This document shows, piece after piece, positions 1 to 64,000 of a stretch of 64,000 bases of DNA. The stretch comes from a virus, in the IMG/VR virus record IMGVR_UViG_3300048672_001165, positions 1 to 64,000 of that record. One strand, 5' to 3'. The stretch's first letter is position 1. Each line of letters starts with the position of its first letter. A program made the translations under genes and the position numbers. The notes beneath the pieces were generated by a model. It was not told the origin of the DNA, searched no databases, and worked only from the letters and a program-made list of their open reading frames with translations.

Positions 1-41
1 GGAGATAAAGTCCTAGCAGGGCGTTTATGCCGTACTAAATG
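1..41 (+). terminator. Probable end of a terminator entering from the left edge
   Basis: The 41 bases before the stop of the minus-strand fibre gene contain GTTTATGCCG (23-32). This matches the TTTTATGCCG box that closes most terminators in this window, so the segment probably belongs to a terminator whose hairpin is cut by the window edge or is weak. No gene is visible here. Confidence 0.3.
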
Positions 42-3000
42 TTAGTACCCGTTAAAGTGGGCCGACAAGTACCACTTCGGGAATGTTGATGTGCCAGTGC
101 TCACCGCAATCGGCATGAGCGCGTTAAGCGGTGTGCCAATGACCTTACCATTCTGAGTCAAGATGCACCCGATATACTTATCGGAGTTAGCCAAATTGCC
201 TACAGTGGCGGTGGTATTGGTTTCAGGGTCAATCACCAAAATGCTAGTGGCTAGCCGTGGCATGCAGTAAACCTTGCCGTTAGCGCCAAGGGTGCTGCTG
301 CCGTACTTTAGTGTTGTGTCAAACGTACCGAACGTGGACACTGTCAGTGTTGCTGGGTCAATGACCAGCACGCCTGTGGCTTGAGCCGGTGGGCAATAGA
401 TTTTGCCGTTAGGGGCCAGTGTACCGGTCAGGTACTTTGACCCCGTACCGGAAACGACCCCAAACGTTGTATAGGTATCCGTGTTTGGATCAATACGAAG
501 AATAGTCGCAGCGCCTTCAGGGATACCGTAGATGAACCCATCCATCCCTAGAACAGCGTCGTAATATGCACCGATCCCACTGCCCAATGTCGTCACGGTT
601 TGTGTTGCAGGGTTAATCACCAGAATGTTACCTGTGGTTATAGACACTGCGTAAATCTTGCCGTTAGGGGCCAGCGCACAACCTCTATAACTTCCCAAGC
701 CACTGCCAATGGTAGACAGGGTGTTATTGTTGGGATCAATCACCAGTACGTTAGCAGCGGTTGCGGGGGCGCAGTAAATTTTACCGTCACGAGCCAAGCG
801 GCCGGTGATGTATTTACTTGAGCCTGCACCTGGAGAGCCAAACGTAAACGTCGCTCCCGTATCCGGGTCTGTGACCAAGATGCTGGTTGCATTGTAAGGA
901 ATAGAATACACTTTTCCGTTAGGCGCCAGTACACCACCTGCATAGAGGTTTGTGCCAGACAGAATACCAGAACCATTGGTCACAATCGTGACAGTAAATC
1001 CACTGGTACCTGCAGTAGCTGTTGTGTTATCCGCAGGACTAGCGCTCACAAAGGTGACGCTTCCTGCCCCATCGACGCCGACACTCTTGTAAGCCGCGTC
1101 CGTGCTAAATGCACTGGCAATCGCAGCAGCCACTGCAATGGCAGTAGCTCCTGTGGTGATGTTCACTTGAACATAGCGCCCAGCACCACTGACAGGTTGA
1201 GTGCCGCTACCAGACACCTGGAACCACACGTCGATGATTTGTTCACTGACTGCCGGGTTGACTTGAGCAGCCGTGCCACCCATGCCAAACAAACGGAAGT
1301 ACTTGCCCGCCAAGCTGCCTGCAGTATCTGCCAGCGCGGTGACCTTCACCGTTTCATACTGACCACCCAAATGTTGAATGGCGTTCTCAGGAATCGGCAG
1401 GTCAAACAAATCAGTCAGCAAAGCGCTGGAGTTATTGACCGAGTTCAGCGGACCAAACTCGATGTTTTCAATGGCAGATGCGTTCAGCGTATAAAGGCTG
1501 CAGTCAAAGTACAAAGGACCATTGACATTAGCAGCCACTGACCTGATAATTGTGCCGTTGATCTGATAGATGATCGTATCACCATCGTACAATATCGTCA
1601 GAATGTCTCCGACAGCGATGGTCCCTACCGAGTCAATTGCTGAGCCAGACTCTCTGATATTGAGCGTGGTGTTGCCGTTACAGTAGAAACAGTAATCGAT
1701 GCCCAAGTAACCCGCATCGGTGCTGGGGTCGGTATTCAAACCCGCTATCCAACCCGTGCTGGTGCTGGTCACTTGCATGCGCAAGTAGCATCCGTTGGTG
1801 TAACCCACCTTACTGTACGCCCCTGCATCCCACGTACTGGTCACGCCACCTGTCTTCAAGATACGGGTACCTCGAATGGTGACGTTGGTGCCAACCAGAC
1901 CCAGGTTATTACCTGCACCACCTTGGTTGGCAAACATGAACGAGTAATCGGATTCAGCACCATCCATCACCTCCATACGAGGTTTGCCCCATTGCACGGT
2001 GGCAATCTGGGTGGTTGCTGTAGCCTTATACAAACCACTACGCAGTCTGAAAGCAGTAGCAGCGGTATTCCAGTTGAAGTCAGTGACGCCAGACCAACTC
2101 ACACGAGCACCCGTGTCCATGTCATACAGCGCACCGTTGGTGGTTAGACCCGTGACACCGGTGGGGTAAATATACGCCACCATCAGGTACCACTTGTTTT
2201 GTACCATGTTAATTAAGTTCAACGTGGCAAAGTACGGGTTGGCGTTGGTCACGCTGGTATTGAGCGTGTCCAATGTACCAGCGACGTTGGTGCCACCGAT
2301 GTACAGCAGTTGGCTGTCGGTGTTTGCGCTGGTGCGCCTCACAGGAATCATGACTCGGTAAGCCCGGTCATTCTTAATCGCCACAGGTGCATTAATTGGG
2401 CCAGCAAACCAGCTGGTCAACCCCACGATGGAGTCACCCTGCCACACCAGACCTTGTTCACCATTGGGCATGGTAACCCAAGCGGTTGAGTTGGTACCTT
2501 GGACGCTGTAGTACGCCCAACCATCCACGGGGCTACCCCAATGAGGAGCCGCCAGCAAGTTGTTTTTGACACTGTCATCACTCAGCACAGTGCCGTTTTC
2601 ATCCTTGACCTGAATCAAAGGAAGACCGGCTGTCAAAGAGACTGCACCAGTTACTGTGATCGTACCACCCACCGTGAGGTTAGTCCCCACAGCCACAGTG
2701 CCTGAGGTATCAAGGGTATTAGAGTACAAACCCTTCCAACGAAGAGTTGCACTACCTTGATCATACGTGCCTGTAGCAAACGGCAAGTAGTTACCACTTG
2801 CATCCCAGTAAGCACGCTTTGTCGGACTTGTACCACCCACTGCAGTAGTCGCCACATAGATGCGACCAGGTACACTTCCAGTTGCAGGAGAGCCGTCTAC
2901 AACGGCCACAATTTCAGCAGCCGTACTGCGCAGGTTTGTGCCATCAGCACCTACCCACGTCACACCACCCAGACCGTCCCCGTTTTGAACCACAGTTGAA

Positions 3001-6000
3001 TCACCCACTGCCGTGCCGCGAGTGCGAGCAAACGCAATGGTAGGTCCATAGCCTACGGTGGTGCTGTTATGTGTCACAATGGTCATACCTGACCACGTGT
3101 TAGCACGAACTGTTTCCAAGTTCATCAGCATCGTACCACCTGCGTTAGCGCCGTTAGCGACGTTCACAGGACGAGGCGCTGAGCCTTGGCTATTCAGATG
3201 ACCATAAGAGTTAAACCGCCACGCTTCATTGAACGTGCCGTCACCGTTATAAGCCACACCAATGGCAATACCTGCAGGGATATTACCAGCAGCAGGAGTT
3301 TGTTCCACCACAGAGCGGACGTAACCCGTCCTGCGTAAACCAGTAGAGCCGTCATGTGCTACAAAGTGAACACCGCCCACTTCGTCGCCGGCACTGACCA
3401 GACCAGATGCTCCAACGGCAGCACCTCTGCTCTTACCCAGGATCAGGTGAGAGCCGTTAGCGTCTGCAGAGTAACGCACCACACCTAACGAGGTGGTGGC
3501 ATCACTCGTACCTTGAATCTGCACAGCGCTGATGAAAGCACCGGTGAAGTCTGTCGTGACAGGAGACGCTGCACCAAAGACAAACCGGCCACTCGTATCC
3601 TTCGTGAGGTGAGTAGTACCAATCGTCATAGTGCCTGTGCCACCTGTGAAGGTGCCGCTGTAGTCCACATTCACGCTGTACTGGTTATTCCAGCGCAGTG
3701 TAGAACTACCGCTGTCTTGAGCAGCTGTCGTCTTAGGCAGGTGATGACCTGCAGACGTGTAGCGAGCTACTTCAGCCATATTGGCCGCATTGACACGTGT
3801 TGTCAAGATCAGTGCGCCAGCCGTATCACCCGCTGTTGCGTTTTCCTTGATACCTTGGATACCTGCAAAGCCAATCTTGGTGGTGCCAGTATAGTTACCA
3901 TAGAAGGTAATACCGCCACCCACACCCGCTGCTACAACGGTCGTGTCAACCAACGCCAGATGGAACCTCTGAGCATTACCTGTGACCAGTGTACCTGCTG
4001 ATTCAACAGCCAGCGTGGTGTACAGGTTGGTACTGCCAATGGTGACATTGCCACTGGCGTCCTTATAAAACTGACCGGAGCCAATATTGACAACGCCAGT
4101 TCCACCTGTCAGGGTACCTGCATAGTCCAAGTTGGTCACATACTGGTTATTCCAGCGGAACGTGCTGGTACCAGAGTCTACACCGTTGTTGGTTTCAGGC
4201 CTCAGAGTACCTGCGCCCGTGATACGGATGCGCGCAGTTGCGGCTAAACCGTTAGTGCCGCCAGGGTTGGTAGAGAAGACAATTTCGCCTTCTTGCCCTT
4301 GCGTGGCTCTATAGAACGCAATTTCAGCCGCTGTACCTGCGCTGTCAAAGTTAAACCGGTTGAGCGTAATAGCCGCCAGCTTGGTGTTGATGGTACTGTT
4401 ATCAGCTTGAATCAGCCACGTGTTGGTGCTGTTCAAAGCGACCTTGGTCGTGATCAAACCGCCTGTTGTAGTGGTCGTGCCAAAACCAATGTTGCCACTG
4501 GCGTCCTTATAAAACTGGCCACTGCCCAGGTTCACAACCCCTGTACCACCTGTGAGCAACCCACTGTACGTGATACTGGTTGCAGACACATTAGGAACTG
4601 TCAGCAGACTGCCATTTGCATCGTAGCTGAGCGCACCATCCAAACCAAAGATGGTCGCATTAGTCGCTGTTGCATTACCGCTATCGTACGCCTCAATGGT
4701 CGTCTTGATATTGTAAGACGTCGTCGCGTGGTTGTGGAAGATCTGGATATTGCTACCCGTGATCTTGAGCTGAGGGTAGTTACCGCCTGCGATGGTGTTG
4801 GTGGTGACCAGCTTGGCTGCCCACACACCACCTGAGTAGGTGACAATATAAACACTACCGGTGACGTTAGATGTGCTGGTAATGCTCAGACGAATACGGT
4901 AAGCCATATTCGTCGTTAGTGCAGTCACCCCAGTTGACACTTCAATGGTGACCGATGCCCCTACGGCAACGGCATAGGTCTTGGTGTACTGGGTCAGCGC
5001 TGCAATGGCGTTAGAGTTTGCGGTATCCGCTGCGGCACGCGTATTGGCTTCAGCCGTGATCGCATTAGCTCTTGCAGTGGCTTCATTATCAATGTTAGTT
5101 TGCAGTGTTGTATCTGCGCTAGTCCGCGCAGTGATTTCATTATCAATGCGAGTACCCAATGCCGTATCAGCATTGGCTCTTGCAGTTGCTTCTGCGCTAT
5201 CCGCGGTTGCTAGTGCGTCCGTGAGCGCAGTGCGCGTCGTGATTTCGTTATTCAGCGTTGTTGTGAGTGTTGTGTCTGCAGAAGTGCGTGCAGTAGTCTC
5301 TGCAGTCAGATCGGCACGAAGTCCGTTTGTCAAACCCAAACGGGTCGTGACTTCAGTGTCAATTGCTGTTTGTAGCGCAGCGTCTGCACCTGCACGGTTA
5401 GAGACTTCAGTGTCAATCCGGGTACCGAGCGCGGTATCGGCACTGGCGCGTGCAGTAGCCTCATTGCTGATTGAAGTTGCATTGGCACTGTCACCTGCTA
5501 TCCGAGCTGCAGTCTCTGTATCCAGAGCAGCAGTCATCTCAGAGGGGAACAAAGCCAGTGCTGCAATATCTGCAGACAGTGACGTGTTCAGTGCTGTAAT
5601 GGCCGCAGCGCGTGCCGCTGCTTCAGCAGTGATTGCATTAGCATTGGTCGTGTCAGCTGCAGTACGTGCCGTTGTTTCATTACTAAGGGCAGTGGTCAAG
5701 TCACCCGTAGCGGCCAACCAAGCGTTATGCTCAGTATCGATACGTGCACCAAGTGCTGTGTCTGCACTGGTGCGTGCCGTAGTTTCAGCCGTCAGGTCAG
5801 TACGAAGACCAGACGTGACAGTAGAGCGCGCTGTAATCTCATCAGCAATCGCTGCAGCGTTGACACTGTCAGCGTTAGCACGAGCAGTGGTTTCAGCTGT
5901 CAGATCAGTACGCAAGCCCGCTACGTCTGTTCCCAGACCAGACAGACTTGCTGACGTTGAGCTGCTCAGCGCAGTAATAGCAGACTGTCGATCAGAAATC

Positions 6001-9000
6001 TCAGTAGCCAAGGCTTGACTCAAAGCAGTCGTATCGCCTTGACGGGCAGTTACTTCTGCAGCCAGGTCAGTAGTGAGCTTACTGGTTTGTTGTGCACGGG
6101 TGGTGGCTTCTGCAGCTGCCGACTGCGTCACTGCCGTGATGGCATCAGCACGAGTCGTCGCTTCTGTATCCAGAGCAGTCGACAAGTTGTTGATAGACGT
6201 AGTACGTGCAGTTGTTTCTGCAGCAATTGCTACATTGACAGCAATAACGTCATTAGTGCGTGCCGTAGTTTCAGCCGCCAGCGCCAAATTCAGAGAAGCG
6301 GTTTGTTCACTGCGAGTCGTCACTTCTGCTGCCAAAGCGGTGTTAGTTGCTGTATCAGCCGCTTCACGCGCACTCACCTCGGCGGTCAACGCAGTATTTT
6401 GCGCCGTATCAGCACCTGTACGTGCACTGGTTTCTGCAGTCAAATCCGTACGCAGGCTAGCCAGCTCAGTATTGATAGCTGTAAGCGCTGTCGCATTGGC
6501 AGCCTGATCTTGACTCTGTTGCAAAATAGCTGCACCCAGCGCATTGTTCAGCGCCGTATCAGCACTGGCACGAGTCGTTGCTTCAGACGACAAAGCGTTT
6601 GTTAGCGTGGCGATAGCGCCCGTACGAGCAGTGGTCTCAGCAGTCAGATTAGTCTGCAGTGTCGAGGTCAAGGCCTCTAGCGCAACGACCCGATTAGTCA
6701 GGTCAGTAATGATGGCGCCGTCGATTCCGCCACCCGTTGCGACATTGGCAAGGATGGCATTGATGCTGTCAATTTCAGTTTGCAGATGTGCCGTCGCTGT
6801 AGTGCGAGTAGCGACTTCAGTCGTCAGTGAATCTGCAACCGCTGTCACTGCCGCTGCACGTGCAGCCACTTCAGCGTCTAGAGCAGTAGATACAGTGGTG
6901 ATGGCAAGCTGCCTTGCAGTCGTTTCAGCTGCCAGCGCTTGCGTCTGCGCTGTATCGGCAGCTTGGCGGGCTGTGGTTTCACTACTCAAATCAGAAGCAA
7001 AGCCTGACACTGAGTTGGTGCGGGCTGTAACCTCATCATTGATCTGTTGTTGAAGCGCATTGTCGCCCGTTTGGCGGGCGTTGACTTCACCAGAGATCGA
7101 CAGGTTCACCAAACCAATCGCATTGGTACGCGCTGTGGTTTCAGAAGCTAAACCCGTATAGAGGTTGTTAATTGCAGTCGTGCGATCAGACGTCTCGGTA
7201 GTCAGAGCAGTACCCAAGGCACTGAGGTCTTGAGCCAAAGCAGACAACTGAGCTGTCAGCGTTGTATTAAGTTGGCTGACTGCCGCTTCACGCGCACTGA
7301 CCTCACTAGAGATGGACGCGTTCAGCGTTGTTGTGGCATTGGTCAGCGAGCTTTGCAGTGCAGTAATGCTAGACTGTACAGCTGAGATGGCAGTGCTACG
7401 AGTCGTGACTTCTGATCCAAGATCAGTTGACAACTGGCTCAAAACAATATTGATGTTGTTAATGCTGGTTTGTAGCCCAGCATCTGCAGCAGCGCGAGTT
7501 TGAGCTTCAGCCGTCAGGTCTGACAGGTGTACATCCCCTGCCGTAGCCAAGCTACTTTGAAGCGCAGCCACTTGAGTGCTCAGAGCACTCACAGCAGTTT
7601 GTCGTTCAGTGATTTCCGTATCAAGGGCAGCTTGATTGGCTTTCAAGCTGAGGATACTCATGAGCGGGCCTGTATCGGCCAGCGCATCCACAGAACCAAT
7701 CGTCCAGCCTACTTCTGCACCCCGGTACACCAGCACCACGGTGGCTCCAGACATGTCCAGAGTCTGAGTGGTGTTTGCATGTCCAAAATAGGTGTTGTTA
7801 GTGAGGATCGTGTGATTGACACCCCAGTCAAACCCTGCATCGATCAGGAAGTAGATGTCATCAATACTTGGATTGGCTGGCAGCTCTATGGTGACCGGCC
7901 CACCCAACGTATCAATCATGGTGACTTTATTCAAGTCCGTGAAAGGGCTCAGTGCAGTGTTGGTCTTGACCAACCGGCCCGTGCTGATCATGCCGCGAGT
8001 AATTGTCGCGTAATTGATCGGGTCACTCCCCCGCACCGTCCAGCCTGTTGTCAGACCACGGTAGGTGAAGATGGCAAAGCCACCCGCCGTATTGAGCACC
8101 CAAGGATTATTTTGACCAAAGACGGTACCGCCTTCAACCGTCAGAGGCTTAGTTCCCCAACTTGAGACCGGATCAAAGAAAGCGTACTCGTCGTCGACAG
8201 CTGGGCTGGAGGGTAGCGTCAGCGTGAAAGCACCTGCGCTGGTATTAGCCCCCATGGCCGTATGCATGTCGCTGATCAGAACAACATCACTCTGAGTGAA
8301 CGTGCGTCCCGTCAGATTCAAAGGAGCGACGTGGACATTGCCAGGATCTTGCACCAAAGGCATCAAGACCCAGCCCACATCTCCACCGCGGTACACCAGA
8401 GCAGCAGTCAGTCCGGTTTGGTTCAGCACCAAACCACGATGCTGGCCGTAGAAGATGTTGTTGTTGATCGCCAGGGCATGAACACCAAACTGGCTGTAAG
8501 CATCTTGGATATAGTAGATGTCATCAACGTTGGGGCTAGTCGGCAAGTCCAGGTTAAAGCTGCCTGCGCGAGTATCAATCAAAGTGACCTTGCTCAGGTC
8601 ACTGATAACCAGCGCTTCAGCAATGCTGATTGTACGGCCCGTAGGGGCGCTGTAGGCGTTTAAATCGACACTCAGAGTACCAAAGGTCGGAACAACCGTC
8701 CAGCCCGTCTGAGCGCCTCGGTAGGTGACTTGGACTTGTACACCTTTGGTGCTGAGCGTATAGCTTTGGTTCTGACCAAAGTAACGATTTGTGCTCAGAA
8801 CAACAGGGTGAGTATCAAACTTCTGAGCTGAGTCAGCTAAAAAGAACGTATCGCCCACCTGCGGGTTGCTGATGAGCGTGAGGTTAAAGCCTGCAACACT
8901 TGTATCGACCAGCAGCAAGCTGTTCAAGTCACTGCGCTGCAGCACAGTGCCTGCAGCAATACGCCGCCCAGTGCTGATGGTGTATTCAGGAATAGCTCCC

Positions 9001-9770
9001 CAATCCCCACTTCCAAACAGCGCTTTGTTTTGATCACCAGCTTGCGGGCGTTTGACCAAACCAGATTGTCCGGCCGTGGTGGCGGTTGCACCCACAAAGT
9101 CAGCCACGGGGGCTGCCAAAGCGACGTTCGTGACACCGCCCCAAGAAGTCGTGTCCCAAACAGCCGAGGTGTGAGGCGTGATGCAAAACCACACCTTACC
9201 CCCGTCATCAACAGCGTGACCTTTGTACGAGTAGTAGTTAGGACCAATCAGATCCGTTGTGATTTTGGTGTTGGCTAAAAACACCCACTTATCAGCATCC
9301 GACTCAAACAAATCAGAGGAGCTGTGGTCAACTGTGGCCTTTAACAGCTGCCCATTGAACTCGACCATGTAGCCTGCACGGATAGGGGTATTGGCTGTCC
9401 ACTCCCCGAGATCCGCATCAAAGCCAGAAACCTTTTCCAGACAACCTGCTTCAATATCAGCGTCCAGCGTGGTGGAGGTATGCTCTTTGATGACGTGGTA
9501 CAGGTCTCCGTTGACATACGGAAACAAGTCCACCACGTCGAACTTTACCCCAGTGACCCAAGGGATGAGGGAGTCAGTACTCAAATGGGTGACGTGGATA
9601 AACGCCCAGTCACCATTCAAGTTTTTGTAGTTGATACTTTTGCCTTGCAAAGGGCGAGGCACGACGCCAGGCAGGCCATCTTGTTCATCACGAAAACGAA
9701 GCTTGGCTGTGATATCAGCCAGGTTGTTCGAGATAAAAGCCAGTCGTTGAGGGTTGGTGGCGTAAGTCAT
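42..9770 (-). CDS. Giant modular tail fibre (3242 aa)
   Basis: Very long virion fibre, presumably for host adsorption. Visible modules in order: an N-terminal part (about 1-265); four tandem repeats of about 105 residues (about 267-700) with recurring L-I-D-T, F-G-Q-N and Y-R-G-x-x-x-G-W-T-V motifs; about 880 residues (about 705-1585) of degenerate repeats rich in T-T-E-T-x-A-R-T-x-A, as in trimeric coiled-coil fibre shafts; three repeats around residues 1735, 1890 and 2045 containing T-G-G-T-G and K-D-x-S-G; lectin-like beta regions; and from about 2948 a C-terminal beta-propeller of six full blades plus a partial seventh (A-P-N-G-K-I-Y and V-L-V-I-D-P per blade). It is the only gene on this strand until 14.2 kb and runs divergently from the early-type genes. 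The fibre call rests on composition and repeats; the receptor is unknown. Confidence 0.85.
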   Translation of the reverse strand: MTYATNPQRLAFISNNLADITAKLRFRDEQDGLPGVVPRPLQGKSINYKNLNGDWAFIHVTHLSTDSLIPWVTGVKFDVVDLFPYVNGDLYHVIKEHTSTTLDADIEAGCLEKVSGFDADLGEWTANTPIRAGYMVEFNGQLLKATVDHSSSDLFESDADKWVFLANTKITTDLIGPNYYSYKGHAVDDGGKVWFCITPHTSAVWDTTSWGGVTNVALAAPVADFVGATATTAGQSGLVKRPQAGDQNKALFGSGDWGAIPEYTISTGRRIAAGTVLQRSDLNSLLLVDTSVAGFNLTLISNPQVGDTFFLADSAQKFDTHPVVLSTNRYFGQNQSYTLSTKGVQVQVTYRGAQTGWTVVPTFGTLSVDLNAYSAPTGRTISIAEALVISDLSKVTLIDTRAGSFNLDLPTSPNVDDIYYIQDAYSQFGVHALAINNNIFYGQHRGLVLNQTGLTAALVYRGGDVGWVLMPLVQDPGNVHVAPLNLTGRTFTQSDVVLISDMHTAMGANTSAGAFTLTLPSSPAVDDEYAFFDPVSSWGTKPLTVEGGTVFGQNNPWVLNTAGGFAIFTYRGLTTGWTVRGSDPINYATITRGMISTGRLVKTNTALSPFTDLNKVTMIDTLGGPVTIELPANPSIDDIYFLIDAGFDWGVNHTILTNNTYFGHANTTQTLDMSGATVVLVYRGAEVGWTIGSVDALADTGPLMSILSLKANQAALDTEITERQTAVSALSTQVAALQSSLATAGDVHLSDLTAEAQTRAAADAGLQTSINNINIVLSQLSTDLGSEVTTRSTAISAVQSSITALQSSLTNATTTLNASISSEVSAREAAVSQLNTTLTAQLSALAQDLSALGTALTTETSDRTTAINNLYTGLASETTARTNAIGLVNLSISGEVNARQTGDNALQQQINDEVTARTNSVSGFASDLSSETTARQAADTAQTQALAAETTARQLAITTVSTALDAEVAARAAAVTAVADSLTTEVATRTTATAHLQTEIDSINAILANVATGGGIDGAIITDLTNRVVALEALTSTLQTNLTAETTARTGAIATLTNALSSEATTRASADTALNNALGAAILQQSQDQAANATALTAINTELASLRTDLTAETSARTGADTAQNTALTAEVSAREAADTATNTALAAEVTTRSEQTASLNLALAAETTARTNDVIAVNVAIAAETTARTTSINNLSTALDTEATTRADAITAVTQSAAAEATTRAQQTSKLTTDLAAEVTARQGDTTALSQALATEISDRQSAITALSSSTSASLSGLGTDVAGLRTDLTAETTARANADSVNAAAIADEITARSTVTSGLRTDLTAETTARTSADTALGARIDTEHNAWLAATGDLTTALSNETTARTAADTTNANAITAEAAARAAAITALNTSLSADIAALALFPSEMTAALDTETAARIAGDSANATSISNEATARASADTALGTRIDTEVSNRAGADAALQTAIDTEVTTRLGLTNGLRADLTAETTARTSADTTLTTTLNNEITTRTALTDALATADSAEATARANADTALGTRIDNEITARTSADTTLQTNIDNEATARANAITAEANTRAAADTANSNAIAALTQYTKTYAVAVGASVTIEVSTGVTALTTNMAYRIRLSITSTSNVTGSVYIVTYSGGVWAAKLVTTNTIAGGNYPQLKITGSNIQIFHNHATTSYNIKTTIEAYDSGNATATNATIFGLDGALSYDANGSLLTVPNVSATSITYSGLLTGGTGVVNLGSGQFYKDASGNIGFGTTTTTGGLITTKVALNSTNTWLIQADNSTINTKLAAITLNRFNFDSAGTAAEIAFYRATQGQEGEIVFSTNPGGTNGLAATARIRITGAGTLRPETNNGVDSGTSTFRWNNQYVTNLDYAGTLTGGTGVVNIGSGQFYKDASGNVTIGSTNLYTTLAVESAGTLVTGNAQRFHLALVDTTVVAAGVGGGITFYGNYTGTTKIGFAGIQGIKENATAGDTAGALILTTRVNAANMAEVARYTSAGHHLPKTTAAQDSGSSTLRWNNQYSVNVDYSGTFTGGTGTMTIGTTHLTKDTSGRFVFGAASPVTTDFTGAFISAVQIQGTSDATTSLGVVRYSADANGSHLILGKSRGAAVGASGLVSAGDEVGGVHFVAHDGSTGLRRTGYVRSVVEQTPAAGNIPAGIAIGVAYNGDGTFNEAWRFNSYGHLNSQGSAPRPVNVANGANAGGTMLMNLETVRANTWSGMTIVTHNSTTVGYGPTIAFARTRGTAVGDSTVVQNGDGLGGVTWVGADGTNLRSTAAEIVAVVDGSPATGSVPGRIYVATTAVGGTSPTKRAYWDASGNYLPFATGTYDQGSATLRWKGLYSNTLDTSGTVAVGTNLTVGGTITVTGAVSLTAGLPLIQVKDENGTVLSDDSVKNNLLAAPHWGSPVDGWAYYSVQGTNSTAWVTMPNGEQGLVWQGDSIVGLTSWFAGPINAPVAIKNDRAYRVMIPVRRTSANTDSQLLYIGGTNVAGTLDTLNTSVTNANPYFATLNLINMVQNKWYLMVAYIYPTGVTGLTTNGALYDMDTGARVSWSGVTDFNWNTAATAFRLRSGLYKATATTQIATVQWGKPRMEVMDGAESDYSFMFANQGGAGNNLGLVGTNVTIRGTRILKTGGVTSTWDAGAYSKVGYTNGCYLRMQVTSTSTGWIAGLNTDPSTDAGYLGIDYCFYCNGNTTLNIRESGSAIDSVGTIAVGDILTILYDGDTIIYQINGTIIRSVAANVNGPLYFDCSLYTLNASAIENIEFGPLNSVNNSSALLTDLFDLPIPENAIQHLGGQYETVKVTALADTAGSLAGKYFRLFGMGGTAAQVNPAVSEQIIDVWFQVSGSGTQPVSGAGRYVQVNITTGATAIAVAAAIASAFSTDAAYKSVGVDGAGSVTFVSASPADNTTATAGTSGFTVTIVTNGSGILSGTNLYAGGVLAPNGKVYSIPYNATSILVTDPDTGATFTFGSPGAGSSKYITGRLARDGKIYCAPATAANVLVIDPNNNTLSTIGSGLGSYRGCALAPNGKIYAVSITTGNILVINPATQTVTTLGSGIGAYYDAVLGMDGFIYGIPEGAATILRIDPNTDTYTTFGVVSGTGSKYLTGTLAPNGKIYCPPAQATGVLVIDPATLTVSTFGTFDTTLKYGSSTLGANGKVYCMPRLATSILVIDPETNTTATVGNLANSDKYIGCILTQNGKVIGTPLNALMPIAVSTGTSTFPKWYLSAHFNGY

Positions 9771-9854
9771 AACACGACGTTTTCCTTATCAAGCAAAAAG
9801 ATGAATAATGACGAAAAAATAAATCTATACTTAAACACAAACAAACAAAGAGCA

Positions 9855-9890
9855 TAAGAGCCCCGTGGCAGAATAAGCTGCCACGGGGAC
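9855..9890 (-). terminator. Strong hairpin in the divergent region, terminator-like on the minus strand
   Basis: Perfect 11-bp stem: CCCCGTGGCAG (9861-9871) pairs with CTGCCACGGGG (9878-9888), loop AATAAG. Read on the minus strand it is followed by CTCTTATGCTCTTTG, which resembles the TTTTATGCC plus T-rich tail of other terminators here. It lies upstream of both flanking genes, so it may block antisense transcription into the fibre gene or end a short untraced transcript. Confidence 0.5.
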
Positions 9891-10006
9891 ATACGTGTTG
9901 GGTGTGGGCGTGCAGCTTTGTTGCAGTTGTCCACTAGGTATAAGAGACTTAGAGGATCAAATAATGCTAAAGCATCACATGTGTAGAATGCAGAAAATAA
10001 GAACGC

Positions 10007-10039
10007 TATATTACCACCTTGAGATGCTGTTGTCTCAAG
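10007..10039 (+). promoter_or_regulatory. Early-type promoter box and 5' leader hairpin for the 10063 gene
   Basis: TATATTAC at 10007-10014 matches the published core of phiKZ early promoters. It is followed by a leader stem-loop: CTTGAGA (10018-10024), loop TGCTGTTG, TCTCAAG (10033-10039). A Shine-Dalgarno AGGAG precedes the ATG at 10063. The rest of 9891-10006 holds no gene I can support. Confidence 0.6.
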
Positions 10040-10062
10040 TTCTCTTTTTAGGAGTAAAGTAA

Positions 10063-10593
10063 ATGGACGATCTGGAAAACTTCATCAAGGGTTTCTTCAT
10101 CGGGCTGATGGACATGTTGTTCATCAACGATTTCGGTGCCACATCGGTGATGCTGCCCAACCCCGACCTTTTTCAAGGAAAGAACTACACAGACGCCATG
10201 CGTGTGCGAAGCCTCATGATGGCCATGGTACATTCCCAGTACCAATGCAACGATACCATCGCAGACGGTATCGCCGACATGTGGGCGTTAAAGTCAGTCG
10301 CGTGGGAAGATGAGATGGCTCGTCTGGCTGCCGAGTCGGTGAAAGCAGGAAGTCGCATCCGCGTGTATGACGACATTGCTCATCGTTGGGTGAGTGACGA
10401 CTTCAACTCTCTGGTGTCGTCTGACTTGCTGTTCACCGTTCATTACCAAGATCAACGCAAGTTTCTTGCCATGCTGATGTGGCAGGTGGTTGGTGAACAG
10501 CAGGAGATCATTGTGAGTCAGAGCGCTCATGCCGCTTTGACGGTTTGGCCGTCCAAACGTTTCGAGAAGAAGGTGCTGCAGTACATGGCGTAA
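10063..10593 (+). CDS. Unknown early-type protein, first of six tandem paralogs (176 aa)
   Basis: Function not recognised. Mostly helical, no membrane segment. Starts at ATG after TTAGGAG. The segment H-Y-Q-D-Q-R-K-F-L-A-M (near residue 125) aligns with H-P-S-D-V-R-K-F-A-A-V in the 11459 product, and the order of helices is the same, so I place it in one diverged family with the next genes. It has its own TATATTAC promoter and ends at a terminator. Several inverted repeats lie in the coding DNA: TGGTAC/GTACCA (10226-10244), CGATACC/GGTATCG (10251-10273), GTTTGG/CCAAAC (10543-10558). They are sparser than in the next two genes. Confidence 0.8.
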   Translation: MDDLENFIKGFFIGLMDMLFINDFGATSVMLPNPDLFQGKNYTDAMRVRSLMMAMVHSQYQCNDTIADGIADMWALKSVAWEDEMARLAAESVKAGSRIRVYDDIAHRWVSDDFNSLVSSDLLFTVHYQDQRKFLAMLMWQVVGEQQEIIVSQSAHAALTVWPSKRFEKKVLQYMA

Positions 10594-10610
10594 GCTGTGT
10601 GCTGTAGAGG

Positions 10611-10638
10611 AAAGGGCTTTTATGCCCTTTTCTTTTTC
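10611..10638 (+). terminator. Terminator after 10063 gene
   Basis: Stem AAAGGGC (10611-10617), loop TTTTAT, GCCCTTT (10624-10630), then TTCTTTTT. The TTTTATGCC box forms the loop and right arm. Confidence 0.85.
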
Positions 10639-10661
10639 ATGATTGCAAAATATCGTAAACC

Positions 10662-10710
10662 TATATAACCAATGTGAGGTAAGGAATGTCTCTTTACCCA
10701 AGATGCTTTT
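10662..10710 (+). promoter_or_regulatory. Early-type promoter box with conserved leader hairpin
   Basis: TATATAAC at 10662-10669. Nine bases later comes a perfect 8-bp stem with one G-U pair: GGTAAGGA (10678-10685), loop ATGTC, TCTTTACC (10691-10698). The 35 bases 10675-10709 are identical to 19748-19782 ahead of an unrelated gene. AATAGGAG then precedes the ATG at 10726. Confidence 0.65.
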
Positions 10711-10725
10711 AATAGGAGATGCATC

Positions 10726-11385
10726 ATGAGTACTTTTGAACTGTTCGTTTTCGCTCTGGGTCAAATGGGCGCCGCCGGCGCCCTGGACGTGATGCAGCTG
10801 ATCAGCCGCATCGCACGGCTGATCGTCGTCCGCACGGACGGCAGTGTGTTCCTCCCGCAGCGGCGGGAGGAACACTGGCAGGGCATTCTCTCGGAAGGTG
10901 AAGCTTTCCGGGGCGCCCTCGGATGGGCTGCTGGTCTGCAGATTGACCCCCCGGAGTGGGTGACGGCTCTGTCTGAAGAACAGCGCCAGCTGGTGGTTAA
11001 CTTCTGCCACCAGCTCCTGGCGCTCAAGCGTCGAGACTGGGAGGCCGACACGATCGACGTCACCGCTGAGTACCTGATGCGGCCGATGGAGAGCCGCAAG
11101 GTGATGGTCTTTGGCCGAGGAGAGGCAAAGATGTCGCTGAAAGAAATGGTCCAGTTGGACCAAAAGTTCGAATGCCCGTACGTCACCAGCCAGGCCCTCA
11201 TCGGGCTGGCGGCGTACTTCGCCACCATGGGCGACCGCCCGGGCGCCTACATGGCGTCAAAGCTGGAAAAGGCTCAACTGAGCCCCGGCTTTGCCGACAA
11301 GGTCTCCGTCAAGGTCGCCGAGCTGAAGGCGGCCAAGCGGGCGGCCGCCAAGGCACGCGCCGCCGCCAAGAAGGCGGGCAAGTAA
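10726..11385 (+). CDS. Unknown early-type protein with basic tail, paralog 2 (219 aa)
   Basis: Function unknown. Shares with the 11459 product a block around A-L-G-W-A, P-E-W-V and E-Q-x-Q-x-x-V followed by a V-Q-L-x-x-x-F segment. The last ~20 residues are Lys/Ala-rich (K-A-A-K-R-A-A-A-K-A-R), as in nucleic-acid-binding tails. GC-rich, unlike the AT-richer paralogs downstream. The coding DNA is crowded with inverted repeats: GGGCGCC/GGCGCCC (10767-10783), GATCAGCCG/CGGCTGATC (10800-10824), CGTCCG/CGGACG (10827-10840), a 12-bp stem GTGTTCCTCCCG/CGGGAGGAACAC (10846-10875), AGCTGGTGG/CCACCAGCT (10988-11015), TCTTTG/CAAAGA (11108-11131), TGGTCCA/TGGACCA (11147-11162). Confidence 0.82.
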   Translation: MSTFELFVFALGQMGAAGALDVMQLISRIARLIVVRTDGSVFLPQRREEHWQGILSEGEAFRGALGWAAGLQIDPPEWVTALSEEQRQLVVNFCHQLLALKRRDWEADTIDVTAEYLMRPMESRKVMVFGRGEAKMSLKEMVQLDQKFECPYVTSQALIGLAAYFATMGDRPGAYMASKLEKAQLSPGFADKVSVKVAELKAAKRAAAKARAAAKKAGK

Positions 11386-11391
11386 GCGTAG

Positions 11392-11437
11392 GCTAGACGG
11401 GGTGAATGTCACACCCCGTCTAGCTGACTTTTTCTTT
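11392..11437 (+). terminator. Terminator after 10726 gene
   Basis: Perfect 13-bp stem GCTAGACGGGGTG (11392-11404) with CACCCCGTCTAGC (11412-11424), then TTTTTCTTT. The next gene has no promoter box of its own, so it may depend on read-through. Confidence 0.85.
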
Positions 11438-11458
11438 GAACTCTTATAGGAGTGAAAA

Positions 11459-12076
11459 ATGAGTTTGTTTGAATCGTTCTTTTTCTGCTTGAACCAAATG
11501 CGCCACATGCTGGCGCAAATGGTGTACACCACCGGCAGCGGCAGTTTCGGGGTCAGCCCCCCGCTTGTTACTGTCTGGGTGGGCCTTCAACAAACCCACG
11601 GCTGGGCGTTCCACGACGCCCTCGGATGGGCGCTCTTGGGCGACGTCGCCCCGGAGTGGGTGGCCGTCCTGACGGCCGAACAGCAAGCGGCCGTCCAGGC
11701 TGCCTGCCGCCAGCTGGCGGCAGAGCAGAGGAAAGAGTGGCTGGCGCAGGCAGCCGGCTACGCTGCCAACCACCTGGCAAGCCAAAAGACCATCTTGGTG
11801 GCCCAGACCGGACTGCCGGCCAGAAAGATCCGCGCTACCGAGGCGGTTCAACTGGGTGGTCACTTTGTGGTCCACCCCTCGGACGTCCGAAAATTTGCAG
11901 CGGTGGGGCTGTACCTCCACCACAAGGCCCTGTCAAAGGGTCTGCCCAGCCCGGTCTCGGCTGACGCTGCGGGGATGATCCCGCACATCGACGAGGTCGA
12001 CGAGGAGTTCCTGATCCAGGCTGACGCCTGGATCGAGGAGCTGAAGAAGCGAAAGCGCTTGAAGAAGCGCAAGTAA
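11459..12076 (+). CDS. Unknown early-type protein with basic tail, paralog 3 (205 aa)
   Basis: Function unknown. Paralog of the 10726 product and, more distantly, of the 10063 product (H-P-S-D-V-R-K-F-A-A-V motif). Ends in K-K-R-K-R-L-K-K-R-K, a strongly basic tail suggesting nucleic-acid binding. Start ATG after TATAGGAG. The GC-rich coding DNA is packed with inverted repeats: GCGCCA/TGGCGC (11500-11516), a 14-nt palindrome (11638-11651), GGCCGTC/GACGGCC (11662-11677), a perfect 20-nt palindrome of half-site CTGCCGCCAG (11704-11723), and GATCCAGGC/GCCTGGATC with a TGAC loop (12013-12034). Confidence 0.82.
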   Translation: MSLFESFFFCLNQMRHMLAQMVYTTGSGSFGVSPPLVTVWVGLQQTHGWAFHDALGWALLGDVAPEWVAVLTAEQQAAVQAACRQLAAEQRKEWLAQAAGYAANHLASQKTILVAQTGLPARKIRATEAVQLGGHFVVHPSDVRKFAAVGLYLHHKALSKGLPSPVSADAAGMIPHIDEVDEEFLIQADAWIEELKKRKRLKKRK

Positions 12077-12084
12077 GCTTTGCG

Positions 12085-12127
12085 CTAGTGGGGGTGAAAC
12101 TCCCCCACTAGTTCCTCTTTCTTTTTT
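12085..12127 (+). terminator. Terminator after 11459 gene
   Basis: Stem CTAGTGGGGG (12085-12094), loop TGAAACT, CCCCCACTAG (12102-12111), then a pyrimidine tail ending in TTTCTTTTTT. Confidence 0.85.
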
Positions 12128-12141
12128 CCCCCCTGATTCCA

Positions 12142-12188
12142 CATATTACAGACCCTATATTACTTTTCTGATAGATCCCTAGTCTATC
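12142..12188 (+). promoter_or_regulatory. Tandem early-type promoter boxes and leader hairpin
   Basis: CATATTAC (12142-12149) and an exact TATATTAC (12156-12163) lie 14 bases apart. A leader stem follows: GATAGA (12170-12175), loop TCCCTAG, TCTATC (12183-12188). ACAGGAG precedes the ATG at 12221. The three genes 12221, 12866 and 13559 follow without another terminator. Confidence 0.65.
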
Positions 12189-12220
12189 TTCCCTCTACCA
12201 CTTGACAGGAGAATTGAACA

Positions 12221-12847
12221 ATGGCTACCATCAACCCCAACCTGACCTTTACTGAATGGTTCGCACAGATCGACACAATCCATCTGTATTTTTTGCTGGA
12301 CGATGACGGCACGCCCGGCCTTATGCCTCTTGTGCAGCGTGGTTTGTTTCGCAAAGAGTATGAGCACCATATCGAAACGGCTTTTAGTATTTTGTTTGCT
12401 ATCTATCTCGGAATCGGTTTTGATCATATTGACTTGGACGCTGAAACAAAAGAGAAGGCAGTTCAAGTTTTGACCAACATTATCAAGAGCCGAAAAGAAA
12501 AGGAGCGCATTTCTGATGTGCGTACCGTAGCTCTGCTGCTGGTGAAAAACCCAACACATACTCTTCACAACAACTCCAATAGGTGTGTTGAAACGGATTA
12601 CATGGGTTATTTCTCAAGTCCTGAAGTGTTGTATATGCGAACAAACTCGCAAAACAACCGCTACTGGAGCGATCATGTCGCATCACTGATGATGAGCTAC
12701 TATGCACATACTGGGCTTGTACCTAAGAACGCCGTAGCTGCCCGTCAGATCAAACCCATTGAAAACTTTGCTGAGTTTAAACTGGCTGTAGAAAAGCGCA
12801 TTGAAGAACTCAATGCTCGCGCAGCATCTAAAACCGAATCTGTTTAA
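12221..12847 (+). CDS. Unknown early-type protein, paralog 4 (208 aa)
   Basis: Function unknown; soluble and mostly helical. Clearly paralogous to the 12866 product: Y-E-H-H-I-E with A-I-Y-L-G-I-G here against Y-R-H-H-V-E with A-L-Y-L-G-A-G there, and M-M-S-Y-Y-A-H-T-G-L-V-P followed by I-K-P-I-E-N-F against M-C-S-Y-Y-A-S-L-G-H-Y-P followed by I-T-P-I-E-D-F. The layout (N-terminal helices, variable centre, Y-Y-x-x-x-G block, final E-E-L helix) also matches the GC-rich 11459 protein. Base composition is ordinary and coding hairpins are not evident, so those belong to particular genes, not to the protein family. Confidence 0.8.
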   Translation: MATINPNLTFTEWFAQIDTIHLYFLLDDDGTPGLMPLVQRGLFRKEYEHHIETAFSILFAIYLGIGFDHIDLDAETKEKAVQVLTNIIKSRKEKERISDVRTVALLLVKNPTHTLHNNSNRCVETDYMGYFSSPEVLYMRTNSQNNRYWSDHVASLMMSYYAHTGLVPKNAVAARQIKPIENFAEFKLAVEKRIEELNARAASKTESV

Positions 12848-12865
12848 TAGAAAAAGGAAACAAAC

Positions 12866-13558
12866 GTGGACAATCAAATCAACCGGTCTGAAAACATGGA
12901 TGACGTCACTGAAATCAGCTACGAGCAGTGGCTGGATTTGGTCACTGCTAACAGCGAATACCTGTCAAACATTCTGATCCAAGGCGCGCCAAAAGGTGTT
13001 GTTGCTCCGTATGGTTATGCGGATAGCTCATATCGCCACCACGTTGAAAAGACCCGTGAGTATTTCATGGCACTTTATCTTGGTGCGGGACTGGCTCATT
13101 TTAGCTTGGAGCCTGAAACAGTTGAAAAGCTGACCCAACTCTACCAAGAATTGGCTGCTAATGAGAAACAGTCTTTCCGTTTAAGAATGATCACGGCTGT
13201 AGCTTACCGTTTACTGTTTCCTGAGAAGTTTCACTTTGAAGTGTTTCATGAGAAGGAAGTTGTTTCAAGAACTGTGAGCTACCTTAAGTTCCTACAAACA
13301 GAAGGGTTGTATATTGATCAGCCGCCTCGCATCATTCGCCCCTATGGCGACTCGATGTTGTCGATCATGTGCAGCTACTACGCTAGCCTGGGGCACTATC
13401 CACACAACCCCTACGCTATGCGGCTGATTACCCCGATCGAAGACTTTCCTTCTTTTCAACAGGCGGTGAAAGAAAAGATGGTAAAACTTTCATCAGATAA
13501 CTTGACCTATATAGAACCTAAACACGGATGGGTTTGGGTCTGGACAAAGGAAAACTAA
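12866..13558 (+). CDS. Unknown early-type protein, paralog 5 (230 aa, GTG start)
   Basis: Function unknown. The GTG at 12866 is chosen because AAAAAGGAAA sits 8 bases upstream; an in-frame ATG at 12896 is the alternative. Paralog of the 12221 product over most of its length (see the motifs there). Only 18 bases separate it from that gene, so they share a transcript. The stop codon is immediately followed by the next start, implying translational coupling. Confidence 0.8.
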   Translation: MDNQINRSENMDDVTEISYEQWLDLVTANSEYLSNILIQGAPKGVVAPYGYADSSYRHHVEKTREYFMALYLGAGLAHFSLEPETVEKLTQLYQELAANEKQSFRLRMITAVAYRLLFPEKFHFEVFHEKEVVSRTVSYLKFLQTEGLYIDQPPRIIRPYGDSMLSIMCSYYASLGHYPHNPYAMRLITPIEDFPSFQQAVKEKMVKLSSDNLTYIEPKHGWVWVWTKEN

Positions 13559-14149
13559 ATGAGCCTTATCCAGTGGGCTGAAATGCCCAATAACAAACCG
13601 CCCCTACACACACTGATTTGCTTTAACAAACTCAGACCCCTACCGCCTGTGTCAGATTGGTTTCCCGACCCTTCTGACTTTAAAAAAGCTCAGATGTGTT
13701 ACGGTGCATTCATGAGCTTTTACTTGAAGCACCCGAGTGTTAATCGCTTAGTCACTGACCAGGCTGAACTCCTTTACTTGAAAGGTCGCTACACGTCAAT
13801 CTTGCGCTTAGCTCGAAAAGAAAAGTTGCAGGTATCGCGGCACGAATTGCTGGCAGCAATATCAGATAACACCAAGCACCCTGTGATACTTCATGGCAAA
13901 ATGCGGCTAAGTTTCTCAGAGATTTATGCCTCTGAGTTCAACTGGCGCTTTGTAATTCCAGGCACCAAAAGAAAGTTTAGCTTCTTTGCAAATTGGCAAA
14001 TCAGCTTAGGTATTCTACCTGGCAATGAAATGGCGTCGACCTGTATTACTGAAGTCATCAGTAGTAAGGCGTTGCGTCAGATCTCAGAGTACCATACGCA
14101 ACAAACAGAACTGGCTTTGATCAGAGAACTTCCTCACAGAACTGTTTAA
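13559..14149 (+). CDS. Unknown early-type protein, probable paralog 6 (196 aa)
   Basis: Function unknown. Starts at the base after the 12866 stop (TAAATG). A region with A-F-M-S-F-Y-L, then charged helices, then F-F-A-N-W-Q-I-S-L-G-I-L-P (near residue 145) has the same layout as the S-Y-Y-A-x-x-G-x-x-P block of the two preceding products, so I place it in the same family with less certainty. Last gene of the 10-14 kb cluster, converging on the helicase gene. Confidence 0.75.
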   Translation: MSLIQWAEMPNNKPPLHTLICFNKLRPLPPVSDWFPDPSDFKKAQMCYGAFMSFYLKHPSVNRLVTDQAELLYLKGRYTSILRLARKEKLQVSRHELLAAISDNTKHPVILHGKMRLSFSEIYASEFNWRFVIPGTKRKFSFFANWQISLGILPGNEMASTCITEVISSKALRQISEYHTQQTELALIRELPHRTV

Positions 14150-14151
14150 AA

Positions 14152-14236
14152 GCGGCATAAAAGCCGCAGACCCTCTACCCACCCTCTTCTTAGGAGGAGT
14201 GGGTAGAGGGCTACTCTTTTATGCTTTTTTCTTTTT
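14152..14236. terminator. Bidirectional terminator between convergent genes
   Basis: GCGGC/GCCGC mini-hairpin enclosing ATAAAA (14152-14167), then a 12-bp stem CCCTCTACCCAC (14171-14182) with GTGGGTAGAGGG (14199-14210), then CTTTTATGC and TTTTTTCTTTTTT. The GGCATAAAA and TTTTATGC boxes flank the stem, so each strand reads hairpin then T-rich tail. Confidence 0.9.
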
Positions 14237-15777
14237 TACGCGCCAAAGAAGTCAACCGGCTCTTCAGCGTTGCTACCCACGACCCCGCCTCCGACTCGCT
14301 TCAAGTCGATGCGGTCTCGTTCCAGATCATCAATGATCGGACCCTTCTCAGGAAACGGCAGCACAATGTACATTTGGTCATCGGGAATCACCGGCACACC
14401 ACGGTGCTTACCACGTTGGATTGTAAGGTAAGCGCGCCCATTATACTTCTCAATATGTTGGTAAATCTCACCATCCACTTCTTGGTCAATTTGCTTACTG
14501 CCCCGGTAGTAACCTTTACCAGGAAGCTCTTTGACAAAGTCTGTCTTACCATCTCGAATCAGCTGCTTAGCATCTGTACTGAGCTGGTGAGGTGTATAAA
14601 ACGGAATACCCTTAGCAGAGAAGAAAGCTCGGTTACGGCGGTACATGTCTTGCAGTGAATGACCCATTGGGCCATCTTCACATCCCGTCGTAGGCAGCAT
14701 GGGAAAGTAGTCGCACATGACAAAGTGGACTTCATAACCTTCCGACTCATATTTCAGAACTAGATTGTTCAGGTCCTTATACGACCACATGGTCGAATTG
14801 ATGCGGTGCATCTTCACGTGATAACCGCGTTTACTGAGTTCAGTGGTGACCGTATGCACCATCTGCTCCACAGGCACCAAGCGGATATCGGGCATTTCAC
14901 CTTCGCGGTTCATGATGATGTTTTCATACAAGAACCGCATGTTGTTAGCCAAGCTGTCTTCAAACGAGATGCGAATGAGCAGCGGCTTCTTAGACGGGTC
15001 TTTCAAGTAAGGGTCGTTATAGATCGCCACTTGCTTAAAGATAGACAGAGAAAAACCTGTCTTGTATTTGTGTTGCAGCGCAGGATTGACCCATTGTTCA
15101 CCAGGCCTGAAGCCACCTTGCAGCATGGCGTTTACCGCTTGCCAGCCCGTCTTCAAAATACCAACAGCAGATTCCGTATTTTGCAGGTCAGTAAAGACTG
15201 CTTCAATGCCTGCCAGATCACCCAGGTCAATCTCACCCACACATGCCGGATCTTTACCGCCACTATTGTCGACTTGAAACGGCTCTAGCTTTTGATTGAG
15301 TTCCGCCACATACTTACGCATGTTCGGAATCGTTTCTCTCTTGAAGTTGAGTTCAGAGTTAGCGATGCGAATAATGCTCTTAATCTCTAGTTCGTTCAGG
15401 TAGTCATTCAGACCACGGCGAATAGAAAGGATCTGGCGCTTGAGCTGAACATCATTCAGCTCATCATCTACACCCGCTTTAAACGCTTCAAACGCGTTGT
15501 CGTCATGGGTGCAGTTCATGCGCACACGCTGCATGATGTCTAGACGATCTGCAGCTTCTTGACCCGGCAGATCACACAAATAGATGATGGTGTCTTTCAG
15601 ACCCATCACTTCAGTTTTCTCATGACTGAGCGTGAGTTCAATCTCAGGCAGTTTAATGGTCTCTAAGACCTTACGAACCAGTTCTGAGCTGTTGCCTGTA
15701 TCGGGGTTGACTTGGGCCAGCTCGTTTTCACGAAACAGCAGAGTAGCGCACTTGATCAGCAGATCAACGTTGGTCAT
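14236..15777 (-). CDS. DnaB-like replicative helicase with altered Walker A (513 aa)
   Basis: RecA-fold helicase of the DnaB C-terminal type, expected to unwind DNA at the phage fork. Visible: G-G-F-R-P-G-E (221-227), the usual lead-in to the P-loop; L-Q-H-K-Y-K-T-G (234-241) at the Walker A position, with Tyr where the last Gly of G-K-[ST] normally stands; Walker B H-F-V-M-C-D-Y (351-357); H-Q-L-S (397-400), equivalent to the DnaB S-Q-L-S/N motif; G-S-K-Q-I-D-Q-E-V-D (426-435), matching the G-S-x-x-I-E-Q-x-A-D segment; and R-G-K-H-R-G (455-460) for the arginine-finger region. Residues 1-190 are not recognisably a DnaB N-domain. It could also be an SF4 ATPase with another role. No strong Shine-Dalgarno upstream. 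Confidence 0.8.
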   Translation of the reverse strand: MTNVDLLIKCATLLFRENELAQVNPDTGNSSELVRKVLETIKLPEIELTLSHEKTEVMGLKDTIIYLCDLPGQEAADRLDIMQRVRMNCTHDDNAFEAFKAGVDDELNDVQLKRQILSIRRGLNDYLNELEIKSIIRIANSELNFKRETIPNMRKYVAELNQKLEPFQVDNSGGKDPACVGEIDLGDLAGIEAVFTDLQNTESAVGILKTGWQAVNAMLQGGFRPGEQWVNPALQHKYKTGFSLSIFKQVAIYNDPYLKDPSKKPLLIRISFEDSLANNMRFLYENIIMNREGEMPDIRLVPVEQMVHTVTTELSKRGYHVKMHRINSTMWSYKDLNNLVLKYESEGYEVHFVMCDYFPMLPTTGCEDGPMGHSLQDMYRRNRAFFSAKGIPFYTPHQLSTDAKQLIRDGKTDFVKELPGKGYYRGSKQIDQEVDGEIYQHIEKYNGRAYLTIQRGKHRGVPVIPDDQMYIVLPFPEKGPIIDDLERDRIDLKRVGGGVVGSNAEEPVDFFGA

Positions 15778-16108
15778 GGTGGTGTGATTAAAAAATTGAA
15801 TTTAAGAAAAAAGGATGCTTGGATGGTGTTTGGCTGCTGAAAAGAGCGACGTTCATAGTCGCCCCCTCTAAGCGGTGTTCTTTGCACATGAAGTAGATTT
15901 TCATCTCTGTAGTGCCGACTAGACTATCTTTGTGAACTATGCTTTTTAAAGTCCATAAAAGAGAAGTCCCTTTGCCTACCATGTTCAACTATCATGAAAA
16001 CAAAAAATAAAAATGAAATTGTATCAAATATAAATGGACATAAAGTGACATTTTAAGTCGTTTTAACTGCAGTCTTTAACTACCTTTCAACAACTGAGAT
16101 TTGGGCCT
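15778..16108. other. AT-rich divergent intergenic region
   Basis: About 330 bases between the helicase gene and the 16109 gene. Very AT-rich (especially 15997-16070), as expected for divergent promoters. I see no exact TATATTAC box, no strong terminator and no convincing gene; a 66-codon minus ORF at 15788-15988 has a TTG start and no support. Confidence 0.5.
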
Positions 16109-16693
16109 ATGAATTCCAACCACAAAAAACTAGTGTTCTTGCCGAGTTGGGTTCAGACCCAAGTCGAGCGAGCTGGACTAGACCACTCGGCATATACCAG
16201 CTTTGCTAAGCTGCGTCAAGTGTGTTCTGAACAAGACATCTATTCCATCGTCGCTTTGACTGATGAGATGTATATCAAACTCGGCATTATGCCTTGGGCT
16301 CCAGTCGTAGACAAGAGCGGCGAACTCAAACGCCCGTACAATGGAATGATGCCTTCTGTGGACGCTATCGGTCATATTGAAACGATGGATGCTTCCAAGT
16401 ACTTTCAAGGTCTAAGCGCTTATTATAAGCTGGCCTATGAAGACCTGCGCTCCAGCATCTTCCTGCAACCCAATGAAACCCCCCGTGGTGGTGAGAAAGA
16501 CGGTTACGTCATTCGTGACCTGGATAAGGAACACCTCTACATCACGATCCTGCCGCACTACTTTGGACTAGGTGTCAATACGCCTAATGTGGCACACCTT
16601 CGCCGTGATCTTCTGAAGAAAATGAGTCAATATGTGCCGTACCATGACCTGGTCGATACGCGTCTATATACGACGTATTTTGACACACTTTAA
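16109..16693 (+). CDS. Unknown protein upstream of capsid gene (194 aa)
   Basis: Function not recognised. Soluble, mixed alpha/beta; no signal or membrane segment. A segment I-L-P-H-Y-F-G-L-G-V-N-T-P-N faintly recalls the Y-Y-x-x-x-G-x-x-P block of the 12-14 kb paralogs, which is too weak to group them. The Shine-Dalgarno is weak (GAGATTTGG). Ordinary base composition, in contrast to the capsid gene that follows. Confidence 0.75.
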   Translation: MNSNHKKLVFLPSWVQTQVERAGLDHSAYTSFAKLRQVCSEQDIYSIVALTDEMYIKLGIMPWAPVVDKSGELKRPYNGMMPSVDAIGHIETMDASKYFQGLSAYYKLAYEDLRSSIFLQPNETPRGGEKDGYVIRDLDKEHLYITILPHYFGLGVNTPNVAHLRRDLLKKMSQYVPYHDLVDTRLYTTYFDTL

Positions 16694-16861
16694 TTTTTGA
16701 TATTCATAGTTTTCTAGCATAATGGCCAGTTAAATATCCATGATGTGCACAAAAGGTATAGCTGCTTCGAAAGCCTTTGGTTTTCTGAGCACACTTGCTT
16801 TTTTTGCCGTTTTGCAAAACGCGGCTTTCTCTCTTTCCTTTTCACGTGAGGACTGAAACAC
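16694..16861 (+). promoter_or_regulatory. Leader of the capsid gene with hairpin
   Basis: 168 bases before the capsid ATG. Contains the self-complementary GTTTTGCAAAAC inside GCCG/CGCGGC flanks (about 16807-16826), preceded by TTTTTTT and followed by CTTTCTCTCTTTCCTTTT, then GTGAGGA as a strong ribosome site. The hairpin with T tail may be a terminator for the upstream gene or part of a stable capsid mRNA leader; a late promoter probably lies in the AT-rich first half. Confidence 0.45.
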
Positions 16862-19087
16862 ATGTCTACCAAACTCCAACTGGCATCCCTGATGAGCGGC
16901 TCGGCCGGCGTCAGCGCTGCTGCCTCGATTCCGACCAACTCGGTCAAGCTCACCGACGTCATCACCGGCCTGATGCAAGGCCAAGGCAGCTCCTACGTGG
17001 ACCAGGGCGTCGCCGGCAAGTACCTGTCGGCCGAGTCCTACGACGGTGCTGTGCGCGAGAAGCTCACCGGTGCTGTGCAGAACCTGCAAGCCCTGCTGGG
17101 CCAAGCCTTCAACCAGGCTGACATCACCCCGGCGGCTCGCCCGGGCTTCGCTCAAGAAGCTGCTGCGGTCTTCGGCGGCATGGCCGCTCGCAACATCAAG
17201 CAGGCCATGGCCACCGCGCCGCGCAGCCGCGAGCAGATCGCTGCTGCCTTCGCCGGCAACGAGTTCGTCACCGTGGTCGGCAACGACGCTGGTGTGATGG
17301 CTCTGGAGTCGCACCCGGCCCTCGAAGCCTACAACGAGACGCAGAACTCCAACGCGGTCGCCAACACGATCAGCTACAACCTGCAAGCCGCGCGCCAAGA
17401 CAGCTTCGGTGAGACCTTCTTCCCGACGACCGTCCTGACCCACGACAACATCGGCGCCCAAGTCGAGATGACCGTTCACCTGGTCTACGACGAAGTCAAG
17501 CGCTCGATGGCTGGTGCCGTCTCCAACTTCGGCCGCATCAACATCATCAAGGCCTTCGTCGATCCGACGATCATCCGCAACGACCAGACCCGCCTCTATC
17601 CGGTGGTCCGCTCGGGCGGCGCCGACGTCGACACGACCGCCAACTTCGTGGCCTCGACCGATGTCGCTCCGATCTCGATCGTCCAGGACAAGCTGCCGGT
17701 CACGACCGCTCCGCTCAAGATCGGTCAGACCTTCGACCTGATGGCCGTCTCGCAACGCGCCGCGCTGGTGGCTGCTGGTGTGCTCGACCAGACCGACGAC
17801 ATCGATCCGTCCATCACCCTGGACGCGATCTACATCAAGCTGGGTGCCAACGGCGGCAACAAGGTCCTGAAGTTCCCGGTGGCCGACATGGCCGGTGCGG
17901 ACTTCAACCAAGCTGTTCAGGGCAACACCCGCACGATGTCGCTGAACTTCAACAACCGCGACCTGATGGTTCTGCCCACGACGACCGACGTCACCGGCGC
18001 TCCTGTGGCGCAGCTGGCTGCTGTGGCCGGCTACACTGCTCGCCTCAAGGTCAGCCTGTTCGGCCAGGTCACCCTGGACACGGGTGAAACCACCGTCAAC
18101 GCCGCTGCGACTTCGGTCTCGCGCGTCATCGACGTCAACGGCAACGTGCTGGATCTGGGCGCCGGCGTCGGCGCGCAAGTCGCTGCGCTGTTCACGGGTG
18201 CAACCGTGGTCGGCTACGACCTGCGTGCCTGGCTGACCAACGCCAACCGTCGTCAGCGCGGCCAGCTGATCGACACCCAGACCTACCGCACGATGTACAC
18301 CGTGCCGCGCCTGCCGCCGGTCACGGCGCTGCGTCCGCTGGGTGCTTCGGAAGCCAACGACGGCAAGCTGGTGGAAACGCTGGTGCTGACCACCCGCATC
18401 CGCACCTCGAACGCGGCCGTGGCGGCCCTGCAGAACGCCGAGCGCGTCCTGTCGAACTGGGTCGGTCAAGCTGATCCGACGGTCCAGGTCCCGGAAATCC
18501 TGGGTCCGGCAGCTCGCCTGGTCAACCCGGTCTTCATGTCCGATTCGATCAACGTGACGGAAGTCGCCGCGCTGACCGACGAGGAGAAGATCGCCAACAT
18601 CCGCGCCAAGCTCGTCAACAAGCTGCGCGACATGGCCACCCGCATGTGGACGACGTCGGCCTACGGTCCGGCGGACGAAGCCATCACGGGCGCGGCCGGC
18701 AAGCCGCTGGTGCTGATCGGCGTCGATACCGACGTCTATCGCTACCTGTCGATCGACGGCGACACCCGTCTGCTGGGCGACCAGTTCGACGTGCGTCTGG
18801 TGACGACCTACAACAAGGAAGTCTACGGCAAGATCTACATGACCTTCGGCAAGGCCGAAGCCATCGGCTCTGGCGTGCCGCACCCGCTGCACTTCGGCAC
18901 CATGTTCTGGTGTCCGGAAGTCACCGTCATGGCTCCGATCCAACGCAACGGTCAGACCTCGTTCGAACTGACCACGGCTCCGCGTTTCCGTCACGTCGTC
19001 ATGCTGCCGATTCTGGCCAAGATCAACGTGACCGGCATCAAGGAAACCATCGATACGAAGATCCCGGTCTTCTTCCACACGGTCTAA
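16862..19087 (+). CDS. Major capsid protein (741 aa)
   Basis: Forms the icosahedral head shell. Evidence: length close to the phiKZ-type major capsid protein (about 750 aa); extreme GC-rich codon bias (almost all third positions G or C) against neighbours of mixed codon use, the pattern expected of the most abundant virion protein; a good ribosome site (GAGGA); alanine-rich helical N-terminal region (about 1-110) followed by a mixed beta-rich body; no signal peptide. No protease-site motif is assigned. A 782-codon ORF on the opposite strand is a shadow of the GC-rich codons. Confidence 0.78.
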   Translation: MSTKLQLASLMSGSAGVSAAASIPTNSVKLTDVITGLMQGQGSSYVDQGVAGKYLSAESYDGAVREKLTGAVQNLQALLGQAFNQADITPAARPGFAQEAAAVFGGMAARNIKQAMATAPRSREQIAAAFAGNEFVTVVGNDAGVMALESHPALEAYNETQNSNAVANTISYNLQAARQDSFGETFFPTTVLTHDNIGAQVEMTVHLVYDEVKRSMAGAVSNFGRINIIKAFVDPTIIRNDQTRLYPVVRSGGADVDTTANFVASTDVAPISIVQDKLPVTTAPLKIGQTFDLMAVSQRAALVAAGVLDQTDDIDPSITLDAIYIKLGANGGNKVLKFPVADMAGADFNQAVQGNTRTMSLNFNNRDLMVLPTTTDVTGAPVAQLAAVAGYTARLKVSLFGQVTLDTGETTVNAAATSVSRVIDVNGNVLDLGAGVGAQVAALFTGATVVGYDLRAWLTNANRRQRGQLIDTQTYRTMYTVPRLPPVTALRPLGASEANDGKLVETLVLTTRIRTSNAAVAALQNAERVLSNWVGQADPTVQVPEILGPAARLVNPVFMSDSINVTEVAALTDEEKIANIRAKLVNKLRDMATRMWTTSAYGPADEAITGAAGKPLVLIGVDTDVYRYLSIDGDTRLLGDQFDVRLVTTYNKEVYGKIYMTFGKAEAIGSGVPHPLHFGTMFWCPEVTVMAPIQRNGQTSFELTTAPRFRHVVMLPILAKINVTGIKETIDTKIPVFFHTV

Positions 19088-19147
19088 TACGGCCGGCGGC
19101 CTTTGGTGGAGTAGGTTAAACTTGCTCCATTAAAGGACAGCATAATT

Positions 19148-19177
19148 GGCAGGCCTAGACGCCTGCCTTTTATGCCG
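19148..19177 (+). terminator. Terminator after the capsid gene, one of three near-identical copies
   Basis: GGCAGGC, loop CTAGAC, GCCTGCC (19148-19167), then TTTTATGCCGC. The same hairpin recurs at 56866-56884 (right arm altered at its end) and, with a changed loop, at 62076-62095. A partial GGCATAA-like box (AGCATAATT) precedes it. Confidence 0.85.
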
Positions 19178-19212
19178 CTTAGTAAGAACTGTATTGCAAT
19201 ATATCCAGGTTG

Positions 19213-19260
19213 TATATCACTATACTGAGACGAGTGTTGTCTCTGACCTATCCTCAAAGG
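19213..19260 (+). promoter_or_regulatory. Early-type promoter box and leader hairpin for a 34-aa gene
   Basis: TATATCAC at 19213-19220; leader stem GAGAC (19227-19231), loop GAGTGTT, GTCTC (19239-19243). AAAGGAG lies just before the ATG at 19269. Same order of elements as at 10007, 10662, 12156, 19735, 20526 and 62126. Confidence 0.6.
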
Positions 19261-19268
19261 AGTTGACT

Positions 19269-19373
19269 ATGACGATCGCTGATAAGTTGGACAATCTTTA
19301 TTATATCGACCGAGACTACTGGAACAACTTGGTGCACAACTACCAACAATCCCTCAAGAAAGAAAAGGTGTAA
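19269..19373 (+). CDS. Small early-type protein (34 aa)
   Basis: Unknown micro-protein, M-T-I-A-D-K-L-D-N-L then aromatic residues (Y-Y-I-D-R-D-Y-W) and a Lys-rich end. The ATG at 19269 is preferred over an upstream in-frame start at 19146 because AAAGGAG is 5 bases upstream and because the promoter box and leader hairpin lie between the two. Probably one amphipathic helix; no membrane segment. A short host-takeover peptide is plausible but is inference only. Confidence 0.6.
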   Translation: MTIADKLDNLYYIDRDYWNNLVHNYQQSLKKEKV

Positions 19374-19478
19374 AGATCTGTCAATTATTTTCCTTTTTTA
19401 CGTGTAGGCAAACCCGTAGAAGAAAAGATTGGTAGTGTCATGCGTGAGCCAATACTTATTTGTTAAAGGGGTAAAAAC

Positions 19479-19658
19479 GTGAAAATGCGAGTTAGACGTA
19501 AGTCTGTTAGTAGCCAAAAAACGTTTCCAAAATACAAGCTAGTACTTTCATCAACCAACATCCGTGTAAATCCCGGCGACACCATTGAGTTTAATGGTAA
19601 AGGGGTTTACAAGATCACTAGTGGGGTTAGAAATAACCTTACATTAGTAGTCCGATAA
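19479..19658 (+). CDS. Small basic protein (59 aa, GTG start)
   Basis: Begins GTG-AAA-ATG with AAAGGGG 6 bases before the GTG; the ATG at 19485 is the alternative start (57 aa). The N-terminus is very basic (M-K-M-R-V-R-R-K-S), followed by a short beta-type sequence (V-N-P-G-D-T-I-E-F-N-G-K-G-V-Y-K-I) that could be a small beta-barrel. Ends at a terminator. No promoter box is visible, so it is probably co-transcribed with the 34-aa gene. Possible nucleic-acid-binding peptide; function unknown. Confidence 0.55.
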   Translation: MKMRVRRKSVSSQKTFPKYKLVLSSTNIRVNPGDTIEFNGKGVYKITSGVRNNLTLVVR

Positions 19659-19664
19659 AATATC

Positions 19665-19708
19665 TCCTACAGTAGCCCTCAAAAGCTACTGTAGGAATTA
19701 TGCCGTCT
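19665..19708 (+). terminator. Terminator after the 59-aa gene
   Basis: 12-bp stem TCCTACAGTAGC (19665-19676), loop CCTCAAAA, GCTACTGTAGGA (19685-19696), then ATTATGCCGTCTTA. Confidence 0.8.
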
Positions 19709-19734
19709 TACAGGACTGCATTTTTTCTTAATCA

Positions 19735-19782
19735 CATATCACTACTCTGAGGTAAGGAATGTCTCTTTACCCAAGATGCTTT
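19735..19782 (+). promoter_or_regulatory. Early-type promoter box with conserved leader hairpin
   Basis: CATATCAC at 19735-19742; stem GGTAAGGA (19751-19758), loop ATGTC, TCTTTACC (19764-19771). Bases 19748-19782 are identical to 10675-10709. The stretch upstream (CTGCA, a T run, AATCACATATCACTA) is shared almost exactly with 62106-62135, so promoter and leader are conserved between unlinked loci. Confidence 0.7.
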
Positions 19783-19798
19783 ACTTTAGGAGATAAGC

Positions 19799-20140
19799 AT
19801 GACTGTTGTTGCTGTTCTGAATACCAACGGTACCGCCGAGTCGGTATTGAACGATGTCGCCCAAATGGGCGGCACGTTTATTAAGATCTGCCATGTGGCA
19901 CGTGGCGTAGTGGCCGTCCACGTGGACGGCCACCAGCGTCGGCTCAAAACCTTTCATCACGCGGGGTACCCGACTCGCGTAAAAGTCGGTGCAACATTGT
20001 ACGCTTCAATCGAAGCGTATTTTGAGAAGTACCCCGATGATGAATTGAGTTGGGTGGGAGGGCCTTCAGCTCTTCAAAGCGACCGCTTGCCAGCCTGGGT
20101 CAACCGAGTAGGGCGGCCGGTGAAGATCGTGAAGGGTTGA
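19799..20140 (+). CDS. Unknown early-type protein with hairpin-dense coding DNA (113 aa)
   Basis: Function unknown. A compact alpha/beta protein with no membrane or signal segment; TTAGGAG precedes the ATG. The coding DNA carries CGCCCA/TGGGCG (19858-19871), TGCCA/TGGCA (19890-19901), a perfect 24-nt palindrome with half-site GTGGCCGTCCAC (19910-19933), CCGACT/AGTCGG (19970-19989), and TACGCTTC, loop AATC, GAAGCGTA (20000-20019). The end of the gene (GGTTGACCC across the stop) can pair with GGGTCAACC at about 20097. Confidence 0.78.
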   Translation: MTVVAVLNTNGTAESVLNDVAQMGGTFIKICHVARGVVAVHVDGHQRRLKTFHHAGYPTRVKVGATLYASIEAYFEKYPDDELSWVGGPSALQSDRLPAWVNRVGRPVKIVKG

Positions 20141-20158
20141 CCCCTAAGGTATAACTAA

Positions 20159-20187
20159 GGGTCTGCTTCTACTATCATAGCAGACCC
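20159..20187 (+). terminator. Hairpin between 19799 and 20208 genes
   Basis: GGGTCTGC (20159-20166) pairs with GCAGACCC (20180-20187). There is no T run: it is followed directly by AGGAAAGGAA, the ribosome site of the 20208 gene. It may be an attenuator, an RNA-processing site or a stability element rather than a full terminator. Confidence 0.45.
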
Positions 20188-20207
20188 TTCAGGAAAGGAA
20201 TTAAGAT

Positions 20208-20453
20208 ATGAGCAGCGCTTGTGCAGCGCTGGTCGTGGCCGCACGTATGCGGCACACGGCCGCCCTACTCGGAGTTCAGCTGTGCCTTCGGGTCATGGCT
20301 GAATCCAAAATTGGCCCGAGCCACCGCGCTCAGGCCCTTGCAGAAATCCTGGTGGCGGAGTCCCGCCACCAGTGCAAGAATTGGCCGCTTATCGAGCGTC
20401 TCCTTGGAGACCTTGAGGCGGAGCTGGATATCGAGACAGGCTACAACCTGTAA
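20208..20453 (+). CDS. Unknown early-type protein with hairpin-dense coding DNA (81 aa)
   Basis: Function unknown; helical, no signal. ATG preceded by AGGAAAGGAA. Coding hairpins: AGCGCT/AGCGCT (20214-20230), GCCGC/GCGGC (about 20239-20253), 10-bp CTGGTGGCGG/CCGCCACCAG with loop AGTC (20349-20372), GTCTCC/GGAGAC (20398-20411), and a nested pair ending the gene: 11-bp CTGGATATCGA/TCGATATCCAG (20424-20464) around ACAGG/CCTGT, spanning the stop codon. Probably read through from the 19735 promoter. Confidence 0.75.
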   Translation: MSSACAALVVAARMRHTAALLGVQLCLRVMAESKIGPSHRAQALAEILVAESRHQCKNWPLIERLLGDLEAELDIETGYNL

Positions 20454-20466
20454 TCGATATCCAGTA

Positions 20467-20505
20467 GGGGAGGCTTTTATGCCTCCCCCCCTTTTATTTT
20501 TCTTT
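20467..20505 (+). terminator. Terminator after 20208 gene
   Basis: GGGGAGGC, loop TTTTAT, GCCTCCCC (20467-20488), then CCCTTTTATTTTTCTTT. The TTTTATGCC box forms the loop and right arm, as at 10611. Confidence 0.85.
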
Positions 20506-20525
20506 ATTCGAGCTTTTTAAAAGAC

Positions 20526-20575
20526 CATATTACCTCTTTGTGACAGTGCGGTTTCAAAAGAAACCGCTAGCTGTC
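20526..20575 (+). promoter_or_regulatory. Early-type promoter box with strong two-tier leader hairpin
   Basis: CATATTAC at 20526-20533. The leader holds GACAG (20542-20546) pairing with CTGTC (20571-20575) around an 8-bp stem GCGGTTTC, loop AAAA, GAAACCGC (20548-20567). The ATG of the membrane protein is 53 bases further on, with AGAGGA upstream. Confidence 0.6.
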
Positions 20576-20627
20576 TAAACTTTCCTTCTCTACAATCCAA
20601 TAAATCCAAAGAGGACGCTTTGTTCAA

Positions 20628-22220
20628 ATGAGTCTGGAACACAGTCAGCATCTGAACGATCACATGTCGGCAGCTAACATCTGCAGTGGCTTGCGCCCTG
20701 CAATGCTTACACAAAGTCCGACATTAAAAACACAAGTGGAGCAAGTCTCTATTGTACGTAGCCCAGACGGCCGTACAGTAGCTATGTCGTTTATTAACGC
20801 CAACTCCAAGTTTGTCAGCACAGTAGCTCCTGTCGACACACAAATTCAAACCAGCCTCAATCAAACATTCATCCAAACGGTACTTATTAACCGTACGGGT
20901 GAGCCGTGTATGGTCACAACGCGAAATGGTGCTCAGCTTCTCAGCAACACTCAGCATAGTGCCAGCACGCGCATGTTTATTGTGCGTCAAATTTATTCTT
21001 TCCCTGATCAAGCGTGTATCAAAGCGTTTGTAGATCAGATGTCTCAAGTGCACGGCAGTATTCGTACAGCTGCTGCAGACCTGCTTCTACAACAAGCCAA
21101 GAGCCACCTAGAAAACAGAAACCGATTTGGTCCTTACCAAATCGTCGTTGACCACCGCATCCCCCATACGGCACTGGAAGCTCAGTCTGCAGTGTACGAC
21201 CCCAATACAGATCTGGTCATTGCGCTCAAGAGTCATCATGACAAAGTGATGCCTCACCCCGGCTGTGACCAAGGGATGGTAGAAAAAGCGTTCAGTGAGT
21301 TTTGCCCTGAAGAAGCTCAGTCGTACTCACAACACCTCATCAAGGTTTGTGTGACGGGCACGCAAACCAAAGGACTTTACTATAAAGCCCTAGGCGCAGT
21401 GCATAGGGTCGAAACCAATACGGCTCAGCCGCCCATGCATCGTTTCATGAACGGACAACTGGGAGAAGAGATTCTCTCAGACTACGTGGAGTTGTATTCT
21501 AATCGACCTTCTGTCATTCTGAAACATGAAGGCGACTATATCACTCATCAAAGTACGGAGCATAAAGAGCCTGTACTGGTCTACCGCATTTCCCTAGAAG
21601 AAGCACGTACTCGCATGGGTCTATTTGACTCAGCGCTTCTTGCAGAAACCAACGGAGACCCAGATAAGGTAGATGCAGTCGCTAGTAAAGCCAACATCGC
21701 AGCACTTGAAGCAGAGATCCTCAACCTCAAGCGTCAAGATGCTATCCAAAAGAACATGTGGTCACAAGAAGATCACGAGCGTGAGATCGCTAAGATCAAG
21801 GTTCAAGCAGAAAAAGACCGCGAAGAAGAGATCAGACGTTTGAATGCAGAGCGACTCCGACTAGAGGAAGAACTCAAGAAAGCACATCTCAATCGCACAG
21901 AGCAAGAACTCAAGATCAAACACGCACAAGTCGAAGCCGATCAGAAACAACGTCACGCAGAAACCAATCACAGACACAGTCAATCAGATCACGAAAGCAA
22001 ATCCAGCATCGAAGGCATCAAACTGGCCGCAGCTGGTATTGGTTTAGCGGTCGTTGTTGCCACAGCGATTGTAAAACTATCTTCTGGGTTTGCAAGCGCA
22101 AGTCTGTTTGCACCAGCTGCTGCGCTGGCTGTGGGAGCTACCGTACTTTCATCAGTATCTTCTACAATCAGCTCAGGCATTAGTGATGCGTGGTCCACAG
22201 TGAAAGGATGGTTTTCTTAA
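20628..22220 (+). CDS. Early-type membrane protein with coiled coil (530 aa)
   Basis: Function unknown. Residues 1-340 form a soluble domain (H-R-F-M-N-G-Q, Y-I-T-H-Q-S motifs). About 355-455 is a highly charged coiled coil (E-E-I-R-R-L-N-A-E-R-L-R-L-E-E-E-L). About 461-512 holds two Gly/Ala-rich hydrophobic segments separated by a short turn, then W-S-T-V-K-G-W-F-S. This suggests a C-terminally anchored membrane protein with a large soluble head. The early-type promoter makes an early role at the cell membrane or at a phage-induced membrane compartment possible; that is inference. No lipobox or signal peptide. Confidence 0.8.
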   Translation: MSLEHSQHLNDHMSAANICSGLRPAMLTQSPTLKTQVEQVSIVRSPDGRTVAMSFINANSKFVSTVAPVDTQIQTSLNQTFIQTVLINRTGEPCMVTTRNGAQLLSNTQHSASTRMFIVRQIYSFPDQACIKAFVDQMSQVHGSIRTAAADLLLQQAKSHLENRNRFGPYQIVVDHRIPHTALEAQSAVYDPNTDLVIALKSHHDKVMPHPGCDQGMVEKAFSEFCPEEAQSYSQHLIKVCVTGTQTKGLYYKALGAVHRVETNTAQPPMHRFMNGQLGEEILSDYVELYSNRPSVILKHEGDYITHQSTEHKEPVLVYRISLEEARTRMGLFDSALLAETNGDPDKVDAVASKANIAALEAEILNLKRQDAIQKNMWSQEDHEREIAKIKVQAEKDREEEIRRLNAERLRLEEELKKAHLNRTEQELKIKHAQVEADQKQRHAETNHRHSQSDHESKSSIEGIKLAAAGIGLAVVVATAIVKLSSGFASASLFAPAAALAVGATVLSSVSSTISSGISDAWSTVKGWFS

Positions 22221-22282
22221 ACATACTTTTTAAAAAGAAACCAACATAAACATTACTTGCCTTTTTAAAGGAGAGCCTGCAA

Positions 22283-23923
22283 TTGATCCCACGTGATTTA
22301 CGCCAATACATCAGAGCATCAACCCCGCGTTTTAACAAGGAGGTGGCTGGTGGTTTGGTACACCACCACACCTTGTCACACGGAGAAAAGTGGATAGAGT
22401 CCATTTGGCGAATTGTCCAAGAGAGTTTGCCGCCTGGTCTGAAGTATATCGGCTCAGAGCGTTGTACACCTCAAGACGAAATTGCTCAGCTCGCTCGTAA
22501 GCGTTCAGCTATGACGGCGCAATTGGACTTAGCTGAGTCAAATTTCAGCATGCGCCAGTACCACCTTGAATACAACGGAGAAAAACTTCCTCCGGTGTAT
22601 ATGAGGCTACCTTATTTTGCGCGAGGTAACCACATCAGCATTTCTGGCAGCGGTTACGTCGCATCTCCAGTGTGCGCTGACCCCGCTATTTCGGTAGAGC
22701 CTCAGCGAATCTTCATTCGTTTGCTGCAGATCAAACTCACCGTCCAGCGGCTTCCTATCTACTACAACATCAATACTGGTACAGGAGTCGAAACAGTTAA
22801 CGTTGCGCACTCCAAGATTTGGAATGGTGCAATGGCCACAGGTGCCAATGAATCCATTCCAGCCTACACCACGATTGCTCACTACATCTTTGCCAAGTAT
22901 GGCTTGACCAAGACGTTTGAGTTGTATGCCAATTCAGATATTGAATACGGCACACAAGACAAGATCAATGAAGAGAATTACCCCAAAGATAAATGGGTGA
23001 TCTGTTCAGCCAGTCCTAACTTTACCAACTCTTCACGTCGGCGCTACAGTAAGCCGTGTGAGTTGTTGGTGGCAATTCCTATTGAGCAATACCAAAACAA
23101 CTCGATGGCGAAGTATTTGGTCGCAGGACTTTTCTACATCCTGAGCCATTTCACCTACCGACAACACTACATGGACGTGGACGATATCCGCATGTGGCGT
23201 TTGTTCCTCGGTATCTTGATCTTTGGTACCACTCGGCATGAGGGCGCCATTCCTGCAGATATTGATGAACATATATCATCTATGGACAAGTACATTGACC
23301 CTATCGTCAAAGTTAACTTGCAATCCCTAGGGTATGAAATCAACGACATCTATCAGCTGTTCTACTTGGTCTTGAGTAATATCGACAAGTGGATCATCCA
23401 ACGAGACACCGTAGGTAATACGCGTTACGGTAAAGAGCTAAGTGTACTCTACTACATCTACTTTGATCTGACCAGCTCCATCTTCCGGTTCTACTTTGAG
23501 CTGAGTAAGATTGCAAAGAAGTCTGAACTAACAGCTGCAAAAATAGCAGAAGCCCTAAGCACCATTCGTGCAGGCGCAGCATTTGATCTGAAGAAGACCC
23601 ACGGAGAACTGACCGTTGACGACTACGTTGGCGGTATCATGACGTTCAAGCCTACAGCCATGGTGATCCCACAAGCAGACACCACCAAAAACGCTCGTAA
23701 ACCCAGAATGAGCTTGGCTGATGACAAGTTTAAGTTTGACCCCAGTCATGCAACTGTCAACCATCTGATTGCGCCTACCAAAGCCAGTCCAGATGGGTCT
23801 ACACGCCTGAACCCGTATGTCCACCTCTCAGATGGCTGCAAGATCACGCCCAATCCTGAATTTAGCGAACTCATTGAAGCATCTCGCATGATCCTCATTG
23901 GAGCTTATAACCAATACTTCTAA
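22283..23923 (+). CDS. Unknown protein, TTG start (546 aa)
   Basis: Function unknown. TTG at 22283 is chosen because AAAGGAG precedes it by about 9 bases. Soluble, with Tyr-rich alpha/beta regions and a basic Pro/Lys patch near the C-terminus; no signal or membrane segment. The next gene starts 14 bases after its stop, so the two are co-transcribed and may act together. The late-gene setting next to portal and capsid suggests a virion or assembly protein, not proven. Confidence 0.75.
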   Translation: MIPRDLRQYIRASTPRFNKEVAGGLVHHHTLSHGEKWIESIWRIVQESLPPGLKYIGSERCTPQDEIAQLARKRSAMTAQLDLAESNFSMRQYHLEYNGEKLPPVYMRLPYFARGNHISISGSGYVASPVCADPAISVEPQRIFIRLLQIKLTVQRLPIYYNINTGTGVETVNVAHSKIWNGAMATGANESIPAYTTIAHYIFAKYGLTKTFELYANSDIEYGTQDKINEENYPKDKWVICSASPNFTNSSRRRYSKPCELLVAIPIEQYQNNSMAKYLVAGLFYILSHFTYRQHYMDVDDIRMWRLFLGILIFGTTRHEGAIPADIDEHISSMDKYIDPIVKVNLQSLGYEINDIYQLFYLVLSNIDKWIIQRDTVGNTRYGKELSVLYYIYFDLTSSIFRFYFELSKIAKKSELTAAKIAEALSTIRAGAAFDLKKTHGELTVDDYVGGIMTFKPTAMVIPQADTTKNARKPRMSLADDKFKFDPSHATVNHLIAPTKASPDGSTRLNPYVHLSDGCKITPNPEFSELIEASRMILIGAYNQYF

Positions 23924-23937
23924 GGACTGTCCCCAGT

Positions 23938-26900
23938 GTGAACTTTGACCCTAACAAGAAGTACTTCCTACCCTTTGGAAGTTTTCTACAGAAGATCAAC
24001 CAAGAGCGCCTTTATTGGCATCCACTATTTCGGTATGTCTATGCGCTAGCACAAAACGACACGCCCAGTATCCAACACAGCGTCGTCGACACCGCTGTGA
24101 GAAACGTACTGGGGGTCATGACACAAAAGAACTACTCCAGTATCCAACCTGGAGAACAAGCTGGCTTTGAGTGGCTGATGTATGAAGCCCTGCCGTACAA
24201 CTTCCAACAAGCAAGAGTTCATAACCCACTATTGGTGATTCTTTCACAATGGGTCAGAGCTAAGCCTCTGCACGCAAAACTCATTATTGAACTCAGTATT
24301 GTCATTTGGCAATACTTGAAAACACAGCCGCAACTCTGGTTAGATGCTAAGGTAGGCTCTGTAAACCAGTCCGGTTGGCAAACCGATACCAGCTGGCAAA
24401 CAGATATGTTGCTCATGGATAGAGCGACCTATCAAGCTTACAGTGGTTTTGCTGTAGAGTTGCTAGCCACCTATCCGTTCTTGAGTGAGCTTTTTAATGA
24501 GCGCCATCTAGAGCAACAACTCCAAATAGAAAACGACGCTTTCACCACCCTACTTGATCAAGTATGGGCTTGGCTGCAAGCTAATAACTCACAGGCGTTT
24601 TATATCGCTGACCGCGTCGCGTCGCAAATCTCGCCGCAACCTAACCTTTTTGACGAACTTATCGTCACGCCATCCGTACTCAATAGAGCAGGATGTAACC
24701 TTTACCAACTGGTCAGAGAACAACGACTCCAGCGCTACATCAATTCGGCAGACGTGCCAGAGTTGATGGACGCGCAACTAGTGCTCCCGCAGATGACGAT
24801 CTATGGGCAGCCCCAGCCGTCGATTTATCCGACCAAGTTGATGACTCATCAAGACCAACTGGCGCTTCAACAACAAGCAGCCAGCCACCACCGGGCTAAG
24901 CTTCAACGTGCGCGCGAAGAAGACGACCCCCAGTGCTACCCCACCATCGATCCTTACTCCCCCATAGGAAAAACCATGAACCCCCATCAGCATTTTGCCC
25001 AACCTCAGACTGCTGGCGTCCAAATGGCGCCCGGCATTATCATCCCCAATATGGGGCCAGGCTCTGCACCCAATGCAGCCATGCTGGATGATGGCGTGCG
25101 TCGCGTGTCAGGCCTGCAAGGTATCATTGACCCGACGACGGGTCAGCAGTTTACCGCCATGGGCATGATTCAGCAGCCGCAACAACTGCAGCAGCGTCAA
25201 GCTCAACTTCTTCAGTACGGCCAGGCGTTTCGTGTATTTCACAACAACGCCGTCGGCCCTGCCATTTACATCCTGAATCTGCAACAAGTTAGCGCAACCG
25301 TCTTCTTCAACGTGGTCGCGCTGAACAAGATTGAAGAGCAGCAGCTGCCGTTTGCAGCTCGCGTCTGGTACGTGCGCGTGGGCATGTTTGACCGTCAGGG
25401 TCAAGTGCCTGCAGGTACAGTGATTACCGTGCAAGGCAGCCAAGATATTGCGATGCCTCAGCAGCAACAACAAGCACTTCAATATCAACAGCAAGCAGTG
25501 GTTCAGCAACCTCAACAAAGTGGCTACAACGCTGCCCCTATGAACGCAGTGAACGTCACGGTGACTACACCGGCCGGCACGTCGCAACATAAGCCTGTGT
25601 TTGCACAACCTGCCGCAGCACTACCCAAGCCGGCTGAACCGCCTGCTTCTCAGCGCCCAGTGACCTCTACCGACTCAATGACAGACTTCACCTCGCTGTT
25701 TAGCCTGGGTGAGCTGGTGCTGCAAAACCAAAACAAGTTTACTGCAGAGCAGATGAAAACGTCTGCATTTGACCTGTACGGTAGCGTAGGTTTTGTCAAT
25801 ACGACACACGCGCCTTTGGTCATGCGCTACTTGAAGTACCTTCGCTTTTGCGATCAGCAAGCCAAGGAGCAAGCAGCTGCACCGGTACAAGCGCCTAAGC
25901 AAGCCATGCCGCCTGCGCCGCCCCCGGCACAAGTGACTACCCCTGCAGCCCAAACTCCTGCCGTCAAGAGCGACTACGTTTCTCCGACTGGCACACCCGT
26001 GGCTGCGCCTACAGCGTTTGGGCAAGAGCTGAGTCGTCTGGCTGAACAGATCAACCAGTTTGAAGCTGAGAAAGCCGCTAAGGCTGCTCAACAACCTCAA
26101 CAAAATGAAGTAGCTCGGCGCATGGCTGAAATCCGTTCTGAAAAGACGGAGCACGGTACTGTCGACCACGTGGGTACTCCCGAAGCCAATGTGCAAATGC
26201 GGGTGCGCCTGGCAGCGCACGCTCGCGCTCGTGCGGACCTGATGAACCAGATGATGCTGTCATGCCGCCTGCACCAGCATGCCGTGCGTACAGCTCGGAT
26301 GGCTGAAAAACTTATTCGTGATAGCGAAGGTCTTCAATCGTCAGTCATTGCCACCATCAACAGTGCCCATGAAATCGTCAAGGAAATTATTCCTGTAGAT
26401 GAAACGTGGACAGGAGATGAAAATCCTCTGCTGTCTGATGAAGAAAAGCAGCAACTGGCCGAAGAAGGTGTTGATCACCGGGTAGATGTGAAGTACAACC
26501 TCACCGAAGAAGTGGTGAGTCGCATCAGCGCCATGAGCGTAGATGCTGCGCTCAACGCTTCTGCTCTGTCTCGCCACGACATGTGCCCGAGCAACGAGCT
26601 GGAAATCGGCAAACCGGCACCCATGCTGCTCAATACCCACATCATCACCATTGCGCTACCGTCGGGTGACACTTACAACATCGTCGACGACTTCCTGAAG
26701 AAGATCGCCAGCAATGACATCTGCACAGTCGAAGGCGCTCAAAAGCACCTGGCTGACACCATGGTCCGTCTGGAGCGTAGCGCCAATGATGAAATCTTTG
26801 ATCCGACGGACGTAGATCAAGTCGGCAATAGCCGCCCCATGAACGAAGTCACCGAAGTGGTCAATGAAGAGCAGGTGGTTTACCTGCGTGCTATCGATAC

Positions 26901-27564
26901 GGTAGCACACATTGACCGCATTCTGACCGAAGCATGCAACCGCATGCTGCGTGAACGTTTTGGCATCATTGACGGCATCAACTGCTTTACTGAACAAGCC
27001 CATCAAATCCCTGATCTGCTGGCCCACTTGGCCATTACGCAGATCAATGCTCAGGGGGGTGAAGCACAATTCAAGGACTTGGATTCTCCGTCTGACCACC
27101 CGCTGGTGCAAGCCTATGTGGCGTCGTGGAACGATCTGGCATTTGAGCCCATTAAGGAACTCATCCGCACTCACGTGCTGGGTGAAGGTCAATCCTGGGC
27201 AGGTCCGATTGATGTGCTGACGGACGATCCCAATCACCAGCGCATGAATGCACAGTTCCATCGCCCGATAGTGGTGATGAACGTGCAAGCGCCTCTGGCA
27301 GCTCTGGGTATCAAGCTGCCGTCTTCTGGCCGCGGTGTGGCCGTTGACGCAGAAGTGTCCATGCTCTTCGGCTCTTTGGCCACCGCCATGTCGCAACACT
27401 TCGATTTCAGTGACATCAAGCGAAGCGATCAGCGGCCGTACTACTTTGACGGCCTCTACGTGCAGATGCTGGGCGGCGTGACCGTCAAGATCTGTGAAAA
27501 CCCGCTTGCCAAATTTGACGCTGCACAAAAGCCGTACATGGTCAGCCGCGTGCCGTCCAACTAA
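23938..27564 (+). CDS. Unknown large protein with Gln/Pro-rich middle (1208 aa)
   Basis: GTG start with AAGGAC upstream. Parts: a helical N-terminal domain (about 1-290); a Gln/Pro/Ala-rich low-complexity middle (about 290-730) interrupted by a small beta-rich domain near 410-500; and a long charged helical to alpha/beta C-terminal domain (about 750-1208). Codon use becomes more GC-rich toward the 3' half. Not recognised. Late-gene neighbours make a structural or internal virion protein plausible; the flexible middle would fit a linker between two domains. Confidence 0.75.
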   Translation: MNFDPNKKYFLPFGSFLQKINQERLYWHPLFRYVYALAQNDTPSIQHSVVDTAVRNVLGVMTQKNYSSIQPGEQAGFEWLMYEALPYNFQQARVHNPLLVILSQWVRAKPLHAKLIIELSIVIWQYLKTQPQLWLDAKVGSVNQSGWQTDTSWQTDMLLMDRATYQAYSGFAVELLATYPFLSELFNERHLEQQLQIENDAFTTLLDQVWAWLQANNSQAFYIADRVASQISPQPNLFDELIVTPSVLNRAGCNLYQLVREQRLQRYINSADVPELMDAQLVLPQMTIYGQPQPSIYPTKLMTHQDQLALQQQAASHHRAKLQRAREEDDPQCYPTIDPYSPIGKTMNPHQHFAQPQTAGVQMAPGIIIPNMGPGSAPNAAMLDDGVRRVSGLQGIIDPTTGQQFTAMGMIQQPQQLQQRQAQLLQYGQAFRVFHNNAVGPAIYILNLQQVSATVFFNVVALNKIEEQQLPFAARVWYVRVGMFDRQGQVPAGTVITVQGSQDIAMPQQQQQALQYQQQAVVQQPQQSGYNAAPMNAVNVTVTTPAGTSQHKPVFAQPAAALPKPAEPPASQRPVTSTDSMTDFTSLFSLGELVLQNQNKFTAEQMKTSAFDLYGSVGFVNTTHAPLVMRYLKYLRFCDQQAKEQAAAPVQAPKQAMPPAPPPAQVTTPAAQTPAVKSDYVSPTGTPVAAPTAFGQELSRLAEQINQFEAEKAAKAAQQPQQNEVARRMAEIRSEKTEHGTVDHVGTPEANVQMRVRLAAHARARADLMNQMMLSCRLHQHAVRTARMAEKLIRDSEGLQSSVIATINSAHEIVKEIIPVDETWTGDENPLLSDEEKQQLAEEGVDHRVDVKYNLTEEVVSRISAMSVDAALNASALSRHDMCPSNELEIGKPAPMLLNTHIITIALPSGDTYNIVDDFLKKIASNDICTVEGAQKHLADTMVRLERSANDEIFDPTDVDQVGNSRPMNEVTEVVNEEQVVYLRAIDTVAHIDRILTEACNRMLRERFGIIDGINCFTEQAHQIPDLLAHLAITQINAQGGEAQFKDLDSPSDHPLVQAYVASWNDLAFEPIKELIRTHVLGEGQSWAGPIDVLTDDPNHQRMNAQFHRPIVVMNVQAPLAALGIKLPSSGRGVAVDAEVSMLFGSLATAMSQHFDFSDIKRSDQRPYYFDGLYVQMLGGVTVKICENPLAKFDAAQKPYMVSRVPSN

Positions 27565-27590
27565 TTCACCCCTACCGAGCAGCCGTTGAC

Positions 27591-27748
27591 AGCGCGCTAG
27601 AGAATCACATTTTCTAGCGCGTGTTACTGTCACCTCACCCGTACGCCTGGCAAGCCCAAGCGTACACTGAAAAGCATATCGGCATAAAAACCCTCAGGTC
27701 ACCAATAGGTGCCTGAGGGTCTCAATGGCCTTTTATGCCGTTTTCTTT
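27591..27748. terminator. Compound bidirectional terminator between convergent genes
   Basis: First hairpin CGCGCTAGA with TCTAGCGCG (about 27594-27622); a second, GTACGC/GCGTAC (about 27640-27665). The main unit has GGCATAAAA (27681-27689), then CCCTCAGG pairing with CCTGAGGG (about 27691-27719), then CCTTTTATGCCGTTTTCTTTTT. It ends both the 23938 gene and the portal gene. Confidence 0.85.
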
Positions 27749-30388
27749 TTACTGGTCTGCTTCAGGAGCACCAAGTTCGTCAGGGCCAGTTTCGCCCTCA
27801 CCACCACCCATATCGTCTTGGCCAGCGTTGTTAAGGTTTTGCATATCAAGGTCAGCCGCTTGACTGATTGGTTTGGTCTTAGCGACCACACGCATACAGC
27901 TGCGCACCATGGCTTCCAAGTGACGGGTCATCTCTTCCATGAGGATAACCTGCGGACGACCATCTTCAGTTTCTGCCACCAGGGCACCCAGCTCAGGCAG
28001 GAAGTTGTGTTCTGCCATCCACTGTCGTGAGAAGTGAGACAAGATCATGGCCTTAATGGCGTCGACTCGCCCAGACATTTCACTGCCTGCTACACCGTCA
28101 TTGAGAATTTCAGATGAGATGTAAGCATCAATGGCTTCAGTCATGGCCTCCTTCCACGTGTCGTAGTTGGCCTTTTGACCTTCCATCGTGACAGTGGGCG
28201 GCTCAGGCAAAGTCACTTCAATGCCGTCAATGAACTCTTTCAGAACACGGTTGATCAAATAGAACTTACCACGCTCTTCACCCAGACGACCAATATAGGC
28301 TTTTTCTTCTGGAGTAAATGCATACTTGACGTTGTGGATATTGTCTTTGACCAGTTGTTGAAGTTTCTCAAACATGGCACGGTGGTGCATGAGATACTTC
28401 TTAAGATGGGCACCCAGCTGAGGTGTGAAGTCTTGTTGGTACTGCAAGACTCGCTTACCCAGCAAGATGTTATTGGCAGTCACTGTAGTGGCCAGGTCTC
28501 CTGCAAATCCGTTATCGATGGTTTGGGGTGATAGGCTCAACCCCATGATGGAGAGCTTCTTAAGGCTCTCAGAGAGATCGGGATCTGCTTTGGTGTACTG
28601 CGTGTTGGTTTGGCTGAAATCGACTTTCAGCTGAGGAAGGTCCGGGTGGCCTGAGAAGTTCCAATCATAGCCTGCACGAGAGAGAAACTCCGTGATGTCG
28701 CTGGGGTTGGTAATACTCAGAGGAAGATCAAGCTGGCGTGAACGAACAATGTCATGCTGAGCGCGCTCAATTGTCTTGAGAGGATCAGGATCATCTTCAG
28801 GCAGCGTCATTTCAACGTGGGTGCGGCCAATGCTGTTACGCACAGCAGCAATCACGTCGTTGAATTGAAGCACACTACGCAGTGTATTGACGGTAGAAGT
28901 TTCATCCAGCAACGAGCGACCGATACCGTGGTCGTCGTAACTGAACGCCATATAGGTCATGTACTCCAGAGGGATATAGAGCACTTGTGTGTACTTCTTT
29001 TGCAGAGTACGAGACAGCATGACACGGTAAAACTCGTCATTAGTCGCTATCTGAGCAGACGTGGAGTGTACGCCGTTCTTAATGCGTGCAAGCAGATCAC
29101 GTTCCACAATGTCGGCGTAGACATGGGTAGCCATGTCCATGTGCAAGCCGTTACGTACATCAAAGCTACTGTGGTCACCCAGGTTAGCGTTGATCTTACG
29201 CATGATTGAGTTACCTAGGGTGTTGTCCATGCCAGGGCCAATACCGCGGCCCAGTGAATCGTTGTAAGCGTCTTCAGTGGACATGGCAATGGGGTTACCC
29301 TCATTGTCCAGTAGAGCAAAGTAGCCAATATGCTTCTTTGGATTACCTGGCACATGCACAGGCAAAATAGACTCCGAAGGAAACTTCATGCACAACGGCA
29401 TGCCAATTGAGCGACGGGTCAGCTCAGCTTGACCTTGCAGACGAGAGGTGATCTCGTACTGAAACTGTCGATTGGGGTAGAGGTTTTGTTCAATCTTCAA
29501 GTCAGACACCTTGCCCGTATTGCTGATTTTTGCAGGGTGTTGTTGTCTGCGAATCTCATCAATTTCAGCTTCTAAGCTGAACGAGTTTGTCTTAGAAATC
29601 ATGGCCCGGCTGATGCTGGCATGCTTCAAATGCTCATGCACCATCGGGAACTTCAGCACCATCAAATTGTCAGTGACCGTGACGTACTCTTCTCGGCCGT
29701 AGGAGCCGTCAGCTTCTTTCACTTGAATGTGCGGATCAATTTCATCAGCTTTCTTTGTGGTACGAAAAGCTTCTAAAGAAAGACCACGCACTTTTTCTTT
29801 ATTAGAATCCGTACCGCTTCCCAAGATACCTGTGTTACGGGGCAGACCCTCAGGCGTCACGTAAGGTGAGAGATCACTCTCAGACGCGATGCTGATGGAG
29901 CCGTTGATGAATGCATCAATGGCGTTCTCAGGAATGACAGCAATCGGGTAGCTGCCCTTTTCCCCTAGGATATCTCGAAGGATTTCAGGAAGCAATGTTT
30001 TGACTTTGTACTCTTGCTCAAAGTGAGTCGTGATCTCCTGGATCAACGTACTCGCTAGTTCACTGGTCACGATGTCGCGGGGCGGTTTATAACCCACTTC
30101 CGTTGTGACCATATCGGCAGGAGCCAGAATAGAACTCACCAAGATCCTCAAGCCCATGTCCAAGTCAGGAAGGATCTTGAGAACAGTCGCCGCATCAGCG
30201 TTTTGCTTACCGCGCCGAGCAGACTTGCGCTTATAAATCGATAGATCAGGAATCGCCGTTTGACGATTACCTTGATTATCTCGTACAGTTACAGTGCGGT
30301 CATTCGGTACCGCCTTGGACAGCATAGCTGCTGTCTGGGGATCTGAACGCACAAACCTGGAGAACAGAAAATCATTGTCAGTTGTCAT
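27749..30388 (-). CDS. Portal protein (879 aa)
   Basis: Forms the dodecameric ring at the head vertex through which DNA enters and leaves. Evidence: length almost equal to the phiKZ-type portal (about 880 aa); N-terminal region with repeated G-L-R-I-L-V-S-S-I and helices resembling portal stem/wing segments; a T-E-G-Y-type beta region with G-S-Y-P-I-A-V-I-P (about 150); a long helical C-terminal half; an acidic glycine-rich tail (D-D-M-G-G-G-E-G-E-T-G). No catalytic motif. The call rests on length, layout and virion-gene neighbours rather than on a diagnostic motif, so a profile search is needed. Its opposite-strand placement near the capsid gene is not unusual for jumbo phages. Confidence 0.6.
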   Translation of the reverse strand: MTTDNDFLFSRFVRSDPQTAAMLSKAVPNDRTVTVRDNQGNRQTAIPDLSIYKRKSARRGKQNADAATVLKILPDLDMGLRILVSSILAPADMVTTEVGYKPPRDIVTSELASTLIQEITTHFEQEYKVKTLLPEILRDILGEKGSYPIAVIPENAIDAFINGSISIASESDLSPYVTPEGLPRNTGILGSGTDSNKEKVRGLSLEAFRTTKKADEIDPHIQVKEADGSYGREEYVTVTDNLMVLKFPMVHEHLKHASISRAMISKTNSFSLEAEIDEIRRQQHPAKISNTGKVSDLKIEQNLYPNRQFQYEITSRLQGQAELTRRSIGMPLCMKFPSESILPVHVPGNPKKHIGYFALLDNEGNPIAMSTEDAYNDSLGRGIGPGMDNTLGNSIMRKINANLGDHSSFDVRNGLHMDMATHVYADIVERDLLARIKNGVHSTSAQIATNDEFYRVMLSRTLQKKYTQVLYIPLEYMTYMAFSYDDHGIGRSLLDETSTVNTLRSVLQFNDVIAAVRNSIGRTHVEMTLPEDDPDPLKTIERAQHDIVRSRQLDLPLSITNPSDITEFLSRAGYDWNFSGHPDLPQLKVDFSQTNTQYTKADPDLSESLKKLSIMGLSLSPQTIDNGFAGDLATTVTANNILLGKRVLQYQQDFTPQLGAHLKKYLMHHRAMFEKLQQLVKDNIHNVKYAFTPEEKAYIGRLGEERGKFYLINRVLKEFIDGIEVTLPEPPTVTMEGQKANYDTWKEAMTEAIDAYISSEILNDGVAGSEMSGRVDAIKAMILSHFSRQWMAEHNFLPELGALVAETEDGRPQVILMEEMTRHLEAMVRSCMRVVAKTKPISQAADLDMQNLNNAGQDDMGGGEGETGPDELGAPEADQ

Positions 30389-30498
30389 GGGTAAGTCACC
30401 GCGTGAGTGTAAACAAACAAGTAAGAACTAATAAGAGACTAATATATTTTGTATAGAATTCATTTTTTATTCTTTTTCATTTTTGAAAGATGTGATGT
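30389..30498. other. Divergent AT-rich promoter region
   Basis: 110 bases between the portal gene (minus) and the 30499 gene (plus). AT-rich (AATATATTTTGTATAG at 30441-30456; TTTTTTATTCTTTTTC at 30463-30478). Late promoters for both directions are expected here. No exact TATATTAC box. Confidence 0.4.
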
Positions 30499-32691
30499 AT
30501 GAGTAACACCACACAGTACTACCCACTGTACCAGCAAGCAACCCGGTCTTTAGTCAAGACCATGGTGATCAAATATGGTTCAGTGGCTGCAGCCTACAAC
30601 CTAGGGCTGCAAGAAAACAATCCGCGTGCCTATATTGACACTGCAGATGAACGCACCTGGCGTTATTATCAAAACATTGCGGGCATTTACCATACCACTG
30701 ATACGGTGATGGACGTCATCTCACTTGACACCAATACACCGATCACGTTTGATAAAACAACACTTCAAACGCATCCCCAAACAAAAGAAGCTTACCTCTT
30801 TGGTTCAGCGCTCCATGCTGAACTCATCAGTAAGTATCCTCAGCAAATCAATTTGATCTTAGGTATTTTATATGCCCCTGATCGAACCTCTTTCATTGAT
30901 GAGGTTGTCAATGCCGCTGATGGTACCTTGCTGTACTTTGATACACGCTTTGTAGAGCCTCAAGAACATAGCCTCATCTATACGCTGCAGCAGTGGCTCT
31001 ACAGTTACACTAAGCGCTGGTACAATGCCGACTACGCTCGCATTGATAACCTCTACATGGCTGACTTCATGTGGAAGCTGTCATACCACGTGGCTCAAAA
31101 ACTCTACACAGTCAGGCAAAAGAACTCCAAGACTGAACAAGCTCACACGTTCTACGTGAGGCAATACTTAGCAAGCCATGGTGCACTTGACCTGTATATG
31201 GATTTGCTCACCCAAGAGCAAATCATTTTCCTCTACAGAAATATTCTCTATATTGAAAACCACTCAGGAAGACAAGAAGTCTTCTACTGGCTGGTAGAGA
31301 ACTTGATGACGGTGAGAAACCTGCCTCTATTTGAGTACAAAGTCAATCACAATCTCTTCTATCAAATCCCCAGCGTGGATAACAACGGCAGTGAGTCGTT
31401 TACACCTGTGCCTTACTTTAAGCGTAAAGCCATTAATTTTACAGAGTTGGCTCTGGCAGGTGCAGAAGTGTCTTACCCGGCTATGTTGGCTAAGCTAGAC
31501 GCTGCTAATGAACACAATGCTCGCTACCACGTTGACCACTATAGCGACATCTATAAAAAGCTAGTCTACTCTAAATCTAGCGTCATCCGCACTAAGATCC
31601 TAGAGTCTACGCTAGTCGACAACAGTAAAGCAGTGCCTTATCCTTTGGAGGACATGCTAGTCAACCACTGGATGGCTTGGGCTTGTCAAGGGGTCTATAC
31701 CGCTCGCGCTACCCTCAGACTTCCTGGTACCAAGAAAGATTATACGCTTTCAGCAGAAGAGCTGCTGGTGCTGATGGTGTACTCAGAAGCCAAGCTGCTA
31801 GGCACAACGCTCACCACCATTCCTACGTTTTATGCTAGCCGCGTCATTCGCCCTGTTGCACCCACATTGCAAGAGCTACAAAGCGTAGTGAGTTCTTCGT
31901 TTGTAGAAGATGCTCTACTGACTCAAGTGTTGTCCACTTGGCGCGCAACAACGCCTATAACCAGCGTGAATCAATTCTACCAAAAGGTGTCTGAATTGTG
32001 TTTACAAACACTGGTTCACCACAAACTGACCTACGGGCAAGGTAATCAAAACGCTAAAGTCCAAATGCAAATTGCATGCAGCAGGCTGTTTGAAGATGTC
32101 AATCTCAGCAGTCAATACACAGGTCAAACGTACGATTCTTTCTTGACGACTCGTGGTTTAGCAGATGACTACTTTACGACTACAACATCTGTAGACCTCA
32201 AGAATGCAATTGTGGACTTGATCTCCAACTACCAGCTTAATGCGTCTTCAACGCAAAAAGCCGTGCAACGAGCCATGATCAAGATCTTCTCACAACTCAC
32301 GTCTTATTCGACGCTGATTGTGGGCGACATGCTTGATACCGCTATTGACAGCGGGCAAGGTCTGCTCACAGGTGTACAACAATGGGTAGGTGGTGGATTA
32401 GACCACCAAGCTGTTCGTGTTTATCCCCTCAATGAGTTTACCAACGACGCTAGCGCAGCCGATAGAAACATCGTTGAGGTAGAAGCTTTAGTCGCCAACA
32501 TCCGCTCTTCTGCTAGCAGTAATCAACAAACACTTGACCTACCAGTGACCACTGTGACGCAACAATCTATCACAGGTGTACAGCGCATGTGGGTAGACAA
32601 CAACATTCCGACGGTCTTGAGTCTAGGCGACTATTATGACCAATACGATTTACTGAGCCCTGCTCAGAAGCAAGTCCTTTACCAAGCGTAA
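30499..32691 (+). CDS. Unknown virion-type protein (730 aa)
   Basis: Function unknown. Tyr- and Gln-rich, mostly helical, no signal or membrane segment; AAAGATGTG precedes the ATG. Ordinary codon use. It starts divergently from the portal gene and is followed after 36 bases by another virion-type gene. Neighbourhood suggests a head-neck or internal virion protein; this is inference only. Confidence 0.7.
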   Translation: MSNTTQYYPLYQQATRSLVKTMVIKYGSVAAAYNLGLQENNPRAYIDTADERTWRYYQNIAGIYHTTDTVMDVISLDTNTPITFDKTTLQTHPQTKEAYLFGSALHAELISKYPQQINLILGILYAPDRTSFIDEVVNAADGTLLYFDTRFVEPQEHSLIYTLQQWLYSYTKRWYNADYARIDNLYMADFMWKLSYHVAQKLYTVRQKNSKTEQAHTFYVRQYLASHGALDLYMDLLTQEQIIFLYRNILYIENHSGRQEVFYWLVENLMTVRNLPLFEYKVNHNLFYQIPSVDNNGSESFTPVPYFKRKAINFTELALAGAEVSYPAMLAKLDAANEHNARYHVDHYSDIYKKLVYSKSSVIRTKILESTLVDNSKAVPYPLEDMLVNHWMAWACQGVYTARATLRLPGTKKDYTLSAEELLVLMVYSEAKLLGTTLTTIPTFYASRVIRPVAPTLQELQSVVSSSFVEDALLTQVLSTWRATTPITSVNQFYQKVSELCLQTLVHHKLTYGQGNQNAKVQMQIACSRLFEDVNLSSQYTGQTYDSFLTTRGLADDYFTTTTSVDLKNAIVDLISNYQLNASSTQKAVQRAMIKIFSQLTSYSTLIVGDMLDTAIDSGQGLLTGVQQWVGGGLDHQAVRVYPLNEFTNDASAADRNIVEVEALVANIRSSASSNQQTLDLPVTTVTQQSITGVQRMWVDNNIPTVLSLGDYYDQYDLLSPAQKQVLYQA

Positions 32692-32727
32692 TTTTCTTTT
32701 TTAGTTCTGACAAGGAGTCAGTTTGTT

Positions 32728-33582
32728 ATGCAAAACGTCGTTCCCACCATCCTGGCTGCAGCTCTGCAAAGTGCTCTGTACATGGGTAAAACTCATGTCA
32801 TCGAAGCCAACACCACCCTCAATGAAAAGCTGGGCATCCTGCCTGGTACGCTGCCTCCCAACGGTGTCAACCCTATCCTGGGCTATCTGGCTATTGGCTT
32901 TGGCGGCCACCGCTTTACTGCTGGTGCAAACGGAATCGGCTTCCCCCAACCATACCAGCACGAAGCCACTGACTTTGCCCTGTTCGATCAAACCCCTTTC
33001 GTTTTGCGTGCGCTGAACAACGACTTGGACGCTCCGACGCGCGCCAAGTACGCAGGTCGAAAGATCATGACGGTTGGTGGTGTGGACTATATTGCTTACA
33101 TGCTGCGCCGCATTGACCTGACCAACGCGACCATTGTTTCCAAGATCCGCACCGCGACCGGTCAAGCAGCTCCCGCCTATACGGAAGTGACGTTTACGCC
33201 GTCCGCCAGCAACCTCTCGCCTACACCGCAAGTGATCAGCCCGACGGGCGCCAATGTCATTTCACCCGACTCGGTGGTGGCTACTGCTCCTGCATCGATT
33301 GGCATGACAGCCGACGAGGCAGCCGAATACGTCAATGCCATCAGCATTCTGACGGGTGACCCGAACCTAGCCATCATTTCTGAAATGGCGCTGTGTTCGG
33401 GCGTAGACAAGTCTATCACCATCACCACTGGCGGTGCTACCGTGGCATTCAACGAAGCCATCGGTGTGCAAATCAATCATCACCTGGCCGTGTTCTATTC
33501 AATGGTCTATACCAACCAAGGTATCAGCAAGGTGGTGGATCTGGGCGCTAACTCGCCACTGTACAACCTGACGCCGGCATAA
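32728..33582 (+). CDS. Probable virion structural protein (284 aa)
   Basis: Not recognised by name. Gly/Ala/Thr-rich beta-type sequence with G-F-G-G-H-R near residue 69, a Pro/Ser-rich linker (about 160-195) and a helical-beta C-terminal part. Codon use is more GC-rich than neighbours, suggesting moderately high expression, as for a virion protein. AAGGAG precedes the ATG. The stop codon lies inside a CCGGCATAAAG box, part of the terminator module. Confidence 0.65.
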   Translation: MQNVVPTILAAALQSALYMGKTHVIEANTTLNEKLGILPGTLPPNGVNPILGYLAIGFGGHRFTAGANGIGFPQPYQHEATDFALFDQTPFVLRALNNDLDAPTRAKYAGRKIMTVGGVDYIAYMLRRIDLTNATIVSKIRTATGQAAPAYTEVTFTPSASNLSPTPQVISPTGANVISPDSVVATAPASIGMTADEAAEYVNAISILTGDPNLAIISEMALCSGVDKSITITTGGATVAFNEAIGVQINHHLAVFYSMVYTNQGISKVVDLGANSPLYNLTPA

Positions 33583-33625
33583 AGCCGCCTAAGAGTAGTA
33601 CCTGATAAAAGGTACTACTCTGACT
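33577..33625 (+). terminator. Terminator after 32728 gene
   Basis: GGCATAAA overlaps the stop codon; then stem AGAGTAGTACC (33592-33602), loop TGATAAAA, GGTACTACTCT (33611-33621). The T tail is weak. Confidence 0.7.
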
Positions 33626-33636
33626 ACTTACTTTAA

Positions 33637-34263
33637 ATGACATCCCACATGCTTTATTTACCTCCCCATGAACAAACAGATCTTTGTATTATAGGCATTG
33701 ATCCAGGTAGTGAAACCTTAGGTGTTTGTGAACTCAGGTTCACACCACAAAACTACCAAGTCACCGCAATTAAACCGTTCACGTTTCATGCCAGCAAGTT
33801 AGAGTTTAACTTGCAATTTTTTGAAGTCCACGGTAACCGCCTTCAACGCATCTTTGCGCTACAGCAAGCACTGACTCATCTATTTACTCAGCTCAGACCC
33901 AGCGTCATCGGCTCAGAGTCACCGTTTATGAGTATTCGACGACCACAAGCGTATGGCGCTTTAGTGGAAGTTGTGTGTGCTATTCAGCAAGCTGTTGTGA
34001 ACTATAACCCGTATCAATCGTTGCATATGGTTGAACCCCCTCGGGTAAAGAATGCCGTCGGTGCTAAAGGTAACGCAGATAAAGATGCGGTACGTTCAGC
34101 GATGAGTCAAAACATAGAGATCATGTCAACGCTACAAACCCCTTTATCATCTCTGGATGAACACAGCGTGGATGCCACGGCTGTGGCTTATTCCATCTTG
34201 CAAAGTTATCGCACGCCTGCTTGTGTAGACATGTCTACGCAAGTGGCCCCGTTTTCGTATTAG
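33637..34263 (+). CDS. RuvC-like Holliday-junction resolvase (208 aa)
   Basis: Cuts branched DNA intermediates during recombination or before packaging. RNase H-fold with RuvC signature residues: G-I-D-P-G-S-E-T-L-G (first catalytic Asp, residue 22), E-S-P-F-M (Glu 94), a K-G-N-A-D-K-D segment (144-150), and a final L-D-E-H-S-V-D-A block (173-180) supplying the last acidic pair. Length is slightly above bacterial RuvC (about 170-175). An ATG at residue 5 is an alternative start. Together with the RecA-like gene at 57.9 kb it points to phage-encoded recombination. Confidence 0.85.
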   Translation: MTSHMLYLPPHEQTDLCIIGIDPGSETLGVCELRFTPQNYQVTAIKPFTFHASKLEFNLQFFEVHGNRLQRIFALQQALTHLFTQLRPSVIGSESPFMSIRRPQAYGALVEVVCAIQQAVVNYNPYQSLHMVEPPRVKNAVGAKGNADKDAVRSAMSQNIEIMSTLQTPLSSLDEHSVDATAVAYSILQSYRTPACVDMSTQVAPFSY

Positions 34264-34296
34264 GTCTTCTTCTAAATCTTTTCAAAGTCTGCCATC

Positions 34297-35013
34297 ATGA
34301 ACGCCCCCGTGTATGCCCACATCCCTGAAACTCACCTCAAGCCTCTGCGCCCCGAAGACCTGCGTCGTCGCGCCCCGCTGGTGGGTGCAAGCGGGCATCG
34401 CTATGGCGACATGACCCTCAACCCCCACTTCCACGATCTCGTGGCAGGTGGCCCGGTGATGCTGTTTCGCCGCATGCCCAAAGCTGCCAACTTCTACCAC
34501 GACCCAGACTGCGAGTGGTACAAGATCATGGGTCAAGCTTTGATCAAGCATTCGGTCCGTGTGAAGTTTGACCCCTATATCCTGTTCGCCCTTTTCATGA
34601 ATTTTATCCTTGCAAAGCTTTTCATGTTGAAGCAAAACCAACAAAACATCCTGGCCTACGTTGTGACCGCTTTCTTCCTCACCGTCACGTACATGTTTGG
34701 CCTGAACCAAGCTGACATCCAAACTCAACAACAAGTGACTATCGGTCAAATGCAGATGCAAGCAGAACGTGCTGCTGCGACACTGCAAATCAAAGAAACA
34801 GTCATTGACCAACAAGACAAGCAGCTGCGTTTAGCAGGACAAAACATCGACGAGTTGTCCAAGAAAATGGCTCAACTTGAAGCTGATGTGAAACAAGCCC
34901 AGGCGACTCAACTCAGGATGATGCAGGACATGACGGCTGCATTACTCTCAGGTGAACCCGATGCCCGCCTCAAGAAAAAGATGAGGTCATACATTCGGTC
35001 TCCACAGAGTTGA
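34297..35013 (+). CDS. Two-pass membrane protein with coiled coil (238 aa)
   Basis: Residues 1-90 are soluble; two membrane helices (about 93-111 and 117-135) with a short Lys/Gln/Asn loop between; then about 80 residues of coiled coil (A-E-R-A-A-A-T-L-Q to Q-A-T-Q-L-R-M-M-Q), ending in a basic tail. GC-rich in its first half, ordinary later. Followed after 39 bases by another membrane protein. Could be a lysis, superinfection-exclusion or virion-membrane protein; the sequence does not decide. Confidence 0.7.
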   Translation: MNAPVYAHIPETHLKPLRPEDLRRRAPLVGASGHRYGDMTLNPHFHDLVAGGPVMLFRRMPKAANFYHDPDCEWYKIMGQALIKHSVRVKFDPYILFALFMNFILAKLFMLKQNQQNILAYVVTAFFLTVTYMFGLNQADIQTQQQVTIGQMQMQAERAAATLQIKETVIDQQDKQLRLAGQNIDELSKKMAQLEADVKQAQATQLRMMQDMTAALLSGEPDARLKKKMRSYIRSPQS

Positions 35014-35052
35014 CCTCGACAAAAATATTTATCCACTCAAAAGGTCTCACCG

Positions 35053-35331
35053 ATGCCCAGAGAACACTATCCACAAACTGATACAGACTTTGACCGCACG
35101 GTAGGGTACGAGCAAGAAAAAGCTCGTATCCGTAAATCCGAGCTGCTTTGGAGGTTTCTCCTAAAGAGCGGTTTTGTAGCTATGATTTTTATCTTCAGTA
35201 TCATCACTATCGTTATTGTTTTGGAGTATGTTCATCCAGCTCAACCTTCTGCTTCTAAACAAATGCTGGACATTGTGTCGCAATTGTTGGACATCGTGAA
35301 GGTCATGTTCACACTTTCTGTAGATTCATAA
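35053..35331 (+). CDS. Small single-pass membrane protein (92 aa)
   Basis: Charged N-terminus (about 1-33), one long hydrophobic helix (about 36-60, F-V-A-M-I-F-I-F-S-I-I-T-I-V-I-V-L) and a short C-terminal region with a second weakly hydrophobic stretch. Sits between the two-pass membrane protein and the CYTH-like gene with 10 bases to the latter. A holin-like role is possible but no lysozyme is nearby. Confidence 0.65.
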   Translation: MPREHYPQTDTDFDRTVGYEQEKARIRKSELLWRFLLKSGFVAMIFIFSIITIVIVLEYVHPAQPSASKQMLDIVSQLLDIVKVMFTLSVDS

Positions 35332-35341
35332 AAGGACACGC

Positions 35342-36019
35342 ATGTCACGTCGCACACTAGGCGCTTTGGCGCGAGAAGCTTTTGCTCGTGAAGAAGAGGC
35401 TGACGGCACTCGCCAGTTTGAAATTGAATATGTGTACTACGGCAAGATCATTGATCCGGCTATTCTAGACCGAGCAACGCTTGTTGAAGACCAAGAACAG
35501 TGGGAAATTAAGATTCCCAAAACAGACAAGAACGCCACAAGTGGGCGCCAGCGTATACGCAAAGTCCACACGGTCACCAACTCTACTGTATCGCCGACTC
35601 CTAAGTACGAACTCACCACCAAGATTCAACTTGAGCAAGCAGACCCCAGTGGCCAAAACCGTCCCAACGTCGAAACTGAAATTACGGTGGAAGCCAGCCC
35701 GGCTTTGTTTGAAGTTTACGAACGAATGGCTGAATGCGGTATGCACAAGCGCCGCTACACCGTTCCCATTCCCAACTCCGATCTGTCTTGGCAGATCGAT
35801 CGCTTCTACCAAGCGGATGGCACATTGTCCGCGTGGTGCAAAATCGACATCGAAGTCAAACGCCGTGATCAAGCGATCCCTCAAGAAGTCCCAGGCCTTG
35901 ACCACCTGATCACCAATCAAAAAGGTTTTCAAACCGATGAAGAGCGCGCTCAAATTCAAGAACTGTACACCAGCGTCTTTTTGATGCAAAACAAGTTTGT
36001 GCGAGCAGTTGCCGCTTAA
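35342..36019 (+). CDS. CYTH-like triphosphate tunnel protein (225 aa)
   Basis: CYTH proteins bind triphosphate groups or nucleotides inside a beta tunnel; members include adenylate cyclase CyaB and thiamine-triphosphatase. Matching pattern: acidic first strand F-E-I-E-Y (26-30), basic strand R-I-R-K (71-74), Y-E-L-T-T-K-I-Q (89-96), K-R-R-Y-T (136-140), W-Q-I-D-R-F-Y (150-156) and final strand K-I-D-I-E-V (167-172). The order and spacing fit the family, although the classical E-x-E-x-K is E-I-E-Y here. The product could act on signalling nucleotides or inorganic polyphosphate, or be structural. Ends at a terminator. Confidence 0.5.
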   Translation: MSRRTLGALAREAFAREEEADGTRQFEIEYVYYGKIIDPAILDRATLVEDQEQWEIKIPKTDKNATSGRQRIRKVHTVTNSTVSPTPKYELTTKIQLEQADPSGQNRPNVETEITVEASPALFEVYERMAECGMHKRRYTVPIPNSDLSWQIDRFYQADGTLSAWCKIDIEVKRRDQAIPQEVPGLDHLITNQKGFQTDEERAQIQELYTSVFLMQNKFVRAVAA

Positions 36020-36039
36020 GGCAGCTGATCTTTCTTCCA

Positions 36040-36110
36040 AGAGGACTACATCACTTGGCCTATACTGCTCAGGTGTGTAGTTCTCTTTGACCGGGCTTTT
36101 ATGCCGCTTC
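36040..36110 (+). terminator. Terminator after CYTH-like gene
   Basis: AGAGGACTACA pairs imperfectly with TGTAGTTCTCT (about 36040-36088), followed by CGGGCTTTTATGCCGCTT. Confidence 0.65.
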
Positions 36111-36119
36111 ATAATTTGA

Positions 36120-36180
36120 CCTTACCTTTTGAGGGTAAGATGTATGCTCAAAACCACTCACCTCACAGCGTGGTTTTGAG
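36120..36180 (+). promoter_or_regulatory. Double hairpin in the leader of the tail operon
   Basis: CTTACC/GGTAAG (36121-36139) and an 11-bp stem CTCAAAACCAC/GTGGTTTTGAG (about 36147-36179), located between the CYTH terminator and the 36233 gene. There is no T tail, so these are not simple terminators; perhaps leader structures of the tail-gene transcript. Confidence 0.4.
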
Positions 36181-36232
36181 TGACGCTAGACTCACGACTA
36201 TTCATTTGTTTTAGACCCTAAAGGACTTCTCA

Positions 36233-37723
36233 ATGACGCTCGCTTTTGATCCGACAGGCCAATCTGCAGCCAACCTGATCATGTCGGAACAAGTGGTTCC
36301 GACGCTGCTGAGTAACGGCTACTCATTTTCTTACGCCATTCTTGCAAATGCGCCAGCTATTGGAGACAGCATTCGCATCAAGGTAGCTTCTGTTGCGAAT
36401 GCTGCCAACTACAAAATCTTGAACATGGGTGTGGACTATGAACCAGCATTTGCTTTCCAAGCAGCCATGGGTAAAACCAATCTGCCTGTGTATGGCGGTG
36501 TGCGGTTTATCAATACTGCACTGAGTACGCTGATTGGCTCTACAGGCGTGGCACTGGGCGCGTATATTGTTTATGTGACATACCAGTCGATGGGGGGTAA
36601 CTTTGCAGCGTCCCCGATTCAAATGGCAGCTATCTTGGCAGCCAATAAAAATACTGACCCCACGGTTGTGACATGGGAAGGTGCGTTCGCCAGCATCAAC
36701 TTGTCTCTTGCGACAATGCCTGCGAGTGACTATGCTTGGCAGCTGGCTAATGTTGATACCGTCAAAAACGCTATTGCTGAGCTGGAAAAGCTAGGCTTGG
36801 TCGTACACATGCGACCTCGCTTTCTTTCTCAACCTAACCAAACGGTTTACATTCCAACCGCTCAAGAAGTGGGCCTTGGTAATGTCAGCAACTTCCCCGT
36901 GGCTACCCAAGCACAAGCCCGTACAGGTCACGCCCAAAGCTACATGACGCCTGAGCGTACGGTCGACGCGGTGGTCTATCAGCTCACGCAGCTGCTGGCG
37001 TCGATGGGCTACAACGTCCCTATCACCTACACTGCGGGACTGCCTGTCAGTAACCCGTCTACCAGTTACCTCTATGATGGTAACATTTACGTGATGCGCC
37101 AAGGCGTTGCTCCTTTTACCAGCAGCGGCACGTTTGAGTATAACAGGTTTGTGACCATTGCTTCTCTGGTGCGTGATACGTGGCAAGCTGTCACCTATAC
37201 AGTCACAGGCGCTGAAAATCTCGGCCCTTCTGGAGAAACGCTTGCTCCGCTAGGCACCAACATCACAACCCGCTGCCATCTGCACGCCATCCTCAACTAC
37301 AACATCGAGTTGGTGGAAGGTGAAGAAGTTCACCTGGACGGCAATACCCTGGTCATCACGTTCCCAGTCGTTGCTGGGGATGTGATCAAAGTCATCTATA
37401 AACCCATCAAGTCTAAGCAGTCTGACGATGTGAATGTTTACCGCACGTTCAAAGTCACAGCTGCAGGTCAACAGGTCTTTCAAGTCGGTAATCTACAAAC
37501 TGCGTCGACCAGTGACTACCGCGTCACTGTCAATGATTGGTTGATCCTAGACCCTGCTCAAGGGCAATACACTCTGACCAACCAGGGCGGCATATTGGGC
37601 TACGCCCTCAACCTCGCTTACCCTCTTCAGGTAGGGGACGTGATTGAGTTTGAAAATGAAGACTCACTGCCCAGCATGGGTAAACAAGCGTTGCGCGCTG
37701 TGTTGCTGGCTCGTACTCTTTAA
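36233..37723 (+). CDS. Tail fibre or baseplate adaptor protein (496 aa)
   Basis: The N-terminus F-D-P-T-G-Q-S-A-A-N-L is nearly identical to F-D-Q-T-G-Q-A-A-S-N-L of the 48701 product, followed in both by a G-V-D-Y segment, so they share an attachment-type domain of about 130 residues. Around 205-245 a tail-fibre type motif (G-L-G-N-V-S-N-F-P-V-A with a following helix) is visible. The C-terminal half is beta-rich. First gene of a run of tail genes ending at 47763. Probably connects fibres to the baseplate; exact role unknown. Confidence 0.65.
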   Translation: MTLAFDPTGQSAANLIMSEQVVPTLLSNGYSFSYAILANAPAIGDSIRIKVASVANAANYKILNMGVDYEPAFAFQAAMGKTNLPVYGGVRFINTALSTLIGSTGVALGAYIVYVTYQSMGGNFAASPIQMAAILAANKNTDPTVVTWEGAFASINLSLATMPASDYAWQLANVDTVKNAIAELEKLGLVVHMRPRFLSQPNQTVYIPTAQEVGLGNVSNFPVATQAQARTGHAQSYMTPERTVDAVVYQLTQLLASMGYNVPITYTAGLPVSNPSTSYLYDGNIYVMRQGVAPFTSSGTFEYNRFVTIASLVRDTWQAVTYTVTGAENLGPSGETLAPLGTNITTRCHLHAILNYNIELVEGEEVHLDGNTLVITFPVVAGDVIKVIYKPIKSKQSDDVNVYRTFKVTAAGQQVFQVGNLQTASTSDYRVTVNDWLILDPAQGQYTLTNQGGILGYALNLAYPLQVGDVIEFENEDSLPSMGKQALRAVLLARTL

Positions 37724-37747
37724 TCTTTTTAATAGAAAGTCTGTTCA

Positions 37748-40700
37748 ATGACAACCTATAGCCAACGAAGCCGAGACGGCCAGCCGTACGATTTCCCCCA
37801 AGGTTTTTCCCTAGGCGGCGTCAGTCTAGACGCAGATGACAGTACACGGTCTATCGGCCTACAAGTCCCGGGTCAAGATGCGACCACGCTTTATACGTGG
37901 CTGGTACAAACCAGGCAACGCCTGAGCGCTGCACAACAAACACTTCCCTTTGCAACGCAGCAACAAATAACAGAAGGTGTCAGCAACGCTTTGTTGATCA
38001 GCCCGGCTTCTCTTAAGCAAGCGCTGGCTAGCCTCATTGGTGTAGCGCCTGTAGCGCTCGACAGCTTGGCAGAGTTTGCCGCAGCCATCGGAAATGATCC
38101 TAACTTGTCAACCACGGTTGATTCACAACTGGCTCAAAAGCTCAGTCTTTTAGGATCGACTGCAACCGGTCTGGCTGAAACACCGACACCAACCACCAAC
38201 CTCAATAAAGCACAAGCCATCAACATCGAGTATTTGCTTGCTAAAATTGATGAAGCTCTGCTCAGTCTGAAAGCGTTGCCGAGTGCGCCTACACTGGACG
38301 GCTTAAGCCTAGCATTGATTGGTCAGACCTATACGCTTAACATGTCTGCTACCGCAGGTAGTGGCTTGACAATTGCTAGCTTTAATGTGCTGATCAACGG
38401 TGGTAACTTACAAACGGTAGCTGCCACCAACGGCGCCGGTGTTCTTCAATGGACTGTCGTTGGTACTGAAAACCAAACGCTTACTTTCAGTGTCGTGGCA
38501 GTTGATAACCGTGGCCGTACGGGCCCGTCTGCGACCCTGCAAGCCACCGCCACTGCAACAGCTATTTATACGCCTACCTTTGTCAGCCCTGCTCAGGATA
38601 ACCAAGGTGGTCTATCTCCTCACCTGACCATTGAAACCAGTGCGTTCAGCTCCCCGTTTGTGAGCCAAACCCACGCCGCCACTGATTGGGCCATCATCAA
38701 TGTGTCTACAGGACAAGTGGACTGGCAGGCTTTAGCTGATACGGCTAACCTCACCACCCGAGCAATACCTCGCACGTATCTTAAGAACGCTACGCAGTAT
38801 ACCATCACGGTGCGTTACATCAGTGCATCAGGTCAGACCTCAAGCTGGGGAACGCTACACTTTGGCACTGCTGCTTCTCAAGCAGCGCCCTCGTCCGTGG
38901 CTGGTTTTGGATATGCCCTACCCGGCGAAAACTACGCTGCCACAGTCACGGCTGTGGCCTCTACTGCACTGGATACCACCATTGAGAGTTACTACTACTC
39001 TGTGGATAATGGTGTTACCAAGTTACCTAATTTGCTTGGTTCAGTCAACAATGTCATTGCGGCAGGATCAGACTTGACAGGTCTTTCTGGAACCATTGAC
39101 ATCCTCTTTTATGTTTACCGAAACTACTCTGGGTTTTCTCTGCCAGTTGCTAAATCGGTGGTAGTGGGCCAAACAACTGCTGGAGCTTTCCTGTTTCCTA
39201 CAGAAGGCTTGACGGGGGTGAGTCAACACCCCACATTCACAGTGAGTTCATACACCAGCAACATCCCAACCGATAGTCACTTGTCCAGTACCTGGACAGT
39301 CACGGATGTAGCTTCTAATGAAGTCATTGATGAAATCCACAATAGTGTTTCTGCAAAAAACGCTTGGAGCCCCGTTGGGTTGACGGCAGGTACACAGTAC
39401 CGCGTATCGTGTATTCAGCACGGTACCATCTTTGTAGGCCTACCTGCCGTCACTGTGACGTGTACGACCACGACGACACCTGAGGCTTACTTGCCCAGCC
39501 AGGTCATTTCCACCACCAGTGAAAATAACGCCCAGATGGGCTTTAGTTTGTCGACCAATCAAGACGGCTCGTTGTTTGTTGCAGGTATTCCTGCTGCAAC
39601 CATGTACACGTTCAGTACACCACACACCAACAGTGGCGCTGTTGATTTCATTAATACCGCCCTGGCGACGTCCATTAGAACCATGTATGGTCTTAGTACG
39701 GACATCAATACGCCGATCATATACACGGGTTTAGCATCCGGCATGAATGTGTTTGGTAACGTCATGGTGTACAACACGCGTTTGCCTAACATTGTCATTG
39801 CCGGACGCAATTCATCAGGTACCATGGTGAGTACCTCTGACGTCTTGAACAGCGCCATCACGACTGGTGCGGATGGGTTGGCATTTGTCAAGGGTTTTGC
39901 ACAAACAGATATGGGTATTGACTTTGCTGTGAGTTCTGCAGCAGGTATCCAGTGGTTCCAAAACTCCTCTCTGGCAGCGACCACCAGACCGTTCTTGTTG
40001 TCCAGCACAATTCCTCAAGACCCGCTGGGGTTGGGGATGTCGCTACAGAGTTATGGAGATAGTCTTTCCATCAGCGGAGATGGTAATCGCCTTGCTGTGA
40101 GTCTTCGTTGGGGTATCAATACCAACGTGGCCAGCCTGGTTGGGTTTGCCGTTTACGACTACAACTCAACCAACAATACGTGGTCTTCTCCTGTGATTAA
40201 AACAGGTATTGTCATGGGGGCGTGGAACTTACCCACTGAGTTCAGTGCCAGCAACTGGATGCAAATGAGCCGTGATGGTAAAGTCATTGCACTGGGTAAC
40301 CCATGTAAGTTGTCTAACAATACAGGTAAAGGCGCTATCCAGTTTTGGGTCAGTGACCGAGGCTCTGACCTTTCAGGTGAGACCTGGACACTCCAGCAAA
40401 CCCTGGAAGACGCTAGAGGCGATGCCATTGATGGCGGCATGTTTGGTTATAGCTTGGCCTTGTCATCTAACGGCAGTGTGCTGGTTGCAGCTTGTGCGGG
40501 TTATTTGAACGACAACGGCTGCGGTCGCGTAGACTTGCTGCTGCGCACAACCCCGACCTCACAAAGCTGGCGTCAAAAGAATTACTCCATGGTGCCGACG
40601 GCAATCAATCCTGCTGAATTGACCAATGCTCACGTGGGCTCTGCCTTGACGATAAGTGCAGATGGTCGGGTAGCCATGGCGTCTCATTTGAAATACAACG

Positions 40701-40834
40701 CAGGGTGCGGTGCTGCGCTGGTGTGGAATTTACCTTCCAGCATGATCACCCCTTACAGAGATGCTGGATTAGACAGCATCCCCAGTAACACCACTGAAGT
40801 GAACAATTTTGTGACTCGCGTGTCACAGATCTAA
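37748..40834 (+). CDS. Tail fibre with C-terminal propeller, paralog A (1028 aa)
   Basis: Shares with the next two genes an N-terminal domain: G-x-x-Y-x-F, then T-L-Y-T-W-L, P-F-A-T, and L-D-S-L-A-E-F-A-A-A-I-G-N-D-P-N, the last being a very common tail-fibre motif. The middle (about 180-590) consists of fibronectin-like beta repeats. From about 600 there are repeated S-x-D-G-x-x-L-A-V-type units (for example S-G-D-G-N-R-L-A-V, S-S-N-G-S-V-L-V-A, S-A-D-G-R-V-A-M-A) typical of FG-GAP-like beta-propellers. Probably a receptor-binding fibre. 24 bases after the 36233 gene. Confidence 0.8.
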   Translation: MTTYSQRSRDGQPYDFPQGFSLGGVSLDADDSTRSIGLQVPGQDATTLYTWLVQTRQRLSAAQQTLPFATQQQITEGVSNALLISPASLKQALASLIGVAPVALDSLAEFAAAIGNDPNLSTTVDSQLAQKLSLLGSTATGLAETPTPTTNLNKAQAINIEYLLAKIDEALLSLKALPSAPTLDGLSLALIGQTYTLNMSATAGSGLTIASFNVLINGGNLQTVAATNGAGVLQWTVVGTENQTLTFSVVAVDNRGRTGPSATLQATATATAIYTPTFVSPAQDNQGGLSPHLTIETSAFSSPFVSQTHAATDWAIINVSTGQVDWQALADTANLTTRAIPRTYLKNATQYTITVRYISASGQTSSWGTLHFGTAASQAAPSSVAGFGYALPGENYAATVTAVASTALDTTIESYYYSVDNGVTKLPNLLGSVNNVIAAGSDLTGLSGTIDILFYVYRNYSGFSLPVAKSVVVGQTTAGAFLFPTEGLTGVSQHPTFTVSSYTSNIPTDSHLSSTWTVTDVASNEVIDEIHNSVSAKNAWSPVGLTAGTQYRVSCIQHGTIFVGLPAVTVTCTTTTTPEAYLPSQVISTTSENNAQMGFSLSTNQDGSLFVAGIPAATMYTFSTPHTNSGAVDFINTALATSIRTMYGLSTDINTPIIYTGLASGMNVFGNVMVYNTRLPNIVIAGRNSSGTMVSTSDVLNSAITTGADGLAFVKGFAQTDMGIDFAVSSAAGIQWFQNSSLAATTRPFLLSSTIPQDPLGLGMSLQSYGDSLSISGDGNRLAVSLRWGINTNVASLVGFAVYDYNSTNNTWSSPVIKTGIVMGAWNLPTEFSASNWMQMSRDGKVIALGNPCKLSNNTGKGAIQFWVSDRGSDLSGETWTLQQTLEDARGDAIDGGMFGYSLALSSNGSVLVAACAGYLNDNGCGRVDLLLRTTPTSQSWRQKNYSMVPTAINPAELTNAHVGSALTISADGRVAMASHLKYNAGCGAALVWNLPSSMITPYRDAGLDSIPSNTTEVNNFVTRVSQI

Positions 40835-40849
40835 CTCTGCGGCATAAAA

Positions 40850-40914
40850 CCACACTCGCGGCGAGAGGGCTAAAAAACCCTCTCGCCTTTTATATCGCTT
40901 TTTTCTTTTTACAT
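40850..40914 (+). terminator. Terminator after fibre A
   Basis: GGCATAAAA box, then stem GGCGAGAGGG (40860-40869), loop CTAAAAAA, CCCTCTCGCC (40878-40887), then TTTTATATCGCTTTTTTCTTTTT. Confidence 0.9.
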
Positions 40915-40926
40915 CACTTCAACATC

Positions 40927-43900
40927 ATGACTCATAGCGTACGCCTGCCTGGCGGTGAGACTTACAATTTTGAACAAGGTATTGCTATCAGAGGTGCTGT
41001 ACTGTCGTCACCTGATGGAGCCAAAGTGCTCGGGTTGCAGTTGCCTGGGGACACTAGCCTCAGGCGCCTTTATGACTGGGTGATTGAAGCCGAGACTCGC
41101 ATCAGTGCATCTCAAGCGTCTGTACCGTTTGCGACCGGCCCTGAAGCTATTGCGGGGCTCAGTGCCACTAAGCCTGTGGGGCCTATGGGTCTTAAGGCCA
41201 TCTTTGATGCTATTCGCGCCAGCACACCCACCGCACTGGATACCTTTGCTGAGTTTGCAAACGCCATTGGAAATGATCCTCAGTTTGCAACGCATATCTT
41301 TGCACTGATCGCTGCTAAAGCACCCAGTGCTTCTCCGACGTTTACTGGACTGGTGACGCTACCAAACGTCACCAGTCAATCTAGCCCTCAGCAAGCGGTC
41401 AATATTGGCGACATGGAAGCGGCTATTGAAAATATGCTCTTAGGCTTGATGCCCCCGCCAAATGCGCCAGTGCTTGACGGTGTATCATTTGCAGTGGTAG
41501 GCACGGACTATGTACTTTCAATGAGTGCTGTGCCCAGTGATCCGAGACTCTCTATTGCTGAGTTCCAAATCTCGTTTGGTACCAATGCGCCTGTCGTCGT
41601 CACAGCAACAGGTAATTCAGCTGTTTACAGCTGGCCTGCTGCGGGTACCACTGGCGTGTCACTTGACATCACCGTTTTGGCTAAAGACAATAAGAATAAG
41701 TTCTCAACCTCCACCGTGAAAACCATCACGATGCTGGCTGAACTGATTCAACATCCAACGATCATTTACCCGGCTGCCAACGCTTCTAACGTTGAATTTG
41801 ACCCGGTCATTGAGCTGAGCCCTTTTACGGTTAACGTCGGCTCAGATACTCACGTGGCGACCAGTTGGGTTATTCGTGAGATCAGCTCTCAAGCGGTGGT
41901 GTGGCAATCGACCACAGACGCAACCAACCTCACCACCATCCACGTACCTCTAGGCTACCTGGCAGGTAGCCGTCAATATACCGTTGAGGCGACGTATCAC
42001 GGCCTCACGCTAGGTGTGAGCGGTGTAAGCCGTCAGAACTTTACAACGGCTGCTCAAAAGGTAGCTCCTGCTGCGTCGGTGAACGGCAGCAGCAATGCTG
42101 TTTTTGATAATGCTGATTTGACGCTGGTTGTTAACAGCACCATGACGACGTCGCCTGATACCGCCGTTGTCAAATACAGCTACTCGATTGGCTCACCTAA
42201 CAACCCAGTGGATAAACTGAGCGTTCTTTCACAAGAGACGCTGGTGATCCCCTATAATCAGGTGGTGTTCAATAACCAAAATCAAGCGACACTCTACGTG
42301 TGGGTCACTTACAACCATACCGGTGTGAGCGCTCAAGCTCAAATCACACTGACCAAATACGTGGCTCAGCAAGCAAGCTTCACGTACCCGTCCTATGTGA
42401 ATAACGTGGCTTTGTTTGACATTCCTGTCAAGCCTGTTTTTCAAACCACAGCTTATGTGAGTAATGTGCCTGGTGATACGCATCAGTCTACTGTGTGGAC
42501 GCTGACCAATCTTGACTCCAACTTTGTTGAACTGACCGAGACGACTGCCTCGGGCAATTTAACCAGCTGGACGCCTTCTAAACAGATGGCTGTAGGATCA
42601 CATTACGCCGTCACAGCCAAACAAGTGGGTGCTTATAACACAGCAGGGACTCTGTCTAAAGTCAGTCAGTTTTATACTGAGATGAACAGCAGCGTCAAAG
42701 TGCAGCAATCTTCAAAAACACTCTCGCCTACCGCCTTGGCATCTGCCACCAGTATTGGTCTTGGCAGTGTGGCCATCAGCCACACGGGTGACAAAATCAT
42801 GTTTGGTGACTTGGCGGCAGCGTACGCTCGCGGCGCCGTTTATACACTAGGTCGATCTGTGCTGGGTTACAGCGAACAGTCTGCTAATCTGGTTGAAATC
42901 ACGTCGCCTATTTTCATGGCGCCTGACAATACCTATTACCAGGGCTTTGGTTTTAGAAATGCACTCTCTCCTGACGGCAGCTTTGCTGTAGCGGGTGGGT
43001 TTAATTCGGTTGGGGATGCTAACCGGTACTCTAACGTCACGGTGTGGGATACTGCTTTGGGTAACGTGTACGGCTACGGAGCACCTTCTGTTTTACCAGG
43101 AGATGCTAATAACGTCAACATCTCCCACACCTGGGGGTTGGCTGCGTCTAATGCCAAGAAGCGTGTAGTGTATCACAGCGCTTACCGAACGCAAATCAAT
43201 GGCATCAATGGTACTTGGAGGCATGTGGTCGATACCATCGCACCTAACTTTACAGACCAGGTGCAGCCTTTGTTCTTATCGAGCGACAATACCAGCTATA
43301 ACGCAGCTCAGCAGTATGACCCGCGTTATCCGTTGATGGATGGCAAGTATGTCAATCTATCCATTTCTGCAGATGGCAACACCCTGGCGGTGTGCTCACC
43401 TTATCAAGCTGGTGCTAATGGAGACTTCGTCAACGTCGTCACCGTCTACCAAGTTGTCAATAAAGTCTGGGTTGTTGTAGACCGTTTCTCAGATGACATA
43501 GACCGCAGCTACACGGCACTGCAGGCTCAGAATGATCTGGCGTACATGAACACCATGAGCATGAGCGGTGATGGCAACACCATTGTGTTGGCTGGCCGTA
43601 CCCAAACCATCAACGGCTCAACCAGCGGGGAAGTCAACGTCTTCACTAAAACCGCAGGCGTGTGGTCTCTCTCTAATACGCTGAATCCAAACGTGTCCAT
43701 TCTGGACCGAGTGGGTCTGGCTGGTTTGGGTGATATTGTGTTTGGTCAAGCTGTCAGCATCAACCACGATGGTACGGTGATGGCGGTACTCTACCAAGAC
43801 CAAGCTCAACAAAAACCTGGTTTTTACGACATCTGGCGCCAAGAAAATGGGACTTGGGTTGAGATGGGTTACCGTATTGAGCCGGCCAGCGGCGTCTCTT

Positions 43901-44043
43901 TAGTGCTTAATGCACCGGGCTATCGGTTTGGTTCTTACGACTTCAAGCTCAGTGGAGACGGCTCTACGCTGGCGGTGTCAGAACCGTACTCTACCATAGG
44001 ACAAGGCGGCGCTATTTTGATCTACAAGGTCGGCAACTACTAA
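40927..44043 (+). CDS. Tail fibre with C-terminal propeller, paralog B (1038 aa)
   Basis: Same layout as fibre A: N-terminal domain ending in L-D-T-F-A-E-F-A-N-A-I-G-N-D-P-Q, a beta-repeat middle, then propeller-type repeats from about residue 610 (S-H-T-G-D-K-I-M-F, S-P-D-G-S-F-A-V-A, S-A-D-G-N-T-L-A-V, S-G-D-G-N-T-I-V-L, N-H-D-G-T-V-M-A-V, S-G-D-G-S-T-L-A-V). The N-terminal domain is far more conserved with its paralogs than the propeller, as expected if the C-terminal part determines which receptor is bound. Each of fibres A and B is followed by its own terminator. Confidence 0.8.
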   Translation: MTHSVRLPGGETYNFEQGIAIRGAVLSSPDGAKVLGLQLPGDTSLRRLYDWVIEAETRISASQASVPFATGPEAIAGLSATKPVGPMGLKAIFDAIRASTPTALDTFAEFANAIGNDPQFATHIFALIAAKAPSASPTFTGLVTLPNVTSQSSPQQAVNIGDMEAAIENMLLGLMPPPNAPVLDGVSFAVVGTDYVLSMSAVPSDPRLSIAEFQISFGTNAPVVVTATGNSAVYSWPAAGTTGVSLDITVLAKDNKNKFSTSTVKTITMLAELIQHPTIIYPAANASNVEFDPVIELSPFTVNVGSDTHVATSWVIREISSQAVVWQSTTDATNLTTIHVPLGYLAGSRQYTVEATYHGLTLGVSGVSRQNFTTAAQKVAPAASVNGSSNAVFDNADLTLVVNSTMTTSPDTAVVKYSYSIGSPNNPVDKLSVLSQETLVIPYNQVVFNNQNQATLYVWVTYNHTGVSAQAQITLTKYVAQQASFTYPSYVNNVALFDIPVKPVFQTTAYVSNVPGDTHQSTVWTLTNLDSNFVELTETTASGNLTSWTPSKQMAVGSHYAVTAKQVGAYNTAGTLSKVSQFYTEMNSSVKVQQSSKTLSPTALASATSIGLGSVAISHTGDKIMFGDLAAAYARGAVYTLGRSVLGYSEQSANLVEITSPIFMAPDNTYYQGFGFRNALSPDGSFAVAGGFNSVGDANRYSNVTVWDTALGNVYGYGAPSVLPGDANNVNISHTWGLAASNAKKRVVYHSAYRTQINGINGTWRHVVDTIAPNFTDQVQPLFLSSDNTSYNAAQQYDPRYPLMDGKYVNLSISADGNTLAVCSPYQAGANGDFVNVVTVYQVVNKVWVVVDRFSDDIDRSYTALQAQNDLAYMNTMSMSGDGNTIVLAGRTQTINGSTSGEVNVFTKTAGVWSLSNTLNPNVSILDRVGLAGLGDIVFGQAVSINHDGTVMAVLYQDQAQQKPGFYDIWRQENGTWVEMGYRIEPASGVSLVLNAPGYRFGSYDFKLSGDGSTLAVSEPYSTIGQGGAILIYKVGNY

Positions 44044-44045
44044 GT

Positions 44046-44090
44046 CGGCATAAGTGGCGTAGAGGTTTTTCTCCTCTACGCCTTTTTAGT
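44046..44090 (+). terminator. Terminator after fibre B
   Basis: GGCATAA (44047-44053), stem GGCGTAGAGG (44056-44065), loop TTTTTCT, CCTCTACGCC (44073-44082), then TTTTTAG. Confidence 0.88.
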
Positions 44091-44119
44091 TTCTTCTATA
44101 TAAACACTCAAGGATACTC

Positions 44120-47100
44120 ATGAAAGGTTACCGAGCACCTGGCGGCCAAGCCATCAATTTTGTTGATGGTTTACATGTCAAGTCTGTGGACATGCAAGGC
44201 GGCCAAGCGACGCAAGTCTTCAATGTCTCTATTGGTGGAGATGCCGTCAAGACACTCTACAATTGGATTGTCGACGCCAAAACCAAACTGGATAACATTG
44301 CAGACCCTTTGGTCTTTGCAACCAACCAATCAGCTGTAGCAGGTACAGCAACCAATGAAATCATCACACCCGCAGCCGCTAAAGCCGTGTTGGCCCAGTA
44401 CGTCGGTCAAGCCACTGCTCAGCTTGATACACTTAGAGAGTTTGCTCTAGCCATCGGAAACAATCCCAACTATGCAGCAGACCTCACGGCTCGTCTGAAC
44501 AACTATGCTTCTACCGTTGACGCCGCTTTTTCAGGGCCGCTTTTGGTACCCACTGCCGTCAATCTGAATCATCAAAAGCAGTTTGTGACGCTAGAACTCT
44601 TACAAGCGCTTTTGCAAACGACGGTGTTAGGTAATCAAGCTCCGCCGTCATCGCCTTCAATTGTCAACAGCAGCCCAGCTTATAGTGGCCTCAATCTGGC
44701 ATTGACGCTGTCGAGTGTGCCTAATGTTTCTGGTACATTGACCATTTCGTCTTTCAGTGTCCAAGTCGACGGCGGCGCAGCTCAAACTGTCATTGCCAAC
44801 AATAACACGGCTATCTTCAATGTGACGGTAGCTAAGCTGGCTGGTCAAACGTTGACTGTAGCCGTCACCGCTACAGACTCTGCAGGCAAGGTCTCTCAGG
44901 TCAGTACGCGCACCTTCACCGTCGAGTCGCTGACGGTCGTGCCGCCCGTTGTCATCTACCCATCGGTGGGGTTGAGCAACGTGACGCTGCAGCCCATGCT
45001 GCAAGTTCAAAATCACCCTCTGGCCAGTAACGGTGCAGACCTTCAAGTCAGTGGACAACACGCTTCTACCACGTGGGTCATTAAAGACGCCAGCAATGCC
45101 GTTGTTTGGTCAAAGGTGGGTACAAGCGGCACTCCTGATGAACGCTACAGTGTTCAAGCGCCTGCACTCCTACCTCAAACCCTTTATACACTGGATGTAT
45201 TCTTCACGGTGACAGGTATTGGGGTATCACCTACCAGCAGTGTGGTTTTTACCACGACGCTGCCTCAAACAGTGCCTGTGGTGACCAGCCCTGTCAACAT
45301 TGCATCAGGTACAGAGTTGGTGTTTTCAGTGACCTCTGACGCGCCATATCCTGACACCAGTGTTACCAGTTTCATGTACCGTATTGACAGTAACGGTGCA
45401 GGTGCCAATTGGCTGGAACAAACAACGTCAACGGGCAGCGCAGTCATCGCCATGCCGAGTTATTCGTTTTCATCTGCGCCCGGGGCAACGCTGACCATCA
45501 GCATCTACGCCAAAGGTAACAACGGTGCAGAATCGAATCATGTCACGTTTAATGTGGCGCAAGTGATTGAAAATCCATTGACCTGGGCGATCAATACCAC
45601 TGATCTGATTTTGTCTTTTGATCACCCCACCGTATCGGTCAATCCTTGGACAAACGTGGTGGACGGTAACCACATTCAAGGGTATGACTGGGTGGTCATT
45701 GACATGGCCAACAGTAACCAATTGGCTTTGCCTGGTAGTTTCATTCCAGACACCATTGGTAATGTTGGAAATGTGTTTACCATTCCAGCCATGCTCAAAA
45801 TCAACCATCAATATCAGATGTACACCAGAGCTATTGCGCCTAAGAAAATCATTGAGTCGCCCACCATCACGTTCACGACCAGTGACGCGGCTCAGATTGT
45901 AGAAACTCAAAACATCACGCAAGTGGCAGCCAGCACAACCATTGATTATGCTACCACCATCGATGTTGATCAGACTGGGACGTCGCTGCTTATTTCTTCA
46001 CCCAGCGATGTCAGTGGTGGACAAACCACGGGTAAGGTCTTTGCTATTGACGTGGCAACTGGATCTCCAGGTGCAACGGGTACAGGACCTTCAAGTCAAA
46101 GTGGTAACAATTTAAAGTTTGGCCAGCGTATTTCATACAGCGGTGATGCTCATACCTTTGCAGCGTGTTTTGATACGCTGCCTAACGTAGAAATCTACCG
46201 AGGTAGTATTCAATCAGGCTACAGCCTGTATGCCACCATTGCTATTCATGCAGACCGACTCTACCTCAATGAGGATGGCAACTATTTAGCTGTTCGACAA
46301 TTTGTAGATACTGAGTACAGCGTCGTGGTCTATAACCTCTCAGGTGTGACGCCTGTGGTGGAGTATACCGTGACAGCGGACATGATCCATTCGCCACCTG
46401 GTACGGTGTACAGCTCGGCAGGGGAATCTTGGCGAACAGGCAACGTCATTCGCTTGAGTGCGGATGGGAAATACTTGGTGATGGGTTGCTGTACAAACTA
46501 CACGTATGGTTCTGCCAATCGTGAGTTGTCAGCGTTTGTTTTCAAAAATACCAGTGTGGGTTGGGCCAAAGTAGGCGCTGTCTTTTCTGATGACAAAACC
46601 TCTTACGGCTCACTGGGTATGGACACCCAAGATAACTGGCTGGACATTGATGCTAACTGCTCTCGGATTGCCATTGGCATGCCTGAGCAACCTAGTCAAT
46701 GTGTAAAAATTTGGGACGTCAACGACTATACCACAGACACCCCTACTTTTTCTGCTCCCGTGGTGATCACGGATGCTTCAACTTTGGTGATGAGTCAAAG
46801 TCGGTTTGGTTTTTCTGTTTGTTTGTCGTCAGATGGACAGCGCTTGGCTGCTACCAGCTTGAACGCCGCCAGCGTCTACATCAACAGCACCATCACCAGT
46901 TATGTGATCGGTAAATTCTCTGTCTTTGATCTCAAGCCCGCGGGGTGGACACAACAGCCTTATAACTACATCCCTAGTTTGTTCTCTGCGCAAAACACCA
47001 GTCAAACCGCAGAGATGTCACTGGGGCTGGGTACGCGCATGCGTATGAGCGGCAACGGACTCTATGTCTTTTTGAGTAATCAAGGTACGGGGTATTTAAA

Positions 47101-47161
47101 TGGGTCTTACTCCACCCCTATCAACAACACCAACGTGTACCGATTCACAATCATGCCGTGA
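44120..47161 (+). CDS. Tail fibre with C-terminal propeller, paralog C (1013 aa)
   Basis: Third member of the family: N-terminal G-G-Q-A-I-N-F, T-L-Y-N-W-I, V-F-A-T and L-D-T-L-R-E-F-A-L-A-I-G-N-N-P-N. The beta middle is rich in Ser/Thr/Val. The propeller part from about 600 has D-Q-T-G-T-S-L-L-I, N-E-D-G-N-Y-L-A-V, S-A-D-G-K-Y-L-V-M, S-S-D-G-Q-R-L-A-A and S-G-N-G-L-Y-V-F repeats. CAAGGA precedes the ATG. Followed by the fibre-assembly gene. Confidence 0.8.
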   Translation: MKGYRAPGGQAINFVDGLHVKSVDMQGGQATQVFNVSIGGDAVKTLYNWIVDAKTKLDNIADPLVFATNQSAVAGTATNEIITPAAAKAVLAQYVGQATAQLDTLREFALAIGNNPNYAADLTARLNNYASTVDAAFSGPLLVPTAVNLNHQKQFVTLELLQALLQTTVLGNQAPPSSPSIVNSSPAYSGLNLALTLSSVPNVSGTLTISSFSVQVDGGAAQTVIANNNTAIFNVTVAKLAGQTLTVAVTATDSAGKVSQVSTRTFTVESLTVVPPVVIYPSVGLSNVTLQPMLQVQNHPLASNGADLQVSGQHASTTWVIKDASNAVVWSKVGTSGTPDERYSVQAPALLPQTLYTLDVFFTVTGIGVSPTSSVVFTTTLPQTVPVVTSPVNIASGTELVFSVTSDAPYPDTSVTSFMYRIDSNGAGANWLEQTTSTGSAVIAMPSYSFSSAPGATLTISIYAKGNNGAESNHVTFNVAQVIENPLTWAINTTDLILSFDHPTVSVNPWTNVVDGNHIQGYDWVVIDMANSNQLALPGSFIPDTIGNVGNVFTIPAMLKINHQYQMYTRAIAPKKIIESPTITFTTSDAAQIVETQNITQVAASTTIDYATTIDVDQTGTSLLISSPSDVSGGQTTGKVFAIDVATGSPGATGTGPSSQSGNNLKFGQRISYSGDAHTFAACFDTLPNVEIYRGSIQSGYSLYATIAIHADRLYLNEDGNYLAVRQFVDTEYSVVVYNLSGVTPVVEYTVTADMIHSPPGTVYSSAGESWRTGNVIRLSADGKYLVMGCCTNYTYGSANRELSAFVFKNTSVGWAKVGAVFSDDKTSYGSLGMDTQDNWLDIDANCSRIAIGMPEQPSQCVKIWDVNDYTTDTPTFSAPVVITDASTLVMSQSRFGFSVCLSSDGQRLAATSLNAASVYINSTITSYVIGKFSVFDLKPAGWTQQPYNYIPSLFSAQNTSQTAEMSLGLGTRMRMSGNGLYVFLSNQGTGYLNGSYSTPINNTNVYRFTIMP

Positions 47162-47217
47162 CATGACTCGTCAGTCACTTCTTTTGTTTTTTAGTCTTTA
47201 AAAGGAGAACCTTCAGC

Positions 47218-47763
47218 ATGGTTCAAACTGTTTACGCCAAAGTTGATGAACACGGCCGCATTGACCAAATCTACAATGAGAAGTTTCTCATTGCCAACTC
47301 CAAGCCTTTGTCTGACTACGTCAAAGGCTTTGCACAAGAAGCACCCCCAGTCACGCATGCTCAGTACCTGCAGCAGCAAGCGCTGATTGATACGCAAGGC
47401 GTGCTGCAAGTCTCCTGGGTCGTCAAGAACTATACACTGGACGAACTCATCAACCGCATGTCGTTTCCTTTCAATGCGCAAGACCTCACGCAAGCTATCG
47501 TAGACGCTTGTGAAGCGTTTGTTGATGAGCAGCTTGATCTCTTTGCTCAAAAGAAAGGCTACAAGAACATGGACCGTTTGGTCTCGTTTGTGACGTCGAC
47601 GGTCGCCAGTTATAGTTACGACGCCAGCTTTGCAACTCAGCTGCGTGACCAAGTCTGGATTGAGTTCTATAAACTCATGGATCAATTCAAAGCTCGTGAG
47701 CTGCAGCTGTCTAATTCAGCTCAACTTCTGCAGCGGCTACCCTCTTTGGTGTGGCCGGATTAA
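47218..47763 (+). CDS. Tail-fibre assembly-type protein, DUF4376-like (181 aa)
   Basis: The C-terminal two thirds show the DUF4376 pattern found next to or fused with tail-fibre assembly proteins: A-Q-K-K-G-Y-K-N-M-D (about 110-119), S-F-V-T-S-T-V-A-S-Y, then F-A-T-Q-L-R-D-Q-V-W-I-E-F-Y. The N-terminal region has the V-D-E-x-G-R-I start seen in such proteins. Its position right after three fibre genes supports a chaperone or fibre-attached role. AAAGGAG upstream; ends at a strong terminator. Confidence 0.65.
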   Translation: MVQTVYAKVDEHGRIDQIYNEKFLIANSKPLSDYVKGFAQEAPPVTHAQYLQQQALIDTQGVLQVSWVVKNYTLDELINRMSFPFNAQDLTQAIVDACEAFVDEQLDLFAQKKGYKNMDRLVSFVTSTVASYSYDASFATQLRDQVWIEFYKLMDQFKARELQLSNSAQLLQRLPSLVWPD

Positions 47764-47782
47764 CCGACGTAACCTGATGCCT

Positions 47783-47858
47783 TAGACACGGCATACTCGC
47801 CCCTGGCAGCTTTCCCTCTTTGAGTGGAGGGTGCTGCCAGGGGCTATATGCCGCTTTT
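47783..47858. terminator. Bidirectional terminator between convergent genes
   Basis: GGCATAC box, then GCCCCTGGCAGC (47799-47810) with GCTGCCAGGGGC (47833-47844); inside the loop a second stem CCCTC/GAGGG; then TATATGCCGCTTTT. The box pair flanks the stem. Confidence 0.85.
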
Positions 47859-48669
47859 AAGGATTATTTTGAATTAGAGCTAGCGCTCTACTCTCGTCAG
47901 TCGTTTGCGCCGTGTAGAGCCGATTAGCTAGCTCCGTGGCCCCTTGTAGTTCGAGCTGTAGCGCATTAACAATCGCCAGCTGCTCATCAGCCTTATTTTT
48001 AAGCCCTATCAAGGTCAAAGCGGCATTTTGAGCTGCTGTTAAAGCCAGCACGGCGCTGTCGTCTTGGTAAGACTGTACAGTTGTTTTCAAGATGGTGAGC
48101 TGTGCATCCAAGTAAGCATAGATGGCTTGATGGCCTACAGCATCCCCCATCAGGATGGCGGTCTTAACTTCGTTAATGGCTTCAACCAGATACTCTAACC
48201 CCACCAAGTTTTGAGCAGACGTCATGTGGGCGGTGGGCGTATAGTCCACAGGGCGGTTAAGCATGTTCTCCCAATGGGGAGGACGGTTATCCCTATTGAG
48301 ATTATCCAACAGAGCTTGAGCCGTATCGAAGTTTTTACTCCAACGACCACCCAGTTCTTGGTAATCAATAGCTACACTACTGACTTGGCTGTTGAGAATC
48401 AGAATCGTTCGAAAGACCAGTAACCCACCTGTCATGGCGCTGGCTAGACTGAGCAGGTCAACGCACTTGTAATCGGTGCCTGGATTCAAAACAGCGTTGG
48501 TATCTGTTCGTCGAACGACTAGGCTTTGTTCAAAGAAAGGCGAATGCTCTGGTACAACTGAACGTACCAGTTGAGAGCCCAATGTGTGGATCTCATTGAC
48601 ACGCTTGTTGGTGGGTGCAGTACCTGTGTAGTCTGCACTGCTGGCATTAGGGACAGGAGAAGTAGCCAC
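47857..48669 (-). CDS. Tail or virion protein with adaptor-type N-terminus (270 aa)
   Basis: GTG start (48669). The first ~150 residues (S-P-F-F-E-Q-S-L-V-V, G-T-D-Y-K-C-V-D-L-L-S-L, I-D-Y-Q-E-L-G-G) have the same pattern as the 48701 product (A-F-Y-S-N-S-L-I-V, G-V-D-Y-H-V-G-D-F-L-S-L, T-A-Q-Y-V-G-G), so they share a domain. The C-terminal half is helical. Likely a fibre or baseplate attachment protein; function not proven. Confidence 0.65.
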   Translation of the reverse strand: MATSPVPNASSADYTGTAPTNKRVNEIHTLGSQLVRSVVPEHSPFFEQSLVVRRTDTNAVLNPGTDYKCVDLLSLASAMTGGLLVFRTILILNSQVSSVAIDYQELGGRWSKNFDTAQALLDNLNRDNRPPHWENMLNRPVDYTPTAHMTSAQNLVGLEYLVEAINEVKTAILMGDAVGHQAIYAYLDAQLTILKTTVQSYQDDSAVLALTAAQNAALTLIGLKNKADEQLAIVNALQLELQGATELANRLYTAQTTDESRALALIQNNP

Positions 48670-48700
48670 GTGTGGATTCTTTCAAGATAAAGTTGAATTC

Positions 48701-50617
48701 TTAGGAAGCGTTTCGTTCAATGACAACAGACTCAAGTGCATACTTGACGTTGTTGACTGAACGTGTTTGAATCAGTTCAAACTGAACTTGATCAGTTTGA
48801 AACGTCATGTGAGTCGTCCAGACCCCTTTCGTGTCTGCAGGGTTATGTTGATAAGATCCAATCAAAACCCCATTTGCTCTCAAATCAAAGTTAAGTGTTT
48901 GACCCGGCTCTACGTGTAGAGTGATGGTGATTTGATGACTTGTTTTAGCAGCGCTGGTGACCGCTTGCGTCCAATCTACCAAAGAGGTATTAACGCTAGA
49001 GCGTCTGCTTAAGAAGGAGCGCCCTACGCCTACTTTAGACAGCACAAAAGCAAACGGGTGGCTCACATACACCATGTTAGGGATATGTTCTACTATCGCT
49101 CCTGTACCAGCCCCAAAGGCGGCGTCTTGGCGACCAAAAGAAAAGTCAAAGTCTTGCCAACCACCAGAGAAGTAAGCGTTGGAGTTGACAACACTAAAGC
49201 AGTTGTGATGACGTTTGAAATAGTCATCTAAAACATCGATTTCATACAGACTCAATAGTCGGTTATAGACCAAGAATTCGATCACTTGACCAGAGCTGTT
49301 AGGCAGAGCTTGCAAACCGACCAGTCCACCTGACTGGAGAGTCAGAGGCTTCTCTAGCCCAGACCACTTGCCGTACTGCCGAGCATTTTGACTACTCAAA
49401 AAGTAGCTTTGATTCACATCACCCGTGCATGCAAAGTAAAGCACAGTTGCATCTTGGGCATGTCCTTGATAACTCTTAGCGTAAACCATTCCGTTAATAC
49501 GGATACCCACATCTTGAGTCAAGTCGATCTCAATAGTTTCGTGAGCTAGCTTGACTTGTCCTTTGAAGTCATTACTCACCACCAAGCACAAAGTGACTTC
49601 AGCACCCGTACTCACTGCTAAACCGCTGATGTCACTCACCGCACTACTCAGCGACAGGCCAGGCCCTTGAACAGTAGCCCCATTGAGCATCAAAGACCGA
49701 GACTGCCCCGTATGGTCTCTCCAGTACGTGGTATTGTTATCAGCCACTCTAGAGAAATCAAACCAGCAGGTCAAGTCCTGTATATACTTAGGACTGTCAA
49801 AGTGCCTTTGAGTCAATGCCCACTTGGCAGCGATGTGTTTAAGGGCAAGCGCTTGCGTGATGTTTTGAAAGTATTTCTGTTGACGACTATTCATCCACTT
49901 TTGCCTGACAAGCCTGTCTTGCAGCATGATGGTGCGGTCGACTGAATCGTCAATCAACGCTTTTTGTTCTAGTGTTTCTTTACGAATATTAAAAACTTGT
50001 TGTTCAATAGCGTCTGTGATGGACTGCTGCCTTTGATCAACAAGTTGGATCAACTCAGCATTCGTCGCCGGCCAGGCCACTTGTAAGATGTGGTCATGGA
50101 TCGCCGTATCTTTGACATGCATGGCCGCTTCCAGTGCTTGTATAGGCACAGAGATCTGATCCATGTCGTAGTACGTGTAGAGTTGATGGATGTGAGGCGC
50201 AGGTGTAAACTGCTTGGGCTTTAAAATATCAGTGGTCCAATCAAACGTCTGATTTGGATCAAAGATAGCGTTGTACGCTGCAAAGAACGCCTGCCGGTTG
50301 GCGTACTCTGGACCACCCACATACTGCGCAGTGACGTTAACGCTGGTTGCAGTCACGCCAGCGGCCATCACAATGTTGCAGTGAATTGCCTTTTTGAGTT
50401 CACGACTACTCAGACTCAGGAAGTCCCCCACATGGTAGTCCACCCCCTTGGTGAGCGTGACCCCTTGATCGGTTATGACGATCAAAGAGTTGCTATAAAA
50501 AGCACCCCACTCTGGAAGAATGAGTTTGTAAACAGGTACAGGGTAGTTCTCTGTTTTCAAGTTGCTTGCCGCTTGTCCTGTTTGGTCAAACGGTAGTAAA
50601 AACACAGTGTCTGTCAT
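48701..50617 (-). CDS. Tail protein with lectin-like domain (638 aa)
   Basis: The N-terminal adaptor domain (F-D-Q-T-G-Q-A-A-S-N-L) is shared with the 36233 product. A helical segment follows, then from about 275 a concanavalin/LamG-like beta-sandwich region (C-W-F-D-F-S-R, then W-R-D-H-T-G-Q-S, G-L-V-G-L-Q-A, F-L-V-Y-N-R-L-L-S), typical of carbohydrate-binding modules; a final beta region. Probably a receptor-binding or accessory tail protein. Confidence 0.65.
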   Translation of the reverse strand: MTDTVFLLPFDQTGQAASNLKTENYPVPVYKLILPEWGAFYSNSLIVITDQGVTLTKGVDYHVGDFLSLSSRELKKAIHCNIVMAAGVTATSVNVTAQYVGGPEYANRQAFFAAYNAIFDPNQTFDWTTDILKPKQFTPAPHIHQLYTYYDMDQISVPIQALEAAMHVKDTAIHDHILQVAWPATNAELIQLVDQRQQSITDAIEQQVFNIRKETLEQKALIDDSVDRTIMLQDRLVRQKWMNSRQQKYFQNITQALALKHIAAKWALTQRHFDSPKYIQDLTCWFDFSRVADNNTTYWRDHTGQSRSLMLNGATVQGPGLSLSSAVSDISGLAVSTGAEVTLCLVVSNDFKGQVKLAHETIEIDLTQDVGIRINGMVYAKSYQGHAQDATVLYFACTGDVNQSYFLSSQNARQYGKWSGLEKPLTLQSGGLVGLQALPNSSGQVIEFLVYNRLLSLYEIDVLDDYFKRHHNCFSVVNSNAYFSGGWQDFDFSFGRQDAAFGAGTGAIVEHIPNMVYVSHPFAFVLSKVGVGRSFLSRRSSVNTSLVDWTQAVTSAAKTSHQITITLHVEPGQTLNFDLRANGVLIGSYQHNPADTKGVWTTHMTFQTDQVQFELIQTRSVNNVKYALESVVIERNAS

Positions 50618-50663
50618 AACGTCTTTTCAATTTAAAAGGGTTTAAAAGTCATAGCATTCTGCC

Positions 50664-50716
50664 GAGGACGGCATAAAACAACGTGCAGCACTTATAAGCA
50701 TGCTGCACGTTGTTTC
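50664..50716 (-). terminator. Terminator on the minus strand after the 50736 gene
   Basis: ACAACGTGCAGCA pairs with TGCTGCACGTTGT (about 50678-50715). On the plus strand GGCATAAAA (50670-50678) lies to its left, so on the minus strand the hairpin is followed by TTTTATGCCG. This is the standard module in reverse. Confidence 0.85.
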
Positions 50717-50735
50717 AATGTCAATGACAAGCCCG

Positions 50736-51356
50736 TTAAGCGGGCGGCAGGTGCTGAAGGATGTACTGCTCTAAAGAAGCATTCTTCAGCTGTAACGCAC
50801 TCAGCTGAGCCTGTAATGTTTCGATCTGTCTGAGGTAAGACGCTTGACTCATCATGTTGTTTTGACGAACCGTATTGAGTACCGCATGGTCTTCTGGGCT
50901 GATGAGCGTCTGAGGGCCGTAAGTCATCACCTCTACACGCGACTCCACACCAATTCGGCGCTTGACCAGTTCAGCCATGTCAGTGCAAAGAGGGCCCAAG
51001 TCTACCGTGTCCGGTAGCGCAGAGAGCGCAATGCCCAGCATGGTCAAACTGTAGACAATCCCAGAGGGGTCAGGAAGACCCAGCAAATAACGATTGGGGA
51101 TCTTTAGCAGCTCTCCGTCATAAGACTGAAAAGCAATGACCTTGACACCATCGTTGACGTCTTGATCAAAGTTAGTTTCTAGCAGGCCATTAGCCTGGTA
51201 GATATCAACCATTGGGTCTTGCTCAGACGCCACCATGCCTGAGATCGATTCAATCCCAATGCACTCATAGATAGCACCATCAACTACTTTGGTATCAAAA
51301 GGAGCGCTACATTTAATCGCTCCTCGCATGCCGACATTGGGGGTAATAAAACTCAT
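50736..51356 (-). CDS. Unknown tail-cluster protein with coiled coil (206 aa)
   Basis: A beta-rich first part (G-M-R-G-A-I-K-C-S-A-P-F near the start) and a C-terminal coiled coil of about 40 residues (L-R-Q-I-E-T-L-Q-A-Q-L-S-A-L-Q-L-K). It starts 14 bases after the 51371 gene stop, so the two are an operon. No family recognised; virion or baseplate protein by context. Confidence 0.65.
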   Translation of the reverse strand: MSFITPNVGMRGAIKCSAPFDTKVVDGAIYECIGIESISGMVASEQDPMVDIYQANGLLETNFDQDVNDGVKVIAFQSYDGELLKIPNRYLLGLPDPSGIVYSLTMLGIALSALPDTVDLGPLCTDMAELVKRRIGVESRVEVMTYGPQTLISPEDHAVLNTVRQNNMMSQASYLRQIETLQAQLSALQLKNASLEQYILQHLPPA

Positions 51357-51370
51357 CGTGTTTTACCTCT

Positions 51371-52678
51371 TTAAACCGGAGTAGACGCCTTAGAACTCAC
51401 CAGGAACGTCGCGCCGTTATAGTTGCAGCTGATATAGAGGATACCATTGCGAAGCACCTTACGGAAAGCCACAGGCACGTCCACCGCTTGAGTGAGTGTC
51501 TCAGCAATTGGCATCATGTCAGCTAGTCGACTCATGAACCCTTGCGTGTTCAGATTCATGCGGCCAAAGTCCGTACTGGTACTAGGCGCTGTGATCAGAT
51601 CAGGAAACACGTCCGTCAAGTAAAATTTACTGTCACGGTTGTCCGGGTTACCCACTACCCCGACAGCCAAGTACTTGTACGGGTGCACAATCGCATGTGC
51701 TGTATTTTGGATATGAGTTTGATTCAGGGTGGGAAGCACGGCCTTCAAGCGAGTAATCAGCGCACCGAGCTTGATCACGGGCGAGTTGACTCCTGCCGTA
51801 TTGGTCAAAGGGGCTACCGCATAATTAGCCCAGTCAGGAATGAGTAGAAACTCAAGACTTTTAAAGATGTCAGGCAGGTATTGCTGCCACTCCTGAACCG
51901 TATGCGTGCTGTGAGCTGCGATATAGTCCAGCACCGCTTGGCGGATCAAATCTTGATCATTGCCACGAGGACCGTAGATCAGGAAAGACCAATCCGTCGG
52001 TGTGGAAACACTTGGGTTAAGCGTATTGACCAGCGCATAAGTCTGAGATGCCAGCACCGTCTCAGGGTAGCTGCTGCGAGCACTCTGAACCGCGTTGATC
52101 TTGGTAATGAAATTAATAGCATTGACTGCTGTACTGACTGCCGTATAATCACCAAAGAGGTTATCCACAGGCATGGGCGGCACCACGACGATCTCATAGT
52201 CGTCATACTGCACGCGAAACACTGCGTCACTGAACCACAACCTGCACGTCGTGGGCTCGGTAGCATAACTGGAGTCACTCCACGACACATCACTTGGCCA
52301 GAGCTTGCCAGCAGGCCCCACCACCATTTGGCTGACTGCCACGTTAGTGCACGTCGTGCCAAAGTTGGCTGTAAAGTCACTGAGGAAAGCCGTCTTGGTG
52401 TCGGCACCTACCACCGCTTGCTGGCGAGTCTTCACCCAAGCAGCAATAGCGCTCAGTTGAGTGATCATGACGGTGGGTACGGCCATCTTACCAGAGGTGT
52501 CTGAGTTGCTGGTAAACACAAGTACTACAGAAGCACCAGTTTGAGCGTCGCTGTAGCTTTTGATGTCCCTGGCAAACGTCCAAGCGTAGCTGCTGAGTTC
52601 ACCCACAGGTGCTGTTACATCTGCAGCATTATCCGCAAAACCCGGATAGGCCACAAATCCTTTGATTTTGTACGTCAT
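51371..52678 (-). CDS. Unknown tail-cluster protein (435 aa)
   Basis: First gene of the minus-strand tail operon. Alpha/beta protein, Thr/Val/Ser-rich, no signal or membrane segment. Contains W-S-F-L-I-Y-G-P-R-G-N-D-Q-D and K-Y-L-A-V-G-V-V-G-N-P-D-N-R. No family recognised. Context suggests a baseplate or tail structural role. Confidence 0.65.
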   Translation of the reverse strand: MTYKIKGFVAYPGFADNAADVTAPVGELSSYAWTFARDIKSYSDAQTGASVVLVFTSNSDTSGKMAVPTVMITQLSAIAAWVKTRQQAVVGADTKTAFLSDFTANFGTTCTNVAVSQMVVGPAGKLWPSDVSWSDSSYATEPTTCRLWFSDAVFRVQYDDYEIVVVPPMPVDNLFGDYTAVSTAVNAINFITKINAVQSARSSYPETVLASQTYALVNTLNPSVSTPTDWSFLIYGPRGNDQDLIRQAVLDYIAAHSTHTVQEWQQYLPDIFKSLEFLLIPDWANYAVAPLTNTAGVNSPVIKLGALITRLKAVLPTLNQTHIQNTAHAIVHPYKYLAVGVVGNPDNRDSKFYLTDVFPDLITAPSTSTDFGRMNLNTQGFMSRLADMMPIAETLTQAVDVPVAFRKVLRNGILYISCNYNGATFLVSSKASTPV

Positions 52679-52712
52679 GGTGTCTAACCTTTGCTCTATG
52701 TTGAAACAAAAT

Positions 52713-52742
52713 CTACAGCACTGGTGTTCAAAAGTGCTGTAG
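52713..52742. terminator. Hairpin in the divergent region upstream of the spanin-like pair
   Basis: CTACAGCACT (52713-52722), loop GGTGTTCAAA, AGTGCTGTAG (52733-52742). No T tail on either side, so it may be a leader or regulatory structure rather than a terminator. Confidence 0.4.
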
Positions 52743-52801
52743 GCTATACCATTCTTTTAGGCGATCAAATCTTTATACTCATTTAAAAAGGGATCTTAGC
52801 T

Positions 52802-53266
52802 ATGGCTTTTCCATTTGTCAAGCTGGTGATGGTGCTGGTGAAATATGGCCAAGAGTTATTCCTTGGCCAGCCGCCCGCTCATCAGCGCCGTCGTAAAACG
52901 GATGTACCGTTTAGTCGTTTAGAGTCACTCAAGAAAATATTCATTTGGGCCGGTTCTATCTCAATCATCGGTTGCGTCTATCTAGTCATGCAGCTCTACC
53001 ATGTTTCCAGCAAATACAATAAACTCGTCAACGAGAAAAAAGAAGCAGCAGTTTGTCCTGCATCCGATGATCCAGTTGTCAAAGAAACCCCATCTGTCCC
53101 ACCTGAAACCCCTAGCGCTCCTTTAGAGCCGCCTCAGCGAAAACAAATCCCTGCACTCATCCTACCGCCTACCAGACAAATCCCTAAACCTCAAGAGACA
53201 ACAGATGACGACAACGAACGCCATCAACGACTGCTCAAGCGTTTGCATGAAATTGACAGCCATTAA
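52802..53266 (+). CDS. Inner-membrane protein, possible i-spanin (154 aa)
   Basis: Basic N-terminal segment, one membrane helix (about 46-66: I-F-I-W-A-G-S-I-S-I-I-G-C-V-Y-L-V-M), then a Pro-rich, charged periplasmic tail. The last 20 bases overlap the start of a lipoprotein gene in another frame, an arrangement typical of Rz/Rz1 spanin pairs, which join inner and outer membranes to complete lysis. Against this, the tail is Pro-rich and short on coiled coil. No endolysin is in the window. Confidence 0.5.
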   Translation: MAFPFVKLVMVLVKYGQELFLGQPPAHQRRRKTDVPFSRLESLKKIFIWAGSISIIGCVYLVMQLYHVSSKYNKLVNEKKEAAVCPASDDPVVKETPSVPPETPSAPLEPPQRKQIPALILPPTRQIPKPQETTDDDNERHQRLLKRLHEIDSH

Positions 53267-53588
53267 ACTCTCTGTTGCTGCAGTGCTGCTGTGCTTAGGC
53301 TCGTGTAGTTTCACGACCCACATCACCATGCCTGCTCCTGTTATCCAAGAGATCACTCAAGCAGCTAAAAGTAGCACGTGCCCTGTTTACGTGCTACCTC
53401 CTGCAACTGATTTACCACCTGTACCCATTGCACGCATGCAAGGTACTGCCCCTGCAGATATAGATGCCAAGATCAACATTTTGCTTGACGCTTTAAAAGA
53501 AGCTCGCAAAGTGCATCAAGAAAGAGAAGCTACGCTTAAAAGTAGCTACCAGCAGTACTTGGCCATCTGCTCAGCTGCAGCGCAGTAA
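53247..53588 (+). CDS. Lipoprotein, possible o-spanin (113 aa)
   Basis: ATG at 53247 is chosen over 53205 because it gives a clean lipoprotein signal: M-K-L-T-A-I-K-L-S-V-A-A-V-L-L-C then lipobox L-G-S-C (Cys 20). The mature part has a Pro-rich segment (C-P-V-Y-V-L-P-P-A-T-D-L-P-P-V-P) and a helical C-terminal half. Overlaps the preceding gene out of frame. Outer-membrane lipoprotein is well supported; spanin function is inferred from arrangement. Confidence 0.6.
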   Translation: MKLTAIKLSVAAVLLCLGSCSFTTHITMPAPVIQEITQAAKSSTCPVYVLPPATDLPPVPIARMQGTAPADIDAKINILLDALKEARKVHQEREATLKSSYQQYLAICSAAAQ

Positions 53589-53659
53589 AAAGAAACCACA
53601 TATCACCATCTTGTGTCTGCGACAAAAAAGCTCAACCCCTTTTCACTTTTTGAATACCT

Positions 53660-55144
53660 ATGGCTAAAAAAGAAAAACCTGTTGAAGACCTTAATCCTAC
53701 AGGTCTGGTCTACTACACCGATGGTGGTGCGCGTTGGGGTCCTAAGGGCTCTAATCCAGGATACGCTGGATACGGCATCCATGGCTATTCCTACAACTAT
53801 GGTGAAATCAAAAAAGGAATTGGCCTCTCAGGTGTGATTACCACTGAAACTGGCTACAGTACCAAGTCGGGTGATAAGGCACAAGTCAAACCACTACACT
53901 ACGTGGATGGCTACGGCACGCTTGAAGGTTTTCAGTCTAATAACGCTGCTGAGATCCAAGCAGCCACCATGGCTTTAGCGCATGCTAAAGAGTACCGACT
54001 TGACCACCAAGATGTCAAACAAATCAATATCATCACAGATAGCCGTGGTGTAGTTGATGCTGGTAATCAGTGGCTGAGCAAGTGGAAGTCTAATAACTGG
54101 ATCAAGTCGGATGGCACACCAGTCAAGGGTCAGGAGTGGTGGAAGCTGCTGAGTTCTGAGCTGGATAACCACAAGTCTAACGGTGTTCAAGTCAATTTTG
54201 TTTGGGTCAAAGGTCACTCAGGTGAAGTCGGCAATGAACAAGCTGATCAACTGGCGACGCTGGCAGTCACTAAGAATAAAGAAGGTGACCGAGGCCACAC
54301 GATCAAAGAAACTCCTCTAGAAAAGTACTGGAGCGAGACTTACCAAAAACATCCGCTCATCACGCAAAGAGCCATGTACTTTGTGACCGATGGAGCGACT
54401 CTAAAACCAGGTTGCTACTACCTAGGCAACCATGGTAAAGATGACGACATGATTGGTACACGTATTCCTGATGGTTACTACAGCTATGTCGAACTGGCAG
54501 AGACTGAACCCATCATGGAGATTCTCATCAAGAGACAGATGGAACTCACCTGCCCTGAGATCAGAATCATTGTGGTCAACTTAGTCAAGCTGCTGAGTCA
54601 AAACGTAGCCAGCAAGGTGGTTCAATATGGACCGCAATGTTTCTTGAAAGATAATCCAAGGCGCTATGACTTGGTCTTTCTAGACGACGAACGTATTGCT
54701 AAAGAAATGGACCCACCCATTCAAGCGTGGCAAGCGGTAGAAGCTTTGAATATTGTCAAGACCATCTTCAACAGCATCCAGACCAGTGATCCAGCGTATA
54801 TCCTTTACGACATCACACCTCGCCTGTACGCACAAAACGAGAAAAACAAAACAGTTTTGAAGCCTGAGTTTGGTACGGGCTACTGTGAAATGAAAGTCGA
54901 CATTGAACCTCCTCAAGGGTTTGATGCTAAGCCCATCAAGCTCATCTTCGGCGTCGACCTGCCTGCCAGAAATTCTCTGAAGCGAATGGAAGACCTAGAG
55001 CCAAGTGTTAAGCTGGTGGTTTGGATAGAGGGAGCAGGAATCGTTCGGTTTGCCACGTACGTAGAAACAAAGACAGGCAAAGGCTTGTTTGTGTCCTACT
55101 ACAGCAACCGAGTTGTTCTCAAACCGACAGCCCAAGCAAAGTGA
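53660..55144 (+). CDS. RNase H fused to an unknown C-terminal domain (494 aa)
   Basis: The N-terminal RNase HI-type domain (about 16-205) degrades RNA in RNA-DNA hybrids, for example Okazaki primers. Catalytic residues are visible: Y-T-D-G-G (Asp 21), A-A-E-I-Q (Glu 98), I-T-D-S (Asp 127), V-K-G-H-S-G (His 186) and N-E-Q-A-D-Q-L-A (Asp 196). An insertion of about 40 residues lies between the first and second acidic residues. Residues 206-494 form a second domain not recognised; it lacks nuclease motifs and has alpha/beta character. CATATCAC at 53599 could be a promoter box, with only a weak hairpin after it. Confidence 0.85.
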   Translation: MAKKEKPVEDLNPTGLVYYTDGGARWGPKGSNPGYAGYGIHGYSYNYGEIKKGIGLSGVITTETGYSTKSGDKAQVKPLHYVDGYGTLEGFQSNNAAEIQAATMALAHAKEYRLDHQDVKQINIITDSRGVVDAGNQWLSKWKSNNWIKSDGTPVKGQEWWKLLSSELDNHKSNGVQVNFVWVKGHSGEVGNEQADQLATLAVTKNKEGDRGHTIKETPLEKYWSETYQKHPLITQRAMYFVTDGATLKPGCYYLGNHGKDDDMIGTRIPDGYYSYVELAETEPIMEILIKRQMELTCPEIRIIVVNLVKLLSQNVASKVVQYGPQCFLKDNPRRYDLVFLDDERIAKEMDPPIQAWQAVEALNIVKTIFNSIQTSDPAYILYDITPRLYAQNEKNKTVLKPEFGTGYCEMKVDIEPPQGFDAKPIKLIFGVDLPARNSLKRMEDLEPSVKLVVWIEGAGIVRFATYVETKTGKGLFVSYYSNRVVLKPTAQAK

Positions 55145-55173
55145 TTGTTCTCACAGCTCGCTTCAAAGCGTGA

Positions 55174-55222
55174 GTTAAAAGAGGCCCTTTCTACGGGAAG
55201 AGTCTCTTTTTTCTTTTTATGT
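55174..55222 (+). terminator. Terminator after RNase H gene
   Basis: Imperfect stem AAAAGAG...CTCTTTT (about 55178-55211) containing GGCCCTTTC/GGGAAGAG, then TTTTCTTTTT. Confidence 0.65.
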
Positions 55223-55224
55223 TT

Positions 55225-55388
55225 GTGAGCTGTGGGTAGTGTGCGCTACTCCACCGAAGGCGAAAAAAGGAGGCTCGTGCGCGCTGCAACCAGTCTTTGT
55301 ATTTCGGGCTCTCGTAAGAGTGCCGATCTCCCAACCAAACTACCGGTGCTTTTACTTTCTTCTCTTTTGTAAGCGAGTAAGTCTAATC
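55225..55388 (+). other. Structured, possibly non-coding stretch
   Basis: About 160 bases before the 55389 gene. CTCC (in GCGCTACTCCACC) can pair with GGAG and flanking GCGC with GCGC (about 55246-55284); a further hairpin GGCTCTC, loop GTAA, GAGTGCC (about 55306-55323, one mismatch). No tRNA features. It could be a small RNA or a structured leader; support is only local pairing. Confidence 0.3.
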
Positions 55389-55787
55389 ATGAATCTTGAT
55401 GCATTTGCCATGAGAAATAGCCGGTGGCTGAAGATCATTTTTTCAATGCTGCCGAGCTGGATCATTCGCTACACGTTTCTAGCGTCCCTAGCGGCTGCTA
55501 CGCGTGCTGTCAACCTAGAAGATAAACAAGCCAGAGCCAGTTTGAATGACATCTTGCACCTCGTCAATAAAGACGAGTCACTCAGTGCTGTAGCCATGGT
55601 GTCTAATACGGTGTGGTCGTGTTCTGACATAGCACCTGCTGACTTAGGCGAAGAAGAACTTCGTGGTCAGGTAGAACGCTTGGTAGAACGCACCCCAGAT
55701 TGGGCTCGCTATGACGAACCCCAGGTGATGGTCAGAGATGCGCTGGCGATGTTTGAGTTCTCTCGCCACGCTCCACTGTCAAACTGA
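55389..55787 (+). CDS. Small membrane-associated protein (132 aa)
   Basis: The ATG at 55389 is preferred over 55239 (182 aa) because the extra N-terminus lacks a ribosome site and covers the structured leader. A hydrophobic stretch at about 13-37 (W-L-K-I-I-F-S-M-L-P-S-W-I-I-R-Y-T-F-L-A) may be a membrane anchor; the rest is charged and helical. Function unknown. Ends at a strong terminator. Confidence 0.6.
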   Translation: MNLDAFAMRNSRWLKIIFSMLPSWIIRYTFLASLAAATRAVNLEDKQARASLNDILHLVNKDESLSAVAMVSNTVWSCSDIAPADLGEEELRGQVERLVERTPDWARYDEPQVMVRDALAMFEFSRHAPLSN

Positions 55788-55803
55788 TTTAAAACCACTA
55801 AGC

Positions 55804-55865
55804 TTTTCAGCAGGAAAAAACTACTTCTTCCTGCTGAAAAACTCTTTTTTCTTTTATGCCGTCTT
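55804..55865 (+). terminator. Terminator after 55389 gene
   Basis: 13-bp stem TTTTCAGCAGGAA (55804-55816) with TTCCTGCTGAAAA (55828-55840), then ACTCTTTTTTCTTTTATGCCG. Confidence 0.88.
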
Positions 55866-55920
55866 TTTCATAAGACACACCCATGTGGTGTGATACTAAC
55901 TTCTTTGAGTATAAACCACC

Positions 55921-56181
55921 ATGACTGTCAACATCCCTCTAACGGTGTATTTAGCTACACTAGACAACATTGCTGAAGTAGGTAACATCCATTCTAAAAT
56001 CAAGACAGATGAAACTGGGATTATTCCAGAAGAGATCATCACGACCATTTACGATAAAGCACATGGTCAGTTCACTTTTGAGAGTGACACCTATGGCCCT
56101 TACGTGATCGACTCTACGAAGCATGTGATACTGCCTGAAAAAGATTGGTATACGCTTAGCGAGCTGTCGTTGAGGTTTTAA
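55921..56181 (+). CDS. Small unknown protein (86 aa)
   Basis: Compact alpha/beta protein, acidic, no membrane segment. Followed 2 bases later by the next start, so translated as a unit with 56184 and 56492. The upstream sequence has GTGGT/ACCAC flanking a 30-base loop just before the ATG (about 55885-55918). Function unknown. Confidence 0.6.
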   Translation: MTVNIPLTVYLATLDNIAEVGNIHSKIKTDETGIIPEEIITTIYDKAHGQFTFESDTYGPYVIDSTKHVILPEKDWYTLSELSLRF

Positions 56182-56183
56182 AA

Positions 56184-56513
56184 ATGCCTCAAGAAGATAT
56201 TGTCAGAGTAGAGTTTGTAGACTTGATGAATCACTTGCAGTCTGCAGCTCAGTGTGTGAGGTTTCCTATACAGGTACAGCATCACATCCTAAGTCCTAGA
56301 ACTGCCATGGTGATCATCAAGACCAAAGATCCTATTTACCTCAGAGAGTTGCAACGTATCTTTGATCAAGTCCACCACAATTGGCTAGTGACCTCACGGG
56401 GGGTTTCTGGTATCTATAAACACCACAGGTCTTACGTGGTGGGTGTCAAGTCTTTTTTCTTTGTGTACGTACAAGCTCATAGCGAAGGCGCATGGATCAA
56501 CATCAAAGTGTAG
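56184..56513 (+). CDS. Small unknown protein (109 aa)
   Basis: Alpha/beta protein with F-V-D-L-M-N-H-L near the start and a basic centre (S-G-I-Y-K-H-H-R-S). It overlaps the next gene by 22 bases. The two share a rough layout (N-terminal helix, a central T/V-rich strand, a loop before L-x-E-L-x-x-[IL]-F), hinting at an old duplication, not certain. Function unknown. Confidence 0.6.
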   Translation: MPQEDIVRVEFVDLMNHLQSAAQCVRFPIQVQHHILSPRTAMVIIKTKDPIYLRELQRIFDQVHHNWLVTSRGVSGIYKHHRSYVVGVKSFFFVYVQAHSEGAWINIKV

Positions 56514-56854
56514 TTAAAAAGTTGGTTGACAGAGCAGTATTTGCTCAACTGAGCTTTAACCAAATATGGGACATTTTAGAGCGACTCAGCCAAGTGTCTA
56601 TCTTGTTAATGGACATTACGCCAACGGTTTACATGAGAGATAACATCAAAGAAAATAAACTCTGCTCTGAGTCGTTAGTCCTCATGAAAGAGCTAGAGCA
56701 GCTGTTTCTTCGGTATAAAGGTACAGTCAAATTACACCGTCATGGAAGGTGTATAAAGTTGACCTATAAAGACGTACCAACTGATTTGATTGACGTGCAT
56801 AAAGGCTTTCTAGACAGAGCAGCCCGTTTGATTAAACGGCATAGAACGCTTTAA
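56492..56854 (+). CDS. Small unknown protein (120 aa)
   Basis: Starts inside the 56184 gene (22-base overlap), indicating coupled translation. Helical N-terminus, E-L-E-Q-L-F-L-R-Y in the middle, basic ending (A-A-R-L-I-K-R-H-R). Ends at a terminator of the three-copy GGCAGGC type. Function unknown. Confidence 0.6.
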   Translation: MDQHQSVVKKLVDRAVFAQLSFNQIWDILERLSQVSILLMDITPTVYMRDNIKENKLCSESLVLMKELEQLFLRYKGTVKLHRHGRCIKLTYKDVPTDLIDVHKGFLDRAARLIKRHRTL

Positions 56855-56856
56855 AG

Positions 56857-56900
56857 CGGCATAAAAGGCAGGCCTAGACGCCTGCTCATTATGCCGTCTT
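56857..56900. terminator. Bidirectional terminator, copy 2 of GGCAGGC hairpin
   Basis: GGCATAAAA (56859-56867), then GGCAGGC/GCCTGC around CTAGAC, then TCATTATGCCGTCTTTTGTC. It lies between convergent genes. Confidence 0.85.
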
Positions 56901-56911
56901 TTGTCAGGGGA

Positions 56912-57757
56912 TTAACCCATCACGTCTTCCACACTAGAAATGGTGGAATCAATCGCGCTGATGCAAGCCAGCACCAGATAGTAGATGGTCGCAAACATCT
57001 CCAGCTCGCGTGCCACGGAGTGTGCATGCGCTGCCAGCCGGTTAGCAGCTTCTTGAGAAAACTTGCGGTCTTTATTAGTCTTGAGTTCTTCCAGAATGAT
57101 TTTGACATAGTCGTTGCATTCTTGAACCAGACTGGAAATGGTATCTCGGTTAACCGAGTTGAGGTTGGTAGAAACTTCATTAATCAGCTTGAACACCATC
57201 GGCCAGTCATTGTTGCGCTGCACGACCTTGTTATATGTCGTGACGCCTCCAAAGGTGTCTTTACCGTAGCAATGCTGCAGCTTAGCGTAGAAGTCTTTAC
57301 GAACCTTTTCTTGTAGATCGGTATCGCGCTTATCCACATTGGCAGACAAACTAAACTGGTGATCGGAAACAAACTGAGCTAAGAACTGCGTGTAGGGCTG
57401 AAGCATGTTCGGAATGAGCATCTTCAGGTGCAAGCTCAAAGGCTGCAGCACATGCAGCAGCTCCAGATAAGGTTTCACAATCCCTTCGGGGCGAAATGCC
57501 CGAATAGAGCCCATGCTGGTATAGGGCATCTTTTCTACCAGTTTCAAAAACTTCTTCTGGTCAGACTTGAGGTCTTGGATCTCCACGCCCCCGATCATGT
57601 CATCGGCAAAACGAAAGATGCTTTGCACCTGTTCGACCATGCTCTTGAACATGCCAGATGCATTGAACTTAAAGAAGTCTTCTTGAGCCAGCGCAGAAGC
57701 GCCCAGCTGCGTGAGTCGAATGAGTTGGTCTTGTTGGTTGTCAGTCAGTACGGTCAT
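56912..57757 (-). CDS. Unknown helical protein (281 aa)
   Basis: Nearly all helical, acidic and Leu/Gln-rich, no signal or membrane segment. It lies divergently from the RecA-like gene, 147 bases away. No family recognised. Confidence 0.7.
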   Translation of the reverse strand: MTVLTDNQQDQLIRLTQLGASALAQEDFFKFNASGMFKSMVEQVQSIFRFADDMIGGVEIQDLKSDQKKFLKLVEKMPYTSMGSIRAFRPEGIVKPYLELLHVLQPLSLHLKMLIPNMLQPYTQFLAQFVSDHQFSLSANVDKRDTDLQEKVRKDFYAKLQHCYGKDTFGGVTTYNKVVQRNNDWPMVFKLINEVSTNLNSVNRDTISSLVQECNDYVKIILEELKTNKDRKFSQEAANRLAAHAHSVARELEMFATIYYLVLACISAIDSTISSVEDVMG

Positions 57758-57904
57758 GATTTCTCAGCCACCTTAAAAAGAAGAAAAAATGAAAAGAGGA
57801 TCAAGAAATGGACGTATGCAAAAATAGAATGTCCACAGATTCTTTGAACAAAGCCCATGACAGCCATGTCGTGCCACTACTGTCATTCACGGAAGACTCA
57901 AACC

Positions 57905-59335
57905 ATGCAAATCGACTTTAGCATCCTGCCTCAGACAGAAGAGGCCCCTTTGATTACCCCTATGTTCAACGTTGGTTGCTTGTTTGATATTGCAACTGGT
58001 CGTTTCATTCGTGGTATTCATGGTGAGCATATTCTCAGTGGCGGCGCAGGTGCTGTCACTGGGTTTGTGGGTATTGCTAATACGTATAAAACCACTTGTG
58101 CTGAGTATATGCAGCTCACCATTGGTGCGCGTTTCCCCTACGCCATCATGGACAAGCACTGTACAGAACTCAGTGCACAAGTCGAGCGTTCTCGCCACCT
58201 TGCAAGTCAGATCCCTGAGTACCTTGGAGAAGACCCGACCAGCTACGGTACCAGCCGCTGGAAGCTCACCAACCAAGCACAGTACTGGGGCAATGAGTGG
58301 TTTAAAGATAAGCGCATTTGGCTTTCAGCCAAAGCAGATAACCGAATGAAGTTTTCGTTCACGTCGCCTTTCCCAGGTAAGGACGAAAAACCCATGAAGA
58401 TGATGTACCCGACCAGCTCTTTGGTAGACTCTCTGACTCGGTTTGAAACTGAATCGGTCAGTGAGATGGATGAGAAAGCTGAGCTGGGTGACTCTGCAGC
58501 CAATACGCTGTACATGAAAGCAGGTCAGGCCAAAGCTCGCATGGTGGGCGCTTTGCCTCGTCTTTCTGTCGACGCAGGTCATCTGTTTTTCCTGACGGCG
58601 CACGTGGGTAAGCTCATTGGTATGGACCCTTATGCTGGTCCGACCCGTAAGCTAACAACTTTGAAGAACGGCGACGTCATCAAGGGTGTGACTGATAACT
58701 TCCTCTTCCTGACCACTCAGTGCTGGCAAACGTATAACGCAGGCCCTTTGATTAACCAAACTACTAAAGCTCCTGAGTATCCTCGTAATACGGACGACAA
58801 CGTCTCAGGTGATACTGATCTGGTGCTGCTCACACTCAATCTGCTGCGTAACAAGTCAGGTCCTTCTGGCCTCATGATGAATATTATCGTGTCCCAAGAA
58901 GACGGCTTGCAGCCTTCTTTGAGTGAGTTCCATTACTGCAAAATCAATGACCGCTGGGGTCTTGGTGGTAACGATAAGAACTACTACCTTGAACTGATGC
59001 CAGAAGAAAAGCTGAGCCGCACGACAGTGCGAGGTAAACTGGATAAGAACGCTGCGCTTCGCCGTGCTATGAATATCACATCTGAGATGCTTCAGATGAA
59101 AATGCTGTGGGATAATATCCCAGCAGGCTACATGTGTACGCCCTTAGAGCTGTACACTGATCTCAAAGCCAAGGGTTACGATTGGGGTAAAATCCTCAAT
59201 AATACCCGAGGCTGGTGGACAGCTGAGCAAGATGATCACCCGCTCAAGTTCTTGTCTACCATGGATCTACTGGCCATGCGTGCTGGCGTTTACCAGCCGT
59301 ACTGGGACCCGCAAGACAAGCTGCTCAAAGTTTAA
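57905..59335 (+). CDS. RecA-like ATPase with altered Walker A (476 aa)
   Basis: Probable strand-exchange recombinase or related RecA-fold ATPase. The ATG at 57905 (GGAAGA upstream) is preferred over 57857. The P-loop position reads G-I-A-N-T-Y-K-T-T (56-64), with Tyr replacing the last Gly before Lys. G-H-L-F-F-L-T-A-H-V-G-K (225-236) fits the Walker B and following strand of RecA/UvsX. C-terminal 120 residues form an extra domain. Longer than UvsX (about 390 aa). With RuvC-like and RNase H proteins it suggests phage-coded recombination-dependent replication. A helicase loader or other RecA-fold ATPase is the alternative. Confidence 0.6.
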   Translation: MQIDFSILPQTEEAPLITPMFNVGCLFDIATGRFIRGIHGEHILSGGAGAVTGFVGIANTYKTTCAEYMQLTIGARFPYAIMDKHCTELSAQVERSRHLASQIPEYLGEDPTSYGTSRWKLTNQAQYWGNEWFKDKRIWLSAKADNRMKFSFTSPFPGKDEKPMKMMYPTSSLVDSLTRFETESVSEMDEKAELGDSAANTLYMKAGQAKARMVGALPRLSVDAGHLFFLTAHVGKLIGMDPYAGPTRKLTTLKNGDVIKGVTDNFLFLTTQCWQTYNAGPLINQTTKAPEYPRNTDDNVSGDTDLVLLTLNLLRNKSGPSGLMMNIIVSQEDGLQPSLSEFHYCKINDRWGLGGNDKNYYLELMPEEKLSRTTVRGKLDKNAALRRAMNITSEMLQMKMLWDNIPAGYMCTPLELYTDLKAKGYDWGKILNNTRGWWTAEQDDHPLKFLSTMDLLAMRAGVYQPYWDPQDKLLKV

Positions 59336-59352
59336 AGACATTTCCATTATGA

Positions 59353-59395
59353 GGTCAACTGCTGGTGAGGACAGCTGACCTTTTCCTTTTTCCTC
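59353..59395 (+). terminator. Terminator after RecA-like gene
   Basis: AGGTCAACTG pairs with CAGCTGACCT (one mismatch; about 59355-59384), then TTTCCTTTTTCC. Confidence 0.7.
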
Positions 59396-59423
59396 CTCCC
59401 AATTCACACACCAAGGTATCCAC

Positions 59424-60026
59424 ATGCGTTTTCTCAAAGTCCTCATGGCAGCCATGCTGCTGATCGTCGGTGTCGTCTTCGGCGCACATGCCCAAGCAGC
59501 ACCCTTCGGCCTGATGGCCAACCCGACCTTCCTGCCCAACAACCCGCTGGTCACCGTCAAGGCCGGCTACCTGCAGCCGATCCCGAGCTGGCAAGGCAGC
59601 GGCAAGGCCAACGTCGGCCTCTACCCGGTGATCGACGGCCTCTACATCGGCCAAGCGGCCGGCACCATCTCCGGCTCGGCCAGCATGCTGCCCTATGCTG
59701 CCAACCCGAGTGTGACCCAAGTCGTGGCCGTGCCGACCAGCTGCCCTCAGCAACGTGTCGATGTGACCTTCGCCTTCATCGGCGGCCCGGTCTGGAGCCT
59801 GGCGCAAGACGCTTTCAAGATCACGGTGAGCAACAGCGTGCAGCGTTACAGCTGGATCACGGCGCCGGCCAAGACGGCAGGCCCTGACCAAGTCTACAAC
59901 TACCTGCTCAACCTGCCGGTGGGCAAGACCTACATGGTCAGCCTGGGCAGCGCCATGAGCTACAAGGCCAACACGCCTGCTCCGGCTGGTATCCAGGTGA
60001 AGTACTTCCAGATCACATGCATCTGA
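59424..60026 (+). CDS. Highly expressed secreted protein (200 aa)
   Basis: Clear Sec signal peptide: M-R-F-L-K-V then a hydrophobic core M-A-A-M-L-L-I-V-G-V-V-F-G and A-H-A-Q-A, cleavage near residue 23-25. The mature part is beta-rich, with two Cys (in T-S-C-P-Q and near the end I-T-C-I) that could form a disulfide. Codon use is as GC-rich as the capsid gene, implying very high expression. No family recognised. An abundant phage periplasmic or exported protein may serve superinfection exclusion, lysis control or envelope protection; this is inference. Confidence 0.7.
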   Translation: MRFLKVLMAAMLLIVGVVFGAHAQAAPFGLMANPTFLPNNPLVTVKAGYLQPIPSWQGSGKANVGLYPVIDGLYIGQAAGTISGSASMLPYAANPSVTQVVAVPTSCPQQRVDVTFAFIGGPVWSLAQDAFKITVSNSVQRYSWITAPAKTAGPDQVYNYLLNLPVGKTYMVSLGSAMSYKANTPAPAGIQVKYFQITCI

Positions 60027-60049
60027 CTCGTCTACTCTAGGTAAGAGAC

Positions 60050-60090
60050 ATGCTGGTGCTTAAATATAGAAAGCACCAGCATTTTATAGT
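60050..60090 (+). terminator. Terminator after secreted-protein gene
   Basis: 12-bp stem ATGCTGGTGCTT (60050-60061) with AAGCACCAGCAT (60071-60082), then TTTATAGTTT. Confidence 0.85.
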
Positions 60091-60152
60091 TTAGCATTAT
60101 CACACCCCTTCCAACCGTTTTCAACGTGCTTCTTTAAGAGGTTAAATCCATC

Positions 60153-60512
60153 ATGCTCTCGCAACAAGAACTTTTTCGTGCTCGTCTGCCGGGCGAAATC
60201 GATATCGTGGATGAGGTCACTCGCATGTTTCGTGACCGAGGCCACACGCATCCCGACTTCTGGGTCGACCCGCTGAGCCACAGCATCCGCGCCAACGTGC
60301 GTACGCTCAACTGGCGCCTGCAGATGAAAGCCATCTGCGACTTCTTTGTGCTCAAGATCGGCACCCATGGCCTGGTCAACGGCGAAGACACTCGCACCGT
60401 GCGTGCGTTCGGCCTGATCACGTCTGAAGAGTCTGAAGTCGGTCAAGTCCTGGCTGGCTGGGACAAGTCGCTCGTGATGTACATGGTCGACCGCAACGTG
60501 AGCGTGTACTAA
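60153..60512 (+). CDS. Small unknown protein (119 aa)
   Basis: Soluble alpha/beta protein, GC-biased codons suggesting good expression. Motifs: R-G-H-T-H-P-D-F-W-V-D-P near 30-40. No family recognised. It begins after AAGAGGTTAAATCC. Followed by two tandem hairpins. Confidence 0.65.
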   Translation: MLSQQELFRARLPGEIDIVDEVTRMFRDRGHTHPDFWVDPLSHSIRANVRTLNWRLQMKAICDFFVLKIGTHGLVNGEDTRTVRAFGLITSEESEVGQVLAGWDKSLVMYMVDRNVSVY

Positions 60513-60518
60513 TACACG

Positions 60519-60595
60519 CTTGCTGGCGCAGCAAGAACTACCTAGTGCTTTTCTGAGTAAAAGCCTAGGTAGTCATCTTTTTTCTTTTATGCCGT
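60519..60595 (+). terminator. Tandem-hairpin terminator
   Basis: First hairpin CTTGCTG, loop GCG, CAGCAAG (60519-60535); second ACTACCTAG/CTAGGTAGT (60537-60573) containing a nested GCTTTT/AAAAGC; then CATCTTTTTTCTTTTATGCCG. Confidence 0.85.
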
Positions 60596-60646
60596 CTATG
60601 GTTTGAGACTGATTTTTTCTATTCACATTTTAAGGATAAAACGACC

Positions 60647-61330
60647 ATGGCCAAACTAGGCAACCGAAAAGCAGCTGAAGCTATCATCATGAAGTGGATT
60701 CCTCAGATCATCCCGAATGGGGTGAACGAGACAATCTACAAAGAAAAGCTAGCTGCTTTAACCGATGAAGAGTTTCACAACCTCATGCTCACACTCAAAG
60801 CAGGAGGCACTCTTCCCATCTATACACCTAACTACAACGATACTCGAATCAATACCAAGCACCTGTTCAGGTTAGCCAAGACCATGGGTGTGCAGCTCTT
60901 TCACCGCATCCAAGTGCCTGAGTCTGAAACGAATCGCCCTTACCTGACACCTCGTAAATACTTGGTGGTGAGGCTGCCTTACCGACGAGCGGCTCAGCTG
61001 CTTGTCAAAAAGATCAGCATCCCTGCAGACAACAACTCTGTTGACTTCTATACAGGTCAAGTCACCGGCTCCAGTAAAGGCGCTTCCATTTCTCTGCCTG
61101 AGCTGCGCATGCTCTCAGCCATGAATCTGTCCCACTCTGTTGTGGAACTAGAGAAATACAGAGGCGGTGATGAGGGTGGTTTCAGAGCGATGAACTACAC
61201 GCTCCACCAGCAGGGTCGAGTCTCCATGAAAGAAATCAGTCAATTTGCCTCTGGTGTGCGTTCCACCTGGACACTGAAGCAATTCCTCAACGCGGCCCAC
61301 CTGAAGAACACCTTAACCGATAAAGCATGA
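60647..61330 (+). CDS. Unknown protein (227 aa)
   Basis: Soluble alpha/beta protein. A segment around 145-170 (G-A-S-I-S-L-P-E-L then L-S-H-S-V-V-E-L-E-K-Y-R-G-G-D) faintly recalls the C-terminal G-x-R-x-x-x-x-E block of RNA polymerase beta, but the length and remainder do not fit, so I do not call it. Overlaps the next gene by 4 bases (ATGA), so the two are coupled. AAGGAT upstream. Confidence 0.65.
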   Translation: MAKLGNRKAAEAIIMKWIPQIIPNGVNETIYKEKLAALTDEEFHNLMLTLKAGGTLPIYTPNYNDTRINTKHLFRLAKTMGVQLFHRIQVPESETNRPYLTPRKYLVVRLPYRRAAQLLVKKISIPADNNSVDFYTGQVTGSSKGASISLPELRMLSAMNLSHSVVELEKYRGGDEGGFRAMNYTLHQQGRVSMKEISQFASGVRSTWTLKQFLNAAHLKNTLTDKA

Positions 61331-62058
61331 ACAACCCCTCTCAACTCTACATTGATATCCAAGCCCTACTCGATACCCGTCTGGGGTGTCTCATGGGGCT
61401 ACACGAAGAGTTTGCTCTTTTCGTCACCAAACGAAAAGACTACTACACCAGAGAAATCGACTGCTTTACTCACCCTGAGATGGGCGAGCTAAGTCGAGAA
61501 CTCTTTGAAGAAACTCTTTCTAAACAAGGCCCTTCTGTTCTTGACCACAGTCCTATGACCTGTATGGTCGAATGGGTGAGGAAATGGCTAGAATACTTTG
61601 TCGTACAAGAAGTTAACTCCCCTATTAAAGGTGGGGTCAATATCACGATCAATACCTTTCCTTTTGAGCTAGACTCAGAAGAACGAATTGAACTAATAGA
61701 AACTTTAAAAGTTTATTGGGGCCCTATTTTCCCCATGTCGGTTATTTGTGTTGACCCACAGAAAATAAGCTTGATTAATGACAGCCACAGTACCTACATC
61801 TTTTACTATGCTCTGGACTGGCTCAAAGCTAACGAACAAGTCATCAACGGCGCTAGTGCGTTTAATAAAACGGTGTATCTACCTAAGATCAACTTAGTCA
61901 GAGCACTGACTAAAGAAGAACGTACACAACTCCAACAAGAAGGTATTGATCCTTTTGATTTGATCAGTGAAGCGTTTAAGATGAAGTTGAAAGTAGAGTT
62001 CTTACCGATACAGCTCTACTGCATCGACGCTCCTGAAAACCCTTCTTGTACGAAGTGA
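61327..62058 (+). CDS. Unknown protein (243 aa)
   Basis: Starts within the stop of the 60647 gene. Alpha/beta, mildly acidic, no membrane segment. No motif recognised. Ends just before a copy of the GGCAGGC terminator. Confidence 0.65.
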   Translation: MNNPSQLYIDIQALLDTRLGCLMGLHEEFALFVTKRKDYYTREIDCFTHPEMGELSRELFEETLSKQGPSVLDHSPMTCMVEWVRKWLEYFVVQEVNSPIKGGVNITINTFPFELDSEERIELIETLKVYWGPIFPMSVICVDPQKISLINDSHSTYIFYYALDWLKANEQVINGASAFNKTVYLPKINLVRALTKEERTQLQQEGIDPFDLISEAFKMKLKVEFLPIQLYCIDAPENPSCTK

Positions 62059-62066
62059 AGTGAGCA

Positions 62067-62110
62067 GCATAAAAGGCAGGCCTAAGAGCCTGCCCCATAT
62101 GCCGCACTGC
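62067..62110 (+). terminator. Terminator, copy 3 of the GGCAGGC hairpin
   Basis: GCAGCATAAAA box, GGCAGGC/GCCTGCC around a changed loop CTAAGA (about 62076-62095), then CCATATGCCGC. Confidence 0.8.
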
Positions 62111-62125
62111 AATTTTTTCTAATCA

Positions 62126-62165
62126 CATATCACTAAGATGAAGTAGGGAATGTATCTCTACAACT
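62126..62165 (+). promoter_or_regulatory. Early-type promoter box with leader hairpin carrying a compensatory change
   Basis: CATATCAC at 62126-62133; leader stem GTAGGGA (62143-62149), loop ATGTA, TCTCTAC (62155-62161). Compared with GTAAGGA/TCTTTAC at 10679 and 19752, one A-T pair has become G-C on both sides, which preserves pairing. TTAGGAG then leads to the ATG at 62179. The upstream 30 bases match those at 19716-19746. Confidence 0.7.
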
Positions 62166-62178
62166 TAGGAGTATTACC

Positions 62179-62448
62179 ATGTCTGTCCGTCAAACCCTGA
62201 GCGTCTCGACTTCGGTCGAGACGTTTTTGTTTAACTTCAGCTCGACTTCGGTCGAGCTGGTTCTGAACCAGCGCGTGGCTGGCCGCGTTCGCGCGGCCAC
62301 AGTCCGCGCTTTGTTCGCGGCCGCAGTGGCCGCCTTCTCGGCCGGCGCTGGCGCCGCCGAGGTGGATGACTATTGCGACAACGCGGTCGTCGCCGGGCTG
62401 AACTGGCAAGCGGCGATCGATGACATATTCACTGCAGCGATGCAGTGA
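62179..62448 (+). CDS. Small unknown early-type protein, mRNA a chain of hairpins (89 aa)
   Basis: Protein: Ala/Val/Ser-rich, a repeated S-T-S-V-E unit, an Ala-rich central helix (A-A-A-V-A-A-F-S-A-G-A-G-A-A), acidic end; no clear function. The coding DNA is nearly continuous inverted repeats: CGTCTCGAC, loop TTCG, GTCGAGACG (62202-62223); CAGCTCGAC, loop TTCG, GTCGAGCTG (62238-62259); CTGGTTC/GAACCAG (62257-62271); GGCCGCG, loop TTCG, CGCGGCC (62281-62298); GCGGCC/GGCCGC (62317-62333); and TTCACTGCA, loop GCGA, TGCAGTGAA (62428-62449) covering the stop codon. It is hard to rule out that the RNA, not the peptide, is the selected product. Confidence 0.6.
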   Translation: MSVRQTLSVSTSVETFLFNFSSTSVELVLNQRVAGRVRAATVRALFAAAVAAFSAGAGAAEVDDYCDNAVVAGLNWQAAIDDIFTAAMQ

Positions 62449-62463
62449 AGTTTCCCAGTAGTG

Positions 62464-62496
62464 AGAAAGAGGGTCAGTAGGCTCTCTTTCTTTTGC
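62464..62496 (+). terminator. Weak terminator between 62179 and 62544 genes
   Basis: AGAAAGAG (62464-62471) with CTCTTTCT (62484-62491), then TTTGCC. The next gene has no promoter box, so read-through is likely. Confidence 0.55.
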
Positions 62497-62543
62497 CTGT
62501 GCTTACCAGGCTTTGTAGTAAGCAAATCAATTAGGAGTGAATT

Positions 62544-62891
62544 ATGTCTTTCTACGCTGATGTTCTTGCCGGGCGAGTTCAAATGCCCCACCCGCAGTCA
62601 TGGGACAGCGTGTTTGGGGGCTTTGACCAGATTGAGGGGGCGACTCAGGCCGCCTCGCTGGCGAAGATCCCCAGCTGCCGCTGGGGTATTCTGGCGTTCG
62701 ACGACCAGAATACCAACCCGGTCGCCATCCCCATTTTCCCCCGGCTTGGGGGAAATGGCCTGGAAGAGGCGGTTCAGGCCGCCGCTGCGGTGGCCGGCAT
62801 CTTGTACTCGACCACCCACGTGGTCGACGTGCGGCTGCGCGTGGCGGCTGTCCTGCCTGGCCTGCAAAGTCACGCCAGCTTCACCTTCTGA
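62544..62891 (+). CDS. Small unknown early-type protein with hairpin-dense coding DNA (115 aa)
   Basis: Function unknown; no signal or membrane segment. TTAGGAG precedes the ATG. Coding hairpins: CCCCAGC, loop TGCC, GCTGGGG (62669-62686); GGTATTCTGG/CCAGAATACC (62685-62714); CCATTT..CCCCC/GGGGG AAATGG (62731-62758, one bulge); GGCCTG/CAGGCC (62758-62780); TCGACCAC, loop CCAC, GTGGTCGA (62808-62827). The two stems at 62669-62714 share bases 62685-62686, showing how tightly they are packed. Confidence 0.68.
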   Translation: MSFYADVLAGRVQMPHPQSWDSVFGGFDQIEGATQAASLAKIPSCRWGILAFDDQNTNPVAIPIFPRLGGNGLEEAVQAAAAVAGILYSTTHVVDVRLRVAAVLPGLQSHASFTF

Positions 62892-62916
62892 AGGGGGGTT
62901 ATCATGACCCCCTTCA
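62889..62916 (+). promoter_or_regulatory. Hairpin masking the ribosome site and start codon of the 62904 gene
   Basis: TGAAGGGGG (62889-62897) pairs with CCCCCTTCA (62908-62916). The GGGGGG ribosome site lies in the left arm, the ATG (62904-62906) in the loop, and the right arm is within the new gene. The left arm contains the stop codon of 62544. Translating ribosomes would open the stem, so the second gene should depend on translation of the first. Confidence 0.65.
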
Positions 62917-63587
62917 ACGAGCCGCGCGTTTACGCGGCGGGGTTGTCTACGGACGACCCCACGCAGGCCTTCGCTTATGGCGAAGGCCTCTTCGTCCGGC
63001 AGCGCAACAAGGTGGCGTTCACTACGTCCGGCAATTTCATTGCCGAGCTGGCGCAGGGGCTCTGGTACCAGATCAATGGTACCCGGGTGAAAAAGCCCGC
63101 CACGGCGGTGATTAAGCCGGACATCGCAGTCCGGGCGTTTTCGCATGACCGCTACATGGCGGTGATGTCAGAAATCGCCACGGACTGCGAAGCGGTCCAG
63201 GGGTTGCTGGAAGGACAGCCCCTGGTCCAGAACTTAGACCTAGTGCCGCGAATGGCACCGCATACGCCAGCTGCCCCGGGAGAAATCCCGGAATTTAAGC
63301 TGGTGGCATCGCCGAACAGCGGCAGCTCCTTCACGTCGGATGTAAAGTTCGACGTGAAGTTTGGCAATCTGTCTTTCCGAGACGAGACGGGCAACCGCAT
63401 CGTCGTGAACGACCTGCTTCCGTATGCGCAGGAGGCATTTCGATTTGACGTGACTATCATGAAGTTTCAGCAGCTGGCCGCCCTGGTGCGGCTGGCGCTG
63501 ACCTTTAATGAAAGTCAGACGTCTTGGAAAATCCAATGGGTCTTCGTGCCGCAAACCGGGCTGTATTACAGCCTTGAGGCGGCATAA
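62904..63587 (+). CDS. Unknown early-type protein with hairpin-dense coding DNA (227 aa)
   Basis: Function unknown; mixed alpha/beta with a Pro-rich linker (about 108-125). Coding hairpins: AGGCCTTCGC, loop TTATG, GCGAAGGCCT (62965-62989); CGGCAAT/ATTGCCG (about 63031-63048); GGTACC/GGTACC (63065-63083); GGACTGC, loop GAA, GCGGTCC (about 63182-63200); GTGCC/GGCAC (about 63243-63257); CCGGGA, GNRA loop GAAA, TCCCGG (63276-63291) nested in CCAGCT/AGCTGG; CTTCACGTCG/CGACGTGAAG (63329-63359); GGCTGTA/TACAGCC near the end. The final Ala and stop codon form the GGCATAAA box. Confidence 0.72.
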   Translation: MTPFNEPRVYAAGLSTDDPTQAFAYGEGLFVRQRNKVAFTTSGNFIAELAQGLWYQINGTRVKKPATAVIKPDIAVRAFSHDRYMAVMSEIATDCEAVQGLLEGQPLVQNLDLVPRMAPHTPAAPGEIPEFKLVASPNSGSSFTSDVKFDVKFGNLSFRDETGNRIVVNDLLPYAQEAFRFDVTIMKFQQLAALVRLALTFNESQTSWKIQWVFVPQTGLYYSLEAA

Positions 63588-63642
63588 AGCCCAGAGGCGT
63601 ACAAAGGATTAAACCCCCTTTGTACGCCTCTTTATTTTTTCT
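63581..63642. terminator. Bidirectional terminator between convergent genes
   Basis: GGCATAAA box at the stop codon; perfect 15-bp stem AGAGGCGTACAAAGG (63593-63607) with CCTTTGTACGCCTCT (63617-63631), then TTATTTTTTCTC. On the minus strand it ends the truncated 63642 gene. Confidence 0.9.
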
Positions 63643-64000
63643 CACTTTTTCTTCTGAGAGGCCATGAATGAATCATAGTTCATGGCAGGCACACCAATGG
63701 TCATTTCATCAGGTGCCATAGAGACTTCTACAGTACTCTCATCGAGTTGAGGGGCGCTGCGGGCTGCTCCGTTTTCTACGCGGCCAATCGCTTTCAAACC
63801 ACCTTGATCTAGCAAAGCAGCAATCAAACCAGCAGCTTGTGCATTGGCGTTAGCTGCTGTATCATCCACCTTCAGCTTAGCCAGTTGAATAGCAGCATGG
63901 TCCATATCGCGCAGCAAACTACCCAGCGCTCCTATTTTCTCACTGTGCATCTTGCCCAGGTCTTCACCTGCAGCAGCCACAATAGAGTTTACCAGCGCTT
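63642..64000 (-). CDS. Unknown protein, truncated by the window edge (at least 119 aa)
   Basis: The reading frame continues to the edge without a stop. The first codons seen at the edge read A-L-V-N-S-I-V-A-A-A-G, so a GTG at 63980 is probably internal rather than the start. Ala-rich helical segment (A-N-A-N-A-Q-A-A-G-L-I-A-A-L-L), acidic region, C-terminus M-A-S-Q-K-K-K. No family recognised. Confidence 0.6.
   Translation of the reverse strand, partial: ALVNSIVAAAGEDLGKMHSEKIGALGSLLRDMDHAAIQLAKLKVDDTAANANAQAAGLIAALLDQGGLKAIGRVENGAARSAPQLDESTVEVSMAPDEMTIGVPAMNYDSFMASQKKK

Follow-up and report, generated by a model that had tools for sequence, protein, structure and literature searches.

Genome-scale ordered RNA structure is known from RNA viruses, and selection on local mRNA structure in baseline bacterial and phage genes leaves folding energy below that of synonymous shuffles through ordinary imperfect pairing. 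The nearest analogue of the genes described here is found in the mitochondria of Nematomorpha (PMC6649704), in which functional protein-coding genes contain perfect inverted repeats that are dynamic and gene specific, with arms of up to 284 bp, a codon-phase bias, no excess of imperfect repeats, and, as organelle genes, no link to a regulon. Coding sequence can also acquire palindromes from repeats inserted within genes, such as the Rickettsia palindromic elements (cited in PMC6649704), which represent a repeated mobile sequence family. Template switching and quasi-palindrome conversion (PMC8794818, PMC3820800, PMC8604942) generate short perfect repeats with small loops and are linked to high transcription, but the known cases are single events.

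The phage genes resemble the Nematomorpha genes in carrying perfect, dynamic, gene-specific repeats; however, the phage arms span 7 to 13 bp around loops of mostly 4 to 5 nt, many occur per gene, and they are found in only four operons that share a leader. As in Nematomorpha, perfect stems are in greater excess than imperfect ones (7-fold versus about 2-fold); the codon-phase distribution (11:10:2 for arms of at least 8 bp) is like that of shuffles and so uninformative. Unlike baseline genes, eight phage genes carry perfect, tight hairpins; unlike template-switch products, these form a dense chain in one regulon; and unlike the Rickettsia elements, their stems are unrelated except for a 16-nt core that occurs twice in gene 62179. 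A literature search found no phage precedent for hairpin-chain coding genes, nor any report of dense chains that are limited to a single regulon while highly expressed late genes lack them. These genes are a clear DNA phage case in which nucleic acid structure has reshaped how a particular set of genes is encoded.

The window analyzed here is the 64,000-nucleotide stretch comprising positions 1 to 64,000 of IMGVR_UViG_3300048672_001165, a 93.7-kb fragment. The major capsid and virion proteins are of the phiKZ type (phrog_3231 capsid, E value of 2e-166), with 41% identity to Burkholderia phage FLC9 in the capsid/virion protein comparison, and early promoters of the TATATTAC type (consensus in PMC7058600) are present, as expected of a phiKZ-like jumbo phage. 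Judged by these genes, the source is a giant phiKZ-like phage in which chimallin-type nucleus formation is putative. No close relatives were found in the collections searched, and the window genes searched gave none.

For each gene, bases in perfect arms of at least 6 bp with loops of 3 to 10 nt were counted and compared with 1,000 shuffles that keep the protein, the codon usage, and (nearly) the dinucleotides. The initial annotation had reported dense perfect hairpins in seven genes of the window, and each of them exceeded its synonymous shuffles:

10726..11385, + strand: hairpin-chain gene with a 13-bp perfect stem and 4-nt loop at 10846-10875; 114 arm bases versus 45.6 expected, 2/1000 shuffles as high
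11459..12076, + strand: hairpin-chain gene that looks distantly paralogous to 10726; 118 versus 36, 0/1000
19799..20140, + strand: hairpin-chain gene with the 24-bp perfect palindrome GTGGCCGTCCACGTGGACGGCCAC at 19910-19933; 48 versus 10.6, 2/1000
20208..20453, + strand: hairpin-chain gene; 46 versus 12.9, 14/1000
62179..62448, + strand: hairpin-chain gene with the highest density, perfect arms of at least 6 bp taking up 36% of its bases; 97 versus 29, 0/1000
62544..62891, + strand: hairpin-chain gene; 64 versus 14.1, 2/1000
62904..63587, + strand: hairpin-chain gene with arms of at least 7 bp in the first 180 nt and an N-terminal domain that recurs in 65510-67240; 96 versus 34.2, 3/1000

An eighth gene beyond the window, 93224-93682, gave the strongest signal (4.8-fold, 0/1000), so that perfect-hairpin bases stand at 2.5 to 4.8 times the shuffle level across the eight genes, with 0 to 14 of 1,000 shuffles as high in each. 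All eight are short and look highly expressed and early. Arms of at least 7 bp cover 0.10 to 0.29 of seven of the genes and 0.07 of 62904, whereas none of the remaining 56 genes exceeds 0.086. Folding energies limited to spans of at most 60 nt gave z scores of -2.8 to -7.3 in the hairpin-chain genes, and the 62136-63130 transcript reached z = -12.45 against dinucleotide shuffles, compared with -3.06 for the capsid gene. Gene 10063, which had been listed as a sparser example, does not belong to the set, as its minimum-free-energy z score was -0.04 and its arm bases were matched by 37/1000 shuffles. That the whole pattern reflects chance, base composition, or an assembly artefact is scarcely credible: GC-rich genes do yield more hairpins by chance, and the expectation is higher there, but the shuffles still fall short. 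The perfect repeats sit inside intact open frames, one of them in a conserved protein family, whereas a chimeric fold-back would have left long arms and broken frames.

Hairpin density is independent of GC content, as proposed initially, and equally GC-rich late genes show none. The capsid gene, which shares the codon-usage class of the hairpin-chain genes, had fewer arm bases than expected (62 versus 82), as did 59424 (12 versus 25) and 87817 (12 versus 25). The AT-richer paralogs at 12221-13559 were likewise thought to lack the trait, which holds for 12221 and 12866 (both null against shuffles), with 13559 borderline (24/1000). The proteins are mostly dissimilar across loci, as had been noted; the exceptions are the neighbours 10726 and 11459, which have the pattern GWA..PEWV..L..EQ in common and look like distant paralogues, and the N terminus of 62904, repeated in 65510. 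The hairpin-chain genes differ from others in degree only, because a weak excess is also seen in the remaining genes of this phage (1.76-fold) and in relatives (1.1- to 1.6-fold). An arm coverage of 10% was reached by 7/64 genes here but by only 2/1050 genes of related phages, and mean folding z scores over 450-nt pieces were -4.5 in the eight genes, -1.8 in other genes here, and -0.8 to -2.0 in relatives. In four relatives covered over all or nearly all of their sequence, dense stretches proved, where inspected, to be intergenic terminators.

The hairpins have a restricted geometry. Excess is limited to loops of 3 to 12 nt, is about 10-fold at 4 to 5 nt, and is absent at longer spacing; direct repeats showed no excess in the same comparison. 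Stems are Watson-Crick perfect (21 versus 2.9 expected). The arm range of 5 to 12 bp given initially was too low at its upper limit, since the stem at 10846-10875 has 13-bp arms, the maximum seen. UUCG and GNRA tetraloops are present as had been described, but as a minority (three UUCG and one GNRA among 15 tetraloops with arms of at least 7 bp). Gene 62179 has three hairpins with a UUCG tetraloop, two of which share the 16-nt core CTCGACTTCGGTCGAG.

Such hairpins could have a DNA-level origin without function, in which intrastrand fold-back (template switching and quasi-palindrome conversion) repeatedly makes and perfects short inverted repeats, these genes being hot spots because they are strongly transcribed and encode proteins tolerant of change. 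A purely mutational origin of this kind is a close rival to selection on the RNA, and we consider it a substantial, if lesser, possibility. Quasi-palindrome mutations in yeast occur only under high transcription and yield 5- to 8-bp perfect repeats (PMC3820800), template switching is able to create and maintain hairpins (PMC8794818), and in Nematomorpha the scarcity of imperfect repeats was used as an argument for conversion (PMC6649704). The phage stems look perfect rather than G-U tolerant. Among imperfect stems, G-U pairs were about as frequent as the A-C control (16 versus 15 for arms of at least 8 bp, both about 2-fold; 37 versus 27 for arms of at least 7 bp), comparisons of low power, and few single-mismatch stems were counted. 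No G-U preference was seen on the sense strand, folding was nearly strand symmetric (antisense z of -4.0 versus sense z of -4.5), and stable tetraloops had no clear enrichment, points that weigh against selection on RNA; nor did stable tetraloops show a clear orientation bias. Varied loop sequences, loops of fold-back size, and the weak genome-wide excess also agree with fold-back. On the other hand, the A-A'-A arms predicted by repeated events showed no clear excess (5 versus 7.0 by random placement), there is no long-arm tail, and no excess occurs for spacers above 12 nt. Late genes that share the codon class should be mutational hot spots, being transcribed during replication, yet they are at or below expectation, and neither of the early operons 10063 and 12221-14149 carries the trait.

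The hairpin-chain genes fall in four operons. Each opens with a promoter of the TATAT type and has a class II leader, a covarying 5' stem-loop whose loop, GGAATGTNT, is conserved in all four. Early-type promoters and leaders in the window are as follows:

10007..10039, + strand: promoter TATATTAC and class I leader stem CTTGAGA-(8 nt)-TCTCAAG; gene 10063, without a hairpin chain
10662..10700, + strand: promoter TATATAAC and class II leader stem-loop GTAAG-(GAATGTCTC)-TTTAC; operon 10726/11459
12156..12188, + strand: promoter TATATTAC and class I leader stem GATAGA-(7 nt)-TCTATC; genes 12221-14149, without a hairpin chain
19213..19243, + strand: promoter TATATCAC and class I leader stem GAGAC-(7 nt)-GTCTC; small open reading frame at 19270
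19735..19773, + strand: promoter CATATCAC and class II leader stem-loop; operon 19799/20208
62126..62164, + strand: promoter CATATCAC and class II leader stem-loop GTAGG-(GAATGTATC)-TCTAC; operon 62179/62544/62904

The trait was present in 4/4 class II operons and in 0/3 class I operons, which argues for selection at the RNA level. The proposal that it follows promoter class stands in that the genes are early type by promoter sequence, but the trait goes with the four class II operons, and with a codon-usage class to which the capsid gene also belongs, and not with the whole early class. Comparison between operons suggests that the class II leader is a covarying, RNA-like element: two of its five pairs are compensatory and 100% are paired, among three distinct sequences only, with 54/500 shuffles as high. 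An Rfam search matched no family, and the degenerate leader motif had no match in other viral contigs. An exact 16-mer leader match in viral contig L043 was rejected as chance, as it lies inside an apparent phage portal gene.

Given this leader, the hairpins might be binding sites of a phage RNA-handling protein (e.g., a ChmC-like RNA-binding/export factor) by which class II early mRNAs are marked, the leader loop being the primary tag and internal hairpins adding avidity. Phages that form a nucleus export their mRNA and have an RNA-binding protein, ChmC (PMC12908238), although the nucleus is putative here. The strongly preferred geometry (4- to 5-nt loops on 7- to 10-bp arms) and the restriction of the conserved loop on covarying stems to exactly the class II operons fit such a role, but the internal hairpins have no loop or stem sequence in common and the phage is known here from the fragment alone; this reading is rather improbable. 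Still less probable, and very much so, are DNA cruciforms or single-stranded DNA hairpins serving a virion RNA polymerase or DNA packaging. Arms are perfect and strand symmetric, and true palindromes occur at 19910-19933, 11704-11723, and 93595-93614, but the hairpins lie within genes at no fixed distance from promoters. Recognition of cruciforms by a virion polymerase, one of the roles first suggested, finds no support, as the promoters have the ordinary AT-rich motif near -10 of jumbo phage early promoters (PMC7598289).

Tentatively, and with confidence somewhat short of even, we favor a small early regulon, recognizable by its AT-rich early promoters and by covarying stem-loops of conserved loop sequence at the 5' terminus, whose coding sequences are selected for autonomous, compact, perfectly paired stem-loops acting on early mRNA. 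RNase III prefers duplexes of roughly 20 bp, and the stems would stay below that length. Class II transcripts would arise from one injected genome before replication and, if an early vesicle forms as in better-known relatives, would exit it untranslated. GC-rich stems would fold during transcription and could stop 3' exonucleases, and the strand invasion of guide RNAs, again and again along the message; template switching by fold-back may have provided the raw hairpins. The hairpin excess, its confinement to these operons, the limit on loop size, the perfection of the stems, and the leader covariation are observed, whereas we infer that the genes are expressed early and strongly, that the hairpins affect mRNA fate, and that selection rather than mutation maintains them. 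Consistent with RNA-level selection, the predicted fold leaves the 62179 transcript's first ribosome-binding site unpaired, and late genes sharing the codon class (capsid, 59424, and 87817) fall below hairpin expectation; hairpins with arms of at least 8 bp never overlap one another, a weak statistical tendency (0 versus 2.3 expected, P = 0.10). Protection through lower accessibility, in contrast, was not borne out. The predicted unpaired fraction (0.27 versus 0.29) does not differ from that of synonymous shuffles, so "shielding" of the mRNA is unsupported, and single-stranded AU-rich sites (6.7 versus 6.3 per kb in the shuffles) gave no depletion of RNase E-like sites. The genes make testable the stabilization, handling, or hiding of early jumbo phage mRNAs from one genome copy and offer a natural test bed for fold-back mutation versus selection as a source of RNA hairpins.

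The 93224 product appears to be a Csx20-like (ring-nuclease family) protein, related but left unassigned: it scored 21.9 bits against the Csx20 NCBIfam equivalog model (cutoff, 70), and all nine aligned members of its family match Csx20 models, hinting at counter-defence. A fold search with the 93224 model gave no significant match among solved structures. The nearest homologues are about 50% identical. In this family the conserved peptide PDGTV(R)K is specified by each arm of a 10-bp hairpin, and homologue L097 has a 9-bp hairpin with a different centre over the same peptide, which speaks for selection. A position that is Met in 10/11 homologues is Gln in 93224, inside two hairpins; this agrees with the claim that the effect acts on the nucleic acid, as the hairpins override even a conserved residue, and it also counts in favor of fold-back. 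The Csx20-like family itself was rejected as the cause, its 15 homologues having a 2.2-fold (1.5- to 3.0-fold) level modestly over baseline, versus 4.8-fold in 93224. It is conceivable, though unlikely, that the 5' stem-loop and internal hairpin chains form an RNA-level code for the mRNA fate (stability, export, or immune visibility) of one early regulon, among whose products a Csx20-like protein counters type III CRISPR, which senses RNA.

One further hairpin joins two genes of the 62179/62544/62904 operon:

62889..62916, + strand: 9-bp hairpin over the 62544 stop and 62904 start codons, with a G-rich ribosome-binding site in the stem

By its position, this hairpin looks like a translational-coupling hairpin.

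The initial annotation described runs of perfect hairpins in seven genes (10726, 11459, 19799, 20208, 62179, 62544, and 62904), and these runs are real. The virus record is 93,684 bases long, the window being its bases 1 to 64000, and the hairpin analysis also took in the remaining 30 kb. Synonymous codons were permuted inside each gene so that the protein and its codon usage stayed identical and dinucleotides almost so, and perfect hairpins (arms of at least 6, loops of 3 to 10) were scored as arm bases over 1,000 shuffles per gene. In the seven window genes and an eighth, 93224-93682, arm bases were 2.5- to 4.8-fold over expectation, and only 0 to 14 of 1,000 shuffles per gene reached the observed value. 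Folding energies, a comparison with synonymous shuffles proposed in advance, agreed with this excess (z of -2.8 to -7.3), and the transcript at 62136-63130 had a z of -12.45 against dinucleotide shuffles. Gene 10063, said to carry a sparser chain, fails the shuffle test. The capsid gene, equally GC-rich and said to lack hairpin density, indeed has fewer hairpins than expected from shuffles. The GC-rich genes 59424 and 87817 also fall below expectation. These three genes (16862-19087, 59424-60026, and L003:9817-10326, L003 being a piece of the record outside the window) are GC3-rich and late-type, and hairpin avoidance is possible in them.

Coverage of at least 10% by arms of at least 7 was found in 7 of 64 genes of this phage versus 2 of 1,050 open frames in related phages (p 5e-8, Fisher test); among frames from fetched loci, 4 of 1,587 combined such coverage with at least two hairpins. 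Mean energy z is -1.8 for the remaining genes of this phage, compared with -0.8 to -2.0 in relatives, so weak structure is ordinary background. The phage has phiKZ-like capsid and virion proteins, its capsid being 41% identical to that of Burkholderia phage FLC9 and 44% to that of the nearest contig found in IMG/VR, where no close relative was found. Hairpin-chain genes were absent from four relatives with whole or nearly whole records and from parts of FLC9 and LucasX. As the initial annotation had supposed, no description of hairpin chains in phages was found in the open literature, which covers part of the field. The nearest analogue is the coding palindromes of Nematomorpha mitochondria, but the phage chains have arms of another size, another density, and a restriction to one regulon.

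The trait had been said to follow promoter class and individual genes. Early-type promoters ([CT]ATAT[TAC]AC) with a ribosome-binding site and a start codon after them number seven in the record, and behind every one comes a stem-loop where the mRNA 5' end is expected, the stem sequences differing:

10007, early-type promoter and stem-loop, unrelated loop
10662, early-type promoter and stem-loop, conserved loop
12156, early-type promoter and stem-loop, unrelated loop
19213, early-type promoter and stem-loop, unrelated loop
19735, early-type promoter and stem-loop, conserved loop
62126, early-type promoter and stem-loop, conserved loop
L003:15161 (record 93161), early-type promoter and stem-loop, conserved loop

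The conserved loop is GGAATGTNT; its stem occurs in three distinct sequences, between which two of the pairs change in a compensatory way. The operons behind the four leaders that share this loop are precisely those containing hairpin-chain genes; the other three promoters head operons without them, so the trait follows a single leader within the promoter class rather than the class as a whole. Early motifs of jumbo phages centre at -10 (PMC7598289), and the stem-loops should therefore sit at the transcript 5' end; the phiKZ early promoter consensus is TATATTAC (PMC7058600). In two relatives, G015 and G001, stem-loops also follow some similar promoters (TATATAAC sites), so the 5' stem-loop may be more general while the hairpin chain is not. 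Codon usage of the hairpin genes is closer to that of the capsid gene (r 0.82) and of other GC3-rich genes (0.92) than to that of the rest (0.64), which suggests high expression.

Arms in the hairpin-chain genes are 7 to 13 bp long, and the hairpin excess, about 10-fold at loops of 4 to 5 nt, declines by 12 nt with none beyond. Loop sequences are varied: the UUCG and GNRA tetraloops first remarked upon are present but make up just 3 and 1, respectively, of 15 tetraloops with arms of at least 7. The stems are Watson-Crick perfect, with 21 perfect arms of at least 8 versus 2.9 expected; stems with G-U pairs and A-C control stems are each at about 2-fold. Antisense folding nearly equals sense-strand folding, and direct repeats show no excess. 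Such perfection, strand symmetry, and arbitrary loops fit an origin by DNA-level fold-back or quasi-palindrome conversion, which has precedents (PMC8794818, PMC3820800, PMC6649704) and is a close, if rather doubtful, competitor. However, alternating A-A'-A arms are not in excess in these genes, and the hairpin chains are missing from late genes even though these are transcribed during replication. Selection on early mRNA accounts for both observations, as it does for the gene specificity, the common RNA leader, and the tight loop limit. We lean slightly, and tentatively, to selection for autonomous, fast-folding stems, which in early mRNA would slow decay or stop guide invasion. The two accounts are not exclusive, as template switching may make hairpins that selection then keeps. 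The protection proposed in the initial annotation, in its simple form of lower accessibility to RNases or CRISPR, is not supported, as the predicted unpaired fraction and the count of single-stranded AU-rich sites are the same as in shuffles; in the predicted folds, pairing is gathered into strong local stems with total pairing not raised.

The strongest hairpin-chain gene, L003:15224-15682 (record 93224-93682), lies under one of the GGAATGTNT leaders and encodes a Csx20-like protein with the family motif NLTQH...AMIGGA...DG.V.K. All nine aligned family members match the PADLOC and NCBIfam models for Csx20, with best E values of 3e-9 and 6e-9; the protein itself scores 3e-6 and 2e-4, the latter under the NCBIfam cut-off. 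A few phages have already been found to carry Csx20, which cleaves cA4 as a ring nuclease (PMC12409355), and the product, like this type III CRISPR ring-nuclease family by sequence, is a candidate viral ring nuclease. Its structure model has a confident core (mean pLDDT 83) and no significant match among solved structures. Conserved residues lie on both arms of one 10-bp hairpin, and the homologue L097 has a hairpin at a different placement over the same conserved peptide. Another pair of hairpins sits at a position where this protein has Gln and 10 of 11 homologues have Met. Across 15 homologues the hairpin excess is modest (2.2-fold), so the protein family fails to explain the trait and was rejected as its cause. 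Three homologues (L045:1042-1060, the same site in L046, and L097:2773-2791) have a common 7-bp hairpin over FS(V/T)RE(T/V)E, in which two base pairs have changed in a compensatory way, exchanging Val and Thr.

An identical 16-nt hairpin core, CTCGACTTCGGTCGAG, occurs at 62205-62220 and 62241-62256, 36 nt apart; the two copies differ in their outer extensions, both perfectly paired. The hairpin at 62889-62916 encloses a stop codon, a ribosome-binding site, and the next start codon, an arrangement which hints that 62904 is translationally coupled to 62544. Another piece of the record, L002:2510-4237 (record 65510-67240), is GC-rich and encodes a 576-aa protein in which the 62904 N-terminal domain occurs twice; its hairpin excess is milder (z 3.7).
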